A stretch of 64,000 nt of DNA from Piezodorus guildinii (lineage: Eukaryota; Arthropoda; Insecta; Hemiptera; Pentatomidae): NCBI GenBank assembly GCA_023052935.1, contig CM041294.1:105771116-105835115 (forward strand). The letters are read 5' to 3'. Each line of letters begins with the position of its first letter. Positions within the stretch are counted from its first letter, which is position 1. The translations under genes and the position numbers were made by a program. The notes under the pieces were generated by a model. That model searched no databases. It was not told the DNA's origin and was given only the letters and a program-made list of their open reading frames with translations. Positions 1 to 64,000 of the stretch are shown here, piece by piece.

Positions 1-1303
1 ATAATGCATTGAACAATGAACAGATATACAGTAGTTAAATAGATATTTCAATTAGAATTTACAAAAAAGATATTATAATAAGATAAATTTAACTACAATT
101 TGAGACAAAATAGTGTCCTGAATAGACATGTGTGTAAACTATAAACTTTGAAAGAATACTGAAAACAAAGATGCTAGAAATAGTTTAGGTAGGGAGGGAT
201 GACTGTCAGATTTAATGTAAGCTTTGATGGTAAGTTTACCGTAAAGACTACTGTTTAGTAACAGCCTAGTCAATTATAATATTTAGGAACAAATAAAAGT
301 AATTCTTGGCACTAAGCAATCGCTAATAAACTTCCGACAAACCACGACAGAATGTAAAAAAGAAATTTAATAAAAAAAACAAAACAAATAATGTAGTTAA
401 GCAGTAGAATTATTACAGACCACGAGACCCTTATTAACGTTCAATGCCGAGCTCTACAGTTCCCACTCTGCGGCACTATTCGACAGAGACAAATGTACAC
501 TGCGAACGTGCTAAGCCAGGAAAGTGGGTAGCTGATCCGGTTGGATTAAGAAAATCATTAATGCCGCTACGGAGATGTTTATCATGCTAAACAGCCGGGG
601 CCTAGGGACAAATATCAGCGTATGAATATGCATCGTGCTGTCGGCTGGAGAATGGTTTAACCAACTATTAACTGGATCCCGTTGATGACATATCTTGTCT
701 GGGATATGCCAAAACCCTCTGGTTGGAGAAAGAGCTCCTATATCAGAGTATATTATCGGTCCCGAAGTCAAACAAGGCAAAAGAATTTCAAACAAGGAAA
801 GTGGTTCGGCAGAGAATTCCAATAATTAGTGAAAAAATGGGAGGAAATAACGACTTTTGTCAACTGTACGTACGTTATTAAAAGTCGAGATTGATATAGT
901 ATTCCATTTTTCAACATACTTTTTACGACCCTTTGAATCCAAATGATGTTTCGCAGAACTCTGCGTGTATCTGTATCATTGGTGAATATGAAATCACACA
1001 TTTGAAATTGTTACATGCCTGAGATGTTTTTACTGACTAATCGGAATGGTCACCATTGACTTTACATATATTAAAAAGTTTCTATAAAACAGCTCCAACT
1101 CCAGAAGATGTGCCATCAATGTAAGAATGATAAAAGATAATTCTTATAAGTACTGTGATGGTTAGGTTTAAAGCCGAATTTTCCCGGTTTCTGCTAATAA
1201 AGTACATTTTTCATTCGATTTATTTGATAAAATAACTCAATATTAACAGTTCTAAAAGTTAATAAATGTGAATTTATAAAAAATAATAATAATTAAAATC
1301 AAG
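1..1303. other. A+T-rich DNA with a G+C-richer island
   Basis: I see no repeat or gene in most of this stretch. Positions 420-760 are clearly richer in G+C than the surroundings and are not shared with any other part of the window. Stops interrupt every frame, and the one longer minus-strand frame there has no recognisable domain. It could be regulatory DNA or an untranslated exon. Confidence 0.4.
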
Positions 1304-1726
1304 TAATGGAGAAACATTTTTACAAGTTAAAAACTAGATTAAATAAAACAGGAGTGATAACGATGAAATATAATGAAACTCGGAAGAGCTAACATTTTAT
1401 AAAAAAAGATTATCTAATGCACAAATTTGAAGTAATAGAAAGTATCGATTAACATATAAAAATATAGCAGCATATATCAATTTCTACTATTGTGGCAACC
1501 AAAAATAAATAATGATGGAGTTTTGTTGACCGTCGAGAAATTAGATGAGGAAGATGGTTGGGGGTGCGGTCATAAATTAAAAACACACATTTAAAATAAG
1601 TGTTATTTTAATTATGTGCCGACGTTTCGGCCTACAATGTGGGCCTTCATCAGGATTCAACTCCTTTAGGCAACGTCTTCACGTCGAGTCAACCCTGATG
1701 AAGACCAACATTGTAGGCCGAAACGT
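1304..1726 (+). repeat. Direct duplication, copy 1
   Basis: This 423-bp segment recurs at 2755-3177 in the same orientation with very few differences and a constant offset of 1451 bp. It contains about 200 bp of ordinary A+T-rich DNA followed by most of hairpin element A1. Both copies hold the junction between that DNA and the element, so the duplication happened after the element inserted. The shared part stops within the second arm of the hairpin, right after CGAAACGT. Confidence 0.85.
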
Positions 1727-1805
1727 CGGCACATAATTAAAATAACACTTATTTTAAATGTGTGTTTTTAATTTATGACCGCACCCCCAACCATCTTCCT
1801 CATCT
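1514..1805 (+). mobile_element. Hairpin element A1, complete, with 13-bp TSD
   Basis: The element is flanked by the direct repeat AAAAATAAATAAT at 1501-1513 and 1806-1818. It starts with a tail containing GTTGACCGTCGAGAAATTA (about 1524-1542). A palindrome of two ~120-bp arms around a ~35-bp loop near 1674 follows. Each arm carries the block CTGATGAAG, a short G/C stem and CGAAACGTCGGC, in opposite orientations. There is no ORF. The tail and block plan is shared with elements B and C in this window. A long palindrome with a variable-length TSD and an asymmetric tail does not fit a classic MITE; a retro-inserted RNA, perhaps related to Penelope-like elements, fits better. That assignment is inference. 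Confidence 0.75.
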
Positions 1806-1818
1806 AAAAATAAATAAT

Positions 1819-2754
1819 TTTTATGGAAACGTTTAGAACAGTACATATTGTAAGTAGAAAGGGAAGTAAATGGTGTAAGAAGTACTTAACATAGTTTTGG
1901 AGTATTTTTTTCTAGATAATATTGTTAATCAAAGTCGGGTACTAACCCAACGTAGTTAAGTGATTACTAGTTAAGTTATTATGAAGGAAATTTTTAGGAA
2001 AAATTGGGAAGTAATTTCTGATATTATTAGAAGGATAAAAATATTTTTGAAACTTTATTTAACGGAATTTGAATAGAAAATTAAAAAAAGTACAACATAC
2101 ATATAACACTTTTTCTTTATTTTTTTAAAATTATTCCGTAGGCTCTAGAGTTTTGTACACAGTTACGAATGTTCCCTTTAACCCTATACCTCCCAGATCG
2201 GCCGGTGAATCGCCGGTGGTTCTTAAGACGTGCCTAGGCTTCCAAAGGCCACCCCACCGATTGCAGTCAAACGTGAGCTGTGAATAATGTATGAAAAGAG
2301 TCCACCCGAAACCCACCTATTTATCCCACGATATCATTTCCATCCATTTCCTACGATTTACAATTTATGACCTTTCTATTTCCCTTCTTTTTCCCTCAAT
2401 TCGTCCTCGCTTTTCACTCTTTTAAATCACTAGCACTCAAACTTGCTCAAGAAAAACGAAACATTTCAAAAATGACTAAACCGAATGTATACTGTTCTTC
2501 AAATACTAAAGTTTCTAGGAGTTTCCAGATATAGGAATATAATTAAAAAAAAAAAAAAAATTAATACTGAAAGATCTTTCCTTTAACACTGGGTTCGGCC
2601 GATACAACTTCTAATCCAATTAAGGATACCTGCTGGGTGAACAGTAAGAGGATCTTATAACTTTAAAGACAATCCACGGCCGATATAATAGAATAAATAA
2701 TATTTTATTTTGAATTCACTGACAAGAAAAGTATAACTATATAATTATATTAAT
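1819..2754. other. A+T-rich DNA with a weak exon-like island
   Basis: Mostly featureless. On the minus strand, 2195-2283 is richer in G+C and lies between an acceptor-like TTATTCACAG and a donor-like GAG/GTATAG. One frame across it is open, with residues such as DCNRWGGLWKPRH. The family is not recognised, and the segment may be a chance match. The rest shows nothing. Confidence 0.25.
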
Positions 2755-3177
2755 TAATGGAGAAACATTTTTACAAGTTAAAAAGTAGATTAAATAAAAC
2801 AGGAGTGATAACGATGAAATATAATGAAACTCGGAAGAGCTAACATTTTATAAAAAAAGATTATCTAATGCACAAATTTGAAGTAATAGAAAGTATCGAT
2901 TAACATATAAAAATATAGCAGCATATACCAATTTCTACTATTGTGGCAACCAAAAATAAATAATGATGGAGTTTTGTTGACCGTTGAGAAATTAGATGAG
3001 GAAGATGGTTGGGGGTGCGGTCATAAATTAAAAACACACATTTAAAATAAGTGTTATTTTAATTATGTGCCGACGTTTCGGCTTACAATGTGGGCCTTCA
3101 TCAGGATTCAACTCCTTTAGGCAACGTCTTCACGTCGAGTCAACCCTGATGAAGACCCACATTGTAGGCCGAAACGT
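2755..3177 (+). repeat. Direct duplication, copy 2, with truncated hairpin A2
   Basis: Near-identical to 1304-1726. It carries the hairpin element from about 2965, but the second arm ends abruptly after CGAAACGT at 3177 and runs straight into another small fold-back (3178-3352). Differences from copy 1 are single bases, so the duplication is recent or has been homogenised. Confidence 0.85.
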
Positions 3178-3352
3178 ATATTAATTAAAACAATCTCTTT
3201 TCAAATATATACAAGGAAATTAGTATTAGAATTAGAAACGATTCTGATTTTCATGAGATATTCTGAATATGAGGCAAAAGGACCCCGAAACGTCCTTTGT
3301 GTTGTAAATATTGTCATATATAAATGAGAAGAGATTGTTCTAATTAATATAA
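3178..3352. repeat. Small fold-back repeat
   Basis: ATATTAATTAAAACAATCTC at the left is the inverse of GAGATTGTTCTAATTAATAT at the right. The interior contains GGACCCCGAAACGTCC near 3290, a short stem ending in the same CGAAACGTC word used by the hairpin elements. It may be a further diverged subfamily, or the other half of a rearranged hairpin joined to A2. Confidence 0.5.
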
Positions 3353-3415
3353 TACACTATAATAATATTATAATTAATATATTCTTCATGATAGTGAATT
3401 GAAACTAAATTAATC

Positions 3416-3490
3416 TGGGGTTACCTATAACATGGTGGTTAGCATAACAGCCTCCCATGCCTAAGGTCCCGGGTTCAAACCCGCAGGTTT
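3416..3490 (+). mobile_element. SINE A, tRNA-like head only
   Basis: This resembles a tRNA gene 5' part: an A-box-like GTGGTTAGCATAACAG and a B-box GGTTCAAACCC. The same head, with the words CTCCCATGCC and GGGTTCAAACCCGCAGG, starts the full-length SINE at 25287-25573. Here the SINE body is missing after the head. No closed acceptor stem can be drawn, so this is a SINE fragment and not a functional tRNA gene. Confidence 0.65.
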
Positions 3491-3959
3491 ACATTACTAT
3501 TATTTATTTATTATTATACCATGAAAAACAGTAAAACATTGAAACTTCGACTAAAGTTATTTACTAATATGGTAATGTTTTATCTAGAACATGAGTAAAC
3601 ATTTCGAATTTAAACACTTTGAACCTCAAGAGGATGTAAATGTATATTTGAATTACTGGTACCCGAAAAACGTTGATGAAAAAAAAAATCCTGCAATCTG
3701 TAATTTGAAGGAGAGTACAGTAGCTCATGGATAATGGCATTGTGCTGATATTTTTTTTAGTACATTCTTATTTTACTGCCTGATTTTTTAAACCATACAT
3801 CATCCGATATAATTTATCATTTTTTAATTTCTCGTTCCATTCATAAATAAAGTAAGTAGGTAAAGTAGTATTTTTTTTTTTTAAATATAACACAAAATCC
3901 CAGAATACCATCAATCTCACGGACAGTAACTACCTATTAAATTGTCAATTTTAACTGAT
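3491..3959. other. A+T-rich DNA, nothing recognised
   Basis: Homopolymer runs of A and T only. There is no repeat shared with the rest of the window and no coding signal. Confidence 0.5.
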
Positions 3960-4700
3960 CACAATGAGAAACATAAAAACGCTGCAAATTATTACACAAT
4001 AGTTTATTATTTCCAAATAGAAATATTAGGGTATAACTGTTTATACGGCTGTTGATAGGCAATTAAGTAATATGAAAAGCACTAATTCAAAGCATCATAT
4101 AGTAACATTACCACTGATTTCAAAACGCAATATCTAAGCTAGTTGTTAACCAAATTCAATGATTCTTTTTTCATTTGGTCCAAAGTTTAGTTCTCTATCA
4201 AATGACACTAAAATCATGTTTGATATTTATTCATTTATTTATTACGAGAAACGGATTTTTTAAAATTAAAAATAAGTGAGTTATGAGCGTATTTATGTGA
4301 AGAATTTCAATTCTTTTTTCTTTTCTTCTTTTCTCTTTCATTTAATTATTCACGGTTTTTTGGTTAAAAAATAATAATGATTTTTTTTTATCTTCAAAAA
4401 TAACTGAGTTATTGAATAACATCCATTTAATCGACCGCCATTTTAAAACTAACCAGCTGATATCAACGTCGTAGTTTCGGAGAAATTCCGCGGACGGCGG
4501 AGAAACGTATTTGTTTTTATTCGTTATTCGGATTCTAAGCATCTTGTAACGAAGGCTCTCAAATTTTGAGTAGGGGTAATTTTTTATTATTATTATTTTT
4601 TTTTTTGGTCGATTACAAAGGTTGATTATTGAAAATAATAAACCAAAAGATGCACTCTTAAGCCTGAGCAGTTGTTTTGCAATAGGAAACATGGGCGTAC
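3960..4700 (+). repeat. Dispersed repeat DR2, copy 1
   Basis: This segment matches 37890-38105 plus 39035-39500 in the same orientation. Shared landmarks are AAACGCTGCAAATTAT, ATTAGGGTATAACTGTT and AATTAAGTAATATGAAAAGC on the left, and TCTTCAAAAATAACTGAG, GTAGTTTCGGAGAAAT, TATTCGTTATTCGG and GGTCGATTACAAAGGTT on the right. A minus-strand frame of 116 codons (4342-4692) crosses it. The related frame in copy 2 (39223-39498) keeps words such as ITNK and FLRNY but is otherwise eroded. The class is unknown. The uninterrupted copy here shows the empty site of the DR1 insertion in copy 2. Confidence 0.7.
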
Positions 4701-5392
4701 TCAGAGAAACACAGGGGGTCGTGCTTATCTTTATTCATACAAATGTTTTCAACTTAAAACAATTAAATAATTGCAAGGGAAAAAACCATTACTCATTTTG
4801 AAGTTTTGAAGTAAAAAAAAAAAAAATATACAATAAGAATTTACAGCCCCTGATCTATGGTTAAAAAGATAATTTTTTAGTCTGTCAATGACTTTTTTTT
4901 GTGCCTCTTGATTATAATTATTTATTTAGAACACAATCAGTATAAATGTTAGCGTTTTTGATTCTGTACTGCTCTGATATAAGTTATGTCGAATGACCTG
5001 GCAAAACCAGTGAATTATAAAAACATTTCAACGAGATATCTGACTGAAACATACTATATTTAATACTAAAAGTACTCTCTCTTAGAGTACATTTTGTAAA
5101 CCGTTGACAAAGTTCTAAGAGAGCGTGTTCGCCATTTACCGTTAGAGTGCATTTAGCCGGGCAGACAATAAAGAAAGGTTAGCGGCCGTTGGCTTGCTGA
5201 TTTACCGCCGCTGCGGAGGAAGCTTTTAGGCCCGCTCTAAAAGCCATCGAGGTGTGTGCCCTAAGGAGCTTCTGCTAATCCTCCGATAGTCTTCCAGGTT
5301 GTCTCCTTTCCAAAACAGGATTACAGTTCCCTACTCCCCCGGGCTGTTGTCCACAACGGATCGCCCATTATACCTTCGCCTAAGGCTTGTAT
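4701..5392. other. Mixed DNA with a G+C-rich stretch before a tandem array
   Basis: Positions 5110-5400 are G+C-richer, with words such as GCGGCCGTTGGC and CCCCCGGGCTGTTG. They lead directly into the ~0.3-kb tandem array. The stretch could be the upstream part of an LTR whose end and leader were later tandemly copied, but no matching second LTR is seen in the window. No coding frame. Confidence 0.3.
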
Positions 5393-6200
5393 GTGTGAGC
5401 GCGTGAAACAATATCCGGATCTGTTTCGCTTATCCCTTGAAATCGAAAATTTGAAGTAAATATAACAGACTTTGGTGAATTATTTCTTTGGTATCAGAGC
5501 ATGCTATAGTCGAGCACATAACAGGACCATATAATCACCTAATGTATTATAATAGAGAATTTTTTATTTAATTTTGAACTACAGCCCTTTATCCAAATTT
5601 TGGTCCTCCGGGCCGGATTCACAACTGGTTACTTTTTAATTAAATATATGTGTTACTGAGCTATCTAACTGGCTATTACTATATATAAGTGTGTGTGTGT
5701 GTGTGAGCACGTTAAACAATATCCGGATCTGTTTCGCTTATCCCTTGAAATCGAAAATTTGGAGTAAATATAACAGGCTTTGTTGAATTATTTCTTTGTT
5801 ATTAGGGTATGCTATCGTTGAACACATAATAGGACCATCTAATTAACGAATGTATTATAATAGAGAAGTTTTTATTTAATTTTAAACCGGAGTCAATAAT
5901 ACAAATGTTGGTCCTCCGTACCGGATTCACAACTGGTTATTTTTTGATTAAATATTAATGTTATTGTTCTGTCTAGCAGGCTATTACTATATATGTGTGT
6001 GTGTGAGCGCGTGAAACAATATCCGGATCTGTTTCGCTTATCCCTTGAAATCGAAAATTTGAAGTAAATATAACAGACTTTGGTGAATTATTTCTTTGGT
6101 ATTAGATCATGCTAGTGTTAAGCACATAATAGGATCATCTAATTAACAAACGTATTATAATAGAGTATTTTTTATTTAGTTTTGAACCAGAGTCAATTAT
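5393..6200 (+). repeat. Tandem array, three units of about 303 bp
   Basis: Units begin at 5393, about 5701 and 6001, each with GTGTGAGCRCGT followed by AACAATATCCGGATCTG and TTATCCCTTGAAATCGAAAA. Each ends with a GT- or TA-rich spacer. Unit 1 contains TGGTATCAGAGC at 5489-5500, which looks like an LTR-retrotransposon primer-binding site. In units 2 and 3 the same place is mutated. Units differ at many single sites, so the array is old. It may be duplicated LTR-end plus leader DNA, but the PBS reading is tentative. Confidence 0.75.
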
Positions 6201-7211
6201 TCTTATAGTATATTTTTCTGTTTCCTTTAATTTATCGATGATGCTATTATTATGTCAGATTCTTTTCTATTGATAAAATACTATATACGATGTTCTATGA
6301 TGAAAAGAAAACGTTGATATGTTGATAAACTATTGATATATAAATATATATGATAAACAACCTTATTCAATAAAATATTATTATCATTATATTAATCGGT
6401 TATATAACAACACCAACATTAGTAGAGTAAAATATCCCTGCGTTATCTTATCCATGTTATATTTCTTATATTTATATGATAACCAGCTTCATATCGTTTC
6501 AGAAACGTATGCTATCTACGGTATTAAATAGCATAATATTAAAAACAAAAGCATGGGAAATATAGATCAGCCAAATGTATCTTATTATTCCGGTTGTAGG
6601 ATCCGAGAAGATCCATTTATTATAATTCTCTTTTCCATGCCTGAAGAAACATTGCATGAAGAAAAACAATGAAAAAAACTACTTCCCTAGTGAAATAAAA
6701 TGAAAAATGAAGCCATCTTCGAGAATAATTAAAACAAACAGATATAAAATTTATAAACAAAGGGAGACGGGATAAAGCCGTTTAGAGTTACACAATAACG
6801 CACTATTCTTCCATTAAGATAAATGACTAGATAAAGGAAGGAGCGATATTGGAGTTGCCCGTTCGATAGAACGGATCACGGCCATGCACAAATCCGTCCG
6901 TCGATACTTTATATTACACTGCTTCCAATATATATATACACACAATAATTCTTATTTATATTTATTATATATTTACTAGTAAGGTGTATTGGATATTAAC
7001 ATATAAGGTGCCAATATTTGAGATCAGGAAAACACCTAAAATAGTGGAAAAACTACTTATTTAATGTTTATACTTCGCAAAAAAAAAAAAAAAAAGAAAA
7101 AAAAAAAAAGAAAGATACTTCATTATTAGTGTTTGAGCCTGAACATCTTTTTTTTCGGTATTAGAACATTAAGATTTAAATTACTTTCTAATATGAGGTA
7201 AACAATTTTTG

Positions 7212-7212
<1 letters not shown>
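6201..7212. other. A+T-rich DNA, nothing recognised
   Basis: Contains a poly-A tract around 7079-7110 and short AT runs. No gene or shared repeat was found. Confidence 0.45.

Positions 7213-7285
<73 letters not shown>
7213..7285. repeat. (TA)n microsatellite
   Basis: An uninterrupted TA dinucleotide run of about 36 units. Confidence 0.97.
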
Positions 7286-7289
<4 letters not shown>

Positions 7290-7442
7290 GAATAGTGTAG
7301 TAATTAACTAGAAAATGTTATACAATAGTCATTCAACTATAATAATAATAGTATTTATCTATATACACTTTTTCATTCATTCTTAATAAATATAATATAT
7401 ATGTAAATATTATATTTTCCTTTCCTTAAAAGATTAAAATCT

Positions 7443-7815
7443 TTGGCGGTGACTGCCTGCACATTGGGTGAAGAGTTCGCTCATCCCAATATTTCCTGCC
7501 ATTTGCTTTACGAGACCACAGTATTCCGTCCATCTTGTAGATCTTGTCTACCCATCTTCTTTGCCAGCCTCTGCTTTTTTTTATATCCAAGGGAATTCAT
7601 TCAGTCAATTTCTAGGCACAGTTTTCGTTGTTTTTTCTCATTAGATGCCCAGCTCGTTGCCATTTCAATTTTTTTTTTATATGCCTGATTTTATCAGTGA
7701 CTCCGGTATCTTTCCTTATTGTTTGACTGATGAGCTTTTGACTTTTTCTTACACCTAGCATGTTCCTCTCCATTGCTCACTGACATTTTATAATTTTTCT
7801 CCCTCATCGCACTTT
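7443..7815 (-). pseudogene. LINE reverse transcriptase C-terminal remnant
   Basis: On the minus strand, pieces of a non-LTR retrotransposon polyprotein tail can be read in more than one frame. First comes AMERNMLGVRK (start codon of this word at 7773), with RKDTGVTDKIRHIKK after it. After a frameshift in an A-run comes KWQRAGHLMRKNN, then LTEWIPLDIKKKQ and RRWVDKIYKMDGILWSRKA. These match the well-known tail of insect endonuclease/RT LINEs (family pattern AMER-MLG, then KLKW-AGH, then RW-D-I). Only the region after the RT palm is left: the catalytic FADD motif, endonuclease and 5' end are absent. Stops and frameshifts make it non-functional. The plus-strand frame at 7443-7688 is a shadow of it. 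Confidence 0.75.
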
Positions 7816-9834
7816 TCGAGGGACGTTTGGCATCCTTAAGGCAGTACAGGTAATATACAGCTATCGAAGCCTAATGTTTTTAGAGGCTGGCTAATATTTT
7901 TGGTATTCATTAACATACCTAAACTCCAAACTTTCCGCCAGGCCATCCAAAGCTGTTTGAAATTTACATTCAACAAACTTGAATTGTATTTCAGCAGAGA
8001 CACATACTTTCAGAAAAATAAGGCATCGATAAGATCATTCTGGGACATACCCAATCTGCTTAAAGTGAGTATCCTTAGTTAGGAGAAAGTATTAACCTGG
8101 CGGTCAAGTGTGAGCCCCATTAAGAGTAACTCATTTTTAACTTTTACTGTTACCGCAAACATTATTTAGTACTAGTATTAATTTATTTTTAAGGCTGATT
8201 TTATTTTATAAATGCATATCTGCCATCCCGTTTAGATCGATAGCACAGTGAACGGGAAAACCTAAAAAAAAAATGGACCTTACATCCGGCACTCTCCAAA
8301 TGCTTTTAAATATATCACAGTGGAACCCTTCCATTTCATTGAAGTACTGACATCACAATAAAAGTAAAAAAATGAAAAGATTTGGAGGGGGAGTTTTAAT
8401 GTAGATTTTGTACATAGATGATGTATCAAATAATAAAATCATATAATAAAAACTCACAGTAAAAATGTTAAAATCATGATGATTGTATTAACCATGTTTT
8501 TCAATAGTAAAAAGGAATTAAATTACTCAAAACAAAGAAATTTCTTAACGCAGAAGAGAAAATTATGAATTTATTCAATTTTTTAAAAATAATTTATCTC
8601 TTGGCGATTGATGAACAATTGAGCTTCTAAGGTACAAAATAATTATTTTTACATAAATAAATGTAGAACTATTCTCTACTTAAACAAAACATTTATATAT
8701 GCATAAAGTAGTCTAACAGTTTTGACGTTTAGAAGAACATTACTTCATTTTACAAAATATGATAACAACTTAAAACAATAATAAATATTAAAACCAAGAT
8801 TATAATAGTTTACATTAATAAAATAACCATAATATACTTCCAACTATGTCTTTTTATATATTGGATTTTTTATTTTTTATTTACATACCTTTCATATTGA
8901 ATATCAATACAGGTCAATAATTTAAAAAACAAACAAAAAAACAAGGGTTCTTTTATTATTAAAATCGTCATTAATCAAAATAGGAACTGAATTTTTAAAA
9001 ATAAACTTATTACTAACTTATATAACGATTCATTATTTTTATTATCACATATTGAATCATTTTTGGCTAACTATTGCACTTTTAGACTGAAATATTATCC
9101 TTTAATCTTTGTATAATTACTATCCTTTAATCTAGATATAACTTAATATTTTAAAAAAAATTAAAATTTGAATTTATTTATTATACCAGCATAGTTAATG
9201 CTTATGTTTTTAAAATATAATTTACAATTTACTGTATTTTATACATTTATAGTTAAATAATAAATAATACAAATTTTAATATTAATAAAAATAATTATTT
9301 TATTAAAAGAGTTATTTATACCAGTCATGATGATCCCCCATCAGACGGAATAAAGACTACTGAGTGGACGAACTAAGGAAGCACGTGGTGGGCAAACTGC
9401 TACAACGCGGTTGGTAAAACCCTTGAAGCAGGAGGAGGGCAAATCCCTACTTATGTTGGAACCAACTTAAAGGCTCAAAAGCAGTCAAGCCCCACAAAGT
9501 CCTGTCACTAGCCAACCAGCGCAGCTATGATCAGACCATGCATTATCAAGTCGTAATACTTTTAAGTGAGACTGATTTTGTCTTCCCAAAATATAAACAC
9601 ACACTGACAAATATAAAAAAAAATAAATGAAACGACTTTCCGTCACTTACATCCATTATTAAATTAAATTTAAGAATTTTTAAATAAAGAAGAAAACCGT
9701 TTAACGACTAAATTACATTGAGTTTTATTAGAAACGTGAGTTTTATTAAATAATCTATCATATTATTATCTATGACAATCAGACAGTTTTATCGGGTTTT
9801 TTATTACTCAATATTATCATTTAAATTTGTTGTA
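7816..9834. other. A+T-rich DNA; small G+C-richer island
   Basis: Largely featureless. Positions 9340-9545 are G+C-richer (for example GGAAGCACGTGGTGGGC) and are not repeated elsewhere in the window. No open frame or known motif was found in them. Confidence 0.35.
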
Positions 9835-10071
9835 TAACATTTTTTTTGCTAAACTCTTTACTTTTTGAACGGAACATTATACATCTATTTTTTCTCATTT
9901 CTCCTTTAGTTGGAATCGAATTCGTTCGTCGAATGGTTAATTATGTCGAATCTACTAAATTAAGGGTATTTTAGAGGATGAAGATTTAAAATATAGGCAT
10001 TTAAAACCCGTCAGATTAATTAAATCAGAATGTAACCTATATGATATTAAAGGTCAGTAAATTTTACCTCG

Positions 10072-10076
<5 letters not shown>

Positions 10077-10134
<58 letters not shown>

Positions 10135-10376
10135 CTTTTAATTTATATCTTTTTATTTTTTTTTCTTTAATTTGTATTTTATTCATTCGTTCTGTTATCA
10201 ATTTAATTCATTATTCAGTTCATAGGAATAATTATAAATCTATTATCGTTAGGGGTGTCTCGTGTATGAGACTATACCCCCACTTTTTCCATTGTTACCA
10301 GTTGTAATAATTTATTTTGAAAAACCATACATGACTCACGCAGCCGATCTGGAAATAAAGAAATTAAAAAAAAAAA
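10077..10376 (+). mobile_element. 5'-truncated LINE 3' UTR with 12-bp TSD
   Basis: The segment is flanked by TACCTCGATATA at 10065-10076 and 10377-10388. It ends with CAGCCGATCTGGAAATAAAG, a poly-A signal (AATAAA) and an A-run directly before the second TSD copy. The same 3' end occurs on the minus strand at 15553-15930, where it follows a Jockey-type RT, so this is a short 3' piece of that family. The 5' end begins at an (AT)n run, 10077-10133. Removing it and one TSD copy restores DR1 exactly, as expected for target-primed reverse transcription. Confidence 0.85.
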
Positions 10377-10565
10377 TACCTCGATATAGCGAGTTTAATC
10401 AAAATCGTTAGAACCGGTTATGAAAAAATCGTAAAAAGGTGCAAAATGCAAAGTATAAATACAATGGCTCTTCTGGTTTGCCGATTTTAATGAAAAAATT
10501 GCTGTAACATCTCGGGCTTATAGTTGTCTTAAATATGAAATTTTATTTTCGTTTTGGTGCTAGAC

Positions 10566-10605
10566 ACCACACACACACACACACACGCGCGCACACGCGC
10601 ACACA
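10566..10605. repeat. (CA)n / (CGCA)n microsatellite inside DR1
   Basis: A CA run turning into CG/CA alternation. It lies at the position of the TG tract in the other DR1 copies. Confidence 0.9.
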
Positions 10606-10736
10606 TAGATCTTGTGTTGGTTATTTGGACCCAGGAGACCCTAAAACGTGTATTCCCGTAGAGAATTGGTATTAACAATTTTCACGATCGCAATAGTTTC
10701 CCTCACTATATATTTCATACATATCAATGTATAAAT

Positions 10737-10862
10737 AATCAGGAATCAGTTTAAGCGTTTATACTGGGCAAGGCTCACTGATGACCTGATGATGGCTCAC
10801 ATGTTTGAGCCGAAACGTATGCAAAATTAAAATATTTGTTCAAACGACTACTCCTAATTATG
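10737..10862 (-). mobile_element. Hairpin element B, partial
   Basis: Carries AATCAGGAATCAGT on the left, then CCTGATGATGGCTCAC and TTTGAGCCGAAACGTATGC, as in the second arm of the B elements at 26.4-26.9 kb. Most of the first arm and loop is missing, and no clear TSD or tail is seen. Confidence 0.6.
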
Positions 10863-12093
10863 TTTTTCAATAAGCTGTATTTAACGAGAGAAACTTCCCT
10901 TATTGAAATATTCCCATATGAGATCAGCATATTCAAGAATACAAATTACTCAAGACAACTAAATTGTACACTTTTATAATGTGATGCTGGGTCCTAGAAT
11001 AAATTACTACTAATTTTTATAATTTCAATATTTGATATATTAGCTTTAATGTAAAAAAAAAAAAAAAAAATAGATTATATAACTTCGGTTAATAAATCTA
11101 TAACGAAGAAGGGAATTTAATTCCTTTTTTGGAGAAGAGAATTTAATTTAATAGCAAATTACATTTAATCTGCATTGATTTTTTTTTTTTTTTTTAGGTG
11201 GTATACTATTCTAGTAAAAGATAAAAACAATTGAAAAAAAAAAACTTTACTTTTTCTTACTAAAAAAGAACAAAGTTAGAGGGCACTCACCCGGAAAAAA
11301 ATCAACAAGCCATTCGTTGATGAAAGTTAAATACAGAGAACATTGTGCGGTGTCACCCCTACCCCCTTCATTGTAGTTAAGGTCATACTTTTAATCAATA
11401 GCCAGAAACAGCTAACCTCTGGAGCTTTGAATAGTAAGTTTCAACATAAAAGGATAAATTCTTTTAATTAGATTTCAGCTTTCAAGTACTTTGGTAAGTC
11501 AAGAGTTTATGATGTAATCATATTTAATGCAACGTTGAACAAGTGAATAATTGGTTCACTGTTTGTGGATAATTTTTTACTGGATTAATTAATTCCGTAT
11601 AAATCATATTCTATACATCACATATAATCATAGCCCTATGCACTATAAACTCAGTATAAAACTATGAAGATATCAAATGAAGATTAATGCCATCCTAGAG
11701 TAGAGGACTCATAATAAAAGCATCAATTCCAGTTGGAGGACCCAAAGACAAGATGAATGGTCTCAGTGCCAGACACCTTATCGTCCGATGGAGCGATAAA
11801 CCTGTTCCGTCCTGACAAAAGATTCAACATGTTTTTTGCTTCTTTTTTTTTTCTCCCCTCGTAAATTTCAAACAAAACGAGAGAATATTTGCGTAGATTT
11901 TATCTGGTTATAAATTAGGAGCGAGGCTATGTTAGTACAATAATTAGATGGAGATATACAATATGACATAACCTATATTGTTAGCATAAAGAAAAAAATA
12001 ATACTGATAGGCTTATTACATTTAAATAAAAAGAAAAGTAAAGATCAGAAATTTAGAAAAAAGCTGATTATTAGTAACAAACAATTAGTAAGG
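10863..12093. other. A+T-rich DNA, nothing recognised
   Basis: Poly-A and poly-T runs at about 11054-11070 and 11180-11195. No repeat shared with the window and no coding signal. Confidence 0.45.
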
Positions 12094-12108
12094 TTCAGAT
12101 TATAATCA

Positions 12109-12390
12109 AAGGTAGAAATATTCAAGAGATATTCGTTTTTTAAAATATTTATATTTTGCCTACGTTTCGGCTCAAACTTGTAAGCCATCATCAGGGCATT
12201 ACTAAGCCTTGTCAAGCATAAACCCTAGAATCAAACATAGAGTTTATGCTTGAGATGGCTCAGTAATGCCCTGGTGATGGCTCACAATTTTGAGCCGAAG
12301 CGTCGGCAAAATTAGAATATTAAAAAAAAACCACTAACTCCTGATTATTTCTACCTATGATAATTTCAACAGTCGACTATACATCTTCAA
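12109..12390 (-). mobile_element. Hairpin element B3, complete, diverged
   Basis: The palindrome carries CTACGTTTCGGCTCAAAC and GCCATCATCAGGGCATTA on the left, with the complementary words on the right. The second copy of the core has mutated to CTGGTGA and CCGAAGCG. The tail ACAGTCGACTATACATC lies at the right edge, so the element reads on the minus strand. It is flanked by an imperfect 15-bp duplication (13 of 15 match), at 12094-12108 and 12391-12405. Mutations in both arms show that it is older than B1 and B2. Confidence 0.7.
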
Positions 12391-12477
12391 TTTAGAATAT
12401 AATCAATTAGAGGACCTTCTTATAACTATAGATTAAGAAGAAAAAATTTCTAAAATTATTAAAAAAATGTTAGGTGT

Positions 12478-12803
12478 TAAGGAAATGACCTGATTCGTCT
12501 CTCAAGTGCGGTACGATTGTGGCTGCGCTCTGAACCAGAGGCGCGGCTGGAGAGGCGCTGCGATCTCTCGGGTACTGCTTTTCTCTATATAAGTGGAGGA
12601 ATAAGCCTGGCTTCCAGTTTTCCCGATAGAATGTAAATATTGTAAATAGGTATGCGCGTGTTTACTTTATTTTATTATTATTATTTTATTTTAATGTTGT
12701 CGCTGTATCTATCTTTTTTCTATTGTATTCAATTTTTTTTTAAAAAACATTTTGTGTGAATGAAGTCATCACTATTTCAAATCTCCATTATTTGAAAAAT
12801 AAA
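12478..12803 (+). mobile_element. Jockey-type LINE 3' UTR, detached
   Basis: This aligns with the 3' UTR after the Jockey C-terminus at 51447-51887: GTGCGGTACGATTGTGGCTG here against the word GTGCGGTGTGATTGTGGCTG there, then GGCGCTGCGATC and GTAAATATTGTAAATAGGTATG. It ends near ATTTGAAAAATAAAATG (12790-12806). No coding part precedes it, so it is a strongly 5'-truncated insertion. Confidence 0.7.
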
Positions 12804-14160
12804 ATGCAACATGAAAAAATAAAATAAATAATATACTTTTTTAAATGATCATTTGACAAATAAGACATATGATGGAATAAAATATTTCGGCCATTCAGTT
12901 ATTTAATTCTCATGTTATAAGAATTGTTAGAATAACTAAATATTATTTTAAAAAAATAAATAAAATAAAATAACACCATGTGTGGATCATACGGCAACTA
13001 ATATCTTCAGCTTTGATTTTTACAAATAAACTTTTAAAGCTTGATTACTAGGAACCAAATAGAATAGCACCCTTAACGCTCTAGCAAATGAAAGAAGACA
13101 TTGAAGCCTGCCAAACACTAAAAGAAGAACAGGAATTAGCGTGGCGCTAAATAGAAATAGAATTACTGAGGTGCAGGAGATGCTCTTAGAGCGCCACAGG
13201 TTGCCACAGAAATTCTCAAAATAATGTTCTATGCTCCATCGAACTGAAAGTTTAGTTTACAAGAATTGTATGAATGTGATCTCATATCACTATTACTAAT
13301 GTTCATATAGAAACAAATTGTAATATTTCACAATAAACAAATACACGGAAGTTTTTCACATTTAAGGTAGGATTATACGCATCTTGAAACGTACAACATT
13401 TACTTCTAAGGTGTTTCAGTTTCCTTCGGTTATTATAACAATGTTTTTCATAAAAAGAAATGAGTAAACTAAAGTATTTATACTATAAGACCTTATTCCT
13501 ATAAAAAAAAAAAAAAAAAAAAAAACAAGATCGAGGAAGTGTAGGTGCTATCAAATATGAAATTAATTCATCGATATCAGCTATTTTTCGGTTATGTTTT
13601 TACAATATGGAAGGTGCTAATAAGATTGAATTCCATTCTAAATATTTCTATTATGCTCATGATATCTCTCATAAGCTTGAGAAAGAACTATACCGTAAAC
13701 CGTAATATAGGGATTTACTTAATATTTTGACTGGACTGTTTGTCTAATCGCCTTACTAACCTTTTTTTTTTTTTTTTTATGAAATATTAAAGGAAAATAC
13801 TTAGTATTTAAACAATACAGTTTCAGCACGAGATACATTTATACATATAACGAGTGAAGAGATACTGAAGGATAAACTGACTCGAAAATGATTAGCTTAA
13901 GTAGGACTGTTGCATGATCTCATCTCCACCCCTCAATTACATTGACCATCTAGGCTATGACCTCGTAGGCTCACTCTCTTCAAGCATGTGAGCTCTTAAT
14001 TTGTCTAAGAGCTTTTCTAGCTAATAACAAGAGGATATTGTAAATAGTAATGAAAATGGCAAATAACGATTCAGCTAAAGATTTGATGCATAAATATAAA
14101 ACAAAAATAAATTACTTTAAAATCTTAAATTATTTAATTTTTAATTTATTTATATGAAAA
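12804..14160. other. A+T-rich DNA, nothing recognised
   Basis: Contains a poly-A run at about 13503-13525 and a poly-T run near 13762-13778. The 61-codon frame at 13545-13730 has the composition of noncoding A+T-rich DNA. Nothing else is seen. Confidence 0.45.
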
Positions 14161-14470
14161 GGCGTGGTCTAGTGGATGGAGCACTAGTCCAATGTTCTCC
14201 AGGTCTACATTTCGAATCCCAGCTGTTGCGGAACATTATTCATTATGTTATTTTAGGCGCGGGGCGACGCTGTGGAATGGAAACCCTTCTAGGGCACACA
14301 CAATCTCTATAAAGTAGGTACCAACAAATGGGGAAAACCTGGCAGTCAGGTGTTATCTCGGCCTAATCTGCTCATACCACAACCGGTGGCCTAGAAACTA
14401 CGAATCTCAATATGCAATGAGCACAAGACTCTTCATCGATTGTACAAATGCAGTTTTTTTTTTATTATAT
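14161..14470 (+). mobile_element. SINE B, plus-strand copy
   Basis: A tRNA-like head has an A-box region TCTAGTGGATGGAGCA and a B-box region TTTCGAATCCC. A body follows with GGGGCGACGC, AACCTGGCAGTC, TCGGCCTAATC and GAGCACAAGACTCTTCATC, and then a T-rich end. The minus-strand segment 42098-42356 has the same order of blocks, which defines the family. It has no coding capacity and would depend on a LINE for transposition. The two copies are well diverged, so the family is probably old here. Confidence 0.75.
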
Positions 14471-15552
14471 TTTTTTATATTATTAATAATTCCAAAATGT
14501 ATGTTTGATTGTTTTTGTTTGTCCAACTTTAATAAGCTGAGTACATTACTGTAATTATTTTATATGTAATTTCACAATCGAATTCCAAATTTCTGAAATT
14601 ATTTTATTTACCATCAGAATTTATGATGATATATACAAAGAATTATAATTGTACCCTCATGTCAGAAGAAATATATTTAAAAGGAAAGGTTTTAAGGATA
14701 CTAAAGATCTTAGATCTCGAGTTGTCGTAAGTTATAACTAAAATAAACTTTAGTTTAAAAATTTCATACTAGGATCCAAAATTGTCTGAATGCATCAGAT
14801 ACTATAATATTGTAAAAAGGGACTGATATTTCTAGGACTATCAAAAGAAAGGACGAAGAACGATTAGTTAACAGATGTTTAAGTGGAGCAAAAAGGGCGG
14901 CCACTAAGCCAGGATTAAGAAGCCTCGTCCCTTTGGATTAAGGGTCACTCAGGCCCTCTTGGTCCCTTCAATATTCCAAGCAAGAATATAGCAATAGTTA
15001 TCCAAGTAATAGAAATGCCAGGTTTCCTTATTATAATATAAAGAGGCTCCAATAGGGTTTTCCTTTCGATAATACTACAATGTATTTCTGGGAAACGACT
15101 ACAGAATCTCGGAATACACATCACTTCCATATATTTGCAATGCAATTATATCGGAATTTACTTTTTAACCTTTTCTACTTTATTATTTATATACTCGTAC
15201 TATGTACTTCATTATTTATAATCAGCGTATATTTAAGCACTCTTTTATCAATGATTTTAAAAAGATTAATATTAGTTCTTAACGAAATATACTGTTGTCA
15301 TACATTTGAAATGTATCGTTATGGTACAAAATTATATATAAGAATGACAAAAGAAAATAACAGTCTTGAAAAGATCCCGAAATGTCGGAACAAAAAGAAA
15401 ACAATGTAAAGATGTTTTAAAATAGTAAAAAGTGTTAATGGATGTACAAAATGTCTTATCGAATATATAAAGAAACAAAGAACTTCCTCGTGTTAAATAA
15501 ATAAAAAGATAGTTTTTAACATGTTTTACTTTTTTATATAAATACTGTTTCA
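14471..15552. other. A+T-rich DNA, nothing recognised
   Basis: ORFs of 60-109 codons occur (for example 15080-15409), but they have no domain and overlap others on the opposite strand. Near 15370 there is CCCGAAATGTCGG, similar to the CGAAACGTCGG word of the hairpin elements, without the rest of such an element. Confidence 0.35.
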
Positions 15553-15930
15553 CTTTTAAATTTCTTTATTTCCAGATCGGCTGCGTGAGCCATACATGGT
15601 TTTTTAATATAAAAAGAATAGTTATTACAACTGGTAACAATAGAAAAAGTTGGGGTATAGTCTCATACACAAGACACCCGTAACGATAATACATTTATAA
15701 TTATTCATGAAAATGGAATAATGAATTGAATTAATAACAGAACGAATGAATAAAATACAAATTAAAGAAAAAAAGAAAAGTAATGAATATACAAAATAAT
15801 ATGAAGTTCGCTACAAGAATATAGTTTATAAAAAAAATAAATAAAATAAAATAATAAAAAAACTATATAAAAATAAACCAACAAGATTAAATAATATGAG
15901 GCTTATGCTTATAAAACGAAATAATAATAT
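15553..15930 (-). mobile_element. 3' UTR of Jockey-type LINE (Jockey-1)
   Basis: Follows directly on the minus strand after the RT remnant at 15931-16310. It ends with GGCTCACGCAGCCGATCTGG, AATAAA and a short A-tract (read at 15553-15570). The same 3' end is found at 10077-10376 and 40208-40400, so three members of this family lie in the window. Confidence 0.8.
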
Positions 15931-16310
15931 TTACAAAATGTCTTGTAGAAGCCTGGGTTTGAGCCTGTGAGATGAAGTTGGAACTCCTATGTTGTATGCC
16001 ACTTGGTATGGTAGCTGGGAGTGGTATTTCCTGAAACGGTTTTTTATTAAATCTTCGATGTATTGTATGTATGTAGCTCGCGGTGTAGTTGACTATTTCT
16101 GATGAACCATGGGGCATCTACAGCTATTCTTAATATTTTGTTTTGAAATACTTGTAATTTTTTTCTTGTCGTTGAGGAAGCAGCTCCCCACAGTTCACAA
16201 CCATACATAAGTAGTGGCCTTAATATAGTTTTATAAAGAAGAATTGTTGTTTCGGGTTTGAGATTTGATTTTCTATTGAGGATCGCATAAATACTGTGAA
16301 AGTCAATATA
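15931..16310 (-). pseudogene. Jockey-clade LINE RT C-terminus (Jockey-1)
   Basis: On the minus strand the frame reads AILNRKSNLKPETTILLYKT, then RPLLMYGCELWGAAS, KLQVFQNKILR, DAPWFIRNSQLHRELH. After one frameshift it continues with EDLIKNRFRKYHS and ends SHRLKPRLLQDIL followed by a stop at 15931-15933. This is the typical end of a Jockey-clade reverse transcriptase after the palm (family pattern YG-ELWG-AS, then FQ-K-LR, APW--N, HRELH, RLK). The frameshift and the absence of the endonuclease, the palm and ORF1 show a 5'-truncated dead copy. It joins its own 3' UTR without a gap. Confidence in the clade is high; the exact family cannot be named from sequence alone. Confidence 0.85.
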
Positions 16311-16676
16311 TTAGTAACCACTCTGTTATCAATGGTATATAAAAAAAAAATAGTGTTTAACGAAATATCGAAAAGCGTTATACTTGTGGGAAAGCAAGCA
16401 ATGATAAACGAAATCGAAAATTCTGATATTTCCTAGACTATTCATTCGCAGCCAACTCACCTTCCACCAAACTCAGTTAAAAACCAAATGTTCGAAAATT
16501 CCTTTGATCTACGTTTCGAATGAACCTAGAACGCTTACTCCTCCGTAACGCTGACCAACTTTTTTGTTGTTGACTTTCCGTTATGTTAAACAACGCTCAA
16601 AACGTTCTTGTAACCACCATGTGATTCATAATGAATGTCTATAAAAAAAGTTTTAGTTTATCAAAAACATGGTAGT

Positions 16677-16802
16677 ACATTATTATTCCGAAACTATCAT
16701 ACGTTGTATTTAGCCTTGTTTATACTAGTAGCTAATAGCTTAATGGCTTCTTGTATAAACAAGGCTAAACACAACTTATGATAGTTTCGGAATAATGAAG
16801 TA
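16677..16802. repeat. Short palindromic element
   Basis: ATTATTCCGAAACTATCAT and TTAGCCTTGTTTATAC on the left are mirrored by GTATAAACAAGGCTAA and ATGATAGTTTCGGAATAAT on the right. The arms are about 50 bp, separated by about 25-30 bp. No TSD was recognised. The arms differ at a few sites. It could be a small MITE or a hairpin-forming remnant; the CGAAAC word is present but not the CTGATGA word. Confidence 0.7.
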
Positions 16803-16864
16803 GTACAATATCTTCATAAACTATAATTTTTTAATTCATTTTTAAAAATTCATTATGAATAACT

Positions 16865-16965
16865 ATAAAAATAATCAGGAAACGACCATAATATTTTATT
16901 TAATCTGCCAACGTTTCGGTCCATTCGGTTAGCCATTAATAGGACTAACATGTATTATATCTGAG
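16865..16965. mobile_element. Hairpin element fragment
   Basis: Has AATAATCAGGAAAC, CTGCCAACGTTTCGGTCC and TTAGCCATTAATAGG, corresponding to the outer part and core of one arm. The second arm is missing and the CATCATCAGG word has decayed. Confidence 0.5.
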
Positions 16966-18375
16966 GCTTATGGCCAATTTTAAAATCTTGAAAAATAAAA
17001 ATAGATAAAAGGACTAGAACCAACCAGAGCGAATGACATAATTATAAGCGGTAAACCACATAAAGTGAAATAAAACATGGAATTATAAGCTATGACAAAA
17101 GAATTATGAAATTACAATTTATCAATTGGATATGATAAAATCAAATATACACTTTAATCTGAAACTATTATTTTCAAAATTCCCAAAGCATTGTTCTTAG
17201 CCGTTAACGCAAGCGTTCACTATTTGTATTAAAAAATAAACCAGTATTTTATTAAAATAATGAATAACAAGAATTGACAGGTAAACATTATTATTAAAAG
17301 TGTTTTCCATAGCTAAACTTAGTTAAATTTATCAAAAACAATATAAATAAAAAAAAAGTTAGTATAGTAATATAAACAAATATTATTTGGTGCCTTCTTA
17401 TGCAACAACATTGAATAGGAGGATGTAATCAGCTCAATAATTTAGAAGGAGACTAAATTCAGTATACTACTTAAGTAAAAGTGATGCCTTTTAAAAGTAA
17501 TTAATGAAATAGCCAACTAGTACATCCCAAACAATAATACGATCGAATACAACTTGGCGAAACCAATCACAGTATATTAAGTTGCAACATAAGGCTCTCC
17601 GAAAGTTACTACGGCTATCCCGGGCCCAGTAATTGAGTGAAATTGCAGTATAGAGCGCCCGTTACCCCGCAGCAAGGTATACCCTATTGAAACAGCATTT
17701 GCAATTATGGCGAGATCAATTTGATAATGTACCTGGATTACTGCGAACGGAGATATCAATGCGCCTAAAGGGATCAATAATACAGGTCACAGAAATAGAT
17801 TATATGGATAGTTAGCGAGGTTTAATTAATAGTTTCATTAGATCTCCTAAAGGTTTGATTCCACGAAAGCAATGAACATATTTCTTTAAAATACATAAAA
17901 AGTACAATGCAGGTAGTATTCTATTTAGCATGTAAATAGCCAGACAGCATACCTTATCACATTCCGCTATCATATATAACCATTTAGACGATGGCTTCCA
18001 AAATGTACAATATATTTTACAGTAAGAACAAAAATCTCACATTATTATAATTATTTATTTATATTTTCTTTTTGTTAGTTGAATTATTAAAGTAATTTGT
18101 TTGATTTTTTTAAAATATTTTTTAAATTAAAATTTAGAATTTTTTAAAAATAAATTTTCTGTCAACGATATTGTTGCTAAATAAAATATATTCCGTGAGC
18201 ATATGAAACATATAATTTACACCTATGTGTAAATGAATTTAGCAAATGCTTTTTTTAAGCATTTCAGTTTTCTTCAGAAGAAATCGGATTTTCTTCGATA
18301 AAACTATGCAAACAAAATACAATTATGTTAAACAATCGATTTTACCTTTTAGAAATCGATCTTTCTTAGTTAACA
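16966..18375. other. A+T-rich DNA with a small G+C-richer patch
   Basis: Positions 17575-17780 are slightly richer in G+C and carry a 66-codon minus-strand frame with no known domain. The rest is A+T-rich without features. Confidence 0.35.
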
Positions 18376-19475
18376 TTTTTTTATTATTTATTTTTTTATT
18401 TTATTTAACTCCCTGCCCTGCCTGTTAGACAATACGGGTATTGAAACAGTGGGATGGTAAGCAGGACTGCGTAACAATCCACTGTTGGTATTAAAGCGGT
18501 AACAACATTATCCTGTGCTCACAGGTCGCATCAGCGGCTGTCAAGAACTGGGCCTTCCTCTCTCCTCCTCCGGTCCATGTGGGCAGCAGCTCCGCCTCCT
18601 CTTCCTCGCCTGTCCAGAGGTCCTCGTAGGGCAGGTCTTCGGCAAATATTGAAGTGGGCGGGTCCAATAGCGGTTTTCCACCCATACACAAAATGTTTGT
18701 AGTACAGGTAGTTATGCCTATTGACCAGCCGGGGAAAATCGTTTTCTGGGAGGGCGTAGATACCTGTATCCCTCGATAATTTAACCCTTAATGAATCGAA
18801 GGCGGTGCAGTCCATGATGACGTGCTCAGCAGTTTCCGGGACGTTGCAGCTAGGGCAATGTCTATTCCATGGTGATTAAACTTTGAGCGGAACCCCCCAT
18901 GCCCTGTGAGGAATTGCGAGAGCCAGTAGTCCGGGAGGACCCACTTTGCTTCTAGTCGTGACCGGACAGTGGGGAAGTATTCACTAAGAGATGAACCTTT
19001 TGGACTGGTCACCTACCTACGGTTCCACTCTTCTATTGTATCCTCCCGGATGATTGCTTTCCATTTCGATTGGTTCTCGCTAATCCTCAGTCAGCTAATC
19101 CTAATTCTCCATCCTATATTGTCATGGTAGCTGGGTACCAAAGCCTCCAGAAAGCGCCTCCTACACGACTAAGGCCGTTCAATGCTAGGGCCACTCTATT
19201 CCTTAAACACTCCAGGTGGGGGGTGACGTTAAACCTCTTCCAAACCTTACGTCAAGGTGTGTGACCACCTCCTCACTGGGTCGTATTCTTGAGCCCTGTA
19301 TAACTAGATTAATAGGGTGGGCCCTATCCGTTGTACCTTTTAAGAGAACGGCCTGGGTCTTTGAAGCAGCCATCTTTAACCGTTCTGCTTGTTGTTTCAA
19401 GCCGGCTCTGCTGTTACATTACACCACAACAGCCAAGTCATCAATGTAACCAATCTTATCGATAAAGGCTCATTT
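18376..19475 (-). pseudogene. R1/Jockey-type LINE remnant: RT palm to C-terminal zinc motif
   Basis: On the minus strand, in order: the RT catalytic block GYIDDLAVVV (YIDD codons at 19437-19448), then KMAASKTQAVLLKG, INLVIQGSRIRPSEEV and LNGLSRVGGAFWRL. After an internal deletion come DTIEEWNRR and YWLSQFLTGHGGFRSKFNHH. Following a frameshift near 18870 comes SCNVPETAEHVIMDCTAFDS, the cysteine/histidine cluster near the end of such LINEs. FLTGHG and CNVPETAEH are hallmarks of R1-type and related insect LINEs. The 3' end runs into an A-rich tail (T-rich at 18376-18408). Several stops, at least one frameshift, the deletion and the missing 5' half make it dead. The short frames on both strands here are pieces or shadows of it. 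Confidence 0.85.
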
Positions 19476-22400
19476 ACTTCATGTATTGGCCAATACAGTT
19501 GTAAATATCAATAAATAAATTTAATAAAAAATATCTGAACAAAACAATCCAGATGATAATATTTTTATAAATTGTAATCTTCAAATTTCTTGACTGAAGA
19601 CGAGAGGTAATTAATTTTACAACAGAAAAATTACACGAATTTTCTACCTTTAACCGCGACTTTATTAACTCCTGGATTTCGTTTTTTCTAGTTATCTTAG
19701 AACCTAACTACTTAAATTTATCTACATTTCCAAACGTATATCCTGAGACATAAATATCACCAAGATCGTCATCGTACCTAAAACTAATTATATATTTCGT
19801 CTTATTTATTTCAAGCCCTATACCTTTACTGGTTTTTATTAAGATAATTGAATTAAATTAAATAGTTTCAGCGCCTTCGCACAACAGTACCAAACCATCG
19901 GTCATTTTCCCTGACCCTTCCATATTCAAAGTCTTTTACCTGGCCAAATCTCAGTGAATATCGACAAAACAAAGAATAATTATAATTAATAAGGTAAAAT
20001 ATATATAATGACTAATTGCTTTACGATAAGATTCAACTATGTATATCCACCCGACACCAGCTAAAATTGTGGTTGTTTAAGGTGACTTACCAATCTATTA
20101 TGATGAATTTGAATACTGTTGTTAGTAATAATCAATATTTACAAATCTAACTACAAAGTTATTTTACAACTCGCTTTATGATATTTGCAACATCACAACA
20201 AGCAGGCATATTGGAACTTTGGTCTGAGTGAAGAAGAAACGATGTTATCTAGGGACCATTTTCCCTGACCGAACTACGAATTTTCTTAGTTTTTCATATG
20301 TTTTTAAAATCCCTGACTTTTCCAGGTTTTCCCTGTTGCTTGACACCCGGCTAGAACCTGAATTAAGCAAAAACAAATGCGCAATAAATTAATATTTGCA
20401 ACTAACTAGAAATATTAAAAAAAATAAAAATAAATACATATTGGAAATATGATTTGATTACCCGGTCTGAGCGCGGTGGTTGTTATCGACGAGATCACTG
20501 ATTTTTCTAGTGCACAAATTCCCCGTTATCCATTTCCCGACCGACCCATACAAAATTGTAGCTCCAGCGGAACCGGCAAATCCGTGCCCGGGCAGTAAAT
20601 GTAAGAAAGATTACTTTGAATAGAAGAGCGATTGTTGGGGGTAGGGCTTTCCCGGTAATACCAACCCTGAGGGGGGATGCTTTCTATTCAAGTCGCGATA
20701 GGTAAGGGCCGTTATTACCTGTCGTTATCTTTAGAAATATATCTCTCCAGGATTACTGGACCCATACAGGCCTCCCTAATAATTTCAGCCCTTTCTTCTT
20801 TGAATCAATTCTATTTTCCCTTATGACCAATGGAATCGGAGGGCCATCTTCATAGGGCGCTTTTTCTTTTGTAAACTGATTTCCCTAAGGGGATATCTCT
20901 GATAGAGGATTTTCAAGTAATGGGCGAATCGTTCTATCCTAAAAAGATACTCATTTTCCGCTTTTTCTGGTTATCAGATTAATCCCTAAGATAGTAGGTA
21001 AAGTTTGCCAAAGGTTAAGGAAACCTCAATACAGAATACAAGTGATTTTATTTCCAAACCTCCATTTACTATACAAATATATAGACGTATTCGTCAAACG
21101 TATTCGGAATTAACTATCATTCTGCTATTTAATTGTTTTTAACTCTTTTATTTTCATTTTTTAGGAGTTGTTACACCCTTTATAATGTTAGAAGGAAAAG
21201 CTAAAACCAAAAATCACGACAATAATCATTCTATTTTAACGTTTTGCCAAGTTCATTCACGAAAAACAGTTCTCAAAAATTCAGAAATAACCAAGGGTTT
21301 ATTCATTTGAGGAATTGTTTTCTCGTTTGTTTAATAATCATTATTTGATTTTTAACTTTTTTTTTTTTATTGTCACTTTGTGCTTTTATAATTTATTGTT
21401 ATATCAGCCTCCCTTTACTCACCCATCCAAATATTCTCATATTTTTTTTAACCCTTCAACCATTTATCTTTAAAAAAAAATCATACATAGCGGCTGTTGG
21501 ATCGTTCAGTTTTCAGTTTAACGCCTAATTACAAAAAAAAGTTAGGTATCAGTTATACAAGGAAGAAGAATTATGTATAATAAAAACGAAATTATGTCGA
21601 AGATAATGATATTAAAATTTGAAACCATTTTTCTCCCACATTACAGTAACCCTGCAAATGCGTGCATTTATTTCTACGCGTACCATCTTGCAAATAACTT
21701 TTTGGTTACACTGGATCATTAAGGCTGGAATTTGATTTTATTAATGATGGTATTATTTGAAAGCCTATTAATTACTAATAATGATACATTAATTTGTAGT
21801 TATCAAAAGCGGCATAATAAACAACCAAGTGTGTTCGGGCGCCAGTTAAGACAGAGAGAGGGTTAAATTTCCCCTCCCTGAGTCTTCCATTTATCTTTGA
21901 TTGAATTTAATATTCAATCCGTAGCGGTAAAAAAATGAATCTTAATGTTCTCATGATGGTTAGGCGGGCAAAAAAAAAAACAACAACAAAAAAAACAGGG
22001 CTAGTTCCGTCACCACTACCAACAGGGTATAGGGCTGTCCCCTACAAAATATATTATCTACCTACCCCTCGCTAAATACCTCCACCCCTTCAAGACTAAT
22101 AAATCACGGGGAAGCGAGACATGACGACCTCCAACGAGATGATCCAAGGTCCAGAGGCAGTTTATTAGAACTTTGTGGGCCGCTTTACCCTAATGTCGAG
22201 GCGTTATGTCTTTATAAAGCAGTATCTCAGCCCCAGATTTTAATAATTCCCTACCCCCTAATACCGGCCTTCCTCATAAAGTCCCCAGCCTTCGGATTTA
22301 CTTAATGCCTTACGGGACCACGGTCTTTCCCAGGCCTCATAAGAGAATTCACTTTTTTATCCAGGCGCATCGATTAAGATTTGAAACAGGCACGTTCATT

Positions 22401-22966
22401 TAAGTACAGTATTTAAGAGGGTATAGAGGTGAATTGAATTTTAAAAAATGTATGAGGAATATAGCATATCATGAAGAGCTTAAAACAGTAAAAGTGTTAA
22501 AATTGAATATAGTGTAAAAATGGTATTAAAACTTTACTTCCATACACCTGAAATCGGACTTATAATTAAATTTCAGAATAAAGGACACTCCATCCCTTAA
22601 TACTAATGCCAACTAAGTTAAACACAAGAAAACATTAAAATTGTAACACAATTCTATCAACTCTTAAGTGAAAACTTTTTTAACAAATACGTTTAAGTAA
22701 ATTCTTCACTAAATCAATCTTCTAGATTTGGTTCCTGATTGAGTATTCTATGTTATAAAAAACATCTAAAAAAAAAGGCATTCTATCAACAGCGATTTAG
22801 GAAAAACTTAATTTTAAAAAGTAATTAAAATAGTATACAAAATAACGTGCATACTAAGCATGTTTCGAATGCGCGATATGTAATGTTCTAATTATACTAC
22901 AACATTTGTCTGAATAGATTAGGAAATTGACGGTTATAACAAGGCACAATTTAATAAAGTCAGAAC
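19476..22966. other. Unique DNA with two G+C-richer islands
   Basis: The islands are 20460-20720 and 22000-22350. The first contains, on the plus strand, an acceptor-like TTTTTCTAG, a 92-bp open stretch 20511-20602 and a donor-like GTAAGAAAG. The second holds homeodomain-like words (TTTATTAG, TTTATAAAG) but no frame. Neither island is repeated in the window. They may be regulatory DNA or small exons; the family is not recognised. The remainder is A+T-rich. Confidence 0.3.
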
Positions 22967-22978
22967 AAATAAATGTAT

Positions 22979-23291
22979 AATTGTGGATGTAATTAGTTGA
23001 TCGTTGAGAATTACTGGAAGGAATTAGTCCGGATGGCGGTCATTAAATGAAACAACTAAATAGTTTCAACTATTTTATTGTTTGCCAACGTTTCGACCCC
23101 CTTTGTGGGTCATCATCAGGGCGCATGGTGAGAGAATGGAAATACTAATGGAAATAACTCAGTTTCCATTCTCCCACCATGCGCCCTGATGATGACCCAC
23201 AAAGGGGGTCGAAACGTTGGCAAACAATAAAATAGTTGAAACTATTTAGTTGTTTCATTTAATGACCGCCACCCGGACTAATTCCTTCCAG
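22979..23291 (+). mobile_element. Hairpin element C1, complete, with 12-bp TSD
   Basis: The TSD AAATAAATGTAT lies at 22967-22978 and 23292-23303. It starts with a tail containing GTGGATGTAATTAGTTGATC and GTTGAGAATTA. The palindrome is 23014-23291 with arms of about 125 bp around a ~20-bp loop near 23150. The arms carry GCCAACGTTTCGACCCCC and GGGTCATCATCAGGGCGCAT on the left and exact complements on the right. The arms differ at only a few bases. The arm sequence differs from subfamilies A and B apart from the core block, but the tail aligns with theirs. No ORF. Confidence 0.8.
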
Positions 23292-23303
23292 AAATAAATG
23301 TAT

Positions 23304-25070
23304 CCATTGCTGTCGATAAGATATAGTTTGACAATGATAAAATAAAGTATTTTTTTAAAATTAGCACATAAAACCCAATCAACTTAATCACAAATCTGGA
23401 CAGAATCAGAGTATCACATAAACAGAGAGAACTCAATACTCGAGGATGTTTTAACAAATGCACAAAGTTACTTGAAATCACTCATCATCTAACAAATTTA
23501 TTCAAATTTACAACTGTATTTGATAATACAACAAATATATATGTGAACAGAGAAATTATATGAAAAAACTTGTAGGTAAACTACCCATAGGCAGCACTCC
23601 AGTAAATATTCTAAATCAAAAGTTCGCGCGGAAATCTCCATCACATACATCTCCAACATTGTCAGGAATAGAAGAGAAAGCAAGGATTGAAACTAGTGGG
23701 TTAGGGTGGGAAAGGAGTTTTATTTTAATTTAAATACAAAGTACACATCAACTATGGGTATTTGATCAGGCGAGGGAAATCCATATAACCTATTTGAACA
23801 ATTTACACAAACAAATACAAGTTGTTACCGCTATTAGTTTCGTTTATTATTCGAACATAAATTTGTTTATGGGCGGCAACGGCTCTCATATCGAAATATC
23901 ATCACGTCAGGAATGGCTTCGTAGTTAGGATCGAGTAAGGGTCAGAAGCCACTTAAAAGGATAATATTAATTAAATGGTGTGGTTGGGAAAGCCTGAATA
24001 ACATTTTCCGCAAAAAAGGAGAAGGGACGAGAAAGGGCTAAAAGGGTCCCGGAGGATTAGAAAGGGGGAAGAAGGATTGGAAGGATTTATCTAGAATTAC
24101 AAATAGTGTTAGTTAATCAGGCCGTTGGGGTCTGCTTCTAAACAATAGCGGTCCTTACCTTCCCTCCCAGAACTGTAGTTACATCACAATGCCCTAGCAG
24201 CTTTTCCAACCATTCCGAATAAATACTCTTCAGCTGGTAATAAATAATTTATAAATCAAGTAGGAGGTTATATAATTTTTAATAATAATAAAAAAATACA
24301 ATTCAGGCAGTCATAAGGAGTGCCGATAGAAGTTAAATAGTCCGTTTAAGTAGATTATGTTGAGAATGCATGTTTGTTTTTTTTATTATTGTTTCATTTA
24401 CATGTAAAACATTAAAACCCTGTAGAGAAATATCATCTTGAAGTAAGTCATCGTAATCTGTATGTGACTGTATAAGTTGGTGATACACATAGCACTTTTT
24501 TTTTATGGACCTACCATTGTATCAAGGAAATTCAGACATTTAGGAATAAGCTTTATAGTTGTTTCACAGAGCTAACCTCAGTTTCCTAACTTCAGTTTAA
24601 CCAGTAATGAAATATACATTGTACGTGTACTTAATTGAAATCTATATTATTAAAATACATTTAATTTTCACATGTCATATTTCTATACTTGTATGACCAA
24701 GATATTCGATTTCGCTTTGCTACGATTTAAATATTGACAGTAAGATCATCATGACTTTGCTTCGCATATTTAAATGTTTTCATGCTAAGTAATGTTTAAA
24801 TAATACTTACAAATATCGATATTTTAGAGTCAAGAATTAAGATATTCATTACATTAACTTTATATACAGTAAGAGGTAAGCTCTAAGACATAGTTTATCT
24901 ACCATGTCTTTACTCATTCATTTGCAACTGATATAAAAGAATTGATATCGCTATCCCATCTCTAATAGACAGGTATACACAGAGCGCATGCGCCAGTCCT
25001 AATCCTAAATCCTAGAGCATGTTAGTTTCATAATCAAAGCTTTTAATCCTGCTCAAAGGTGGTAGGTGGC
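23304..25070. other. Unique DNA, A+T-rich, one purine-rich island
   Basis: Positions 23880-24200 are richer in G+C and purines (runs of GGGA and AAAGGG). No gene or window-internal repeat is seen. The 60-67-codon minus-strand frames around 23.3-23.7 kb have no domain. Confidence 0.35.
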
Positions 25071-25274
25071 CCTTAGTTATGGCGTCCTTCGTATGGGAAG
25101 TAAAAATGTGGTCCTGAGCCAGTGCGATGTCAGGTAATCATTATAGATCCCTAGCCTAATTAAACCTGGTTTGGCAGAATTTAGGACTAGCATTGTAGCA
25201 TCGTCCGATTAGCAACAGTAGGATAAAGTAATGTAAAATGAATCAACAAACAAAACTAAAAAAACAAAAACAAC
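25071..25274 (+). mobile_element. SINE A body, plus-strand copy, 5'-truncated
   Basis: Shares with the minus-strand SINE next to it the words CCTTAGTTA, GTGCGATGTCAGGTA, ATTTAGGACT and GTAGCATCGTCCGATTAGC. It then has an A-rich tail with AACAAACAAAAC. The tRNA-like head is not recognisable upstream. Single-base differences show that it is an older copy. Confidence 0.75.
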
Positions 25275-25286
25275 AACTAATAAATA

Positions 25287-25573
25287 TTGTTTGTTTATTC
25301 GTTTAACGTCACTTTTATGCAACTATGGCTAATCGGACGATGCTACATACAGTCCTAAATTTTTCCTATCCAGGTTTTATTAGAATAGGGATGTTTAACG
25401 AGTACCTGACATCGCACAGGCTCGGGACCACCTTTTAACGTCCCCTCCGAAGGACGGCGTAACTAAGGATTTTTTACTCCCATTAAAAAATCCTAGGACC
25501 ACCTGCGGGTTTGAACCCGTGACCTTTGGCATGGGAGGATGTTACGCTAGCCACCCAGCTACAAGTGATCCCC
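25287..25573 (-). mobile_element. SINE A, full length, with 12-bp TSD
   Basis: Flanked by AACTAATAAATA at 25275-25286 and 25574-25585. On the minus strand it begins with a tRNA-like head (A-box region GGTGGCTAGCGTAACA, B-box GGGTTCAAACCCGCAGG). The body follows (GTGGTCCCGAGCC, GTGCGATGTCAGGTACTCG, GCATCGTCCGATTAGCC), then an A-rich end. Length is 287 bp. It has inserted right behind the tail of another SINE A copy in the opposite direction, so the pair forms an inverted repeat. The perfect TSD suggests a fairly recent insertion. Confidence 0.88.
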
Positions 25574-25585
25574 AACTAATAAATA

Positions 25586-26351
25586 GAAATTAAAAATTGT
25601 GCATACCCTTACTCAATATTTTAACATAACGGAGAAAGTAAATATGCCGTCAAAAGTTTCAAGATTTAATCATATAAACTAGAATGTTGAAGTGAGAAGT
25701 AAAATCACTTGAAGTAGTTCCTATAGACATATCGCCTCAACATCCAAAAGCAATTTATTTCCAATTAAAATACTGATATTGTCATTGTTTTACCTCCAAA
25801 ACATTTACTATATAGAGTCTATTAAAGAATAAATCCAATGATTGCTAAAAATATAAGTAATCATAAAAAAATGACAAGACAATTATTTAAAAAAAATATA
25901 AACATAATATCTCGAACGAATAATTATATATTTTTTAAATATTAAATAAAATGCTTTTAGTGGAGTTATACACCTCACCACAGTATAAAAACTAATAATC
26001 CTCTAATGGAAACCCCATTGTCCGAGGTCTGGAGCGGTTATTATGCACATGCAGTTAACGTTCCCATTTTACGGCATAGTAAAACCGAGTTTAGGGTCAC
26101 ACTAAAACTGAGAATACTTGGGATTGAATTACTTCAATGGGTAGGCTGTCTCTTTGCCAATACTGCTGTACCCATAACCCAGTGTGCTAGGTTGGAAAAT
26201 CCAATTTGCTTGAAAAAGGTTCAGCAGTAAGTTTTTAATTTTTTCAGATCCGCGGGGAGTGTAACATACATGGATGTTATAACAATAAATCCCGAATAAA
26301 TAAAAAAAAAGTTTTTAAATATATTATGTGAAGTAAATAATTCTGATTTAG
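25586..26351. other. A+T-rich DNA, nothing recognised
   Basis: A 74-codon plus-strand frame at 26006-26230 lies in slightly richer sequence. It has no known domain, and I could not support it as a gene. Confidence 0.35.
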
Positions 26352-26363
26352 GTTTTTAAAAAT

Positions 26364-26599
26364 TATAGGTGGAATAGTCAGGAATCAGTCATTTTTTGAA
26401 ATTTTTTAAATTTTGCCAACGTTTCGGCTCAAGCTTGTCAGCCATCATCAGATAAACTCCCTTTAAGCTTGGACATGGCTCAGTAATGCCTTGATGATGG
26501 CTCACAAGCTTGAGCCGAAACGTTGGCAAAATTAAAAAAATGACTGATTCCTGACTATTCCACCTATAGTAGTTTCTACAGTCGACTATACATCCTCAA
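26364..26599 (-). mobile_element. Hairpin element B1, complete, with 12-bp TSD
   Basis: The TSD GTTTTTAAAAAT lies at 26352-26363 and 26600-26611. Outer ends of the palindrome are TATAGGTGGAATAGTCAGG and its inverse. The core is GCCAACGTTTCGGCTCAAGC and GCCATCATCAG, then the inverse with CTTGATGATGGCTCAC. The tail ACAGTCGACTATACATCCTC is at the right edge, giving minus orientation. The loop part of the left arm is shorter than in B2. Confidence 0.82.
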
Positions 26600-26668
26600 G
26601 TTTTTAAAAATAATTATGGTTTCGACATATTTAAAAATATTACTAACTTTAATAATAAACTGGTAAAA

Positions 26669-26951
26669 TTATTATAGGTGGAATAGTCAGGAATCAGTCA
26701 TTTTTGAAAAGTTTTTAATTTTGCCAACGTTTCGGCTCAAGCTTGTGAGCCATCATCAGGGCATTACTGAGCCATGTCCAAGCATAAACTCACACTAAAA
26801 TGGTTTATGCTTGGACATAGCTCAGTAATGCCCTGATGATGGCTCACAAGCTTGAGCCGAAACGTTGGCAAAATTAAAAACTTTTCAAAAATGACTGATT
26901 CCTGACTATTCCACCTATAATAGTTTCTACAGTCGACTATACACCGTCAAT
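26669..26951 (-). mobile_element. Hairpin element B2, complete, with 14-bp TSD
   Basis: The TSD ATAAACTGGTAAAA lies at 26655-26668 and 26952-26965. The arms run to about 125 bp each and are nearly perfect, including GCCAACGTTTCGGCTCAAGC and GCCATCATCAGGGCATTAC with exact complements. The loop is about 10-15 bp near 26799. The tail ACAGTCGACTATACACC is at the right. It lies only 57 bp from the end of B1 in the same orientation, as an independent insertion with its own TSD. Confidence 0.85.
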
Positions 26952-26965
26952 ATAAACTGGTAAAA

Positions 26966-27601
26966 AATAAGCAACAGTGAAATCGCACAACATCAATATT
27001 TTGAACTAAGTAAAAGGGGATGGAATATCTGTAAAGCTTTTTTTTTATATATATAGAGCCGAGAATAGAGATGGAAAAAAATACCCTCTGTACCGAACGT
27101 GCTTACAAAAAAGTTATCAATATCAAAGCTAAAATTTCCTATTGCCTGCTGTTGACACTCCCAAAGCCACTGCATACACGTGACAATTACGTAGCCCAAC
27201 AACGCAGAACGGCCCACCCATAAAATGTCAGGTATGGGTGCTTTAAATCCTCTCTTAACGCTATCTGAGTACTTATTCAGGCAAGAATACGAATTTCAAA
27301 TGGTTTGTTTATGATATGAAAAAAAAAAGGGAAATCGAAGCCCGTACAACATCTTTTATGAAGAAGTGACCGGTACTATTTCTACTAAATTATAATTGAA
27401 GATATATTTCAAATAGTTTGAAGTTCTACCATCAGCTCATGCCTGAAGGATTATACGTATGTTAGCTTTGTTATAAATATTTCGTTTCACTAAATAGGGT
27501 ATGATGATCATTAATATGCTGGTGTTTCGAACTGACGTTTTTACACACACAAAAAAGAATGGATATTCTTATATGATTGAGGGTAGAAATGTGGATATAT
27601 T
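26966..27601. other. A+T-rich DNA, nothing recognised
   Basis: No shared repeat or coding signal. The 74-codon minus-strand frame at 26993-27217 has no domain. Confidence 0.4.
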
Positions 27602-27613
27602 ATTTATATCACC

Positions 27614-27908
27614 TTCCTTCCTTCTAGTGGCGCAACAGGCCGTGTAGGCCCTGGGCCTCGCGGTGTAAACTTGTGCGAGTTTACACTCACGTTTCACGAT
27701 GCAATTTTTAGTGTAGGGTCATCACTCCCTACGATTAATTTTGTGAGTGGCCACCCTTTGGCTGACGGGTCTCACATATCCGGGGGAGAGGTTGTGAGTG
27801 AATCCACATTTTTTTACATCTTTATAAAAGCCCTGCCGGGACTGGGATTCGAACTCAAACCTGTAGCATGAGAGACTAGCGCGCTAGCCACTCAGCCACG
27901 GGCTCCCC
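27614..27908 (-). mobile_element. SINE C, full length, with 12-bp TSD
   Basis: The TSD ATTTATATCACC lies at 27602-27613 and 27909-27920. On the minus strand it begins with a tRNA-like head GCCCGTGGCTGAGTGGCTAG (A-box region) and GAGTTCGAATCCC (B-box). The ~210-bp body has CCCCCGGATATGTGAGACCC and GTGAGTGTAAACTCGC. It ends AGAAGGAAGGAAGG. GTGGCTGAGTGG suggests a Ser- or Leu-type tRNA ancestor, but the stems are imperfect, so it is not a tRNA gene. The 66-codon plus-strand frame inside is a chance reading of the SINE. Confidence 0.88.
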
Positions 27909-27920
27909 ATTTATATCACC

Positions 27921-30900
27921 ATGGACCATAATTTAAAACCAAATAAATACCGATTCTCGGAGCTGGTTTTTTTTTTTTTTTTTGTCTCAGCATTTATCCT
28001 CCGCCCTCACCTCCTGGCCCGAGAAACCCCGTACAGTCTTAAAAGGCGAGGGAGGGGTGAAAAAAAAAATGATTTGAATTACAATCATGATTTAATTTTA
28101 TCTATGTAAAATTTTAAAATCGTAATATATTTTAGTTATAACCCATTGTACTTTTTCTAATTACGTTTCTTTTAAAATGAGTGAAGCTGTCCGTCAATAA
28201 ATAAATAAATACTTACTTTGGATGGGGTTTTCCTTGCGAAGAATTTAGTCACGCGTCAATATATTTTAATGACTACATATAAAAAAAATAAATAAAAAAA
28301 TAGCCCTTGATTTAAGATACAGTAGTAAGGATGATTTATCTTGTGTTTAATATTTGGAATCTACGAGTTTTTAAATTTATCTAACCAGAACCTGAGGCAG
28401 TAATTATCATTCTTTGGGAAAAATTAGTTGAGAGTACAGTCAAATAAACACACAATTAAGTACAAACATAATTTAATTATAAATTATACTCGTAATTATA
28501 AATTTAATTTATTTAACTGTCAACCATTTTAATTGTATAATTATTATTCTTGCTCGATAACGAAGGTTAATCATTGAGTTTGGGCCCGACATATGATATA
28601 TGCCATAGTGATTAATTTAAATTGGATTAAGGCAGAATGAATGGCTCAATAAGACCATCATAAGAAAGAAAATCTGGCTAAATTACCATCTATTCATTAA
28701 AAATTTACGATATTAATCGCGAAGGAATCTGCTACAATTAGATTCTCTTGGATGAGAGAAGATTTACTCGTTGGATATAGCTATCCCGATGGGGCTGGGT
28801 ATTATTGAGATAACCGGGATTGGGAATCGACTGAGGTTATTATTTCCGAGAGAACAGGCATCGGAGACAAGAGATGCTAATGAGACCGACTCTAGTAAGT
28901 TTGCCAATCTGGCTGGGGGCCAGCCTGCCTCTGTAATAGGCCCTCCCCGGAGCTCTCCCTCCGCCCCAGTCGATGAATAAGAAACCCTCCGGTATTAGCC
29001 TTCTAATCAACTTAAAAACTTCTTACTGTCTTATTCTTTTTCCCTTTTTCCCCCCTCTCCTCTTCCTCTTCCCCCACCATCCTCTGCCCCCATCCTTCGC
29101 TCTCATAGAAGGTTAATTATTCAAAAGCCCCTCCACCTCTCTCCCGGGGCCAGGTAATAATTGTGAATATAATGAGATTTCCTCTCACCAGGCCTGCTTT
29201 AGGCTCAGATGAAAATTACTTTCCTAATATAAATGAACCATTGCCTAAATCTGCCCTATTTAGCATTTTCTAAAAAGAAACTGAGGAGGGAGAAGAAAAA
29301 AAGGGCGAAAACACAAAGGAATCGAGATGGGATACTTTAAATGCTTAGCTTTCTACAGTAGGCTGAAATTAAAAACCAATTGTGCCCAACTTTGTTACCT
29401 AAATTTATGCAATGTGATTACCTGAGAATAATTTCAGGCAACTGGACGTTCCAACACAATAATACATATAATCTATATAAATAATAAATTCAGAATACCA
29501 TTAAATACAAAATTATTAATACAAAAAATCCGTTTTAAATTATTACTAAGTCATTTTCTTAATTGAGACGTTGATTTCCAAAAAATACTAAGACATTTTT
29601 TACGAAATTAATATTTTGACATATTTGTATTCTCATCATTTAGTTTTATCAAAATATTCTAGAGGTTAGGGTTAGGGTATTGGAATAGGTGCTCAACTTC
29701 TTGGTTATTAGCACTAAATATATTTATATTAACTATTATATTTTTTTAACACGTTTAAAATAAAATAGCACACAAACATTTTCATTTATCTATTCTTTTA
29801 AAAAATAATTTTTTTTTTGTTCTTTTATTTCTCATTTGTTCCTATTTTATTTTTATTTATTTATTTTATTATATTATTTCCTTATAGATCAAAATATTTT
29901 ATTTGATTTTATTTAATGAACACTTAAGTCCTTTAAAATCGCAAAAAAGAAATGCTATTATTTTCTAAAGGTACTAATTACAGATTTAGATTCGTTGCAA
30001 ATCTGACGAAAACATTTCATTATAATATGGTGTTATTAATATATTAAAAAAAGTCTAGATTCTAATACTAAAATAATCAAAAAAGTTGTTTTAATAATAT
30101 AGTAATAAGAGATTTTTGCGCTTTCTGTAAAAGTTCCTAGAATGGATAAAGTACCCCTTTGGAAATCAACTTTTCAATTGTGAGCATCTGCATCTCTCAC
30201 TTGAATTTTTTTTCACACGGGTTGCTCATGTCTATCTGTACTAGTGGATCTCCAAAGTAAATCAATCAAAATAAATTATATGCAGAATAATCAGTGACCA
30301 CTTGATTTTTGTTCTAATTTTTCCTAAGATGCGACTGATCAACAATCAACATAATAATAATACATCATAATACATCTCTCTAATAATTATATATAAAAAA
30401 TAAATAAACTTTATTCACAAATTTACATTGTGACAAAATGTTAACAATGATTTTGGATGAGTCATCCTTACAATCAGAAAATATATATATATATTTTTTT
30501 TTTATAGTACTTTAGCCTAAATGGCAAACATATGGTGACATAAAATTGAGGTTATATTGCGATTGCAGGAAAAATATAATTATAATTAAATACATATTTA
30601 GAAGCAAATAATCATTGTATTCTCTGCGAGCTGTCGTAACGTAAAACAAATAAAACAAAAATTATGTTCTTTTTAATTTTTTAATATTTTAAAATTCCAG
30701 CGGTGTATTGATATGAATTAATTATTATAAAATACTAACCGAATATATATGCATATTTATGAAACCCAGGGATTCAGAACGAATTTTTATTTTTTTTCAT
30801 CGGAATAATTATTTTATTATATTTGCGTTTCACAAATTTTCCATACTTGGAGAAAAATGGTGATGTAACTTTTAAATTAGGGCCAACCAAAATTTTTTAT

Positions 30901-33900
30901 ATATTGAAGGCATATGTTATCATAATCAGTAATCATAATGGTAATAGTCTATACATACCATTTAAAAAAAACAAAAATGATATTTCCATAATAAAAGTGA
31001 CATTAAATTAAAAAATCAATAAAAGAAATAAAAAAGATCAAGTGAAATATTTTAAAGTATGATGGGATACTATAACAACCCTCTATTCTTATCCTTGTAT
31101 ACAACTAAACTATTAGTTAGACAGTTATTTAAAAAAAATGTTTCCAAGAACCTCTGATATTGTAATTATTTTTTATTTTTTTTTCAAAAACACTGTAATA
31201 TTCGGTATATTAAAAATATTCGGTCAAAAATATGGCATTTCCACAAACGAAGAACAAGGTATGGAAATGATGAAAAAGGTGCGAATATAGAGAAAGAAAT
31301 GGAGCCGACAGGTCCGTCAAGCTAGGCGTAACTACCTGCCAGCTTCCCTCCCATCACACCGCTTAACTGCTCCCCAGCGAATAATGTTATTTATATTTTA
31401 GTGAGGTTCAGTGTACTGGCTAGAGATGAGAATAAATATAAAACCAATTTGACCTATTCAACCGATGTACGAGAAGCAATGAAGCGTACTAGATTCTAGA
31501 TATTAGAGAAAAAAGCCGATTGTCCGTCCATCTTATTTGGCCTTTTCTGTTAAAAGAAAAAAAAAAAATTGTGTTGTTATACTCTATCCTTTGAAAACTG
31601 CTTTGTTTCCCAGATATATACTGCAGAACAATTAACACATGGTATTTTAAATACCATTCCAGACTGAGTTATTATTTTTTTTTTTTGTTCTGTCTTTTAC
31701 CTGACTATAATTCTTTATTTTATTTCTAGGTTTGAGCACAAAGGTATATTCTTCCATATCATACTGTTTAAACATTTTTTTTTAATTTCTTATGATAGTC
31801 CTTTTATGTAATTACAACTCTGGCATTTTTGGAAGATCCTTTAACCTGTTTATTTTTTCTCCATAGTTATTATTTTAAATTTAATATTTAATTCCCGTAC
31901 TATTTTTGGGGTTAAATTGTAAGTAAAAATTTGAAAAACTTTTTCTTTTACATTATTCAACTCATACATTGAGAGCAAGGGTAGAAGCATTTTTTTTACA
32001 AAAATTGTCTATTTTATCATATTAGTGACAATGCTAGTTTCAGCCTAAAATAAGTTTGACTAGGACTATATACATATGCAATAGATAGATGACAGATACA
32101 TAAAAATATTTTATAACAATGTGAAAACAAAATTTTTATTAAGATAAGAAAACAAACTGGAGTTATTAGGATCCTTGAAAATGGCCTAGGGCTGAAACTT
32201 TGGAGATATGAAAAATAAAAAAGTTTTTGAGTGGAAAATGTGAAAAAAACATTAATGTGATTACTGTGTTATTTAAAAAAAAGAAGTTATATATTGTAAA
32301 TACTTTTGCCGTTACGTCCTTTTTCGTAAAATTATGCTTGTTGGAATTTAAAAGAAAAAAAAAAAGATTGGTATTCAAGTATCAATGAGCAAAAACCTCT
32401 TAACTTTTAAGGAAGAACATGATCTCTGGAACTGAGGATAATGTACGTTATTTTATAATATATAAAAACAAAACAATTAACACCTTACTTGAAAATAGAA
32501 TATTGTACTTAACCTTAGTACGCGTCAATATATAAATTATAATTAAGTTAACATTACACGGATTAAATACATCAACTATATCACGTTTCAAGCAGGCGAG
32601 GATTCTTTAATTCGTCAAATCCTACGAAGTGAAAGATGACTCAAACGCTTAAGAAGGAGACAAGAGTGGAAAATTAAGGAGGAAATACTGCTAACTAAAC
32701 TAATAAGACAGAGCAGAGGCTAACTAGAGAGGGAGGCGAAACTGATGAATTAATATGGAGTCAATGAACTCCATTACGAGCCTTCTATAGCCCAATCAGG
32801 AGTGAGTATCATCATACCTGAATCTGATTGGTCTATTAGAGAGGACATTAACGGCTAATGAAAGTAACAATAAACCATCAATAGAAACTTCGAATTACAA
32901 GGCTGTATCAATGTCATACATATAAAAATATTACACAATAACTTTTTTTGTTGGACTTTAAGAAAGCAACAGTGATTAATTCATCTTAATGGAATAAAAG
33001 AAACGTTTGATATATTTATAAATAAACCGTTCTATAATAATTGGCAGTTTTTTTTTTTCTTTTTTAATTATTTCAAATGCATAATTTATTGACCTTTCTT
33101 TAACTGTATTGGTCACGTAAGCCGTTACAAGAAGCAGTTAAAATTACCTCTATTCACATTTTACTACAATATATCGTGTTTGCTTGAATCTGATTTTTAT
33201 CTCGAGGTACTTAGTTGTTTTGTTCCGTGTTCTGTTCATGTCTTTATATGTACATATATAGGCATTAATACGTACATATTTAATTGACTGGACGAAAAAA
33301 ACACGAGGTGTAACCATCAAAACTACATAAAATATCTCATTTGTTTAAAACATCAAACTCAATCCTATTTTAACAAACAATTATAATTTATTAACAAATA
33401 TGTGAGAGACATTTATTTTTAAAATAAGAAAACTTAAATATAGGTTTCCTTCAACATTCTTTTATTTCATTTTGATCAGTTCTATTCGTAAATTTAGGAT
33501 GATCATGAGTTAAATGCACTGTAAATACAATGCTAATCTGTTTAATAGCAGCAATAGTGTTACCGACCGCAATAATGAGTCCGAGGTTTGGAGTTGTAAA
33601 CTTGTAAGTTTCAGTTTAATAAATATATAAAACAATAAAACAGCTATCAACTGACAATAAATAGTTATCAAGAAAACGAGGTCATTAAAACGAAATATTT
33701 ATCAATAAATATAAATATATTTAGTTATAAATATTTATATCTAGAAAAAATATAATAAGTGTTAAACTCAATAACAATTTTTTTAAAAAAGGTGTTCGAC
33801 GGCACAGAGAATTTTCGGGAATCGAAGAAGAAAGATTGTTTGAAACTAGAGAGTATCACGGCAATGGAGTTCATCTTGAAAGGAAAGGTATCAGGTTCGA

Positions 33901-34084
33901 TCCAAATCAGCAATATATTAAGTTCGACATAAATGATTTGTTCAAGACAAAGTTAAGGACATGGAGGATTGTAATCGTTTAACATATAAGATTATGAAAG
34001 GACGAATCTTGAAATCGGCTCGAATGCTAAATGGAACTTTTTATACGAGATATGAAAGATGATACAAAAAAAAAAAAAAATAAT
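27921..34084. other. Long unique A+T-rich stretch with one G+C-rich island
   Basis: No repeat family of this window recurs here. Positions 28750-29160 form an island with an open 69-codon plus-strand frame (28771-28980), a donor-like CTA/GTAAGTTTG near 28890 and a pyrimidine-rich tract 29030-29100. It might be an exon or a regulatory block and the product is not recognised. Smaller richer patches lie near 31280-31380 and 32590-32880. Everything else is A+T-rich DNA with homopolymer runs. Confidence 0.3.
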
Positions 34085-34640
34085 AAAAAAAATCAACTAA
34101 ATATAGCTCCTTAACGATAGGCCCTAGCGACAAATGGTAAATAACAAAAAACATTCTCTACTAAATTAATGACCAGAAAACGGTTTTTTATTTATTTTTT
34201 TTTTTTTCATGCACCGAAAGCGATACAGCGTGTCAAAAAAGTGTCACCAATAAAAATATGTAGGAAAAACGTGACTTTTTTCATTGAAAAAAATTTAAGA
34301 CCTAAACAGAGGGCCCTAGCGACAACTGTTTATACGAAAATAAATTCAAATTTTCAATGCGAACGACACCAACAGACATAACGTGTCAATAAAGCCCCAA
34401 CACTTAATAAATGAAACAAAACGTGACTTTTTCCCCTGGAACCAATATAGCTTCGAAACAGTAGATTCTAGCAACAAATGTTATATAACAAAAATATTCT
34501 GCTCTAAATGTCTGACAATGGAAGTTTCTTCAAAGTTTCAATTCTAGCAATACTAACAGAACAAGAGCGTGTCAAACAGTAGGTGAAAAAAAAAAATAGA
34601 CAATAAATGTTAAAGACCCCCCGCCAAAAGATATATCCAT
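34085..34640 (+). repeat. Diverged tandem repeat, three units of about 150-190 bp
   Basis: The words GGCCCTAGCGACAA (34120), GGCCCTAGCGACAA (34312) and a decayed TTCTAGCAACAAAT (34464) recur. Each is followed by a TTTATA- or AACA-rich part and then CGTGTCAAAAA, CGTGTCAATAA or CGTGTCAAACA with AAACGTGACTTTTT. Units have drifted in length. Class unknown. Confidence 0.6.
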
Positions 34641-35906
34641 GTCAAATAGTCATAGGTCTCCTTTTGTCGCACTACAAAACTCTAATGTTTTATAAAAGTA
34701 ACTTTTGGCGTTTGCAATTAACGCCTAAATTTTAAAAAGGATATTTATTGCTACTATAAATTCACGATTTACTCCACAAATTACATAATAGTACTAAACT
34801 TTCAAATCTATCTATATATAAAATTTCGGGTGATTTTATAATGCTTCCTCTAACTCCTTATAAACCACTGGACGGATTTTGATAAGGTTTTCACTAACAT
34901 TTAGGACATTGTTTCCTGGAGGTTTATAAGTAAAAACTATTGCAATCTAGCTTTTCTTTAAACGGTAAAAATAAATTTTCTGTGACTAAGTCATAATAAA
35001 ATTATTCCTGAAATATAAGTTGTAACATAGACGTATAATATACCGTTGGGAAGCGCAAGATTAATATAAAGATAAGTTATAACCGCATAATCTCATGCAC
35101 AAATGTTATTTGTAATGTTGTGGATTAGGGAGGTTATGGTGATCGTACAGATTAAGTACTTTATACAGTAGTCAAGATATTAGAAAACAAATATTATGTA
35201 CCAAATAGTACATAAGTTGCTAAAATAAAGGAAAATTAGTTATAAACTAATACTGTTAACAATTATTTTTACTTTTAGATCATTTCACAAAAACAAATAG
35301 TTCCAATGTAAACTAAATTGGACTCATATGGAAACTAAATTAACTTTAATACCTTAAAATGTACTAAGAAAAAGTTCTTATGAAATTTAAAATTGCACTA
35401 AACCGAATAAAATGGGAATAGTTAAACATAACAAACAAATAAACTAAACCAATTTTAGATTTTCTGACCAATTTATGTTCTAATTTCCTCTGATGATTAA
35501 ATATAAGAATTGATAGACGTTATGTAATAAACATAATATTTTTTGCCAAGTTTACTTTTCGTTACGATCAATTCGTAATACTAAAGTAATAAACTTTTAA
35601 TTGGACAAACTGAAGTTTTTTAAACATATATTACACCACATTTAAATTGCAGGGTGAGTTGCTCGTTAAAATATAAACGTGAATATCTTATAGGGATATA
35701 TTTAAGAAAATAACCTGAACTAACAATGAAATAGTATATTCGAGATGCGAAGATATAGTAGACAAAATGTAACATTCCAAACATCCCCCAAGAAGGAAGG
35801 GTCTGGAAGGGAAGGATTGTTAGCAGGGAGTGGGACAATGGGCACTAAGAGCCCGACTACAATACCACGGTCGTTACCAATGTTTACAGACCGATAACGC
35901 ACTCAC
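34641..35906. other. A+T-rich DNA; possible old transposon edge
   Basis: Near 34850-34890 there is CTCCTTATAAACCACTGG and GGATTTTGATAAGGTTTTC. These words are common in old insect transposons (often Helitron-like), but no ends can be defined. The rest has no features. Confidence 0.2.
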
Positions 35907-36018
35907 CTATTGTCGGCCGTGGTCCACAGTATCTGATAAATCGCTTCCTCTGCTCCGCCTCCGAGATCGCGAAACGGTATAATCCAGTATCGGACACCCT
36001 TCCGGTCGATCCCATTTC
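35907..36018 (-). CDS. Candidate internal exon (112 bp), product unknown
   Basis: On the minus strand a G+C-rich, CpG-containing 112-bp segment lies between an acceptor-like GTATATTGCAG (ending 36019) and a strong donor GTGAGTGCG (starting 35906). Frames 1 and 3 are open throughout. The second has a stop only in its last codon. One frame gives residues such as GSTGRVSDTGLYRF and SEAEQRKRFIRYCG, and another gives VRYWIIPFRDLGGGAEEAIY. I recognise neither. Base composition is unlike the flanks. It could also be a conserved noncoding block. If real, it belongs to a gene running leftward with large introns. Confidence 0.3.
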
Positions 36019-36324
36019 CTGCAATATACACCCCCCTCGCGGCCTTCTCAACGGGGAATGGAAAAAGTACACTCTATTAGCAATTTCCTAGATGATGAAT
36101 CGGCAGGTTAATGATCTCCGAGCACGCAGTTAGGTTTGTATGTCACCGAGCTTTGTACCATCTCAGGAAAGTGCAAAGACGAGTTTCTTAGTAAAGATAA
36201 AATAATCATAAATCATGAAACATTTGAAAGAAAAAAAAATCTCCATTGAAGTTTACAAATACACTTATCGTTTTACAAACAGAAATTGATTTAGAATTTG
36301 TTGGAATATAATTTGAATTAAAAA

Positions 36325-36640
36325 AAAAAATCTGGTGTGTGCAACACACGACTATCACTCACCTCCGTTGTTAAAATCGATTAAAGTATTTTAAATTTTA
36401 CAATTAGAGAATTCTAAAAATTCTAAAATATTTAGCTTGCTAAAGGTATATTTTCATTTATATTACTGTCCCTCATGTTCAAAAACAAATAATTGCATTA
36501 TTATTATTTTTTTTTTTTTGCAGTTTTCTCTTCAAGCTGGATATCGAATCTTATCAACTTATATATTTACCTGTAATTCAAAAATTTTCAGGATCGCAAT
36601 ACTTTCCCTTACTATATATTTCATATATAGGTAAGTGGAA
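36325..36640 (-). repeat. Dispersed repeat DR1, internally deleted
   Basis: The left end has CTGGTGTGTGCAACACACGAC and GTTCAAAAACAAATAATTGCA, matching one end of DR1. The right end has TTTTCAGGATCGCAATACTT and CCTTACTATATATTTC, matching the other end. The middle with the TG tract is gone. The 65-codon frame here is not a gene. Confidence 0.65.
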
Positions 36641-37889
36641 GTAAAAATTGATCAAAAGAAACCAATATCTGTGTGCTATATAAGCCAATTTATTTTTAAA
36701 AATATAGCTAGCAATTTTTATTTATTTTTTTTTTATTTGCACATAAGGCAAAGCTACTTGCTCCATTAAAAAGTAAGAAAAGGAAGCAGGAAATTGCATT
36801 GATACTTATCAAAAGAGATCGCATCTTGCTGGAATGATAGAATATATACGTTTGCCACATATATTCAATGCACTACGGTACACTCACTTTAGCATAAACC
36901 CTCCATATCAGATAACGTTATTCAAAGCTAAAAACGTATCTAAAATATTTCTTTCGCTGCAACTAGAAATAACGGAGGGTAAGATAGTCTGCATTCTTCT
37001 ATAAAAACAAGTTGACCTCTGTTTTTTTTTTTTTTTTATATATATTTATTTTTAAAATAATTCGCTATTTAGGAATCGAAATTTCTTTCAATATCATAAT
37101 AATCAGCTATGAAACTGTTCAAGTTTCGCAAAGAAACTAAATATTATAATAGAGTGTAATTTTCAAAACTTGCCAATGACCCTCTGGGGTAGAGGCAAAT
37201 GAAACAAATAAAAAAATTGCTTTTTTCATCAATTGATTTTAAATAATGCGTTCTAAACTTCTACATGCCAATTTATTTGTAAACTTTCTTTGCATGAATC
37301 TCTATTATCACAATCATTATTTTATTTGGTAACAGTTTTAGGTGCCACGTACAACATGGATTAGAGAAACCAGATTGTAATATTTACATTGTGTAAATAA
37401 ATTGTGTTTCTTCAAAAACAGAAAAAAGTTTTTCGTCTGTCTGCTTGCCTGTATCCTAGAAGACGTAGTGATGTTTGCAAAGCTTATAACTACAGAAATT
37501 GTATCCCGGCAGCAAAAAAATTTATTTTATTTATGAATTTCATATACAGCGTTATAAATTTCTTATTAATTAAAAAAAAATAAATGAATTACCTTTTTGT
37601 TATTTTTTTTATTATTTCAATTCACTTACTCTTATTAGTCATAGATAAAATTATCTATAATGACTTAAATATTCCATTAGTCACAGACCTAAACCTCACA
37701 ACTCCACTTATCAGTGACCTACTATCCTTATATATTCCTGATAACCCTCTAAGATGGTCTAAATGCATCAATGTTTAGTTTTTTCATAAGTCATTTTAAT
37801 AATCAGTATTCAAACATCGCATTAACTTATTAATTTAATACAATTGCAAACTTCAATAAATATTTATTTCAACGATTTTAGCAATAATA
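36641..37889. other. A+T-rich DNA; doubtful LINE trace
   Basis: A 64-codon plus-strand frame at 37584-37778 contains YNDLNIPLVTD and DNPLRWSK. This distantly recalls the HRDLNIP...RRLK end of Jockey elements, but it is too weak to call. Nothing else is seen. Confidence 0.25.
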
Positions 37890-38105
37890 CATCATAAAAA
37901 AACGCTGCAAATTATAACACAATGGTATATTATTCTAAATAGCAATATTAGGGTATAACTGTTAGTGAATTTGTAGATAGACAATTAAGTAATATGAAAA
38001 GCAGTAAATAATTCAAAGATAAATGGCAAATCTCCACTGCTAATTTCAAAACGCTATATCTCAGCTAGTTCTAAACTAATTTCAATGTTTTATTGTTTTT
38101 TACTT

Positions 38106-39022
38106 TCACTTACTATATATAGTAAGGAAAGTATTGCGATCGTGAAAATTTTCGAATTCCAGTTTTCAACGGAAATACACGTTTTAGGGTCCCCTGAGTC
38201 CAAATAACCAAGTCCCGCAAAAAGGTCTGTGTGTGTGTGTGTCTGTGTGTGTGTGTGTGTCTGTGGTAACTCCCGGGCGGAAACGGTAAGTCCTATGAAA
38301 CTGAAATTTCATATTTAAGACAACTATACGCCCGAGACGTGACAAAACTTTTTTCATCAAAATGAGCTTACCAGAAGAGGCACTTTATACCATGCATTTT
38401 GCACCTTTTTTCGATTTTCTCAAAAACGGTTCCGACGATTTTGATTAAACTCGCTATATCGATGTATAATTAAATGGGCTTTAATATCATGTAGGTTTTA
38501 TTTGGATAAAAATGGTCTGACAGGGCTTAAATGCCGATATTTTAAATTTTCTTCCTCTAAAGTACCTTTAATTTTTTAGATTCAATAATAATAACTAGAT
38601 TATCTTGTTAGCGCTGATGAAAAACAGGTAAATATATAAATTGAATAAATTCGATACCCAACTAAAGGAGAAAACAGAAAAAATATTATTTTAATGCAAT
38701 TTTTCGTTTTTAAACATAAGAGCAGTAATATACATGAATGATATACCGTTGGAAAGCTAAAGATTTTAGAAAAAATATCATCTCATACACAAGCTTTTAG
38801 AAGTTAATGGAGAGTGATGAAAAGAAGATAAATCTAACTGATTATTTAAGATAATAATATAATAGATTTTTTAATAAAACACATGTTTCTATATAAATTC
38901 AATTTGATTAATTCCTTAATAATCTCACGTATTTTTATCTCTAACTCTATTTGAAAATTCTTTCATTGATTTTAAAAATGGAGGTAAGTAAAAGTCGTGT
39001 GTTGCCCGCACCAGATTTTTTT
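38106..39022 (+). repeat. Dispersed repeat DR1, most complete copy
   Basis: Begins with TTACTATATATAGTAAGG (containing the self-complementary TACTATATATAGTA). It continues with GAAAGTATTGCGATCGTG, the TG tract 38227-38265, GGAAACGGTAAGTCC and TTTGCACCTTTTTTCG. It ends around GTCGTGTGTTGCCCGCACC. Other copies: 9835-10735, 36325-36640, 54540-54660 and 57755-58400, all in the opposite orientation. It encodes nothing. Class unknown. The T-rich right edge would allow a retro-insertion, but no TSD could be fixed. Confidence 0.72.
38227..38265. repeat. (TG)n microsatellite inside DR1
   Basis: A TG run broken twice by TC. It is the complement of the CA tract in the copy near 10.58 kb. Confidence 0.9.
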
Positions 39023-39500
39023 TTCATTTTTTAGACACTTAAATTCTTAATGAAATAAAACTATTTTTTTGGTATTTACTTATTTAATAATTAGGAAAAC
39101 CGGATTTTTTGGTTAGTAAACACTAATCAATTTTTTCTCTATCTTCAAAAATAACTGAGTTATTGAATTAAATCACTTTTAATCGGCCGCCATATTAAAA
39201 AGTAACCAGCTGATATCAACGTCTAGGTGTTAGGATCATCGCCCCATGCCCAAGTATTTTTGTGGCGAATTAATAAAAAAATGGTCAAGTAGTTTCGGAG
39301 AAATGACGTCGTACTGCGTACTGTGGACGGCGGACATAAGGAATTTTTTTTATTCGTTATTCGGGTTCTATGCATCTTGAAGCGTAAGCCCTCATATTTA
39401 GAAGGGAATAATTTTTTTTTTTTATATTTTGGTCGATTACAAAGGTTCGTAATTGAAGATAATGAACCAATAATGAAGTGTTTTGTTGCTTTTGACAAGG

Positions 39501-40207
39501 TTTAATTTTTTTTTTATGACATTTAAGCTGATTATTGAAAAAAAGTAACTTAATGTAACCTACAATAATGCTCAGTATATATTTTCAATCAAACATTGTC
39601 TAAGTTCAAGAACTAAACTTGAATCAGAAGTATGTAAAATACACGACGTTCGTCAGGTGTCTATAAATATTTAAAGCTTCTTGAGAGCGCGAAATAAAAG
39701 AGAATGAAACGCATCATACACCGAGAAAAGGACCCTGTCATTTACATAAACTCACGGTTAAACGTAAAATAAAGAGAAAAACTGAAGATAGAAGGAGAGG
39801 GGGATTACTTAAAAATAAATCAGTTTCCGCAGCGTAGAGTGGACGGCCAAGTTTCTATAAGAAATAATTGCATAGAACAAAAAGTCTCGAGGAGCGAGCA
39901 ACTTTCCACCAAGCCCATGATACTTTGCATAATTCAATTGTGAAAATTCCCTAACCCCCAGGCCGGGAGCTACCGAGTAATTTTCTTTTAATTCGCTTTT
40001 AATTCGCTCCCCTCCGCTACGTGACCGTGAGAACTCTCTTCACTTTCACATCACCCGGGTCCTATTTAGTTTTGTCGCTTCCCCAATTTCCCTCTCTTCC
40101 TTCCCAACGTTTCCTATCTATTTATATAAATTCCTAGGTCTGGTTAAAAAGTACTAGACTGGATATAAAAGAGAATAAATACGATTCCCAAAATATATTC
40201 TAAAGTG
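39501..40207. other. Unique DNA with a G+C-richer island
   Basis: Positions 39660-40140 contain pyrimidine-rich and G+C-rich sequence (for example CCCCAGGCCGGGAGCTACC) plus repeated TTTTAATTCGCT. It is not found elsewhere in the window. It could be a conserved regulatory block. No frame was supported. Confidence 0.3.
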
Positions 40208-40400
40208 TTTTTTATTTTATTTTTTATTAGTTCTTTATTTCCAGATCGACTGCGTAAGCCATACATGGGTTTATATATTAACAGTCATTACAATTTCTAA
40301 CAATTGAGGAAGTGGAGGTACAGTATTATGTATAGACATATACCTATTAAAGGTCATATATAAATGACACCTTTAACTACTTTACGGTTATAATTAAACT
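40208..40400 (-). mobile_element. Jockey-1 LINE 3' UTR, third copy
   Basis: On the minus strand it ends with GGCTTACGCAGTCGATCTGG, AATAAA and an A-rich tail (T-rich at 40208-40230). It is diverged from the copies at 10077-10376 and 15553-15930, and only the last ~190 bp remain. Confidence 0.7.
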
Positions 40401-40870
40401 GTTTTTTTTTTGTTTTTTTTATATTTAAAAAATTCAAATAAAAGAATAGAAGCTATCATGAGGTAGTACTTTAACATTTTACTTAAGTAAGAAGGTCTCG
40501 AGACTATCGTATTATGAGTCTCATCGGAGCGGCATTGACAACACATGGGGATTAAACGGAGCTATGCGAGCTGATAGTTTGGAATTAAAAGAGGAATGTC
40601 TATTTCACGCTAATTCTGAAATTAGGTATGAATGTGATGAAGATTGTTATTATTTTATATAAAGTTTTTTTCTTCTTCTTTGTTTAGTATTTATTAATTA
40701 TACATTTTATTTTATTAAAATGCACATATGGAATGAATGATTTATTTTTAGCTGTAATACTCATTGCCCCAGATTGTATTGTCCGTTAATAAAAAAAAAT
40801 AATAATTCCGAAATTAATGAGGTATTAAGATCTGCATACGCATATAGTGGAAGCCGAAATGGAGAGGCAT

Positions 40871-40909
<39 letters not shown>

Positions 40910-42097
40910 TTTATAATATTTTTATTGGTGAGAAAGTAAGGAGCATTCAGTATTTTTCTAAGGATTAGAGATAGCAACGATTGGATGCGGCTGGACTAGC
41001 TCAATAACCTCAAATTAGTAAGCTGACCGAATTCTGGGAATATAAAGTAGTAAAAAAAAAAAAAAAAAAAATGAGAATTCTGCAGGTTAAGAATCGGACA
41101 CAGCTAACCGACCAATCTCCTGCTTAATTACAAATCATTCTATAAGTCTAAGCAAGGTATAAATGCAAGTAAACAATTATATATGATACAATAAAAATTT
41201 GTATTATTAAATACCACGCAACCATTTATAAAGAAACGCCAGAGACATAAACGTCAAATACATAATTTAAGCATTCTATGGTTCAACCAATCGTTTGGTT
41301 TTTCAATAAATAACGCCGAAATAGAAAAGGAAAAATGCAAATTTTAATATATTAAATATTTTAAAATTAAACAGAAAAAAAATGGAGCTGGCATATTCAA
41401 ATTTTTAGTCTAACCTTGTAAGTCAAAAGTATATAAATTCTTTAAAAAAATCTGTTGTTTACTCTGTACACAATTTTTAAAATGTTTCAGAAAGTTCATA
41501 TATTTATATGAAACGGGAACTGGTTTATGTTTAAATCAAGGATGGGGTATACACCTCATTTTAGAACTAAAACTCCAACTCAATGGCCTGATCTAGACAA
41601 CATCTGGGATAAACAATGAAGGGAGGGACTTTTCATTTTTAAGCTTTCATTTAAGGCTGAAATGCTAAAAGTGATCTTTGTTGTCTTTTTCCTCCCTGAC
41701 AAGAGGACTTGATGCAAATGACAAGTTCTTTGAACACTAATGAGTGCGGGTCCTCTTAAGGGAGGAGCAACTTCATAACCGGCTCGTCCGTATCAATTGC
41801 TCAGTCTACCCCGAACAATACCTCGCCTCTTCTTTAAATCTCCCGTCGACTTTGTAGAGCTCAGAAGTCGCCTACCTTTAATCCTGGCTCCAAATATTTA
41901 ACAGGAATTAAAACTCATCGCATTTATCATTATAATTCCATTGAACCTAAACGCGAACGAACGATAACTTTAGAGAAACTTTATTGTCATACTTCTAGAA
42001 GTATTTTAGAATCCATCCTTAGCAAAAAATGAAAAAACATCGGTAATTTGGACGCCTAAAAATTACAATCTGCGTTATTTATAATTATTAGAATAAT
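40401..42097. other. Unique DNA with a long poly-A run
   Basis: Poly-A lies at 40875-40906 and a second A-run at about 41052-41070. Positions 41740-41890 are richer in G+C without a frame. No repeats are shared with the window. Confidence 0.35.
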
Positions 42098-42356
42098 AAA
42101 ACCCATGAAGGTCTTGGGCTCAGTACATATAGAAATTGGTACGGTTTCAATGCCAACGTCTCTCCATCGAGGTGATTAGGCGTTGATCACGCTCAGCCGC
42201 CAGGTTTTTACCCAATATTGGGTAACCACTTTAAAGAGGCTGGGTCTGCCCAAGGAGGGTCGCCCCTCGGCTTAATAAATAACATTCTGCCACAGCCGGG
42301 ATTCGACCCCAGGACTCGAAGAACAGTAGCCTATTGCTCGTTCCACTATAAGCGTA
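42098..42356 (-). mobile_element. SINE B, minus-strand copy
   Basis: On the minus strand it has a tRNA-like head with TATAGTGGAACGAGCAATAG and the B-box GGGTCGAATCCC. The body follows with GGGGCGACCCT, AAACCTGGCGGCTGAGCG, CGCCTAATC and GAGCCCAAGACCTTCATGGG. The block order equals 14161-14470. It is better preserved than that copy in the head. Confidence 0.75.
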
Positions 42357-43317
42357 ATAATACAGTTTAAATATAAATAACTTCTATTTTTTCCAGCAAC
42401 TTGCTGCCGTGTTCCTTCAGAGAAGTAAGTATGATAAATAAAATAATTGAAATATTCTAAAACAAAAAAAAATAATAATAAAAAAAAACAAAAAAAAACA
42501 AAAAAAAAACAGGGTTGCTGAACACCTGCAGCGTCCGCTGACCAAAGATTGAGCATACAACGTTGAAAATATATTCAGTGCTCCATACATAGGAGTAATT
42601 TTTGGAATGATTTTCTTTCCTACTACTTGCACAATTTAGAAAGCCCTTCTGTACACCTACCTCACTGAGGGTACACATCGTCACCAAAAACGTTTTTAAG
42701 AATCTATACTCAGGAAAATGGTGAGGACCACAGCTCGGAAGAAAGAGAAGCCTAAGTACTAGCACAAACTATTCGATCTCCCAACGATTCCAGATTTCAT
42801 CTAAAATCTACCTCTTAAATACCCTCTTACAAAAACCCTGATCATCATTTAGGCGATCCGGGGCTGGAGCGATAGAGGGATCCTAGAACTCTAGAACCCA
42901 GTACCTCTATATTTTTTAGGAATAATTATTTAGCATAATTTTTCCACAATTTAGAGTAGAAAATAGAATCAAAGCAATCCAATAAAAATGAAGTCATCGT
43001 GACCTAAGCCACATTACGAAAATATTTTTCTATTATTTGAACCAATCACTGGTCCCTTTTTATAAGGTATCTAATAGACTACAAGAGAAAAAGAGGACGT
43101 AAAACATAATGTAGGCATGGCATAGTATTAGGCTGTTTGATGTAGTTTCTTATTATCTTCCAATTTAATTATTATTTGACGCGAAACAGCCTAAAAGACT
43201 AGGTAACTATGACGCATTTCTTTTTCAGTTCTTTCATCTTGGCCCATCTTTGCTTGAGATTGCACTGATTTTTGTCTTCCTCTCTCTCTCTCTCTCTCTC
43301 TTATTCAGGTCTTCTAA
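42357..43317. other. Unique DNA, A-rich runs and a (CT)n tract
   Basis: Three overlapping minus-strand frames (42272-42765) result from an A-rich tract at 42460-42510 and are not supported as genes. A (CT)n microsatellite lies at 43279-43301. Confidence 0.4.
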
Positions 43318-43512
43318 GACGGGAGTATTGAATTGATATTAATCTTGCGTAACTTTGGCGTATTTTTGGCCCATTGATTCTCCTAAGAAACCTTCTTTTT
43401 ATTGTCAGCAGTTTCTCTACTTTGGAAAACACAGTTTCTGTTCCATACAATATCGTTGGCTCTCATCATATTCATACACTGCTAGTAGGTCCAAGTCATC
43501 CGCAAAAGTCAG
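43318..43512 (-). pseudogene. LINE RT remnant, minus strand
   Basis: On the minus strand it reads LTFADDLDLLA (catalytic FADD at 43495-43506). After a deletion comes ILYGTETVFSKVEKLLTIK, then RRFLRRINGPKIRQSYARL. These are RT motifs of non-LTR retrotransposons (palm motif, then the YG-E-W and R-LRRI-GP block). It is far too short to be active. It lies head to head with another LINE tail that starts at 43519. Confidence 0.75.
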
Positions 43513-43518
43513 ACCTGT

Positions 43519-44050
43519 TATAAAAACTTAGCAAAACTTAGACATTATAATACCGAAGTCAAACCAGAAGCGTTATATGCATCTGAAACCTTAATTATTG
43601 GAAGCAGATCTTTAACCAAAGACATAAAGAAACAAGAAAGGAAAATTTCACGAACGATTTTTGGCCCAGTTTGTAAAGAGGGAATCTGGAGAAAAAAATC
43701 TTCCGAGAAATACACGTATATAATCAGTGTGAAAAAATCTCTCATACATTTCGTAAAAGACGATTGAAATTTTACGGGCACGTTATCAGAATGGACAGTG
43801 GTAGAATAACTAAAAAAACCTCAACCTAGCTCTCTCATTAAAAACCAAGAATAGAAACAGATCGTGAAATTAAAACAGATCACCAGGAAATCAACATCTC
43901 AGAAGACACTGTACGGGACAGATGTAAATTCAGAACTCTAATCAACAATCACCAATTTAAAGATAAACCCAAAACCAGGGCCACTCAAGCTTAGACTGAA
44001 GAACGAACAAAAAGGAACTCAGCGAGAGGATGAAGAGATTTTGAAAGGAA
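43519..44050 (+). pseudogene. LINE RT C-terminal remnant, plus strand
   Basis: Reads YKNLAKLRHYNTEVKPEALY, ASETLIIGSRSLTKDIKKQE, RKISRTIFGPVCKEGIWRKK. After frameshifts come RRLKFYGHVIRMDSGRITKK, TVRDRCKFRTLINNHQFK and TEERTKRNSAR, then KRFWK. This is the common tail of insect endonuclease/RT LINEs, in which FYGH-RM and the final WTEERK...RMK..W are typical. A stop after GITKKTST and frameshifts show that it is dead. The palm and everything 5' of it are missing. The minus-strand frame 43545-43781 is its shadow. Confidence 0.82.
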
Positions 44051-44513
44051 TAACGATGATGAGAGAAAATATAAAAATATACCTTATGTAGATGTTACCA
44101 TATGTAAATGAACTTGAAAAGAATGAGGATAGGATTTATATATTTTTTTTTGGTTCCTTTTCTATTTTAACTATTCTTCTATAACTACACCGATTAAGGA
44201 CTACAATAAAGGAAGTAACTATAACGAGCGTAGCGGATACCAAAGGCTAAACAAGCTATAAACAATCCTCGACCGAGAAGACATTTGCCAAACAGCGGGG
44301 GCCGACCGCAGACCGCCCGGTAATTAAGCTAACGAGGGGCCGTGATGCAGCGGGCCGAGGGATCAATGCACTGCCCCATCTGCATCCCCAGTCTTAGTGC
44401 ATCGCTGGTCGCTGGATTAGTGTCGTCGTGGATTAGTTGCCTATGTTGGTGTACACCGTACGGCTGCGGTCGCTCAAATAAGCCTACCGCCCTCACCGCA
44501 CTCCCTGCTTTAC

Positions 44514-44565
44514 CTGTTCTCAGTGTATGCGCTTTGAAAAGCAGGCCTTCCAGGAGAATGGGGTA
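44514..44565 (-). CDS. Candidate internal exon (52 bp), product unknown
   Basis: On the minus strand it lies between AATAAGTACAG and the donor GTAAAGC, within a G+C-rich island. All of the frame that would continue from the candidate at 47915-47956 (two bases, 16 codons, two bases) is open, with residues PHSPGRPAFQSAYTEN. Phase agreement is a one-in-three chance event. The family is not recognised. Confidence 0.2.
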
Positions 44566-47500
44566 CTGTACTTATTTGGACAGAAATAGCCTTTAGGGTC
44601 GTTATTTCGTTTACCTCCATACTATCATCTCGATAAGGTAACATATATTCTTTTCGTTCAATAAGAAAAAATGAGTATATGTAAATATTAAGAAGTTAAT
44701 TGGGGGAACAGTTAAAAACACTTTAATAAAGTCAATTAAGTTTTACTTAATTGAAGTGTTTCGATGACTGAATCCCTAATTAAGTTCTCCTCAATAAAAT
44801 TTATAAATATTGCGCCACATTGCAGAGACTTGATTTACCAAGAAAAGTCTTCCTAGCCTGGTCGATTCGGAGGAAATTCGTTCATAATAATTAGTCACAA
44901 AATAATTAAGTAGGGCCACTTTCAATAGCCGAAAGTTGAAATTCAAAGAAGTACCGATTTGAATAATATTAAAAAAAAAAAAAGATACATTAGTAACCAA
45001 ATATTATTAAAAAAGAAATGATTATCAACGAAATAACATTCAGACTAAATTATATTATTACTATATTCAGAATATTATTTTTATTAAAATTTGTTAATTA
45101 TCTTATAAATATTTTTTACTCGAGTGAAAAATGAGTTATTGGTTATTATCATAAAATTTTCTAAAAACAACTAAATGCTGATTAAAATCATATAACAAAC
45201 TAAGTTAAAAGTTATAATGGTTAAACGTAATTAAAAACCCAATAAAATTCAGCACTTCGAATAACAGGATTCCAAAACGCTGCTGTTACTTACCGTTATA
45301 TATATATTGATAACGACCAGCTTTATTTTTAGCCATGAAAACAAAAGTCGACGAACATTTCATAAATTACTAGTTATTTTATAGCAGTTCAAGTTTAAAT
45401 ATTTTAAATAATGCTTACCGTTAACTATAAGTAAATCGCAAGCAGAATCAATTTTTGTAACATTATATTCAAACAATCCTTCAACCAGATTCAGACTACA
45501 AGTCAATCGTGTTAGAAATAAATCACGATGAATGAGCGATTACGATTCATGCCTTTAGAACATTCTCTATGATCTGACGGAAAGAAAGACGAAATCTTAC
45601 TCTAATTGTTAAACCCACACCCTCCAGTTATTTTAGCAACGCAGAGCGAATAGAAATCTAAACATATCGCACACAAGGGCGTGTTGAATCAGTCATGCAG
45701 AGACCCGGCTTTCATCAGAGCCGGCGACGAGACTGACACGGACAAAGCATCGTTGGGAAGTAATCATTCACCTGATACGCTCACACTAACGGATTATATC
45801 ACTCCATGCCTGGCTTATTAGTTCCAGGCATCAAACAGCATATTGAAAAGCTATCAGTAATTGTAGACTTAACAAGCAAATTCATACAAGGAAAAAACGG
45901 TTACGATGAAGTCTACATGATATTAATAAATATGATGTAACTCTACACACAAATACTACGGAGTAAGTGTCCTATTAATAAATTTATTTTACCAAAATAT
46001 ACTAATATAGTCAAATCATCTCACTGTACAGCCGTTGGCCTGGAAAAAATACAAATTTATATATGTAAGCACTGAACCCGAGACCATTCATGAGTAGTAA
46101 AGGTATTTTTTTATATTAATATTAGTATATAACATATCGTGATTTTTTACGTCCGAGTCAATGATTTTTTTAATCACTGAATAAAAAACATTACACAAGA
46201 CATATTCCACATCATTTCTATTAAAACATGAGTAGCGGACTGGAATAAAATAAACAGTACACTCCAAAGTTACTCGATTTTTCACGAAGAATGGTTCCGT
46301 AGTTTCCAATTAAAGGAAAAAAAAATGATCATTTTGAGTAATCCTATGATTTCTTTTGCGTCATTTTAACCATTTTATTTATTTTTAACGAAGTTCTATT
46401 ATGTCGCTACTAACGAACAGCAGTTCATATGGTCGAATCCTGAGAACGCACAGATGTGTCTGATTGAGTAAGCTTTGACGCTAAACGTGCATTAGCAATT
46501 ATGGGATCGTGATAGCATAATGCATGCCGTAGCATATGGATCAATGCATCTGCCAGGTATGCAGCAGCAGTTTGAATCCATGTTTTTAGAATACCATTTT
46601 CCATGTTCCAAGAATTTAAAAAAAAAGTGAGCTGATTAGAGAAATTATTTTGACAACAATCTTACGACAGTAAAGTGATGTTCTAATCTTTTTTTTTTTT
46701 TTTCAATTTTTAAAAGAACAAAAGTCAACTACTTGTTTATCAACCTCATTGTAAAGAACTTTTTACTCCAATATGAACATATATAATTATGCATATAAAA
46801 TAATTTTGTATTAATGATTCTTGTAAATAAAACTATGAAATATAAAAAAAAAACAAAAAAAAAAAACATACCACGTAGTTAAGATAAAAGCTGACGAGTG
46901 ACGAAAGTGCAGACCATTATACTTCTATACCTCCCTCTATCCCCATCAAAAATACAACATAGTTAAAAAACTAGTATTTCGCAGTTAAATTTAACTATCT
47001 ATCCTATTTAGGCATGCATTTCATAAATAGAAGTTACAATTGAAAAAAAAAAAAAACCATCGATTAATAATTCTCACTACTTCCTAAACTCACCCCAAAA
47101 AAAGAAAACTCAGATTACATGATTTTATATTTATGACTATTTATTTAAGAAGATTCCACTTGATAACAATATTTCATGCATATAATCTAAAATATTTTTA
47201 GTAAGAAAGACTACTCTTCTATTAATAAAAAAGAATAAATAAAATATAATAAATTATCCTAACAATGTAGTAAGATGGGATATGTGAAGACCGGTATTTA
47301 CCATAATTGTAGCGATCATACGATGCGATAAAATGTAATGCCTTCCCTTGAAAAGACAATCTTCATTAAAAAATATTCCGCTCCTAAAAGTCGAAACCAA
47401 CAACAGCCTATGTATAAAATCTATAAATATTTAAAACGTCTGCGGTTCTGCAAGCAAATCACAGCGTTAAAAAAAATGCTTACATATAAAAGATTAACGA

Positions 47501-47914
47501 ATAAATAAAATATCTGAATACTTTGAGCTATACCTTATAGGTTTCAAAAACGTAATTGATACAAAGATTATTTAGAATATTAATTCCAAAAATCTCCCAG
47601 CCCAAGATAATATAAAACAAATAAAAATCTAAGCAGAGAAACACCAAAATACATCACTACTTTACATAGGTACAGATCAAAGAAAAATCATAAGTACACA
47701 AACGTTTCACCAATTACCTTATAAAAACGAGGAGGAGAAACTAAGATATCCAAGATGGCTTATCAAAATAATTAAAAATCATATTTGTTTTCAAAAACAA
47801 AACAAAAAGACACAAAAATCAGGTTAAGGTGCATAATTCCAGTTTATAAGGAAAGTTTAACCAGAATAAAAATCTTTACTGAAGGAAATGCATTCAGGGG
47901 ATATTAATACTCAC

Positions 47915-47956
47915 TGGGTTTGCGATGGAACACCTTTCGAGGCATGGTGTGAAAAT
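47915..47956 (-). CDS. Candidate first coding exon (42 bp) with ATG
   Basis: On the minus strand there is a good polypyrimidine acceptor GATTTTTTATTTGCAG. Eleven bases of leader follow, then CACACCATGCC with the ATG at 47945-47943, ten codons MPRKVFHRKP plus one base, and the strong donor GTGAGTATT (from 47914). The start MPR...RKP loosely recalls SNAG-type N-termini of zinc-finger repressors (MPRSFLV...), but the central residues differ, so I do not assign it. It would be a short coding exon of a gene running leftward with large introns. A chance match is possible. Confidence 0.35.
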
Positions 47957-49664
47957 CTGCAAATAAAAAATCATTTACATTCCAGGACATATTACGCGAA
48001 AAAAAAATGAAAATTATTTAAAACAAACATCTCATCTAAAACAGAAGACTACTTGGTGCTTGGATACATTTGCTGTCTACAGGAAAATCGTCGTGTACAA
48101 GAAGAGAACAAAACATAAAATGTGTGGACATTCCGCATTCAATGTATGTTCTAAAAACAAACAAAAAATGTTTATTTCATTTATACCACTAAACATGCAA
48201 AACTAGAAAAGAAACAAACAGTGAACATTATGTAACTAGACAAGAAATTAACGATGTAAACGATTGTCGAACGAATGCTTAGTTTTAACATAATTTCCTG
48301 TTTTCATTTGATCTTTTCATATATTATAACAGAACAGGATCGTTTCACTTAAATATGCAAATAAGAGAACAGATAAGAAAGTTCCATTTTCACGCATCGG
48401 ATATTTAATTTATTTAATAAAAACATACGAATAAAACCAAAGAGAAGTTGAAGAGAAAATAGAAGTTAAACAGATGATATTTCGGGGTACAGTCATCAAA
48501 ACATTCAATCAAGCAGAAACATAATTCGTAAATTAATTGAATATGCGAATAATCATAATACTCTTATTCATTGGAAGAAGCCTGAAAAATAGCGGAATGC
48601 AAGATCCCTATGCTGATTTAAAATCTTTCTGTACCTGTACCTAACATGTCCTGATAATCAAATACCAAAGTAAATTCGCTAATTGTTACTTCAAAACGTG
48701 AAAGACAGTTGCGACAAAACAAATCTAGTTATAAAAATATATCAGTTAAAAAATAATTAGACAATCCTTTAAAGCAAGGAAAGAAATGCAAGTATAGTGA
48801 GTTAATTTTCATTGATATACTATAAACATATTTAATTAATTCTGTTGTCTCTTAATGCATTAAATAAAGGCTTAAACGAAAAAACTATAAATACACGAAT
48901 CTATGTTAATTAAAAGTAAAAGCAGTTAATTTCTGGTTTCTCTAATTGTAAGTAATTACAAGTACGAAAAGTAATTACATTAATTTCACCGACCAATTAT
49001 GATTGTAAAAGTTTAACGATTATTTTTAACCTTTAAGAATATAAAGAATAATTTAAAAATTGGCTTGTTACAACTTATAAGATTTAAAAAGTTTTAAAGT
49101 CAAAAACCCGCGAAATTTCCTACTAAAATGTGTAAACATATTGTTTTCAAATAATTACATTTTATATTGACACAGAGGAATTTGGCGCTTGTTCGCTGAA
49201 AGCTTCTTAAAATATATTAAGAAACGTTTTGAAAAAGACACTGGGATTTTTAAAAAGAAAAAGATATTTAAAGTATAAATTTTGTATTAATATGCCTCAT
49301 TATATTATTACAGTAAAAATTTGTTTTTTGTTAATCGATATTAACGCAAATTAATGGAGACAAATATAATAATAATAATTGCTATATTATTTCTGCGATA
49401 TGCCTCTTTAGAATATATAAAAAGTCAACTAAATAAAAGTGAGCTTGAGTGGTGTTGAGTATAAATAATGAAAATAATAATAATGAATAAAGAGTAAATA
49501 ATGCAATAAAATAAGCAACGAATAAGAAACCAAATCATGTTTTTTAAAAAAAGTACCATTATTCTTGAACTCACGGAATTTTATTTTAAGTAATAGAATA
49601 CTTGTGAATAATTTGAATTAAATAATAAAATCACCTAACACAACTGCACGATTATTGCAAACTA

Positions 49665-50235
49665 GAAAATTCGACTAAACCAAGACAAATCCCAACATAT
49701 TACTTTCAGACTCCGACATGAAATTTACTTACCAATATATCTTGATAGCACATAAATTTCAGAGACAGACACAGTAAAATATCTTAGCTTGACATTCGGT
49801 GGAATAATGACATGGAGCCCACACTTCAAGAACAGACAGACGACGCTAAAGAAAAGGCTAAAACTTTTACACTGACTAATTTCAAGACATTCAAAATTTA
49901 ACACTTTTTTCTCATAACGCCAATTTAGTTACATGTTTTGCCAGAATAGTTTGTGATTAATTTACTTTTACTGTATCTAGATACATATACTTAACACTGA
50001 CACCTACATACTGAAACTCATTTAGACTTACGCGTCACAGATATACGGGAGAGCAAAAATGAGAAGACAAACGCTTTCGTGAAATTCAAATTTTCCGATC
50101 CGAAACAATATAACAAATTCCACATTTAACAAAAATACACTACGTAAAGACCTTCACATACCAAGATTCTACAAAAAGATTCGGACCTTTTACAAACGTT
50201 TTCACTCGCAGAAGGATGAAAAGAAGTAGGATAAG
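49665..50235 (+). pseudogene. Jockey-clade LINE RT remnant (Jockey-3)
   Basis: The frame reads KIRLNQDKSQHITFRLRHE, SETDTVKYLSLTFGGIMTW and SPHFKNRQTTLKKRLKLL, then LISRHSKFN (49665-49905). These are the post-palm K-HITF and VKYLGL-FD--LTW-PH blocks of Jockey elements. After degraded sequence the C-terminal part resumes with NTLRKDLHIPRFYKKIRTFY and KRFHSQ (about 50127-50210). Stops and shifts lie between. No 3' UTR could be matched. It shows the same orientation as the next two Jockey pieces. Confidence 0.78.
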
Positions 50236-51124
50236 GGACTTTTTGACCGAAATACGTAATAGGAAGCACACCGGGAAGAAGTGCCAATGGGCATGTCTCC
50301 ATCATCATAACCTTCCTCAAATTCGCTAAATGTCAACACTGACTGACAGGTGTGAATAAAAAAATCAATACGTACAGTATAATATAACCATTATTTAAGA
50401 ATACATTCATGAGACATATTTAGTCTCACAATACTTTACTATTTTTTTTCCAAAGCACTGATACCCTAGAAGAGCGACTTCAAAACATGAGGAATAAATC
50501 AGGGATTAGTTGAAAGATTTAAAGAAACTATTAAGTGACTGCTGTACTAGTTTTACATAGAGAAAAGCGGGTGGAAAATAGCCAGGATGTGGAAAACAGA
50601 GGGAGATATGAAGGAAGGTATTATATAGGAGATAGGGGCATGCATATGGAGAAGGGAGCTTTTTGTAGCCTCCGGGCATCCCTGGATCAACTTCAGGCAC
50701 AACTTTTATTCAAACCCGTCCGAGTTTAAATTGATATCAATACTCAAAGTTATAACAGAGTATAACGCCGGTTATTACAACTAACTTTCCTGTTATCTAC
50801 AATAAGAGACTTGCGTTCCTCCAACAAGTACTCAGGATGCTAAATAGAGCGTACATCTATAATAAAACCTCCAATCGCGTCCATGCACTTCAAGTTTAAT
50901 ACACCGCTACAGAGCGAATCCCGGCCGTATTTTAAAGTATTCTGCAGCAAAATCTCTTAAATCATGATCTCTAAATCATTATATTACCAAAAATTAAAAA
51001 TAATAAATTCTCTTTATTTTATTTTTTTACTATATTAAATTAAATGTGTTGTAAATTCTGTATATATAATTTAGGTGTCACATGATACATTTTTTCCATG
51101 ATACTGAAGCAATAATTTTTTTTA
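50236..51124. other. Unique DNA, nothing recognised
   Basis: Overlapping short frames on both strands at 50506-50729 have no domain. The rest is A+T-rich. Confidence 0.35.
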
Positions 51125-51446
51125 CAAGACAATACTGAAGCCAATCTGGACCTACGGACTTGAACTGTGGGGGACAGCTAAACGTTTTAACATCAAACTC
51201 ATTCAATCCTTTCAATCCAAAGTCCTCCGAACAATAGTAAATGCTCCTTATTATGTCTCCAACTATACCTTACACCACGACCTTAATGTTCCATTTATTT
51301 CAGACCTGATTCCATCCTAAAATTCCAAATTCCACCAGAACCTCATTCATCATCCTAACCCTCTAGCACAATCCCTATCCAGCTCCACTCATCCATACAA
51401 CCCTCCTAGAAGGTTGAAACGGGAGTGGCCCTGAGACATATTGTAA
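51125..51446 (+). pseudogene. Jockey-clade LINE RT C-terminus (Jockey-2)
   Basis: The frame reads TILKPIWTYGLELWGTAKRF, NIKLIQSFQSKVLRTIVNAP, YYVSNYTLHHDLNVPFISDL. After stops it continues with HHPNPLAQSLSS and ends PPRRLKREWP. The end RDIL plus stop (51444-51446) is reached only after a one-base shift. The order LKP-WTYG-ELWG, FQ-KVLR-I-NAP, HHDLN-P, HPNPLA, RRLKR is the classic Jockey C-terminus. It is 5'-truncated and non-functional. Confidence 0.88.
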
Positions 51447-51887
51447 ACATCTATTCTGGAGTTCTGACACTGGTCAGATTCTCCTCTCATGTGCGGTGTG
51501 ATTGTGGCTGTGGCGCCCTCACTTAGCTTCCGCTGGCTCTCACCAGTGATGCGGCTGAGAGGGAGGCGCTGGGATCCTTTGGACTCTGCTTGTCCTTTCA
51601 CTAGTGGGGGAACAACCCCGTGCGGGGTTCCAGAGCTGATTGTAAATATTGTACATAGGTATGAATGTGACATGTTTTGTTTATTTATTTGTTAACTTCA
51701 CTTATTTGTATTTATTTTGTCTACAAATTTTGTTATTATATACGTTTATTTATTTTGATTTTATTTTATATAATTTGACTTTCCTTTTGTTTATATTGTA
51801 AATATTATATGAATGAGATCCTGTAGGACTATTATTATTGTCTATTATGACAAATTGTAATATATACGAATAAAAAAAAAAAAAAAT
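51447..51887 (+). mobile_element. 3' UTR and poly-A tail of Jockey-2
   Basis: Continues from the coding end with a G+C-rich part (GTGCGGTGTGATTGTGGCTG, GGGAGGCGCTGGGATCC), then GTAAATATTGTACATAGGTA. A T-rich stretch follows, then ATATACGAATAAA and about 14 A. The same UTR without coding sequence is at 12478-12803. Frames on both strands in the G+C-rich part are not genes. Confidence 0.82.
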
Positions 51888-52869
51888 TATTAACTAAGTT
51901 AAATATAAACAATAAATTTTCTTTTATTTGAAATCTGATATTTGTTTTTGATTTGATTACGTTGCTCATGATAAATTATAGGACAGAATAGGATCCAATC
52001 TATAATGAAACAAATATGAGGATTAAACATAAGGTATTAATTACACATAAAAGTAAATAGATACCAAACATGGAAATATAACTACTATTTTGATAAAACA
52101 AAAGATGAATGGTATTGCGGATGGCAAAAAGGCCTCATTTTCGCAGAATAATCTGATAAAACAATAATGAGAGGGCATGGACCATAGGCAATTTATTACC
52201 GATAATGATCTCTAGTACTAATACCCATCCCTTTGTCAGTGACACATTCTTGATAGAGTCGATTGAAATTGGACATGAAAAGCGGTAATCTATTCACACT
52301 TGGGCAGTCCCCTGCTGACACAATGGCTTCATTGTTTTCCCAACAAGTGGATAGACCTCTCACCGAGGGTCTGTCTATACCCTCAGGCTGTTGACCGGAT
52401 TGGAGTAAATAAAATTAATTATTAAAATTTCCATTATGGCAACTGTGAGATCCTTTCACAATCCTATCAGGAGTTCTGTTTCAAACATGTATGGTGTAGA
52501 AACATCGGGTAGGAAAATATGGGATAAAATTAGGTCGAAAAAGAGGCAATTCGAATTAGTTCAACACATTGCATCTTTAGATAAAGGTAAGCACAAATTT
52601 AATCAATTATAATATCATTAAAATTTATTTATTAAAATCTTTTCAATTGTTGGGTAAATACCAGTTCTATCGAAACGGTGTCCTAAATAATAAATTTATT
52701 TTTGGACTTTTTAGAGCCTGAAGACGTCCATCAATGGAATGCAGCTGAGGGATAATAATTAACCATTCCCAAATAACATCGTAACTTCTTCACGGTTTTC
52801 GGCCTTGGATGGCTATATGCGATGGGATGGGATCGGAGCCACCGATATACAGGACTGCCAAAAAGACTA
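51888..52869. other. Unique DNA with a G+C-richer island
   Basis: Positions 52140-52400 are richer and contain short inverted words (GACCTCTCACCGAGGGTC at about 52353-52370). There is no frame. It may be a regulatory block. Confidence 0.3.
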
Positions 52870-53035
52870 ACATACTGTCCATACAGACCTTCAAATACCA
52901 ACAGTCAACGAACACCGTTTTCACAACCACCTACACCAATATACCAACCCATTAATAGAAAACATGGCCACTACCGATATATCTCACAATACTCTCAGAA
53001 TACCGAAAAGAAGTTGGATAAGCGACGATGCTCTC
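52870..53035 (+). pseudogene. Jockey-clade LINE C-terminal fragment (Jockey-4)
   Basis: One frame reads TVHTDLQIPTVNEHRFHNHL, HQYTNPLIENMATTDISHNT and LRIPKRSWISDDAL. This aligns with the final IHRDLQIPTVNE, HPNPLI and RRLKRRWP-DL part of Jockey RT. Only the end is present. A longer 113-codon frame at 52822-53163 is in another register and is a shadow. Confidence 0.7.
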
Positions 53036-56000
53036 TCTATCATCAAACCACACCACAACACCAACCTCATCTCACATTTACTGGTTGTCAACTACTTGGC
53101 CGGTTTCAATTCAGAAAAGAGTTGTTTTACTTTACTTCGGTAACCCGAACAGAAAAAAAATAATATGGACTTAAACCTTTATTAATATAACATTAAATAC
53201 CATCTTTCTAATTGTTTTGTTAAAGGGGGTTCCCCAATTATATCAAAGGCGGTATTGAAGTCTACCAATAAAGTCATGAGTATTAATTATATAATTATAG
53301 GTACAATAGTGAAGCTTTATCACAATTATAGTCTCCGAATATTTTCAACTTGTGGTCAGCATTACGTTTTAAAATGTAGACTTATATATTTATCCTATAA
53401 TACGGCTTGGACTGCTGAACATGGTATGGGTGTCCAAGCCCGCAGATGTGGAGGACACGACCATGATGAACAGACCCGTACATCACCGACCCCTGGCATT
53501 CTTCCAGGTGAGAGGAACTGAAAAAAAAAAAAATCAACCGCTCTAGAAGAGATTGAGGATCGATACCAAGGTCCATGTTAATATTATACACCCTCGAGCA
53601 ACAAACCCATAAGCATGGTAGAGGCACTTAACAGGGCAATGACTGAGAAGAAATGGTTGGGATAGCACGACAGAGTGAAAGCAAAAGCTACAAATTATGA
53701 ATGAAAATTTATAAGTCGAAAATTGTAATATGAATTTCTCTACATAGTGAAGTATATCCTTTGGGTCAGACCATAATAATCATAAAATATAATAATACTT
53801 TTAAGTATATGGTCAGAATAGAATGATCAGATTAACAAGGAGTGATAAAGCGGAAAAATAATTAAAAGAGATTTTGATGATAGAGAAGTGGAATATAGAA
53901 ATACGATAGGATTGACACCCGTCAGAGCCAAAGATAATCATGGAATGGAATTAGAACAGAAGAAAATAGAGAATAAGATTGAAATATGAAATAGAAGAAA
54001 ATATACTTGCATGACAAGGCACGAGGAAAGAACATACCTTGGATAGAAAGAAATAGAGAAACTTATTGGAAGATTTCGAGGTCAAGAAAAACAAGACAGG
54101 GGAAGTGTTTTCTTCCATGTATTTTCTCAGATCTCCAAATATATACCCGGTATTTCTCAATACTAGGAACGGTGGAAGAAGTTCGATCCTGACCGCAATC
54201 AGAAATACTTTTTGGATTTCCAATATTACCATCTTTCACAACTGTCTAGACATTCGACGAAAATTATAAATGTCAACAAAGAGGTCAGGTCTTGCTGAAC
54301 TATTAAAATATATAACCAATTTTAAAAGCATGATACGTTATTTTCCAAAGTTCATCAATACACTTATAAAACTTATATATATCTTGTTAAGATAATAAAA
54401 ATAATTATCTTTCAAAATCTATAGTAAGTAAGGTGTTTTGATATTTATTGTGTTTATATAATCTAAGACACTTAGAAAATCAAATAATTAACAAAAGGAG
54501 TGAAACTTGGCATATATTTTAAGACTTTTGCTATTTCGAAAACTAGGTAGCTTAAATGCCGTTAGTTTAAAATAAAAAAAGTAAACGAATTATCGTTTTC
54601 GCGCTAGACTTACCACACACAGACTCTAAAACGTTTATTTTCCAGTGAAGTGAAAATATAGATGGTTTTTACATTAGCACATCGTCATTTATAGAATTTG
54701 ATTTAGATATAATACAAGACATAATAACAAAGCGACGTTCATATTTTTCAGTTAGAGTGTTTTTCACCTACTAAAGTTCCTTAAATCTATTTTACATGCT
54801 TTTGGCCTCACCAGTTAGTCTATTTGGATGTTCAAAAATATAGTGAGTTATATACACATCAGGTTATATTATATCTACACGAAAAAAAAAAAAATGAACA
54901 TAGATCTAACTAAAAATATTTTGAATTTCTGAATAACTTTTTCGACTGCATGAGCAACACTTGATAAGGTAGATATTACCCTCCACATCAGGATTCAGAA
55001 GGAACCATGAAGCTGAGGTAGAACAGTAAGAGTTGGTCTAAAGCATTCCAGGTGGTTGAGAAAGGCCGCAGCAATGGGAGCAATCTAGGTCTCACATTTT
55101 ATCAGACGGCTTGGTTTTAGCCTGTGTGATATGCTTCTGTGGTTTGTTCATTCTCTTTATTCAAAGGACTTCAGTATATTTAAAGGAAATTGATAATCTT
55201 CGTTTATTTAAAAAAAAATAATAAAATGATAAAACGATAGGTTAAGCAAGGAATGACTATATCCTATAAAACGGCATCAATTGAGTATTGAAAAAACAAA
55301 GTCAGAAACAGACGAGCTTTTAATAAATAAAGTTAAAAATAAAGAGTTCATCGGATCGGCATCAAATATTAAAGAAACAGAATGAAAGTTTTATTGACAC
55401 GACTGGACTGTGACACCGGAGAGAATCCAGTAATCATTATTCGCTATTTCGATGTGTTTTCTGGTCAGTAAAAGTTAGGGAAAATATTTTAAATTATATT
55501 AACAATAGTGCAACCAGTATATCAACTGTATTTTATATATATGTAAGGATGGAAAGAACAATGAAGGAGTAATTTCGTGGAATTTACCACAAGAAAGAAA
55601 AAAAAAAAAAGGCTTTTCTTGGAAATCATGCATAAATATGATCCCAAATACAAAGCTTCTTATTCTTCCTGATTTATTAGGTTTTTTGACTTTGTGTTTA
55701 ATAAGCACTAAAATCCTATTTGCTTTAGTATGCTCAAAATAGTTTCATTTCTTTTGAGTGCTATAGAAGCTTTAATTCCATATTAATTAACTAATGTAAC
55801 GTTAAACGTAAAAACGAAATTAGGTTTTTATAATTTCTCTAACAATAAAATAAAATAAAGCCTTATATTTATGCCAATATTATTAAAACTCTTATGGGAA
55901 ATTTAAGAAAATGAGTTATATTTTTAATAACAAGCTTATGGAACTTGGTTAAAAGTCTATAGAAATTTTAAATTTAGTCAATTCATACAAAGCCACCATA

Positions 56001-56889
56001 CCATAATTTTTAAAATCATCTAATAAGAAACTATAAGAAAATTTAGTATGAAATTTAGTAGCATCTTCATGCTAAACCTTTTTTATTTTAATTTAAAAAA
56101 AAATCTGAAATTTTCAATGTTTTACTTGTATCGTAATACTTATGTATAAGAAACCGATTATCAGGACCATCACTTTATGACTATTGGTATATTTGTCACA
56201 GGATGACTCTACGAATTAAATATTTTTTGAAATTTAACTGGTTTCTTCACTGAATTTTTTTCACTTAAAATGATTTAAAAAAAATAATTTAAGTAAATAA
56301 ACAAATTTTAAATCTGAGAAATGTTCCATAATTGTCCAACATCTATTATTATAGTGTCCCCTTTTCGAAACATCAAGACGTAAAATTCAACTGACAGGAA
56401 CCCTAAAAGATAAATTAAAAGATGATGAAGACAGAGTAAAAAAGTTACTAAGCTATATGAAAGAAATTAAATATAACAACCAAATCTAGCAAACCACAGT
56501 TGCCAATGACTCTGTAGGGTCTCTACAAATAACAAAATTAAAAAAAAAAAATCTGAGAAAAAGATTTTATATTTTCATTATATGATTGAATAAGCCATTC
56601 GTATATTTTTAACTACACATAGATGATGAATGTAAATATTAGTAGCACTACTATAAAATGTATACTTAATTTTTTTTATTTAGTTTCAGGACACGACGAA
56701 AAAAAAGATAATAAATACAAAAAAAAAAAAAAAAAAAAAAAAGTCTATATATATACAAAACGAAAAAAGAAACATTAAAATTGGTTTAGAAATAGCAGAG
56801 ATGCACCGTTTTGAAATAAGCACTAGTGATTGAACATTTTTCTTTGAATTATTTATTGCTTTTGATATTAGTTAATTGCCTTCAGACTG
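53036..56889. other. Unique A+T-rich DNA with a DR1 scrap
   Basis: Positions 54540-54660 keep TTTTCGCGCTAGACTTACCA, CACACAC and AAACGTTTATTTTCC of DR1 (minus orientation). Positions 53400-53520 are slightly G+C-richer with an 88-codon frame of unknown meaning. Poly-A runs are frequent (for example 56720-56742). Nothing else is recognised. Confidence 0.35.
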
Positions 56890-57075
56890 CTATATAAACA
56901 GTTATCAAAATCAAGTGGAAGGAAGAAGGACTCGAGGAAGACCTCTGAACACCGAGGAATAAGATGTGAAAGAGAAGAGAGTTCAGGGATATGAAGTCAG
57001 GGAAGGCGAAATGTGGTCCAAGATCTACAGTAGGCATCTTCACACTGCGCGGCGGAAGGGAGGACAAGACTATGA
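56890..57075 (+). pseudogene. Possible LINE C-terminal scrap
   Basis: The plus strand has residues QVEGRRTRGRPLNTEE followed by a stop and then DVKERREFRDMKSGKAKCGP. GRRTRGRP before the end is common in insect LINE ORF2 tails, but the rest does not align clearly. The minus-strand 61-codon frame covers the same DNA. Confidence 0.35.
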
Positions 57076-57754
57076 TGATGAAGATGATACTAAACAGTTA
57101 TACCGTAGTTATAAAAATATTCAAATATAGTTATTTGATAATAATGAACTATCGTGTAACGATTTAAAGATTTTTTATAATATGGTTGGAATTACTCTCA
57201 ATCCGCAAACAATAGTTTTCTTAAGGAAAGTATCTTTAACAACAAAATGGACTTTTGATGGTTTAGAGACCAACTACATAGTCAATTCAGGACCCGGTAT
57301 TCCAGCAAGTTATTTTTCCAGCAATGAAGGGCTGAGTCCGAGAGAACACTAAAATACAACATAAATGGCCGTTAGCTGTCGTTGGCTACCTCGAGAGATT
57401 TACATATCGATCTCCAGCTGCTAGTCTGACTATTATTAAAAAACTGTCACACACGCAGGTCACGGAACAGACGGCTGATTTATATACGATTATAATTTGT
57501 ATTTAACCCGTACCGGTCCCGTGGAGACCATTTCTCTCTTTAAAACATAATTTATTGGATTAGCAGGGTAATCCTAGGGTCTGGACAAAAAAAGGGATGA
57601 AGAAGATCCCGGATCTTTCTGCCGGAGAGGGGGGTCGGGTCGATTCGGAACACAGGAATAAATACAGATGGATGTTAGAAGTAATATTTTCTTAAATGTA
57701 TAGTTTTAAAAAAATCATTACTGAAATAAAAAATAGTTAAAAATACGATTTTTT
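57076..57754. other. Unique DNA with a G+C-richer island
   Basis: Positions 57340-57640 hold non-repetitive sequence such as ATGGCCGTTAGCTGTCGTTG and ACCCGTACCGGTCCCGTGG. No frame or known motif. It may be a regulatory block. Confidence 0.3.
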
Positions 57755-58400
57755 AAAAAAAAATTTGGTGCGCGTAACACATGACATTCTCTTACATCAG
57801 TTGATAAAATCAATTTAAAAATTTTCAAATACATTTACAGATGTAAATAAATTATCAAAGAATTACAATTTTCTGTGTATGATAATATTTTTTATAAAAT
57901 CTTTAGCTTTCCAACGGTATATTATACAACTGCATAACTGTTTTATGTTCAAAAACACAAAAATTGCATAAAAAAATTTTGGCTCTTTCCTCTTTTAATT
58001 GGATATCAAATTCATTCAAATAATATATTTATCAGTTTTATATGAATGCTAAAAAGATATAATGGTTATTTTCATAGAATCTACAAATTTAAAGGTACTT
58101 AAGAGAAAGAAAATTTAAAATATTAGCATTTAAGCCGTGTCAGACTATTTAAATTAGTAAGAAACCTACACAATATTAAAACCCATAAAACGTAACATCA
58201 ATATAGCGAGTGTTAATCAAAATCGTTAGTGCCGTTTTTAAGAAAATCATAAAAAAAGTATATAATAGTAAAAAATGGGTTTTGTTGTTAGCTAATTTTG
58301 ATGAACAAGTTGTTGTAACATCTTGGGCGTATAGATCAATATGAAATTTTAGTTTTCGGACTAGACTTACCACACACACAGTTCCTGAGTAAAATATAAT
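57755..58400 (-). repeat. Dispersed repeat DR1, incomplete copy
   Basis: Carries GGTGCGCGTAACACATGACA, TTTAGCTTTCCAACGGTATA, TAGCGAGTGTTAATCAAAAT, ACATCTTGGGCGTATAG and CTAGACTTACCACACACACA. These are the complements of successive words in 38106-39022. The end beyond the CA tract is missing, and an unrelated palindrome begins there. Confidence 0.7.
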
Positions 58401-58408
58401 TTTTTTTT

Positions 58409-59532
58409 CTCCGCATTTATATTGACTATGCAAACAGAAAAAATAGTTTCTTCTCTATTAAGTTTGCGATTAAATATTCTCATAATTTCTGTTTTTGTTC
58501 CAAATATTCACTGATTTATATCCTTGTAGCAGATTTATACGTTTATGTTTCTTTTTAATTGCAATTTTTAGCTTATTTAACTTTGCATACACATTAAATA
58601 ACTTGAAATAAACCTATAGGAAAACAACGAATGGTAGCTCATTAACGAACATTATCAAATAAAGAAAAAATTGAGATCTTAACTACGACAATACACAACT
58701 GTTATTTCCAAATCTATGGTTCTTATACATAAGTTTATTTCACAATACTTTATAAATTTTACTATCTATTCCTACTATTTTGACCAGATTAATATTATTG
58801 ATACTTTTCTAGAAGCTTACAATACCGAAAGTCCGAGCAACTCTTAGTCATGATAACCGAACTCGCGAGAGGAGGAAGGGGTTGGGGTTGGTCTACATCG
58901 GACCCTACTCTAGCCAATGACCCATGGGAACATTTATTATAAACTTACCATTTATCTCAGTTATCTTGAAATAAAACTTTGGTAATCTGGAGCCAAGTTG
59001 GGGCTCCCTTGGCGCCGTAAGGCTATGAATTCAGAAGCAACCCCTTTTGTCGCTTTGGAAACTAATAATTTCGAGTATAGTTTATTAATATATACGAATA
59101 CTAGTGGGAATCGATTTATTATTGATTAGTGATTAATGATGTTTTGGTTACATGCAAACTTTAATTTTTAAACTTTTCTTTTGTGCTACAGGTTGGTAGT
59201 TTTCTCACGAGAGTTAATCATACTTAAACAATGTCAGTGCACACCAGTATTATCCTTAAACAAGGCAAACGAAACCAATGCATGTCTAAATTTCAGAGAA
59301 ATAAATGTCCGTTGTCGAACAAATTTGCATGTGAGCAAAACATCATTACTCAGCAATCAATAATGAATCGATTCCCACCAGTACTCGTATATCAGTAAAC
59401 TATGCACGTATTAGTTTCCATTTATTAAATATTCTGAACAAAAACAAAAATAATGAGAGTATTTAATCGGAAACTAGGTAGAGAGAAGAAACTACTTTTT
59501 TTTCTGTATGCATAGTCAATATAAATAAAGGA
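58409..59532. repeat. Interrupted palindrome of about 1.1 kb
   Basis: The outer arms are 58409-58510 and 59427-59532 (words CATTTATATTGACTATGCA and TTTAATCG in inverse). The inner arms are 59054-59160 and 59325-59423 (word GGGAATCGATT with its inverse AATCGATTCCC; GGAAACTAAT with its inverse). On the right the outer and inner arms adjoin. On the left about 540 bp of unrelated DNA (58511-59053), partly G+C-rich, separate them. So this is a ~205-bp-arm palindrome with a later insertion in one arm or a deletion in the other. No coding capacity. Confidence 0.7.
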
Positions 59533-60593
59533 GGAAGAAAACTATATTTCTCTCAGGAAATGGCTTATTTTTTAACACTTTAGTGTATTTTAAAACAATC
59601 GTATACTTTAAACTCTCCGAAATATCAATATTGTTCCGATGAAACTATTAACGATTTTGAATAAATACGCTAGATTTTTGTGTGTGTCACTTTTTGTTCG
59701 ATAAAAGTGTTTCTACAAAATTGAAATTAAATAAAAACTTTAATTGGAGTGCTGCTAATGGGTAACTTATCTAAATATGTATCACGTCATCATAGCAATG
59801 CTTCTTCAGTAGATATATTCGACACGGTTCTAAATTTCAAAAATATATTTAATTGAATCAATAATATTTACTTCTATGAGTACATGAATATTTATAGAAT
59901 ACCAAATGAATATGTATATTTTACCCTCCCCCCCCACGAAAAAAAAAAAAACCCAAAAAACAATTGAATGCTTTGTGGTACGGTTGCTTTTGCATTTAGA
60001 TGAAAAAAAAATTCACTACAAAAGTATTGACGAATTCCTCACATCTTTCCAAGACTTTGGGAGAAAAATCAAAATGTATTAATTGTACCTATGTATTTTT
60101 TTAAACTATAATATTGACCGTGTTAAATAAATTTAATTCCTCTTATTATTGATTTTGTACTTATTCCAACTTCCCCGTTTACTATCTGGGCGACAACCGC
60201 TACCGGAACGTTTTTGATCCTTGAAAACCTAAACACATAAGCAAAAATTTAATAATATTTACAAAAATAGAATTGTTTACGATGATTGTCAACATTCGGG
60301 AGTAAACCAAACTACATCGAATCCAATGAACAGTATCTGTAATGGGTTAATTGACAGATAATGAGGGTGAGAGATTTGACGGATGCAGGACATGACTGCG
60401 AATAGTAGTGCATTTACAGAATGATTGGCAGCCCATCCATGCATGCCAGCTGGATATCCCATGGGGGGTTCTACCAAGTCTCTTAGGGCTAATAACACAT
60501 GCACTTTACAAACACGTTTTCAATATAAACGAATCAGTATAATATAATATAACTAATTTACAATAACAGCTATTGGCGAACAAGGGTACTATC
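59533..60593. other. A+T-rich DNA, nothing recognised
   Basis: A 71-codon minus-strand frame at 60289-60504 lies in slightly richer sequence and has no domain. A C-run followed by an A-run is at 59930-59951. Confidence 0.4.
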
Positions 60594-60775
60594 TATAGCA
60601 TTTCCAAGTCAATTGTAACCTTTTCCAAGTCAAATGTAACTTTTTCCAAGTCAAATGTAACCTTTTCCAAGTCAAATGTAACCCTTTCCATTTCAAATGT
60701 CACCTTTTCCAAGTCAAATGTCACCTTTTCCATTCCAAATGTTACCTTTTCCAAGTCAAATGTCACCTTTTTCTT
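60594..60775 (+). repeat. 21-bp tandem array, left arm
   Basis: About eight units of TTTTCCAAGTCAAATGTNAC, with variants CCATTTCAAATG and CCATTCCAAATG. The 21-bp period keeps frames open on both strands. Confidence 0.93.
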
Positions 60776-61014
60776 CACTTCTAGCCTTAAATATTCCGTT
60801 TTATTTATTTATTTATTGAAAAATAATTAGTTTAATTGACATTATGACTTTTTTAATAATTTTGGCATATAATAATTGATATTTTTTTTGGATCTCTTAG
60901 ATATTTGATATCAAGTTCTGTTTTTTACTAGCTAATATTTAAAAAAAATTAATTATCGTCTATTTAGTTTTAAGATAGTTGTTGATTTTGAGTTTTTTAG
61001 AGGGGAGGGGTAGT

Positions 61015-62205
61015 TTTTTTGAATAATTAATGTGTTTTCGAGTATTATAATTAAATTTTTCGAGCTGTATTTTTTATCGCTCGCGTGCATTTTAACTCGC
61101 ATTAAATTTTAATGTTTTTTATTGATATAGGGATTAATTAATGTGCTTTCGGGTGGTTATGATTACGTTTTTTGAGCTGTATCTTTTATCGGTCATGCGT
61201 ATTTCAACTCATATTTACTTTTAATGTTTTTTATTGATATAGGGATTAATTATTTTGATTTCGGGTGGTTATCATAAGGTTTTTCGAGCTGTATTTTTTT
61301 CGCTCGCGCTTATTTTAACTAAAATTTACTTTTTATGTGTGTTTATTGATATAGGGATTAATTAATGTGCTTTCGGGTGGTTATGATTACGTTTTTCGAG
61401 CTGTATTTTTTATCGCTCGCGTGCATTTTAACTCGCATTAAATTTTAATGTTTTTTATTGATATAGGGATTAATTAATGTGCTTTCGGGTGGTTATCATA
61501 AGGTTTTTCGAGCTGTATTTTTTTCGCTCGCGCTTATTTTAACTAAAATTTACTTTTTATGTGTTTTTATTGATATAGAGATTAATTAATGTGCTTTCGG
61601 GTGGTTATGATTACATTTTTTGAGCTGTATTTTTTATCGCTCATGCGTATTTCAAATTCTATTTACTTTTAATCTTTTTATTTTTATAGGGATCTATCCT
61701 TGTGTTTTCGCGGGGTTATGAAAATGTTTAAAAGCTTTTTTTTTATCACTCGTGCGGATTTCAACTCGCCTTTATTTTTGATATTTTTTTATTGATATTG
61801 GGATTGATTGTTTTGTTCTGGGTTCTCATTATAACGTTGCTGGAATATAAATCGTTTAGGTTTTTTTTTTTTTTTTTTTTTATTATTATTATTTTATTAA
61901 AGGATTAGTTATAGTTCCTTTTCTAGCGTCCTGAGTAATTTTTTCAACTAAATCTTTTGTAAAGGATCCGCTTCCTAACTTGGTCTTACAATTATTTGAT
62001 AATTTAATTGAGGAATCGTTTATTCTATTTTCGGGTGTTCTGATAACATTATTTGAACCAAATTTGTTATCGCTTTTACTCATTTTAAGTTACTGTTTCT
62101 ATCTCATAAATATTCGATAGAGGGATCGTTTATAGTGTTTTCGGGAATACTAATAGAGCTCATGACATTTATTTATAGCTAGTGCAAATTTTAACTTAAA
62201 TGAAA
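61015..62205 (+). repeat. 112-bp tandem array, left arm
   Basis: The word GAGCTGTAT recurs at 61062, 61174, 61286, 61398, 61510 and 61622, exactly 112 bp apart. Constant words are GGGATTAATTAATGTG, TTTCGGGTGGTTAT and TTTATTGATATAG. Units alternate between forms ending CTCGCGTGCATTTTAACTCG, GTCATGCGTATTTCAACTC and CTCGCGCTTATTTTAACTA. Beyond 61690 the units become progressively decayed towards the centre. Confidence 0.93.
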
Positions 62206-62409
62206 AATGATCTAGAAGAATGCGCAATCGCTATGTAACGTCCAAATCAAAAATGTAATCAGATCCTGCAAAAAAACAATAAATAATTTTTACATCATAT
62301 TATAACATAATACCTACGGTTTGTAGAAATTCCCAAGCGCATAAAAGAATAAAGTTCAAAACACGTTATGAGAATCCCCTAAAACAAAAACAAAGAAAGA
62401 CCACTGCAA

Positions 62410-63480
62410 ATGCAAGTTTAAATGAGAGCAAGCGACAATAAAAACGGCTTAAACAACGTAATCACAAGACCCGAAAAGATAATTACAAACGTCTATAACA
62501 ATAAAAAATATCAAAAGTAAATCCGAATTGAAATACGCATAAGCGATAAAAGATACAGCTCAAAAACGTAATCATAACCACCCAAAAGCACATTAATTAT
62601 CTCTATATAAATAATAAACATTAAAAGTAAATTCACGTTAAAATGCGCGGGAGCGATAAATAAATAAAACTAATAAAACATAATTATAGGACCCGAAAAC
62701 ACAATTTTCAACACCTATATCAATAAAACACATAAAAAGTAAATTTTAGTTAAAATAAGCGCGAGCGAAAAAAATACAGCTCGAAAAACGTAATCATAAC
62801 CACCCGAAAGCAAAATAATTAATCCCTATATCAATAAAAAACATTAAAAGTAAATGCGAGTTGAAATACGCATGAGCGATAAAAAATACAGCTCGAAAAA
62901 CGTAATCATAACCACCCGAAAGCACATTAATTAATCCCTATATCAATAAAACACATAAAAAGTAAATTTTAGTTAAAATAAGCGCGAGCGAAAAAAATAC
63001 AGCTCGAAAAACCTTATGATAACCACCCGAAAGCACATTAATTAATCCCTATATCAATAAAAAACATTAAAATTTAATGCGAGTTAAAATGCACGCGAGC
63101 GATAAAAAATACAGCTCGAAAAACGTAATCATAACCACCCGAAAGCACATTAATTAATCCCTATATCAATAAACACACATAAAAAGTAAATTTTAGTTAA
63201 AATAAGCGCGAGCGAAAAAAATACAGCTCGAAAAACCTTATGATAACCACCCGAAATCAAAATAATTAATCCCTATATCAATAAAAAACATTAAAAGTAA
63301 ATATGAGTTGAAATACGCATGACCGATAAAAGATACAGCTCAAAAAACGTAATCATAACCACCCGAAAGCACATTAATTAATCCCTATATCAATAAAAAA
63401 CATTAAAATTTAATGCGAGTTAAAATGCACGCGAGCGATAAAAAATACAGCTCGAAAAATTTAATTATAATACTCGAAAA
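62410..63480 (-). repeat. 112-bp tandem array, right arm
   Basis: The inverse word ATACAGCTC occurs near 62557, 62777, 62889, 63000, 63112, 63224, 63336 and 63448, with one decayed unit near 62669. The order of unit variants from the outside is the mirror of the left arm for at least six units. Units nearer the centre are more decayed. Confidence 0.93.
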
Positions 63481-63737
63481 CACATTAATTATTCAAAAAA
63501 ACTACCCCTCCCCTCTAAAAAACTCAAAATCAACAACTATCTTAAAACTAAATAGACGATAATTAATTTTTTTTAAATATTAGCTAGTAAAAAACAGAAC
63601 TTGATATCAAATATCTAAGAGACCCAAAAAAAATATCAATTATTATATGCCAAAATTATTAAAAAAGTCATAATGTCAATTAAACTAATTATTTTTCAAT
63701 AAATAAATAAATAAAACGGAATATTTAAGGCTAGAAG

Positions 63738-63921
63738 TGAAGAAAAAGGTGACATTTGACTTGGAAAAGGTAACATTTGAAATGGAAAAGGTGACATTTG
63801 ACTTGGAAAAGGTGACATTTGAAATGGAAAGGGTTACATTTGACTTGGAAAAGGTTACATTTGACTTGGAAAAAGTTACATTTGACTTGGAAAAGGTTAC
63901 AATTGACTTGGAAATGCTATA
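63738..63921 (-). repeat. 21-bp tandem array, right arm
   Basis: Mirror of the left array with only about one base difference. It encodes a chance heptad-repeat frame (VTFDLEK repeated) that is not a supported gene. Confidence 0.93.
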
Positions 63922-64000
63922 TATTTACTAATTATAATTAATTTTGAAAATTAATTAAAAGAAATGGTTTAATTTTTTAAAAATTATAAGACATAACGAC
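63922..64000. other. A+T-rich flank of the fold-back element
   Basis: No features. It starts TATTTACTAATT and shows no clear duplication of the left flank. Confidence 0.5.

Follow-up and report, generated by a model that had tools for sequence, protein, structure and literature searches.

Short palindromic elements of Piezodorus guildinii that look like stubs of spliced Penelope-like mRNA

Five small hairpin elements lie in the window, the whole stretch of 64,000 nucleotides analysed here, and the question they raise is what they are copies of and how a palindrome with a tail at one end comes to be inserted into DNA. An earlier note, made from the letters of the window, took them for one superfamily of target-primed structured-RNA insertions. 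We consider it probable that they are non-autonomous insertions of Penelope-like elements (PLEs), in which a spliced mRNA is primed twice and the resulting cDNAs become linked head to head. The question bears on how Penelope-like elements copy themselves into DNA, and the locus offers a rare view of a poorly understood class.

Hairpin elements of the window

The five elements, their three families (A, B and C), and their arms, tails and duplications are found where the earlier note had placed them (Table 1). Four of the five direct repeats said to delimit them are exact, and the fifth, that of the old B-type copy at 12109, is imperfect only. An equally permissive search finds a duplication of at least 12 bp at 37 of 1,500 random window places. 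The second A copy, considered as a separate insertion, is rejected as part of the local duplicate.

Table 1. Features of the hairpin elements in the window (positions are those of the window).
Feature	Position (strand)	Target duplication	Tail	Hammerhead cores	Remarks
Element A	1501..1818	exact 13 bp, 1501-1513/1806-1818	1514-1544	1622-1653 (-), 1695-1726 (+)	tail sense on minus strand
Second A copy	2965..3177				ends at GAAACGT; inside 98% local duplication, about 1297-1730 / 2748-3181
Degraded B-type element	10735..10880 (+)		barely recognisable		left-arm end, right arm with ribozyme core
Old B-type element	12097..12406	imperfect, 12/13 or 13/15 matching	about 12359-12393	12162-12194 (-), 12271-12303 (+)	
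One-arm remnant, B-like	16862..16960 (-)				decayed ribozyme core
Element C	22967..23303	exact 12 bp, 22967-22978/23292-23303	22979-23014	23088-23119 (-), 23186-23217 (+)	
C exon 1 (AGTTTCCATTCTCCCACCATGCG) + CC-CTGATGA	23161..23185 (+)				putative splice junction 23183/23184
Element B1	26352..26611	exact 12 bp, 26352-26363/26600-26611	26569-26599	26419-26451 (-), 26491-26523 (+)	left arm: most of exon 1 lost
Element B2	26655..26965	exact 14 bp, 26655-26668/26952-26965	26923-26951	26727-26759 (-), 26833-26865 (+)	
B exon 1 (GTTTATGCTTGGACATAGCTCAGTAATG) + CC-CTGATGA	26803..26832 (+)				putative splice junction 26830/26831

The two arms of an element match at 110 of 113 positions in A, 76 of 78 (with 2 gaps) in B1, 119 of 120 in B2, 126 of 128 in C and 99 of 119 in the old copy at 12109. 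Arms of different families are alignable only around the ribozyme; outside it the alignments are full of gaps (7 to 11 for the three pairs compared). The word CGAAACGTYGGC, with at most 2 mismatches, occurs 18 times in the window (2.5 expected), and the tail word 5 times (0.5 expected). Since no open reading frame of the window reaches 120 aa, its elements are non-autonomous members only; a Pfam scan of 8 window ORFs, out of 57 open stretches of at least 75 aa, gives no match, and a crude GIY-YIG motif scan of the window finds nothing.

The core word pair that had been noticed in both arms is indeed present and has the form CTGATGA-stem II-CGAAACGTY, which is the minimal hammerhead motif without helix III. 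The ACGT of this core may act as a stem III shared between two RNAs. Genome-wide, 28,335 exact matches to the core pattern compare with 175 to its reversed control. The pattern is absent from the viral and prokaryotic contigs searched, as is element B2 from plasmids; both absences are expected for a eukaryotic element. At the Rfam gathering threshold there is no hammerhead match: a single C arm scores 12.6 bits (threshold 48.5, E = 1.8) and a single B arm does not match the hammerhead families. Rfam microRNA matches lie below their family thresholds and probably reflect any long hairpin. Covariation in the ribozyme is weak: in two pairs both partners have changed, a level reached by 175 of 500 shuffles, and folding gives no support to a stem-loop in the tail. 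Ribozyme activity of the cores is a prediction from genomic DNA, and there are loose hints (A2, L044, L017, L026) that hammerhead cleavage might set arm ends.

A Penelope-like partner and putative exon junctions

Copies elsewhere in the genome were detected by pattern searches. We sampled 59 loci around the first listed matches on contig C1 (about 100), two chance-like ones omitted, and the sample is therefore not random over the genome. It includes the autonomous partner that the earlier note proposed to look for. Locus L023 holds a full-length Penelope-like element twice, head to head. Each copy has a 973-aa RT/GIY-YIG ORF, a ribozyme like that of the short elements marks each outer end, and the locus has a single tail and a 14-bp duplication. 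These shared features support PLE-driven, target-primed retro-insertion. The domain assignments carry low scores: the 973-aa ORF matches Pfam GIY-YIG with E = 7e-4 (20.3 bits, below the cut-off of 22.6), and a fragment at L033 matches RVT_1 with E = 0.001 (19.3 bits, below the cut-off of 29.6) and GIY-YIG with E = 9e-4. The RT motif YVDD is read by eye in the 973-aa ORF. Homologs of this ORF carry RVT_1 and some have GIY-YIG, none of the latter being named homologs. Among 47 scored places in the genome (of 10,995 candidates), 25 cover all of residues 1-973 with no stop codon; 16 of these are at 98-100% and 9 at 88%. The 47 include 8 minus-then-plus pairs within 10 kb.

The relation of the short elements to such PLEs is visible at the inner end of the ribozyme. 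Intron-containing B and C copies have an exon of 23-28 nt, a GTACGT-type donor and, directly before the ribozyme, a pyrimidine-AG acceptor; in the short B and C elements the stretch from donor to acceptor is exactly absent. For this reason the short elements look like cDNAs of spliced PLE sense mRNA, reaching from its 5' end to internal RT start sites, where both cap site and splicing are read from genomic DNA. B and C thus look like stubs of Penelope families of their own, and the view of a single superfamily does not quite hold. The exact B junction occurs 4,309 times genome-wide (reversed control 0), and three variants of the C exon are found both spliced and intron-bearing. Ten of the 15 donors after B or C exons sit 243-282 nt before the ribozyme acceptor; two deviate (65 nt in L016, 638 nt in L053) and three more have no acceptor in reach. 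Under a loose pattern, 135 arms lead to an exon (47), a pyrimidine-AG acceptor (47), an ORF donor (12) or something else (29), where the label 'unsplicedC' on A and B arms denotes a merely similar pyrimidine-AG end. For family A, Penelope copies retaining the acceptor exist; a donor was sought in the sampled copies and not found.

Two primings or one self-copied cDNA

Each arm corresponds to a stretch of PLE sequence that reaches from its minimal hammerhead to the arm end (site 1), and one arm extends 26-36 nt beyond it to a site 2; this extension is the tail. Of the 17 sampled copies flanked by a repeat of at least 12 bp, 16 have one end at the arm end and the opposite end 26-36 nt further out. 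Target duplications in the sample keep to a narrow range of 12-15 bp and are not broadly variable, as had been supposed from the window. A script counts no tail in 9 of 39 pairs and two tails in L015, whose flanking repeat is spurious as it lies inside the arms; a looser map finds a tail in some of the 9 and two tails in L029.

We propose that a capped PLE mRNA would start at an initiator-like (T)CAGTTT..., be spliced and be bound by the RT/GIY-YIG protein, which would cut both strands of an AT-rich target 12-15 bp apart. Reverse transcription would start internally, one target strand priming at site 1 and the other at site 2. Each cDNA would extend to the RNA 5' end, and the two 3' ends would be joined, frequently with some additional bases. 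From a spliced mRNA a stub of about 235-315 bp would result, and from unspliced or read-through RNA a longer palindrome, often 5'-truncated, which could reach two full-length PLEs in head-to-head order. Target priming, as opposed to a cut-and-paste MITE, is thus retained from the earlier reading. Its hairpin RNA template is not: the RNA need not be a hairpin, and insertion itself, through the joining of the cDNAs, is the likelier source of the palindrome. Our preferred reading is that priming takes place twice, once on each target strand. For an anole PLE, in vitro work shows cleavage and extension of both strands, with two internal starts that bound the tail; no difference in start site between top and bottom strands is reported there, so that a strand-specific start is not demonstrated (PMC11167929).

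The alternative that survives best is self-priming, in which the 3' end of a single cDNA snaps back and primes a copy of that same cDNA, giving a head-to-head palindrome. It accounts for the short loops and near-equal arms of several long copies (L038, L047, L004, L057, L023), and for the agreement in splice state between arms, which two primings on the same RNA would equally give: of 41 pairs, 33 can be classified on both sides and none mixes spliced with unspliced, a count that uses the reading by eye of the L017 arm as an ORF-donor junction where the script has unspliced. Self-priming has also been proposed for rotifer Penelope elements, there on an antisense template, in the available part of that account (PMC3846280). 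A self-copied arm, however, cannot carry a tail that its template lacks, and in L033 (14-bp duplication) the 2.24-kb arm has no tail whereas the 0.52-kb arm has one. Two primings give this arrangement and simple self-copying does not. We note that a later deletion in the tail arm of L033 could mimic the pattern; the objection would then fall, which would weaken the two-priming explanation and strengthen snap-back. The one other copy with its tail on the shorter arm, L047, differs by only 15 nt, and five copies (L055, L023, L059, L010, L057) have it on the longer arm. In 16 of 17 cases, self-copying would further need to end at most 4 nt from site 1. Removal of the intron follows the sense orientation, so the template of the spliced copies is sense RNA, and L031 joins a B and a C arm at both complete 5' ends. 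This hybrid occurs once by exact pattern, without a clear target duplication, and is kept as a hint and not as proof of two RNAs. Chiefly because of L033, we regard snap-back as unlikely to be the general mechanism.

A second alternative is a SINE-like family, in which a master gene for a hairpin RNA would be transcribed in full and its RNA inserted from the tail. The 4,309 copies of the B junction and the constant layout of the five window elements would fit such a gene. Yet the arms within the four younger window elements are 97-99% alike while A, B and C differ, which indicates that the arms are renewed together; loops vary among copies of one family, and copies of 4-8 kb (L023, L038) are equally one-tailed palindromes. 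We judge this origin quite improbable.

Still less probable, in our view, is an origin as metazoan retrozymes, in which a PLE would copy small circular RNAs that carry a ribozyme. A ribozyme is present in every unit, and L017, the sole array among the 59 loci, is an inverted array of 296-bp units of exactly one exon each, as might come from a back-spliced circle or from repeated splicing. The metazoan non-LTR retrozymes are likewise small, non-coding, ribozyme-bearing and thought to be moved by PLEs; they are, however, tandem copies with canonical type I ribozymes, whereas in the window the units are paired in inverted order and carry the minimal PLE motif, and the portions of their descriptions at hand mention neither inversion nor PLE exon junctions (PMC7229834, PMC7761336), which B and C possess. 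Foldback or MITE-type DNA transposons, mobilised by a transposase, would share the long inverted arms and target duplications, but the one-sided tail (16 of 17), duplications of 12-15 bp and above all L023, an RT/GIY-YIG relative whose ends are the same, leave them next to no probability for the copies examined.

Returning to the two-priming reading, a wider version of it joins coupled, two-sided target priming on sense mRNA, usually on one molecule, with splicing as the step that decides the fate of the copy and with L017 as a possible route from PLEs to retrozyme-like elements. This combination seems to us evenly poised. Spliced mRNA would give dead-end hairpin stubs by thousands, unspliced or read-through RNA full elements, and back-spliced or repeatedly spliced exon 2 (L017) ribozyme arrays.

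Relation to known Penelope-like elements

Endonuclease-positive PLEs (Penelope/Poseidon) share with the present elements an RT and GIY-YIG ORF, the minimal hammerhead ribozyme, an optional tail of ~30 nt at one inverted pLTR, AT-rich targets, short target duplications and head-to-head inverted repeats, as far as the accessible parts of the reports go (PMC11167929, PMC3846280). Here, in contrast, whole elements can be palindromic, the tail is on one end in nearly all copies with clear repeats, and short copies of spliced appearance form a very abundant class. What is new is this suggested origin of short elements as stubs of spliced PLE mRNA, a variant of Penelope-like insertion. Inverted pLTRs and retained introns are described for rotifer PLEs, in an account whose available part favours self-priming on an antisense template and leaves a sense template open (PMC3846280); the exon junctions suggest that sense mRNA served as the template in a large class of insertions. 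The one-end tail and L033 point to two separate primings, which would tie the start sites seen in vitro (PMC11167929) to genomic inverted repeats. Short stubs could then serve as a natural archive of start sites, of 5' ends and of splicing choices, countable by thousands. If transcribed, they would form long hairpin RNAs and, speculatively, a source of silencing RNA. Short non-autonomous Penelope elements of Heliconius are, in the part of the report available, likewise abundant (PMC6685494).

Outward-facing ribozymes and a one-sided tail

The five hairpins of the window, probably short non-autonomous insertions of Penelope-like elements (PLEs) from families A, B and C, proved real on re-inspection together with their target duplications, the one at the old B-type element at 12109 being imperfect. 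The core words that the earlier note had seen in both arms, CTGATGA and CGAAACGTY, were identified as a hammerhead ribozyme core, running as CTGATGA, stem II, GAAA, ACGTY and GGC; the two ribozymes of an element face outward, hence the arms are head to head. No Rfam call was obtained for the cores in the window. PLE ribozymes are described as minimal forms without helix III (PMC6155905, PMC7229834, PMC7761336). Stem II pairing is mostly kept across the families (86% of cells); covariation is weak, since the two pairs changed on both sides (11 distinct rows) are matched in number by 175 of 500 shuffles. The five duplications are rich in A+T (57 of 64 bases, reached by 0.2% of random sets), compared with 69% window-wide (G+C about 31%). 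One A copy in the window (3170-3180) and one A arm at locus L044 (~1610-1625) stop no more than a few bases from where the ribozyme is predicted to cut (GAAACGTC^GGC); such ends may be traces of cleaved templates.

Exact matches to CTGATGA-N4-34-CGAAACG number 14,221 + 14,114 in the 1.20-Gb genome (434 contigs), and those to the reversed control 76 + 99. Ribozymes and tails were mapped on contig C1, in 59 stretches surrounding the first ~100 matches listed, with two chance-looking matches omitted; the sample is not random over the genome. In a set of 39 head-to-head pairs, 34 of which lie in the fetched stretches and five in the window, a script assigned one tail to 29, none to nine and two to one; a looser map places tails in some of the nine (e.g. 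L008, L012, L028) and two in L029. Exact direct repeats of at least 12 bp lie near the ends of 17 of the 39 pairs. In 16 of these, one end is at most 4 nt away from the end of the arm (site 1) and the other 26-36 nt beyond (site 2); their duplications measure 12 (three pairs), 13 (seven), 14 (four) or 15 bp (two). The exception, L015, has its repeat within the arms. Further cases, not counted among the 17, are the B element at 26655-26965 (14 bp) and the array L017 (13 bp, by eye).

Probable splicing of the 5' end

Arms were sorted by the sequence upstream of CC-CTGATGA. A loose pattern yielded 135 arms: 47 carry a pyrimidine-rich stretch ending in AG (read as unspliced), 47 a short exon joined directly (read as spliced), 12 a donor from the ORF (L017 accounts for 11 and L026 for one), and 29 are classed as other, chance matches and decayed arms included. 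The B and C exons recur in intron-bearing copies, where GTACGT or GTATGT follows, with deviant donors in L016 (GTAATA) and one L059 arm (GTACTA). For 10 of the 15 donor sites of this kind, the distance to a ribozyme acceptor downstream is 243-282 nt; it is 65 nt in L016 and 638 nt in L053, and for the donors of L015, L052 and L054 no acceptor was found within the script's reach. Family A has a clear acceptor; the search for its donor was negative. C exon variants ending in CCAGACG, CCATGCG and CAATACG each exist in both the joined and the intron-bearing form, a sign that splicing took place several times independently. Exact matches to the B junction number 2,194 + 2,115 genome-wide (reversed control, 0). 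Short arms end at about AGTTT (by eye), resembling an arthropod initiator, TCAGTT; to judge from this likeness, they would extend to the capped 5' end of the RNA. The Drosophila Penelope reportedly has a 5' UTR intron that is retained in genomic copies.

It is already known that PLEs have inverted pLTRs, target duplications and minimal ribozymes, and optionally a tail (PMC3846280, PMC11167929, PMC8969392, PMC6155905), and PMC6685494 mentions short non-autonomous Penelope elements in butterflies. The titles and abstract openings searched contained no description of spliced, palindromic, pLTR-only PLE insertions; novelty is unproven, as the 2014 PLE-ribozyme, 2021 permuted-PLE and 2008 Penelope-regulation papers fall outside that scope.

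An autonomous partner and an array

An autonomous Penelope-like partner, one of the two kinds that the earlier note suggested looking for, is represented by locus L023, which consists of two head-to-head ORFs of 973 aa with outer-end ribozymes 7.6 kb apart, a single tail and a 14-bp target duplication. The protein has a YVDD motif (by eye) and a weak GIY-YIG match (E 7e-4, under the cut-off). Most of the 44 homologs retrieved carry RVT_1 and some GIY-YIG; for named insect homologs (ant, ladybird, psyllid, firefly; 26-34% identity) RVT_1 is listed and GIY-YIG is not. A search of its own genome gave 10,995 candidates, 47 of them scored: 25 are stop-free over residues 1-973 (16 at 98-100%, 9 at 88%) and 11 contain stops. 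The 47 include eight minus-then-plus pairs at most 10 kb apart, with tails and duplications examined at L023 only, and two same-strand neighbouring places on C3.

The array L017 looks like a single 3.3-kb insertion, with seven units pointing leftward and four rightward inside one 13-bp target duplication and no tail beyond the last unit on the right. Every unit corresponds exactly to one exon, which begins with CC-CTGATGA, passes site 1, the tail and the ORF start, and ends in CTCCAG, after which L023 runs on as GTGACT, a donor-like site within the ORF. The source may have been a tandem transcript spliced repeatedly, or a back-spliced circle copied around. In the filler at the middle of the array, words like CGTTGCAACGTT are repeated.

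Two primings or one self-copied cDNA

The palindrome most likely forms by two primings, one per target strand, a route we regard as fairly probable. It agrees with the anole PLE protein, for which cutting and extension of both strands, and starts within the RNA at two tail-bounding sites, are reported (PMC11167929). The anole start sites are reported alike for both strands (PMC11167929); that each strand would use one of the two sites within a single event is our own inference. Both arms could be classified in 33 of 41 pairs and none mixes spliced and unspliced forms (a mislabelled L017 arm being read by eye); the two cDNAs of a pair would therefore usually derive from one RNA, or from one RNA species.

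Less likely is that one cDNA copies itself into the second arm, which predicts a shorter copied arm, tailless unless the first has a tail. The simple form of self-copying does not give the layout of L033 (14-bp duplication; left arm ~2.24 kb, tailless; right arm 0.52 kb, tailed), although a later deletion within the tailed arm could produce it; L047 resembles L033, but by 15 nt only. Tails on the longer arm (L055, L023, L059, L010, L057) are compatible with either model. The near-equal arms of several long copies are easier to explain by self-copying; alternatively, two readings of one RNA would have reached the same end. For the hybrid L031, the complete 5' ends of both arms face each other across ~20 nt of filler, and a clear target duplication was sought there and not found. 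On the template strand, the sequence evidence from the insertions as a whole is unusually direct, and there is some on priming too.

Features of the sampled loci, the own-genome search and the window
Feature	Position	Observation
Hybrid L031	L031 1240-1600	tailed B arm on the left, C arm on the right; sole exact genome-wide B-C hairpin match
Inverted array L017	L017 2262-5560; G000:C1 ~1194260-1197560	eleven ribozyme units, period 296 bp
PLE ORF pair (example)	C7:112330154(-)/112337760(+)	own-genome search
PLE ORF pair (example)	C5:80650973(-)/80655706(+)	own-genome search
PLE ORF pair (example)	C2:184322191(-)/184328862(+)	own-genome search
Exon, family B		GTTTATGCTTGGACATGGCTCAGTAATG
Exon, family C		AGTTTCCATTCTCCCACCATGCG and variants
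Exon, family A		...GTCTCAGAGTCAA
Local duplication	window 1297-1730 / 2748-3181	98%; encloses element A
Inverted-repeat element	window ~3176-3350	second copy of the A-bearing duplication runs into it (by eye)
Tandem repeat	window 5388-6295	~300 bp, three copies
ORF pieces	window 15887-16310 and 18531-18875 (-)	resemble LINE C-terminal parts (by eye); no Pfam match
Inverted-repeat element	window 16620-16870	ribozyme core not seen; bordered by near-identical repeat around ATTCATWATGAAT (by eye)
Inverted-repeat elements	window 25071-25468, 59090-59392	ribozyme core not seen in either
Satellite arrays	window 60580-63953	112-bp tandem arrays, bordered by arrays of a 21-bp repeat in inverted orientation
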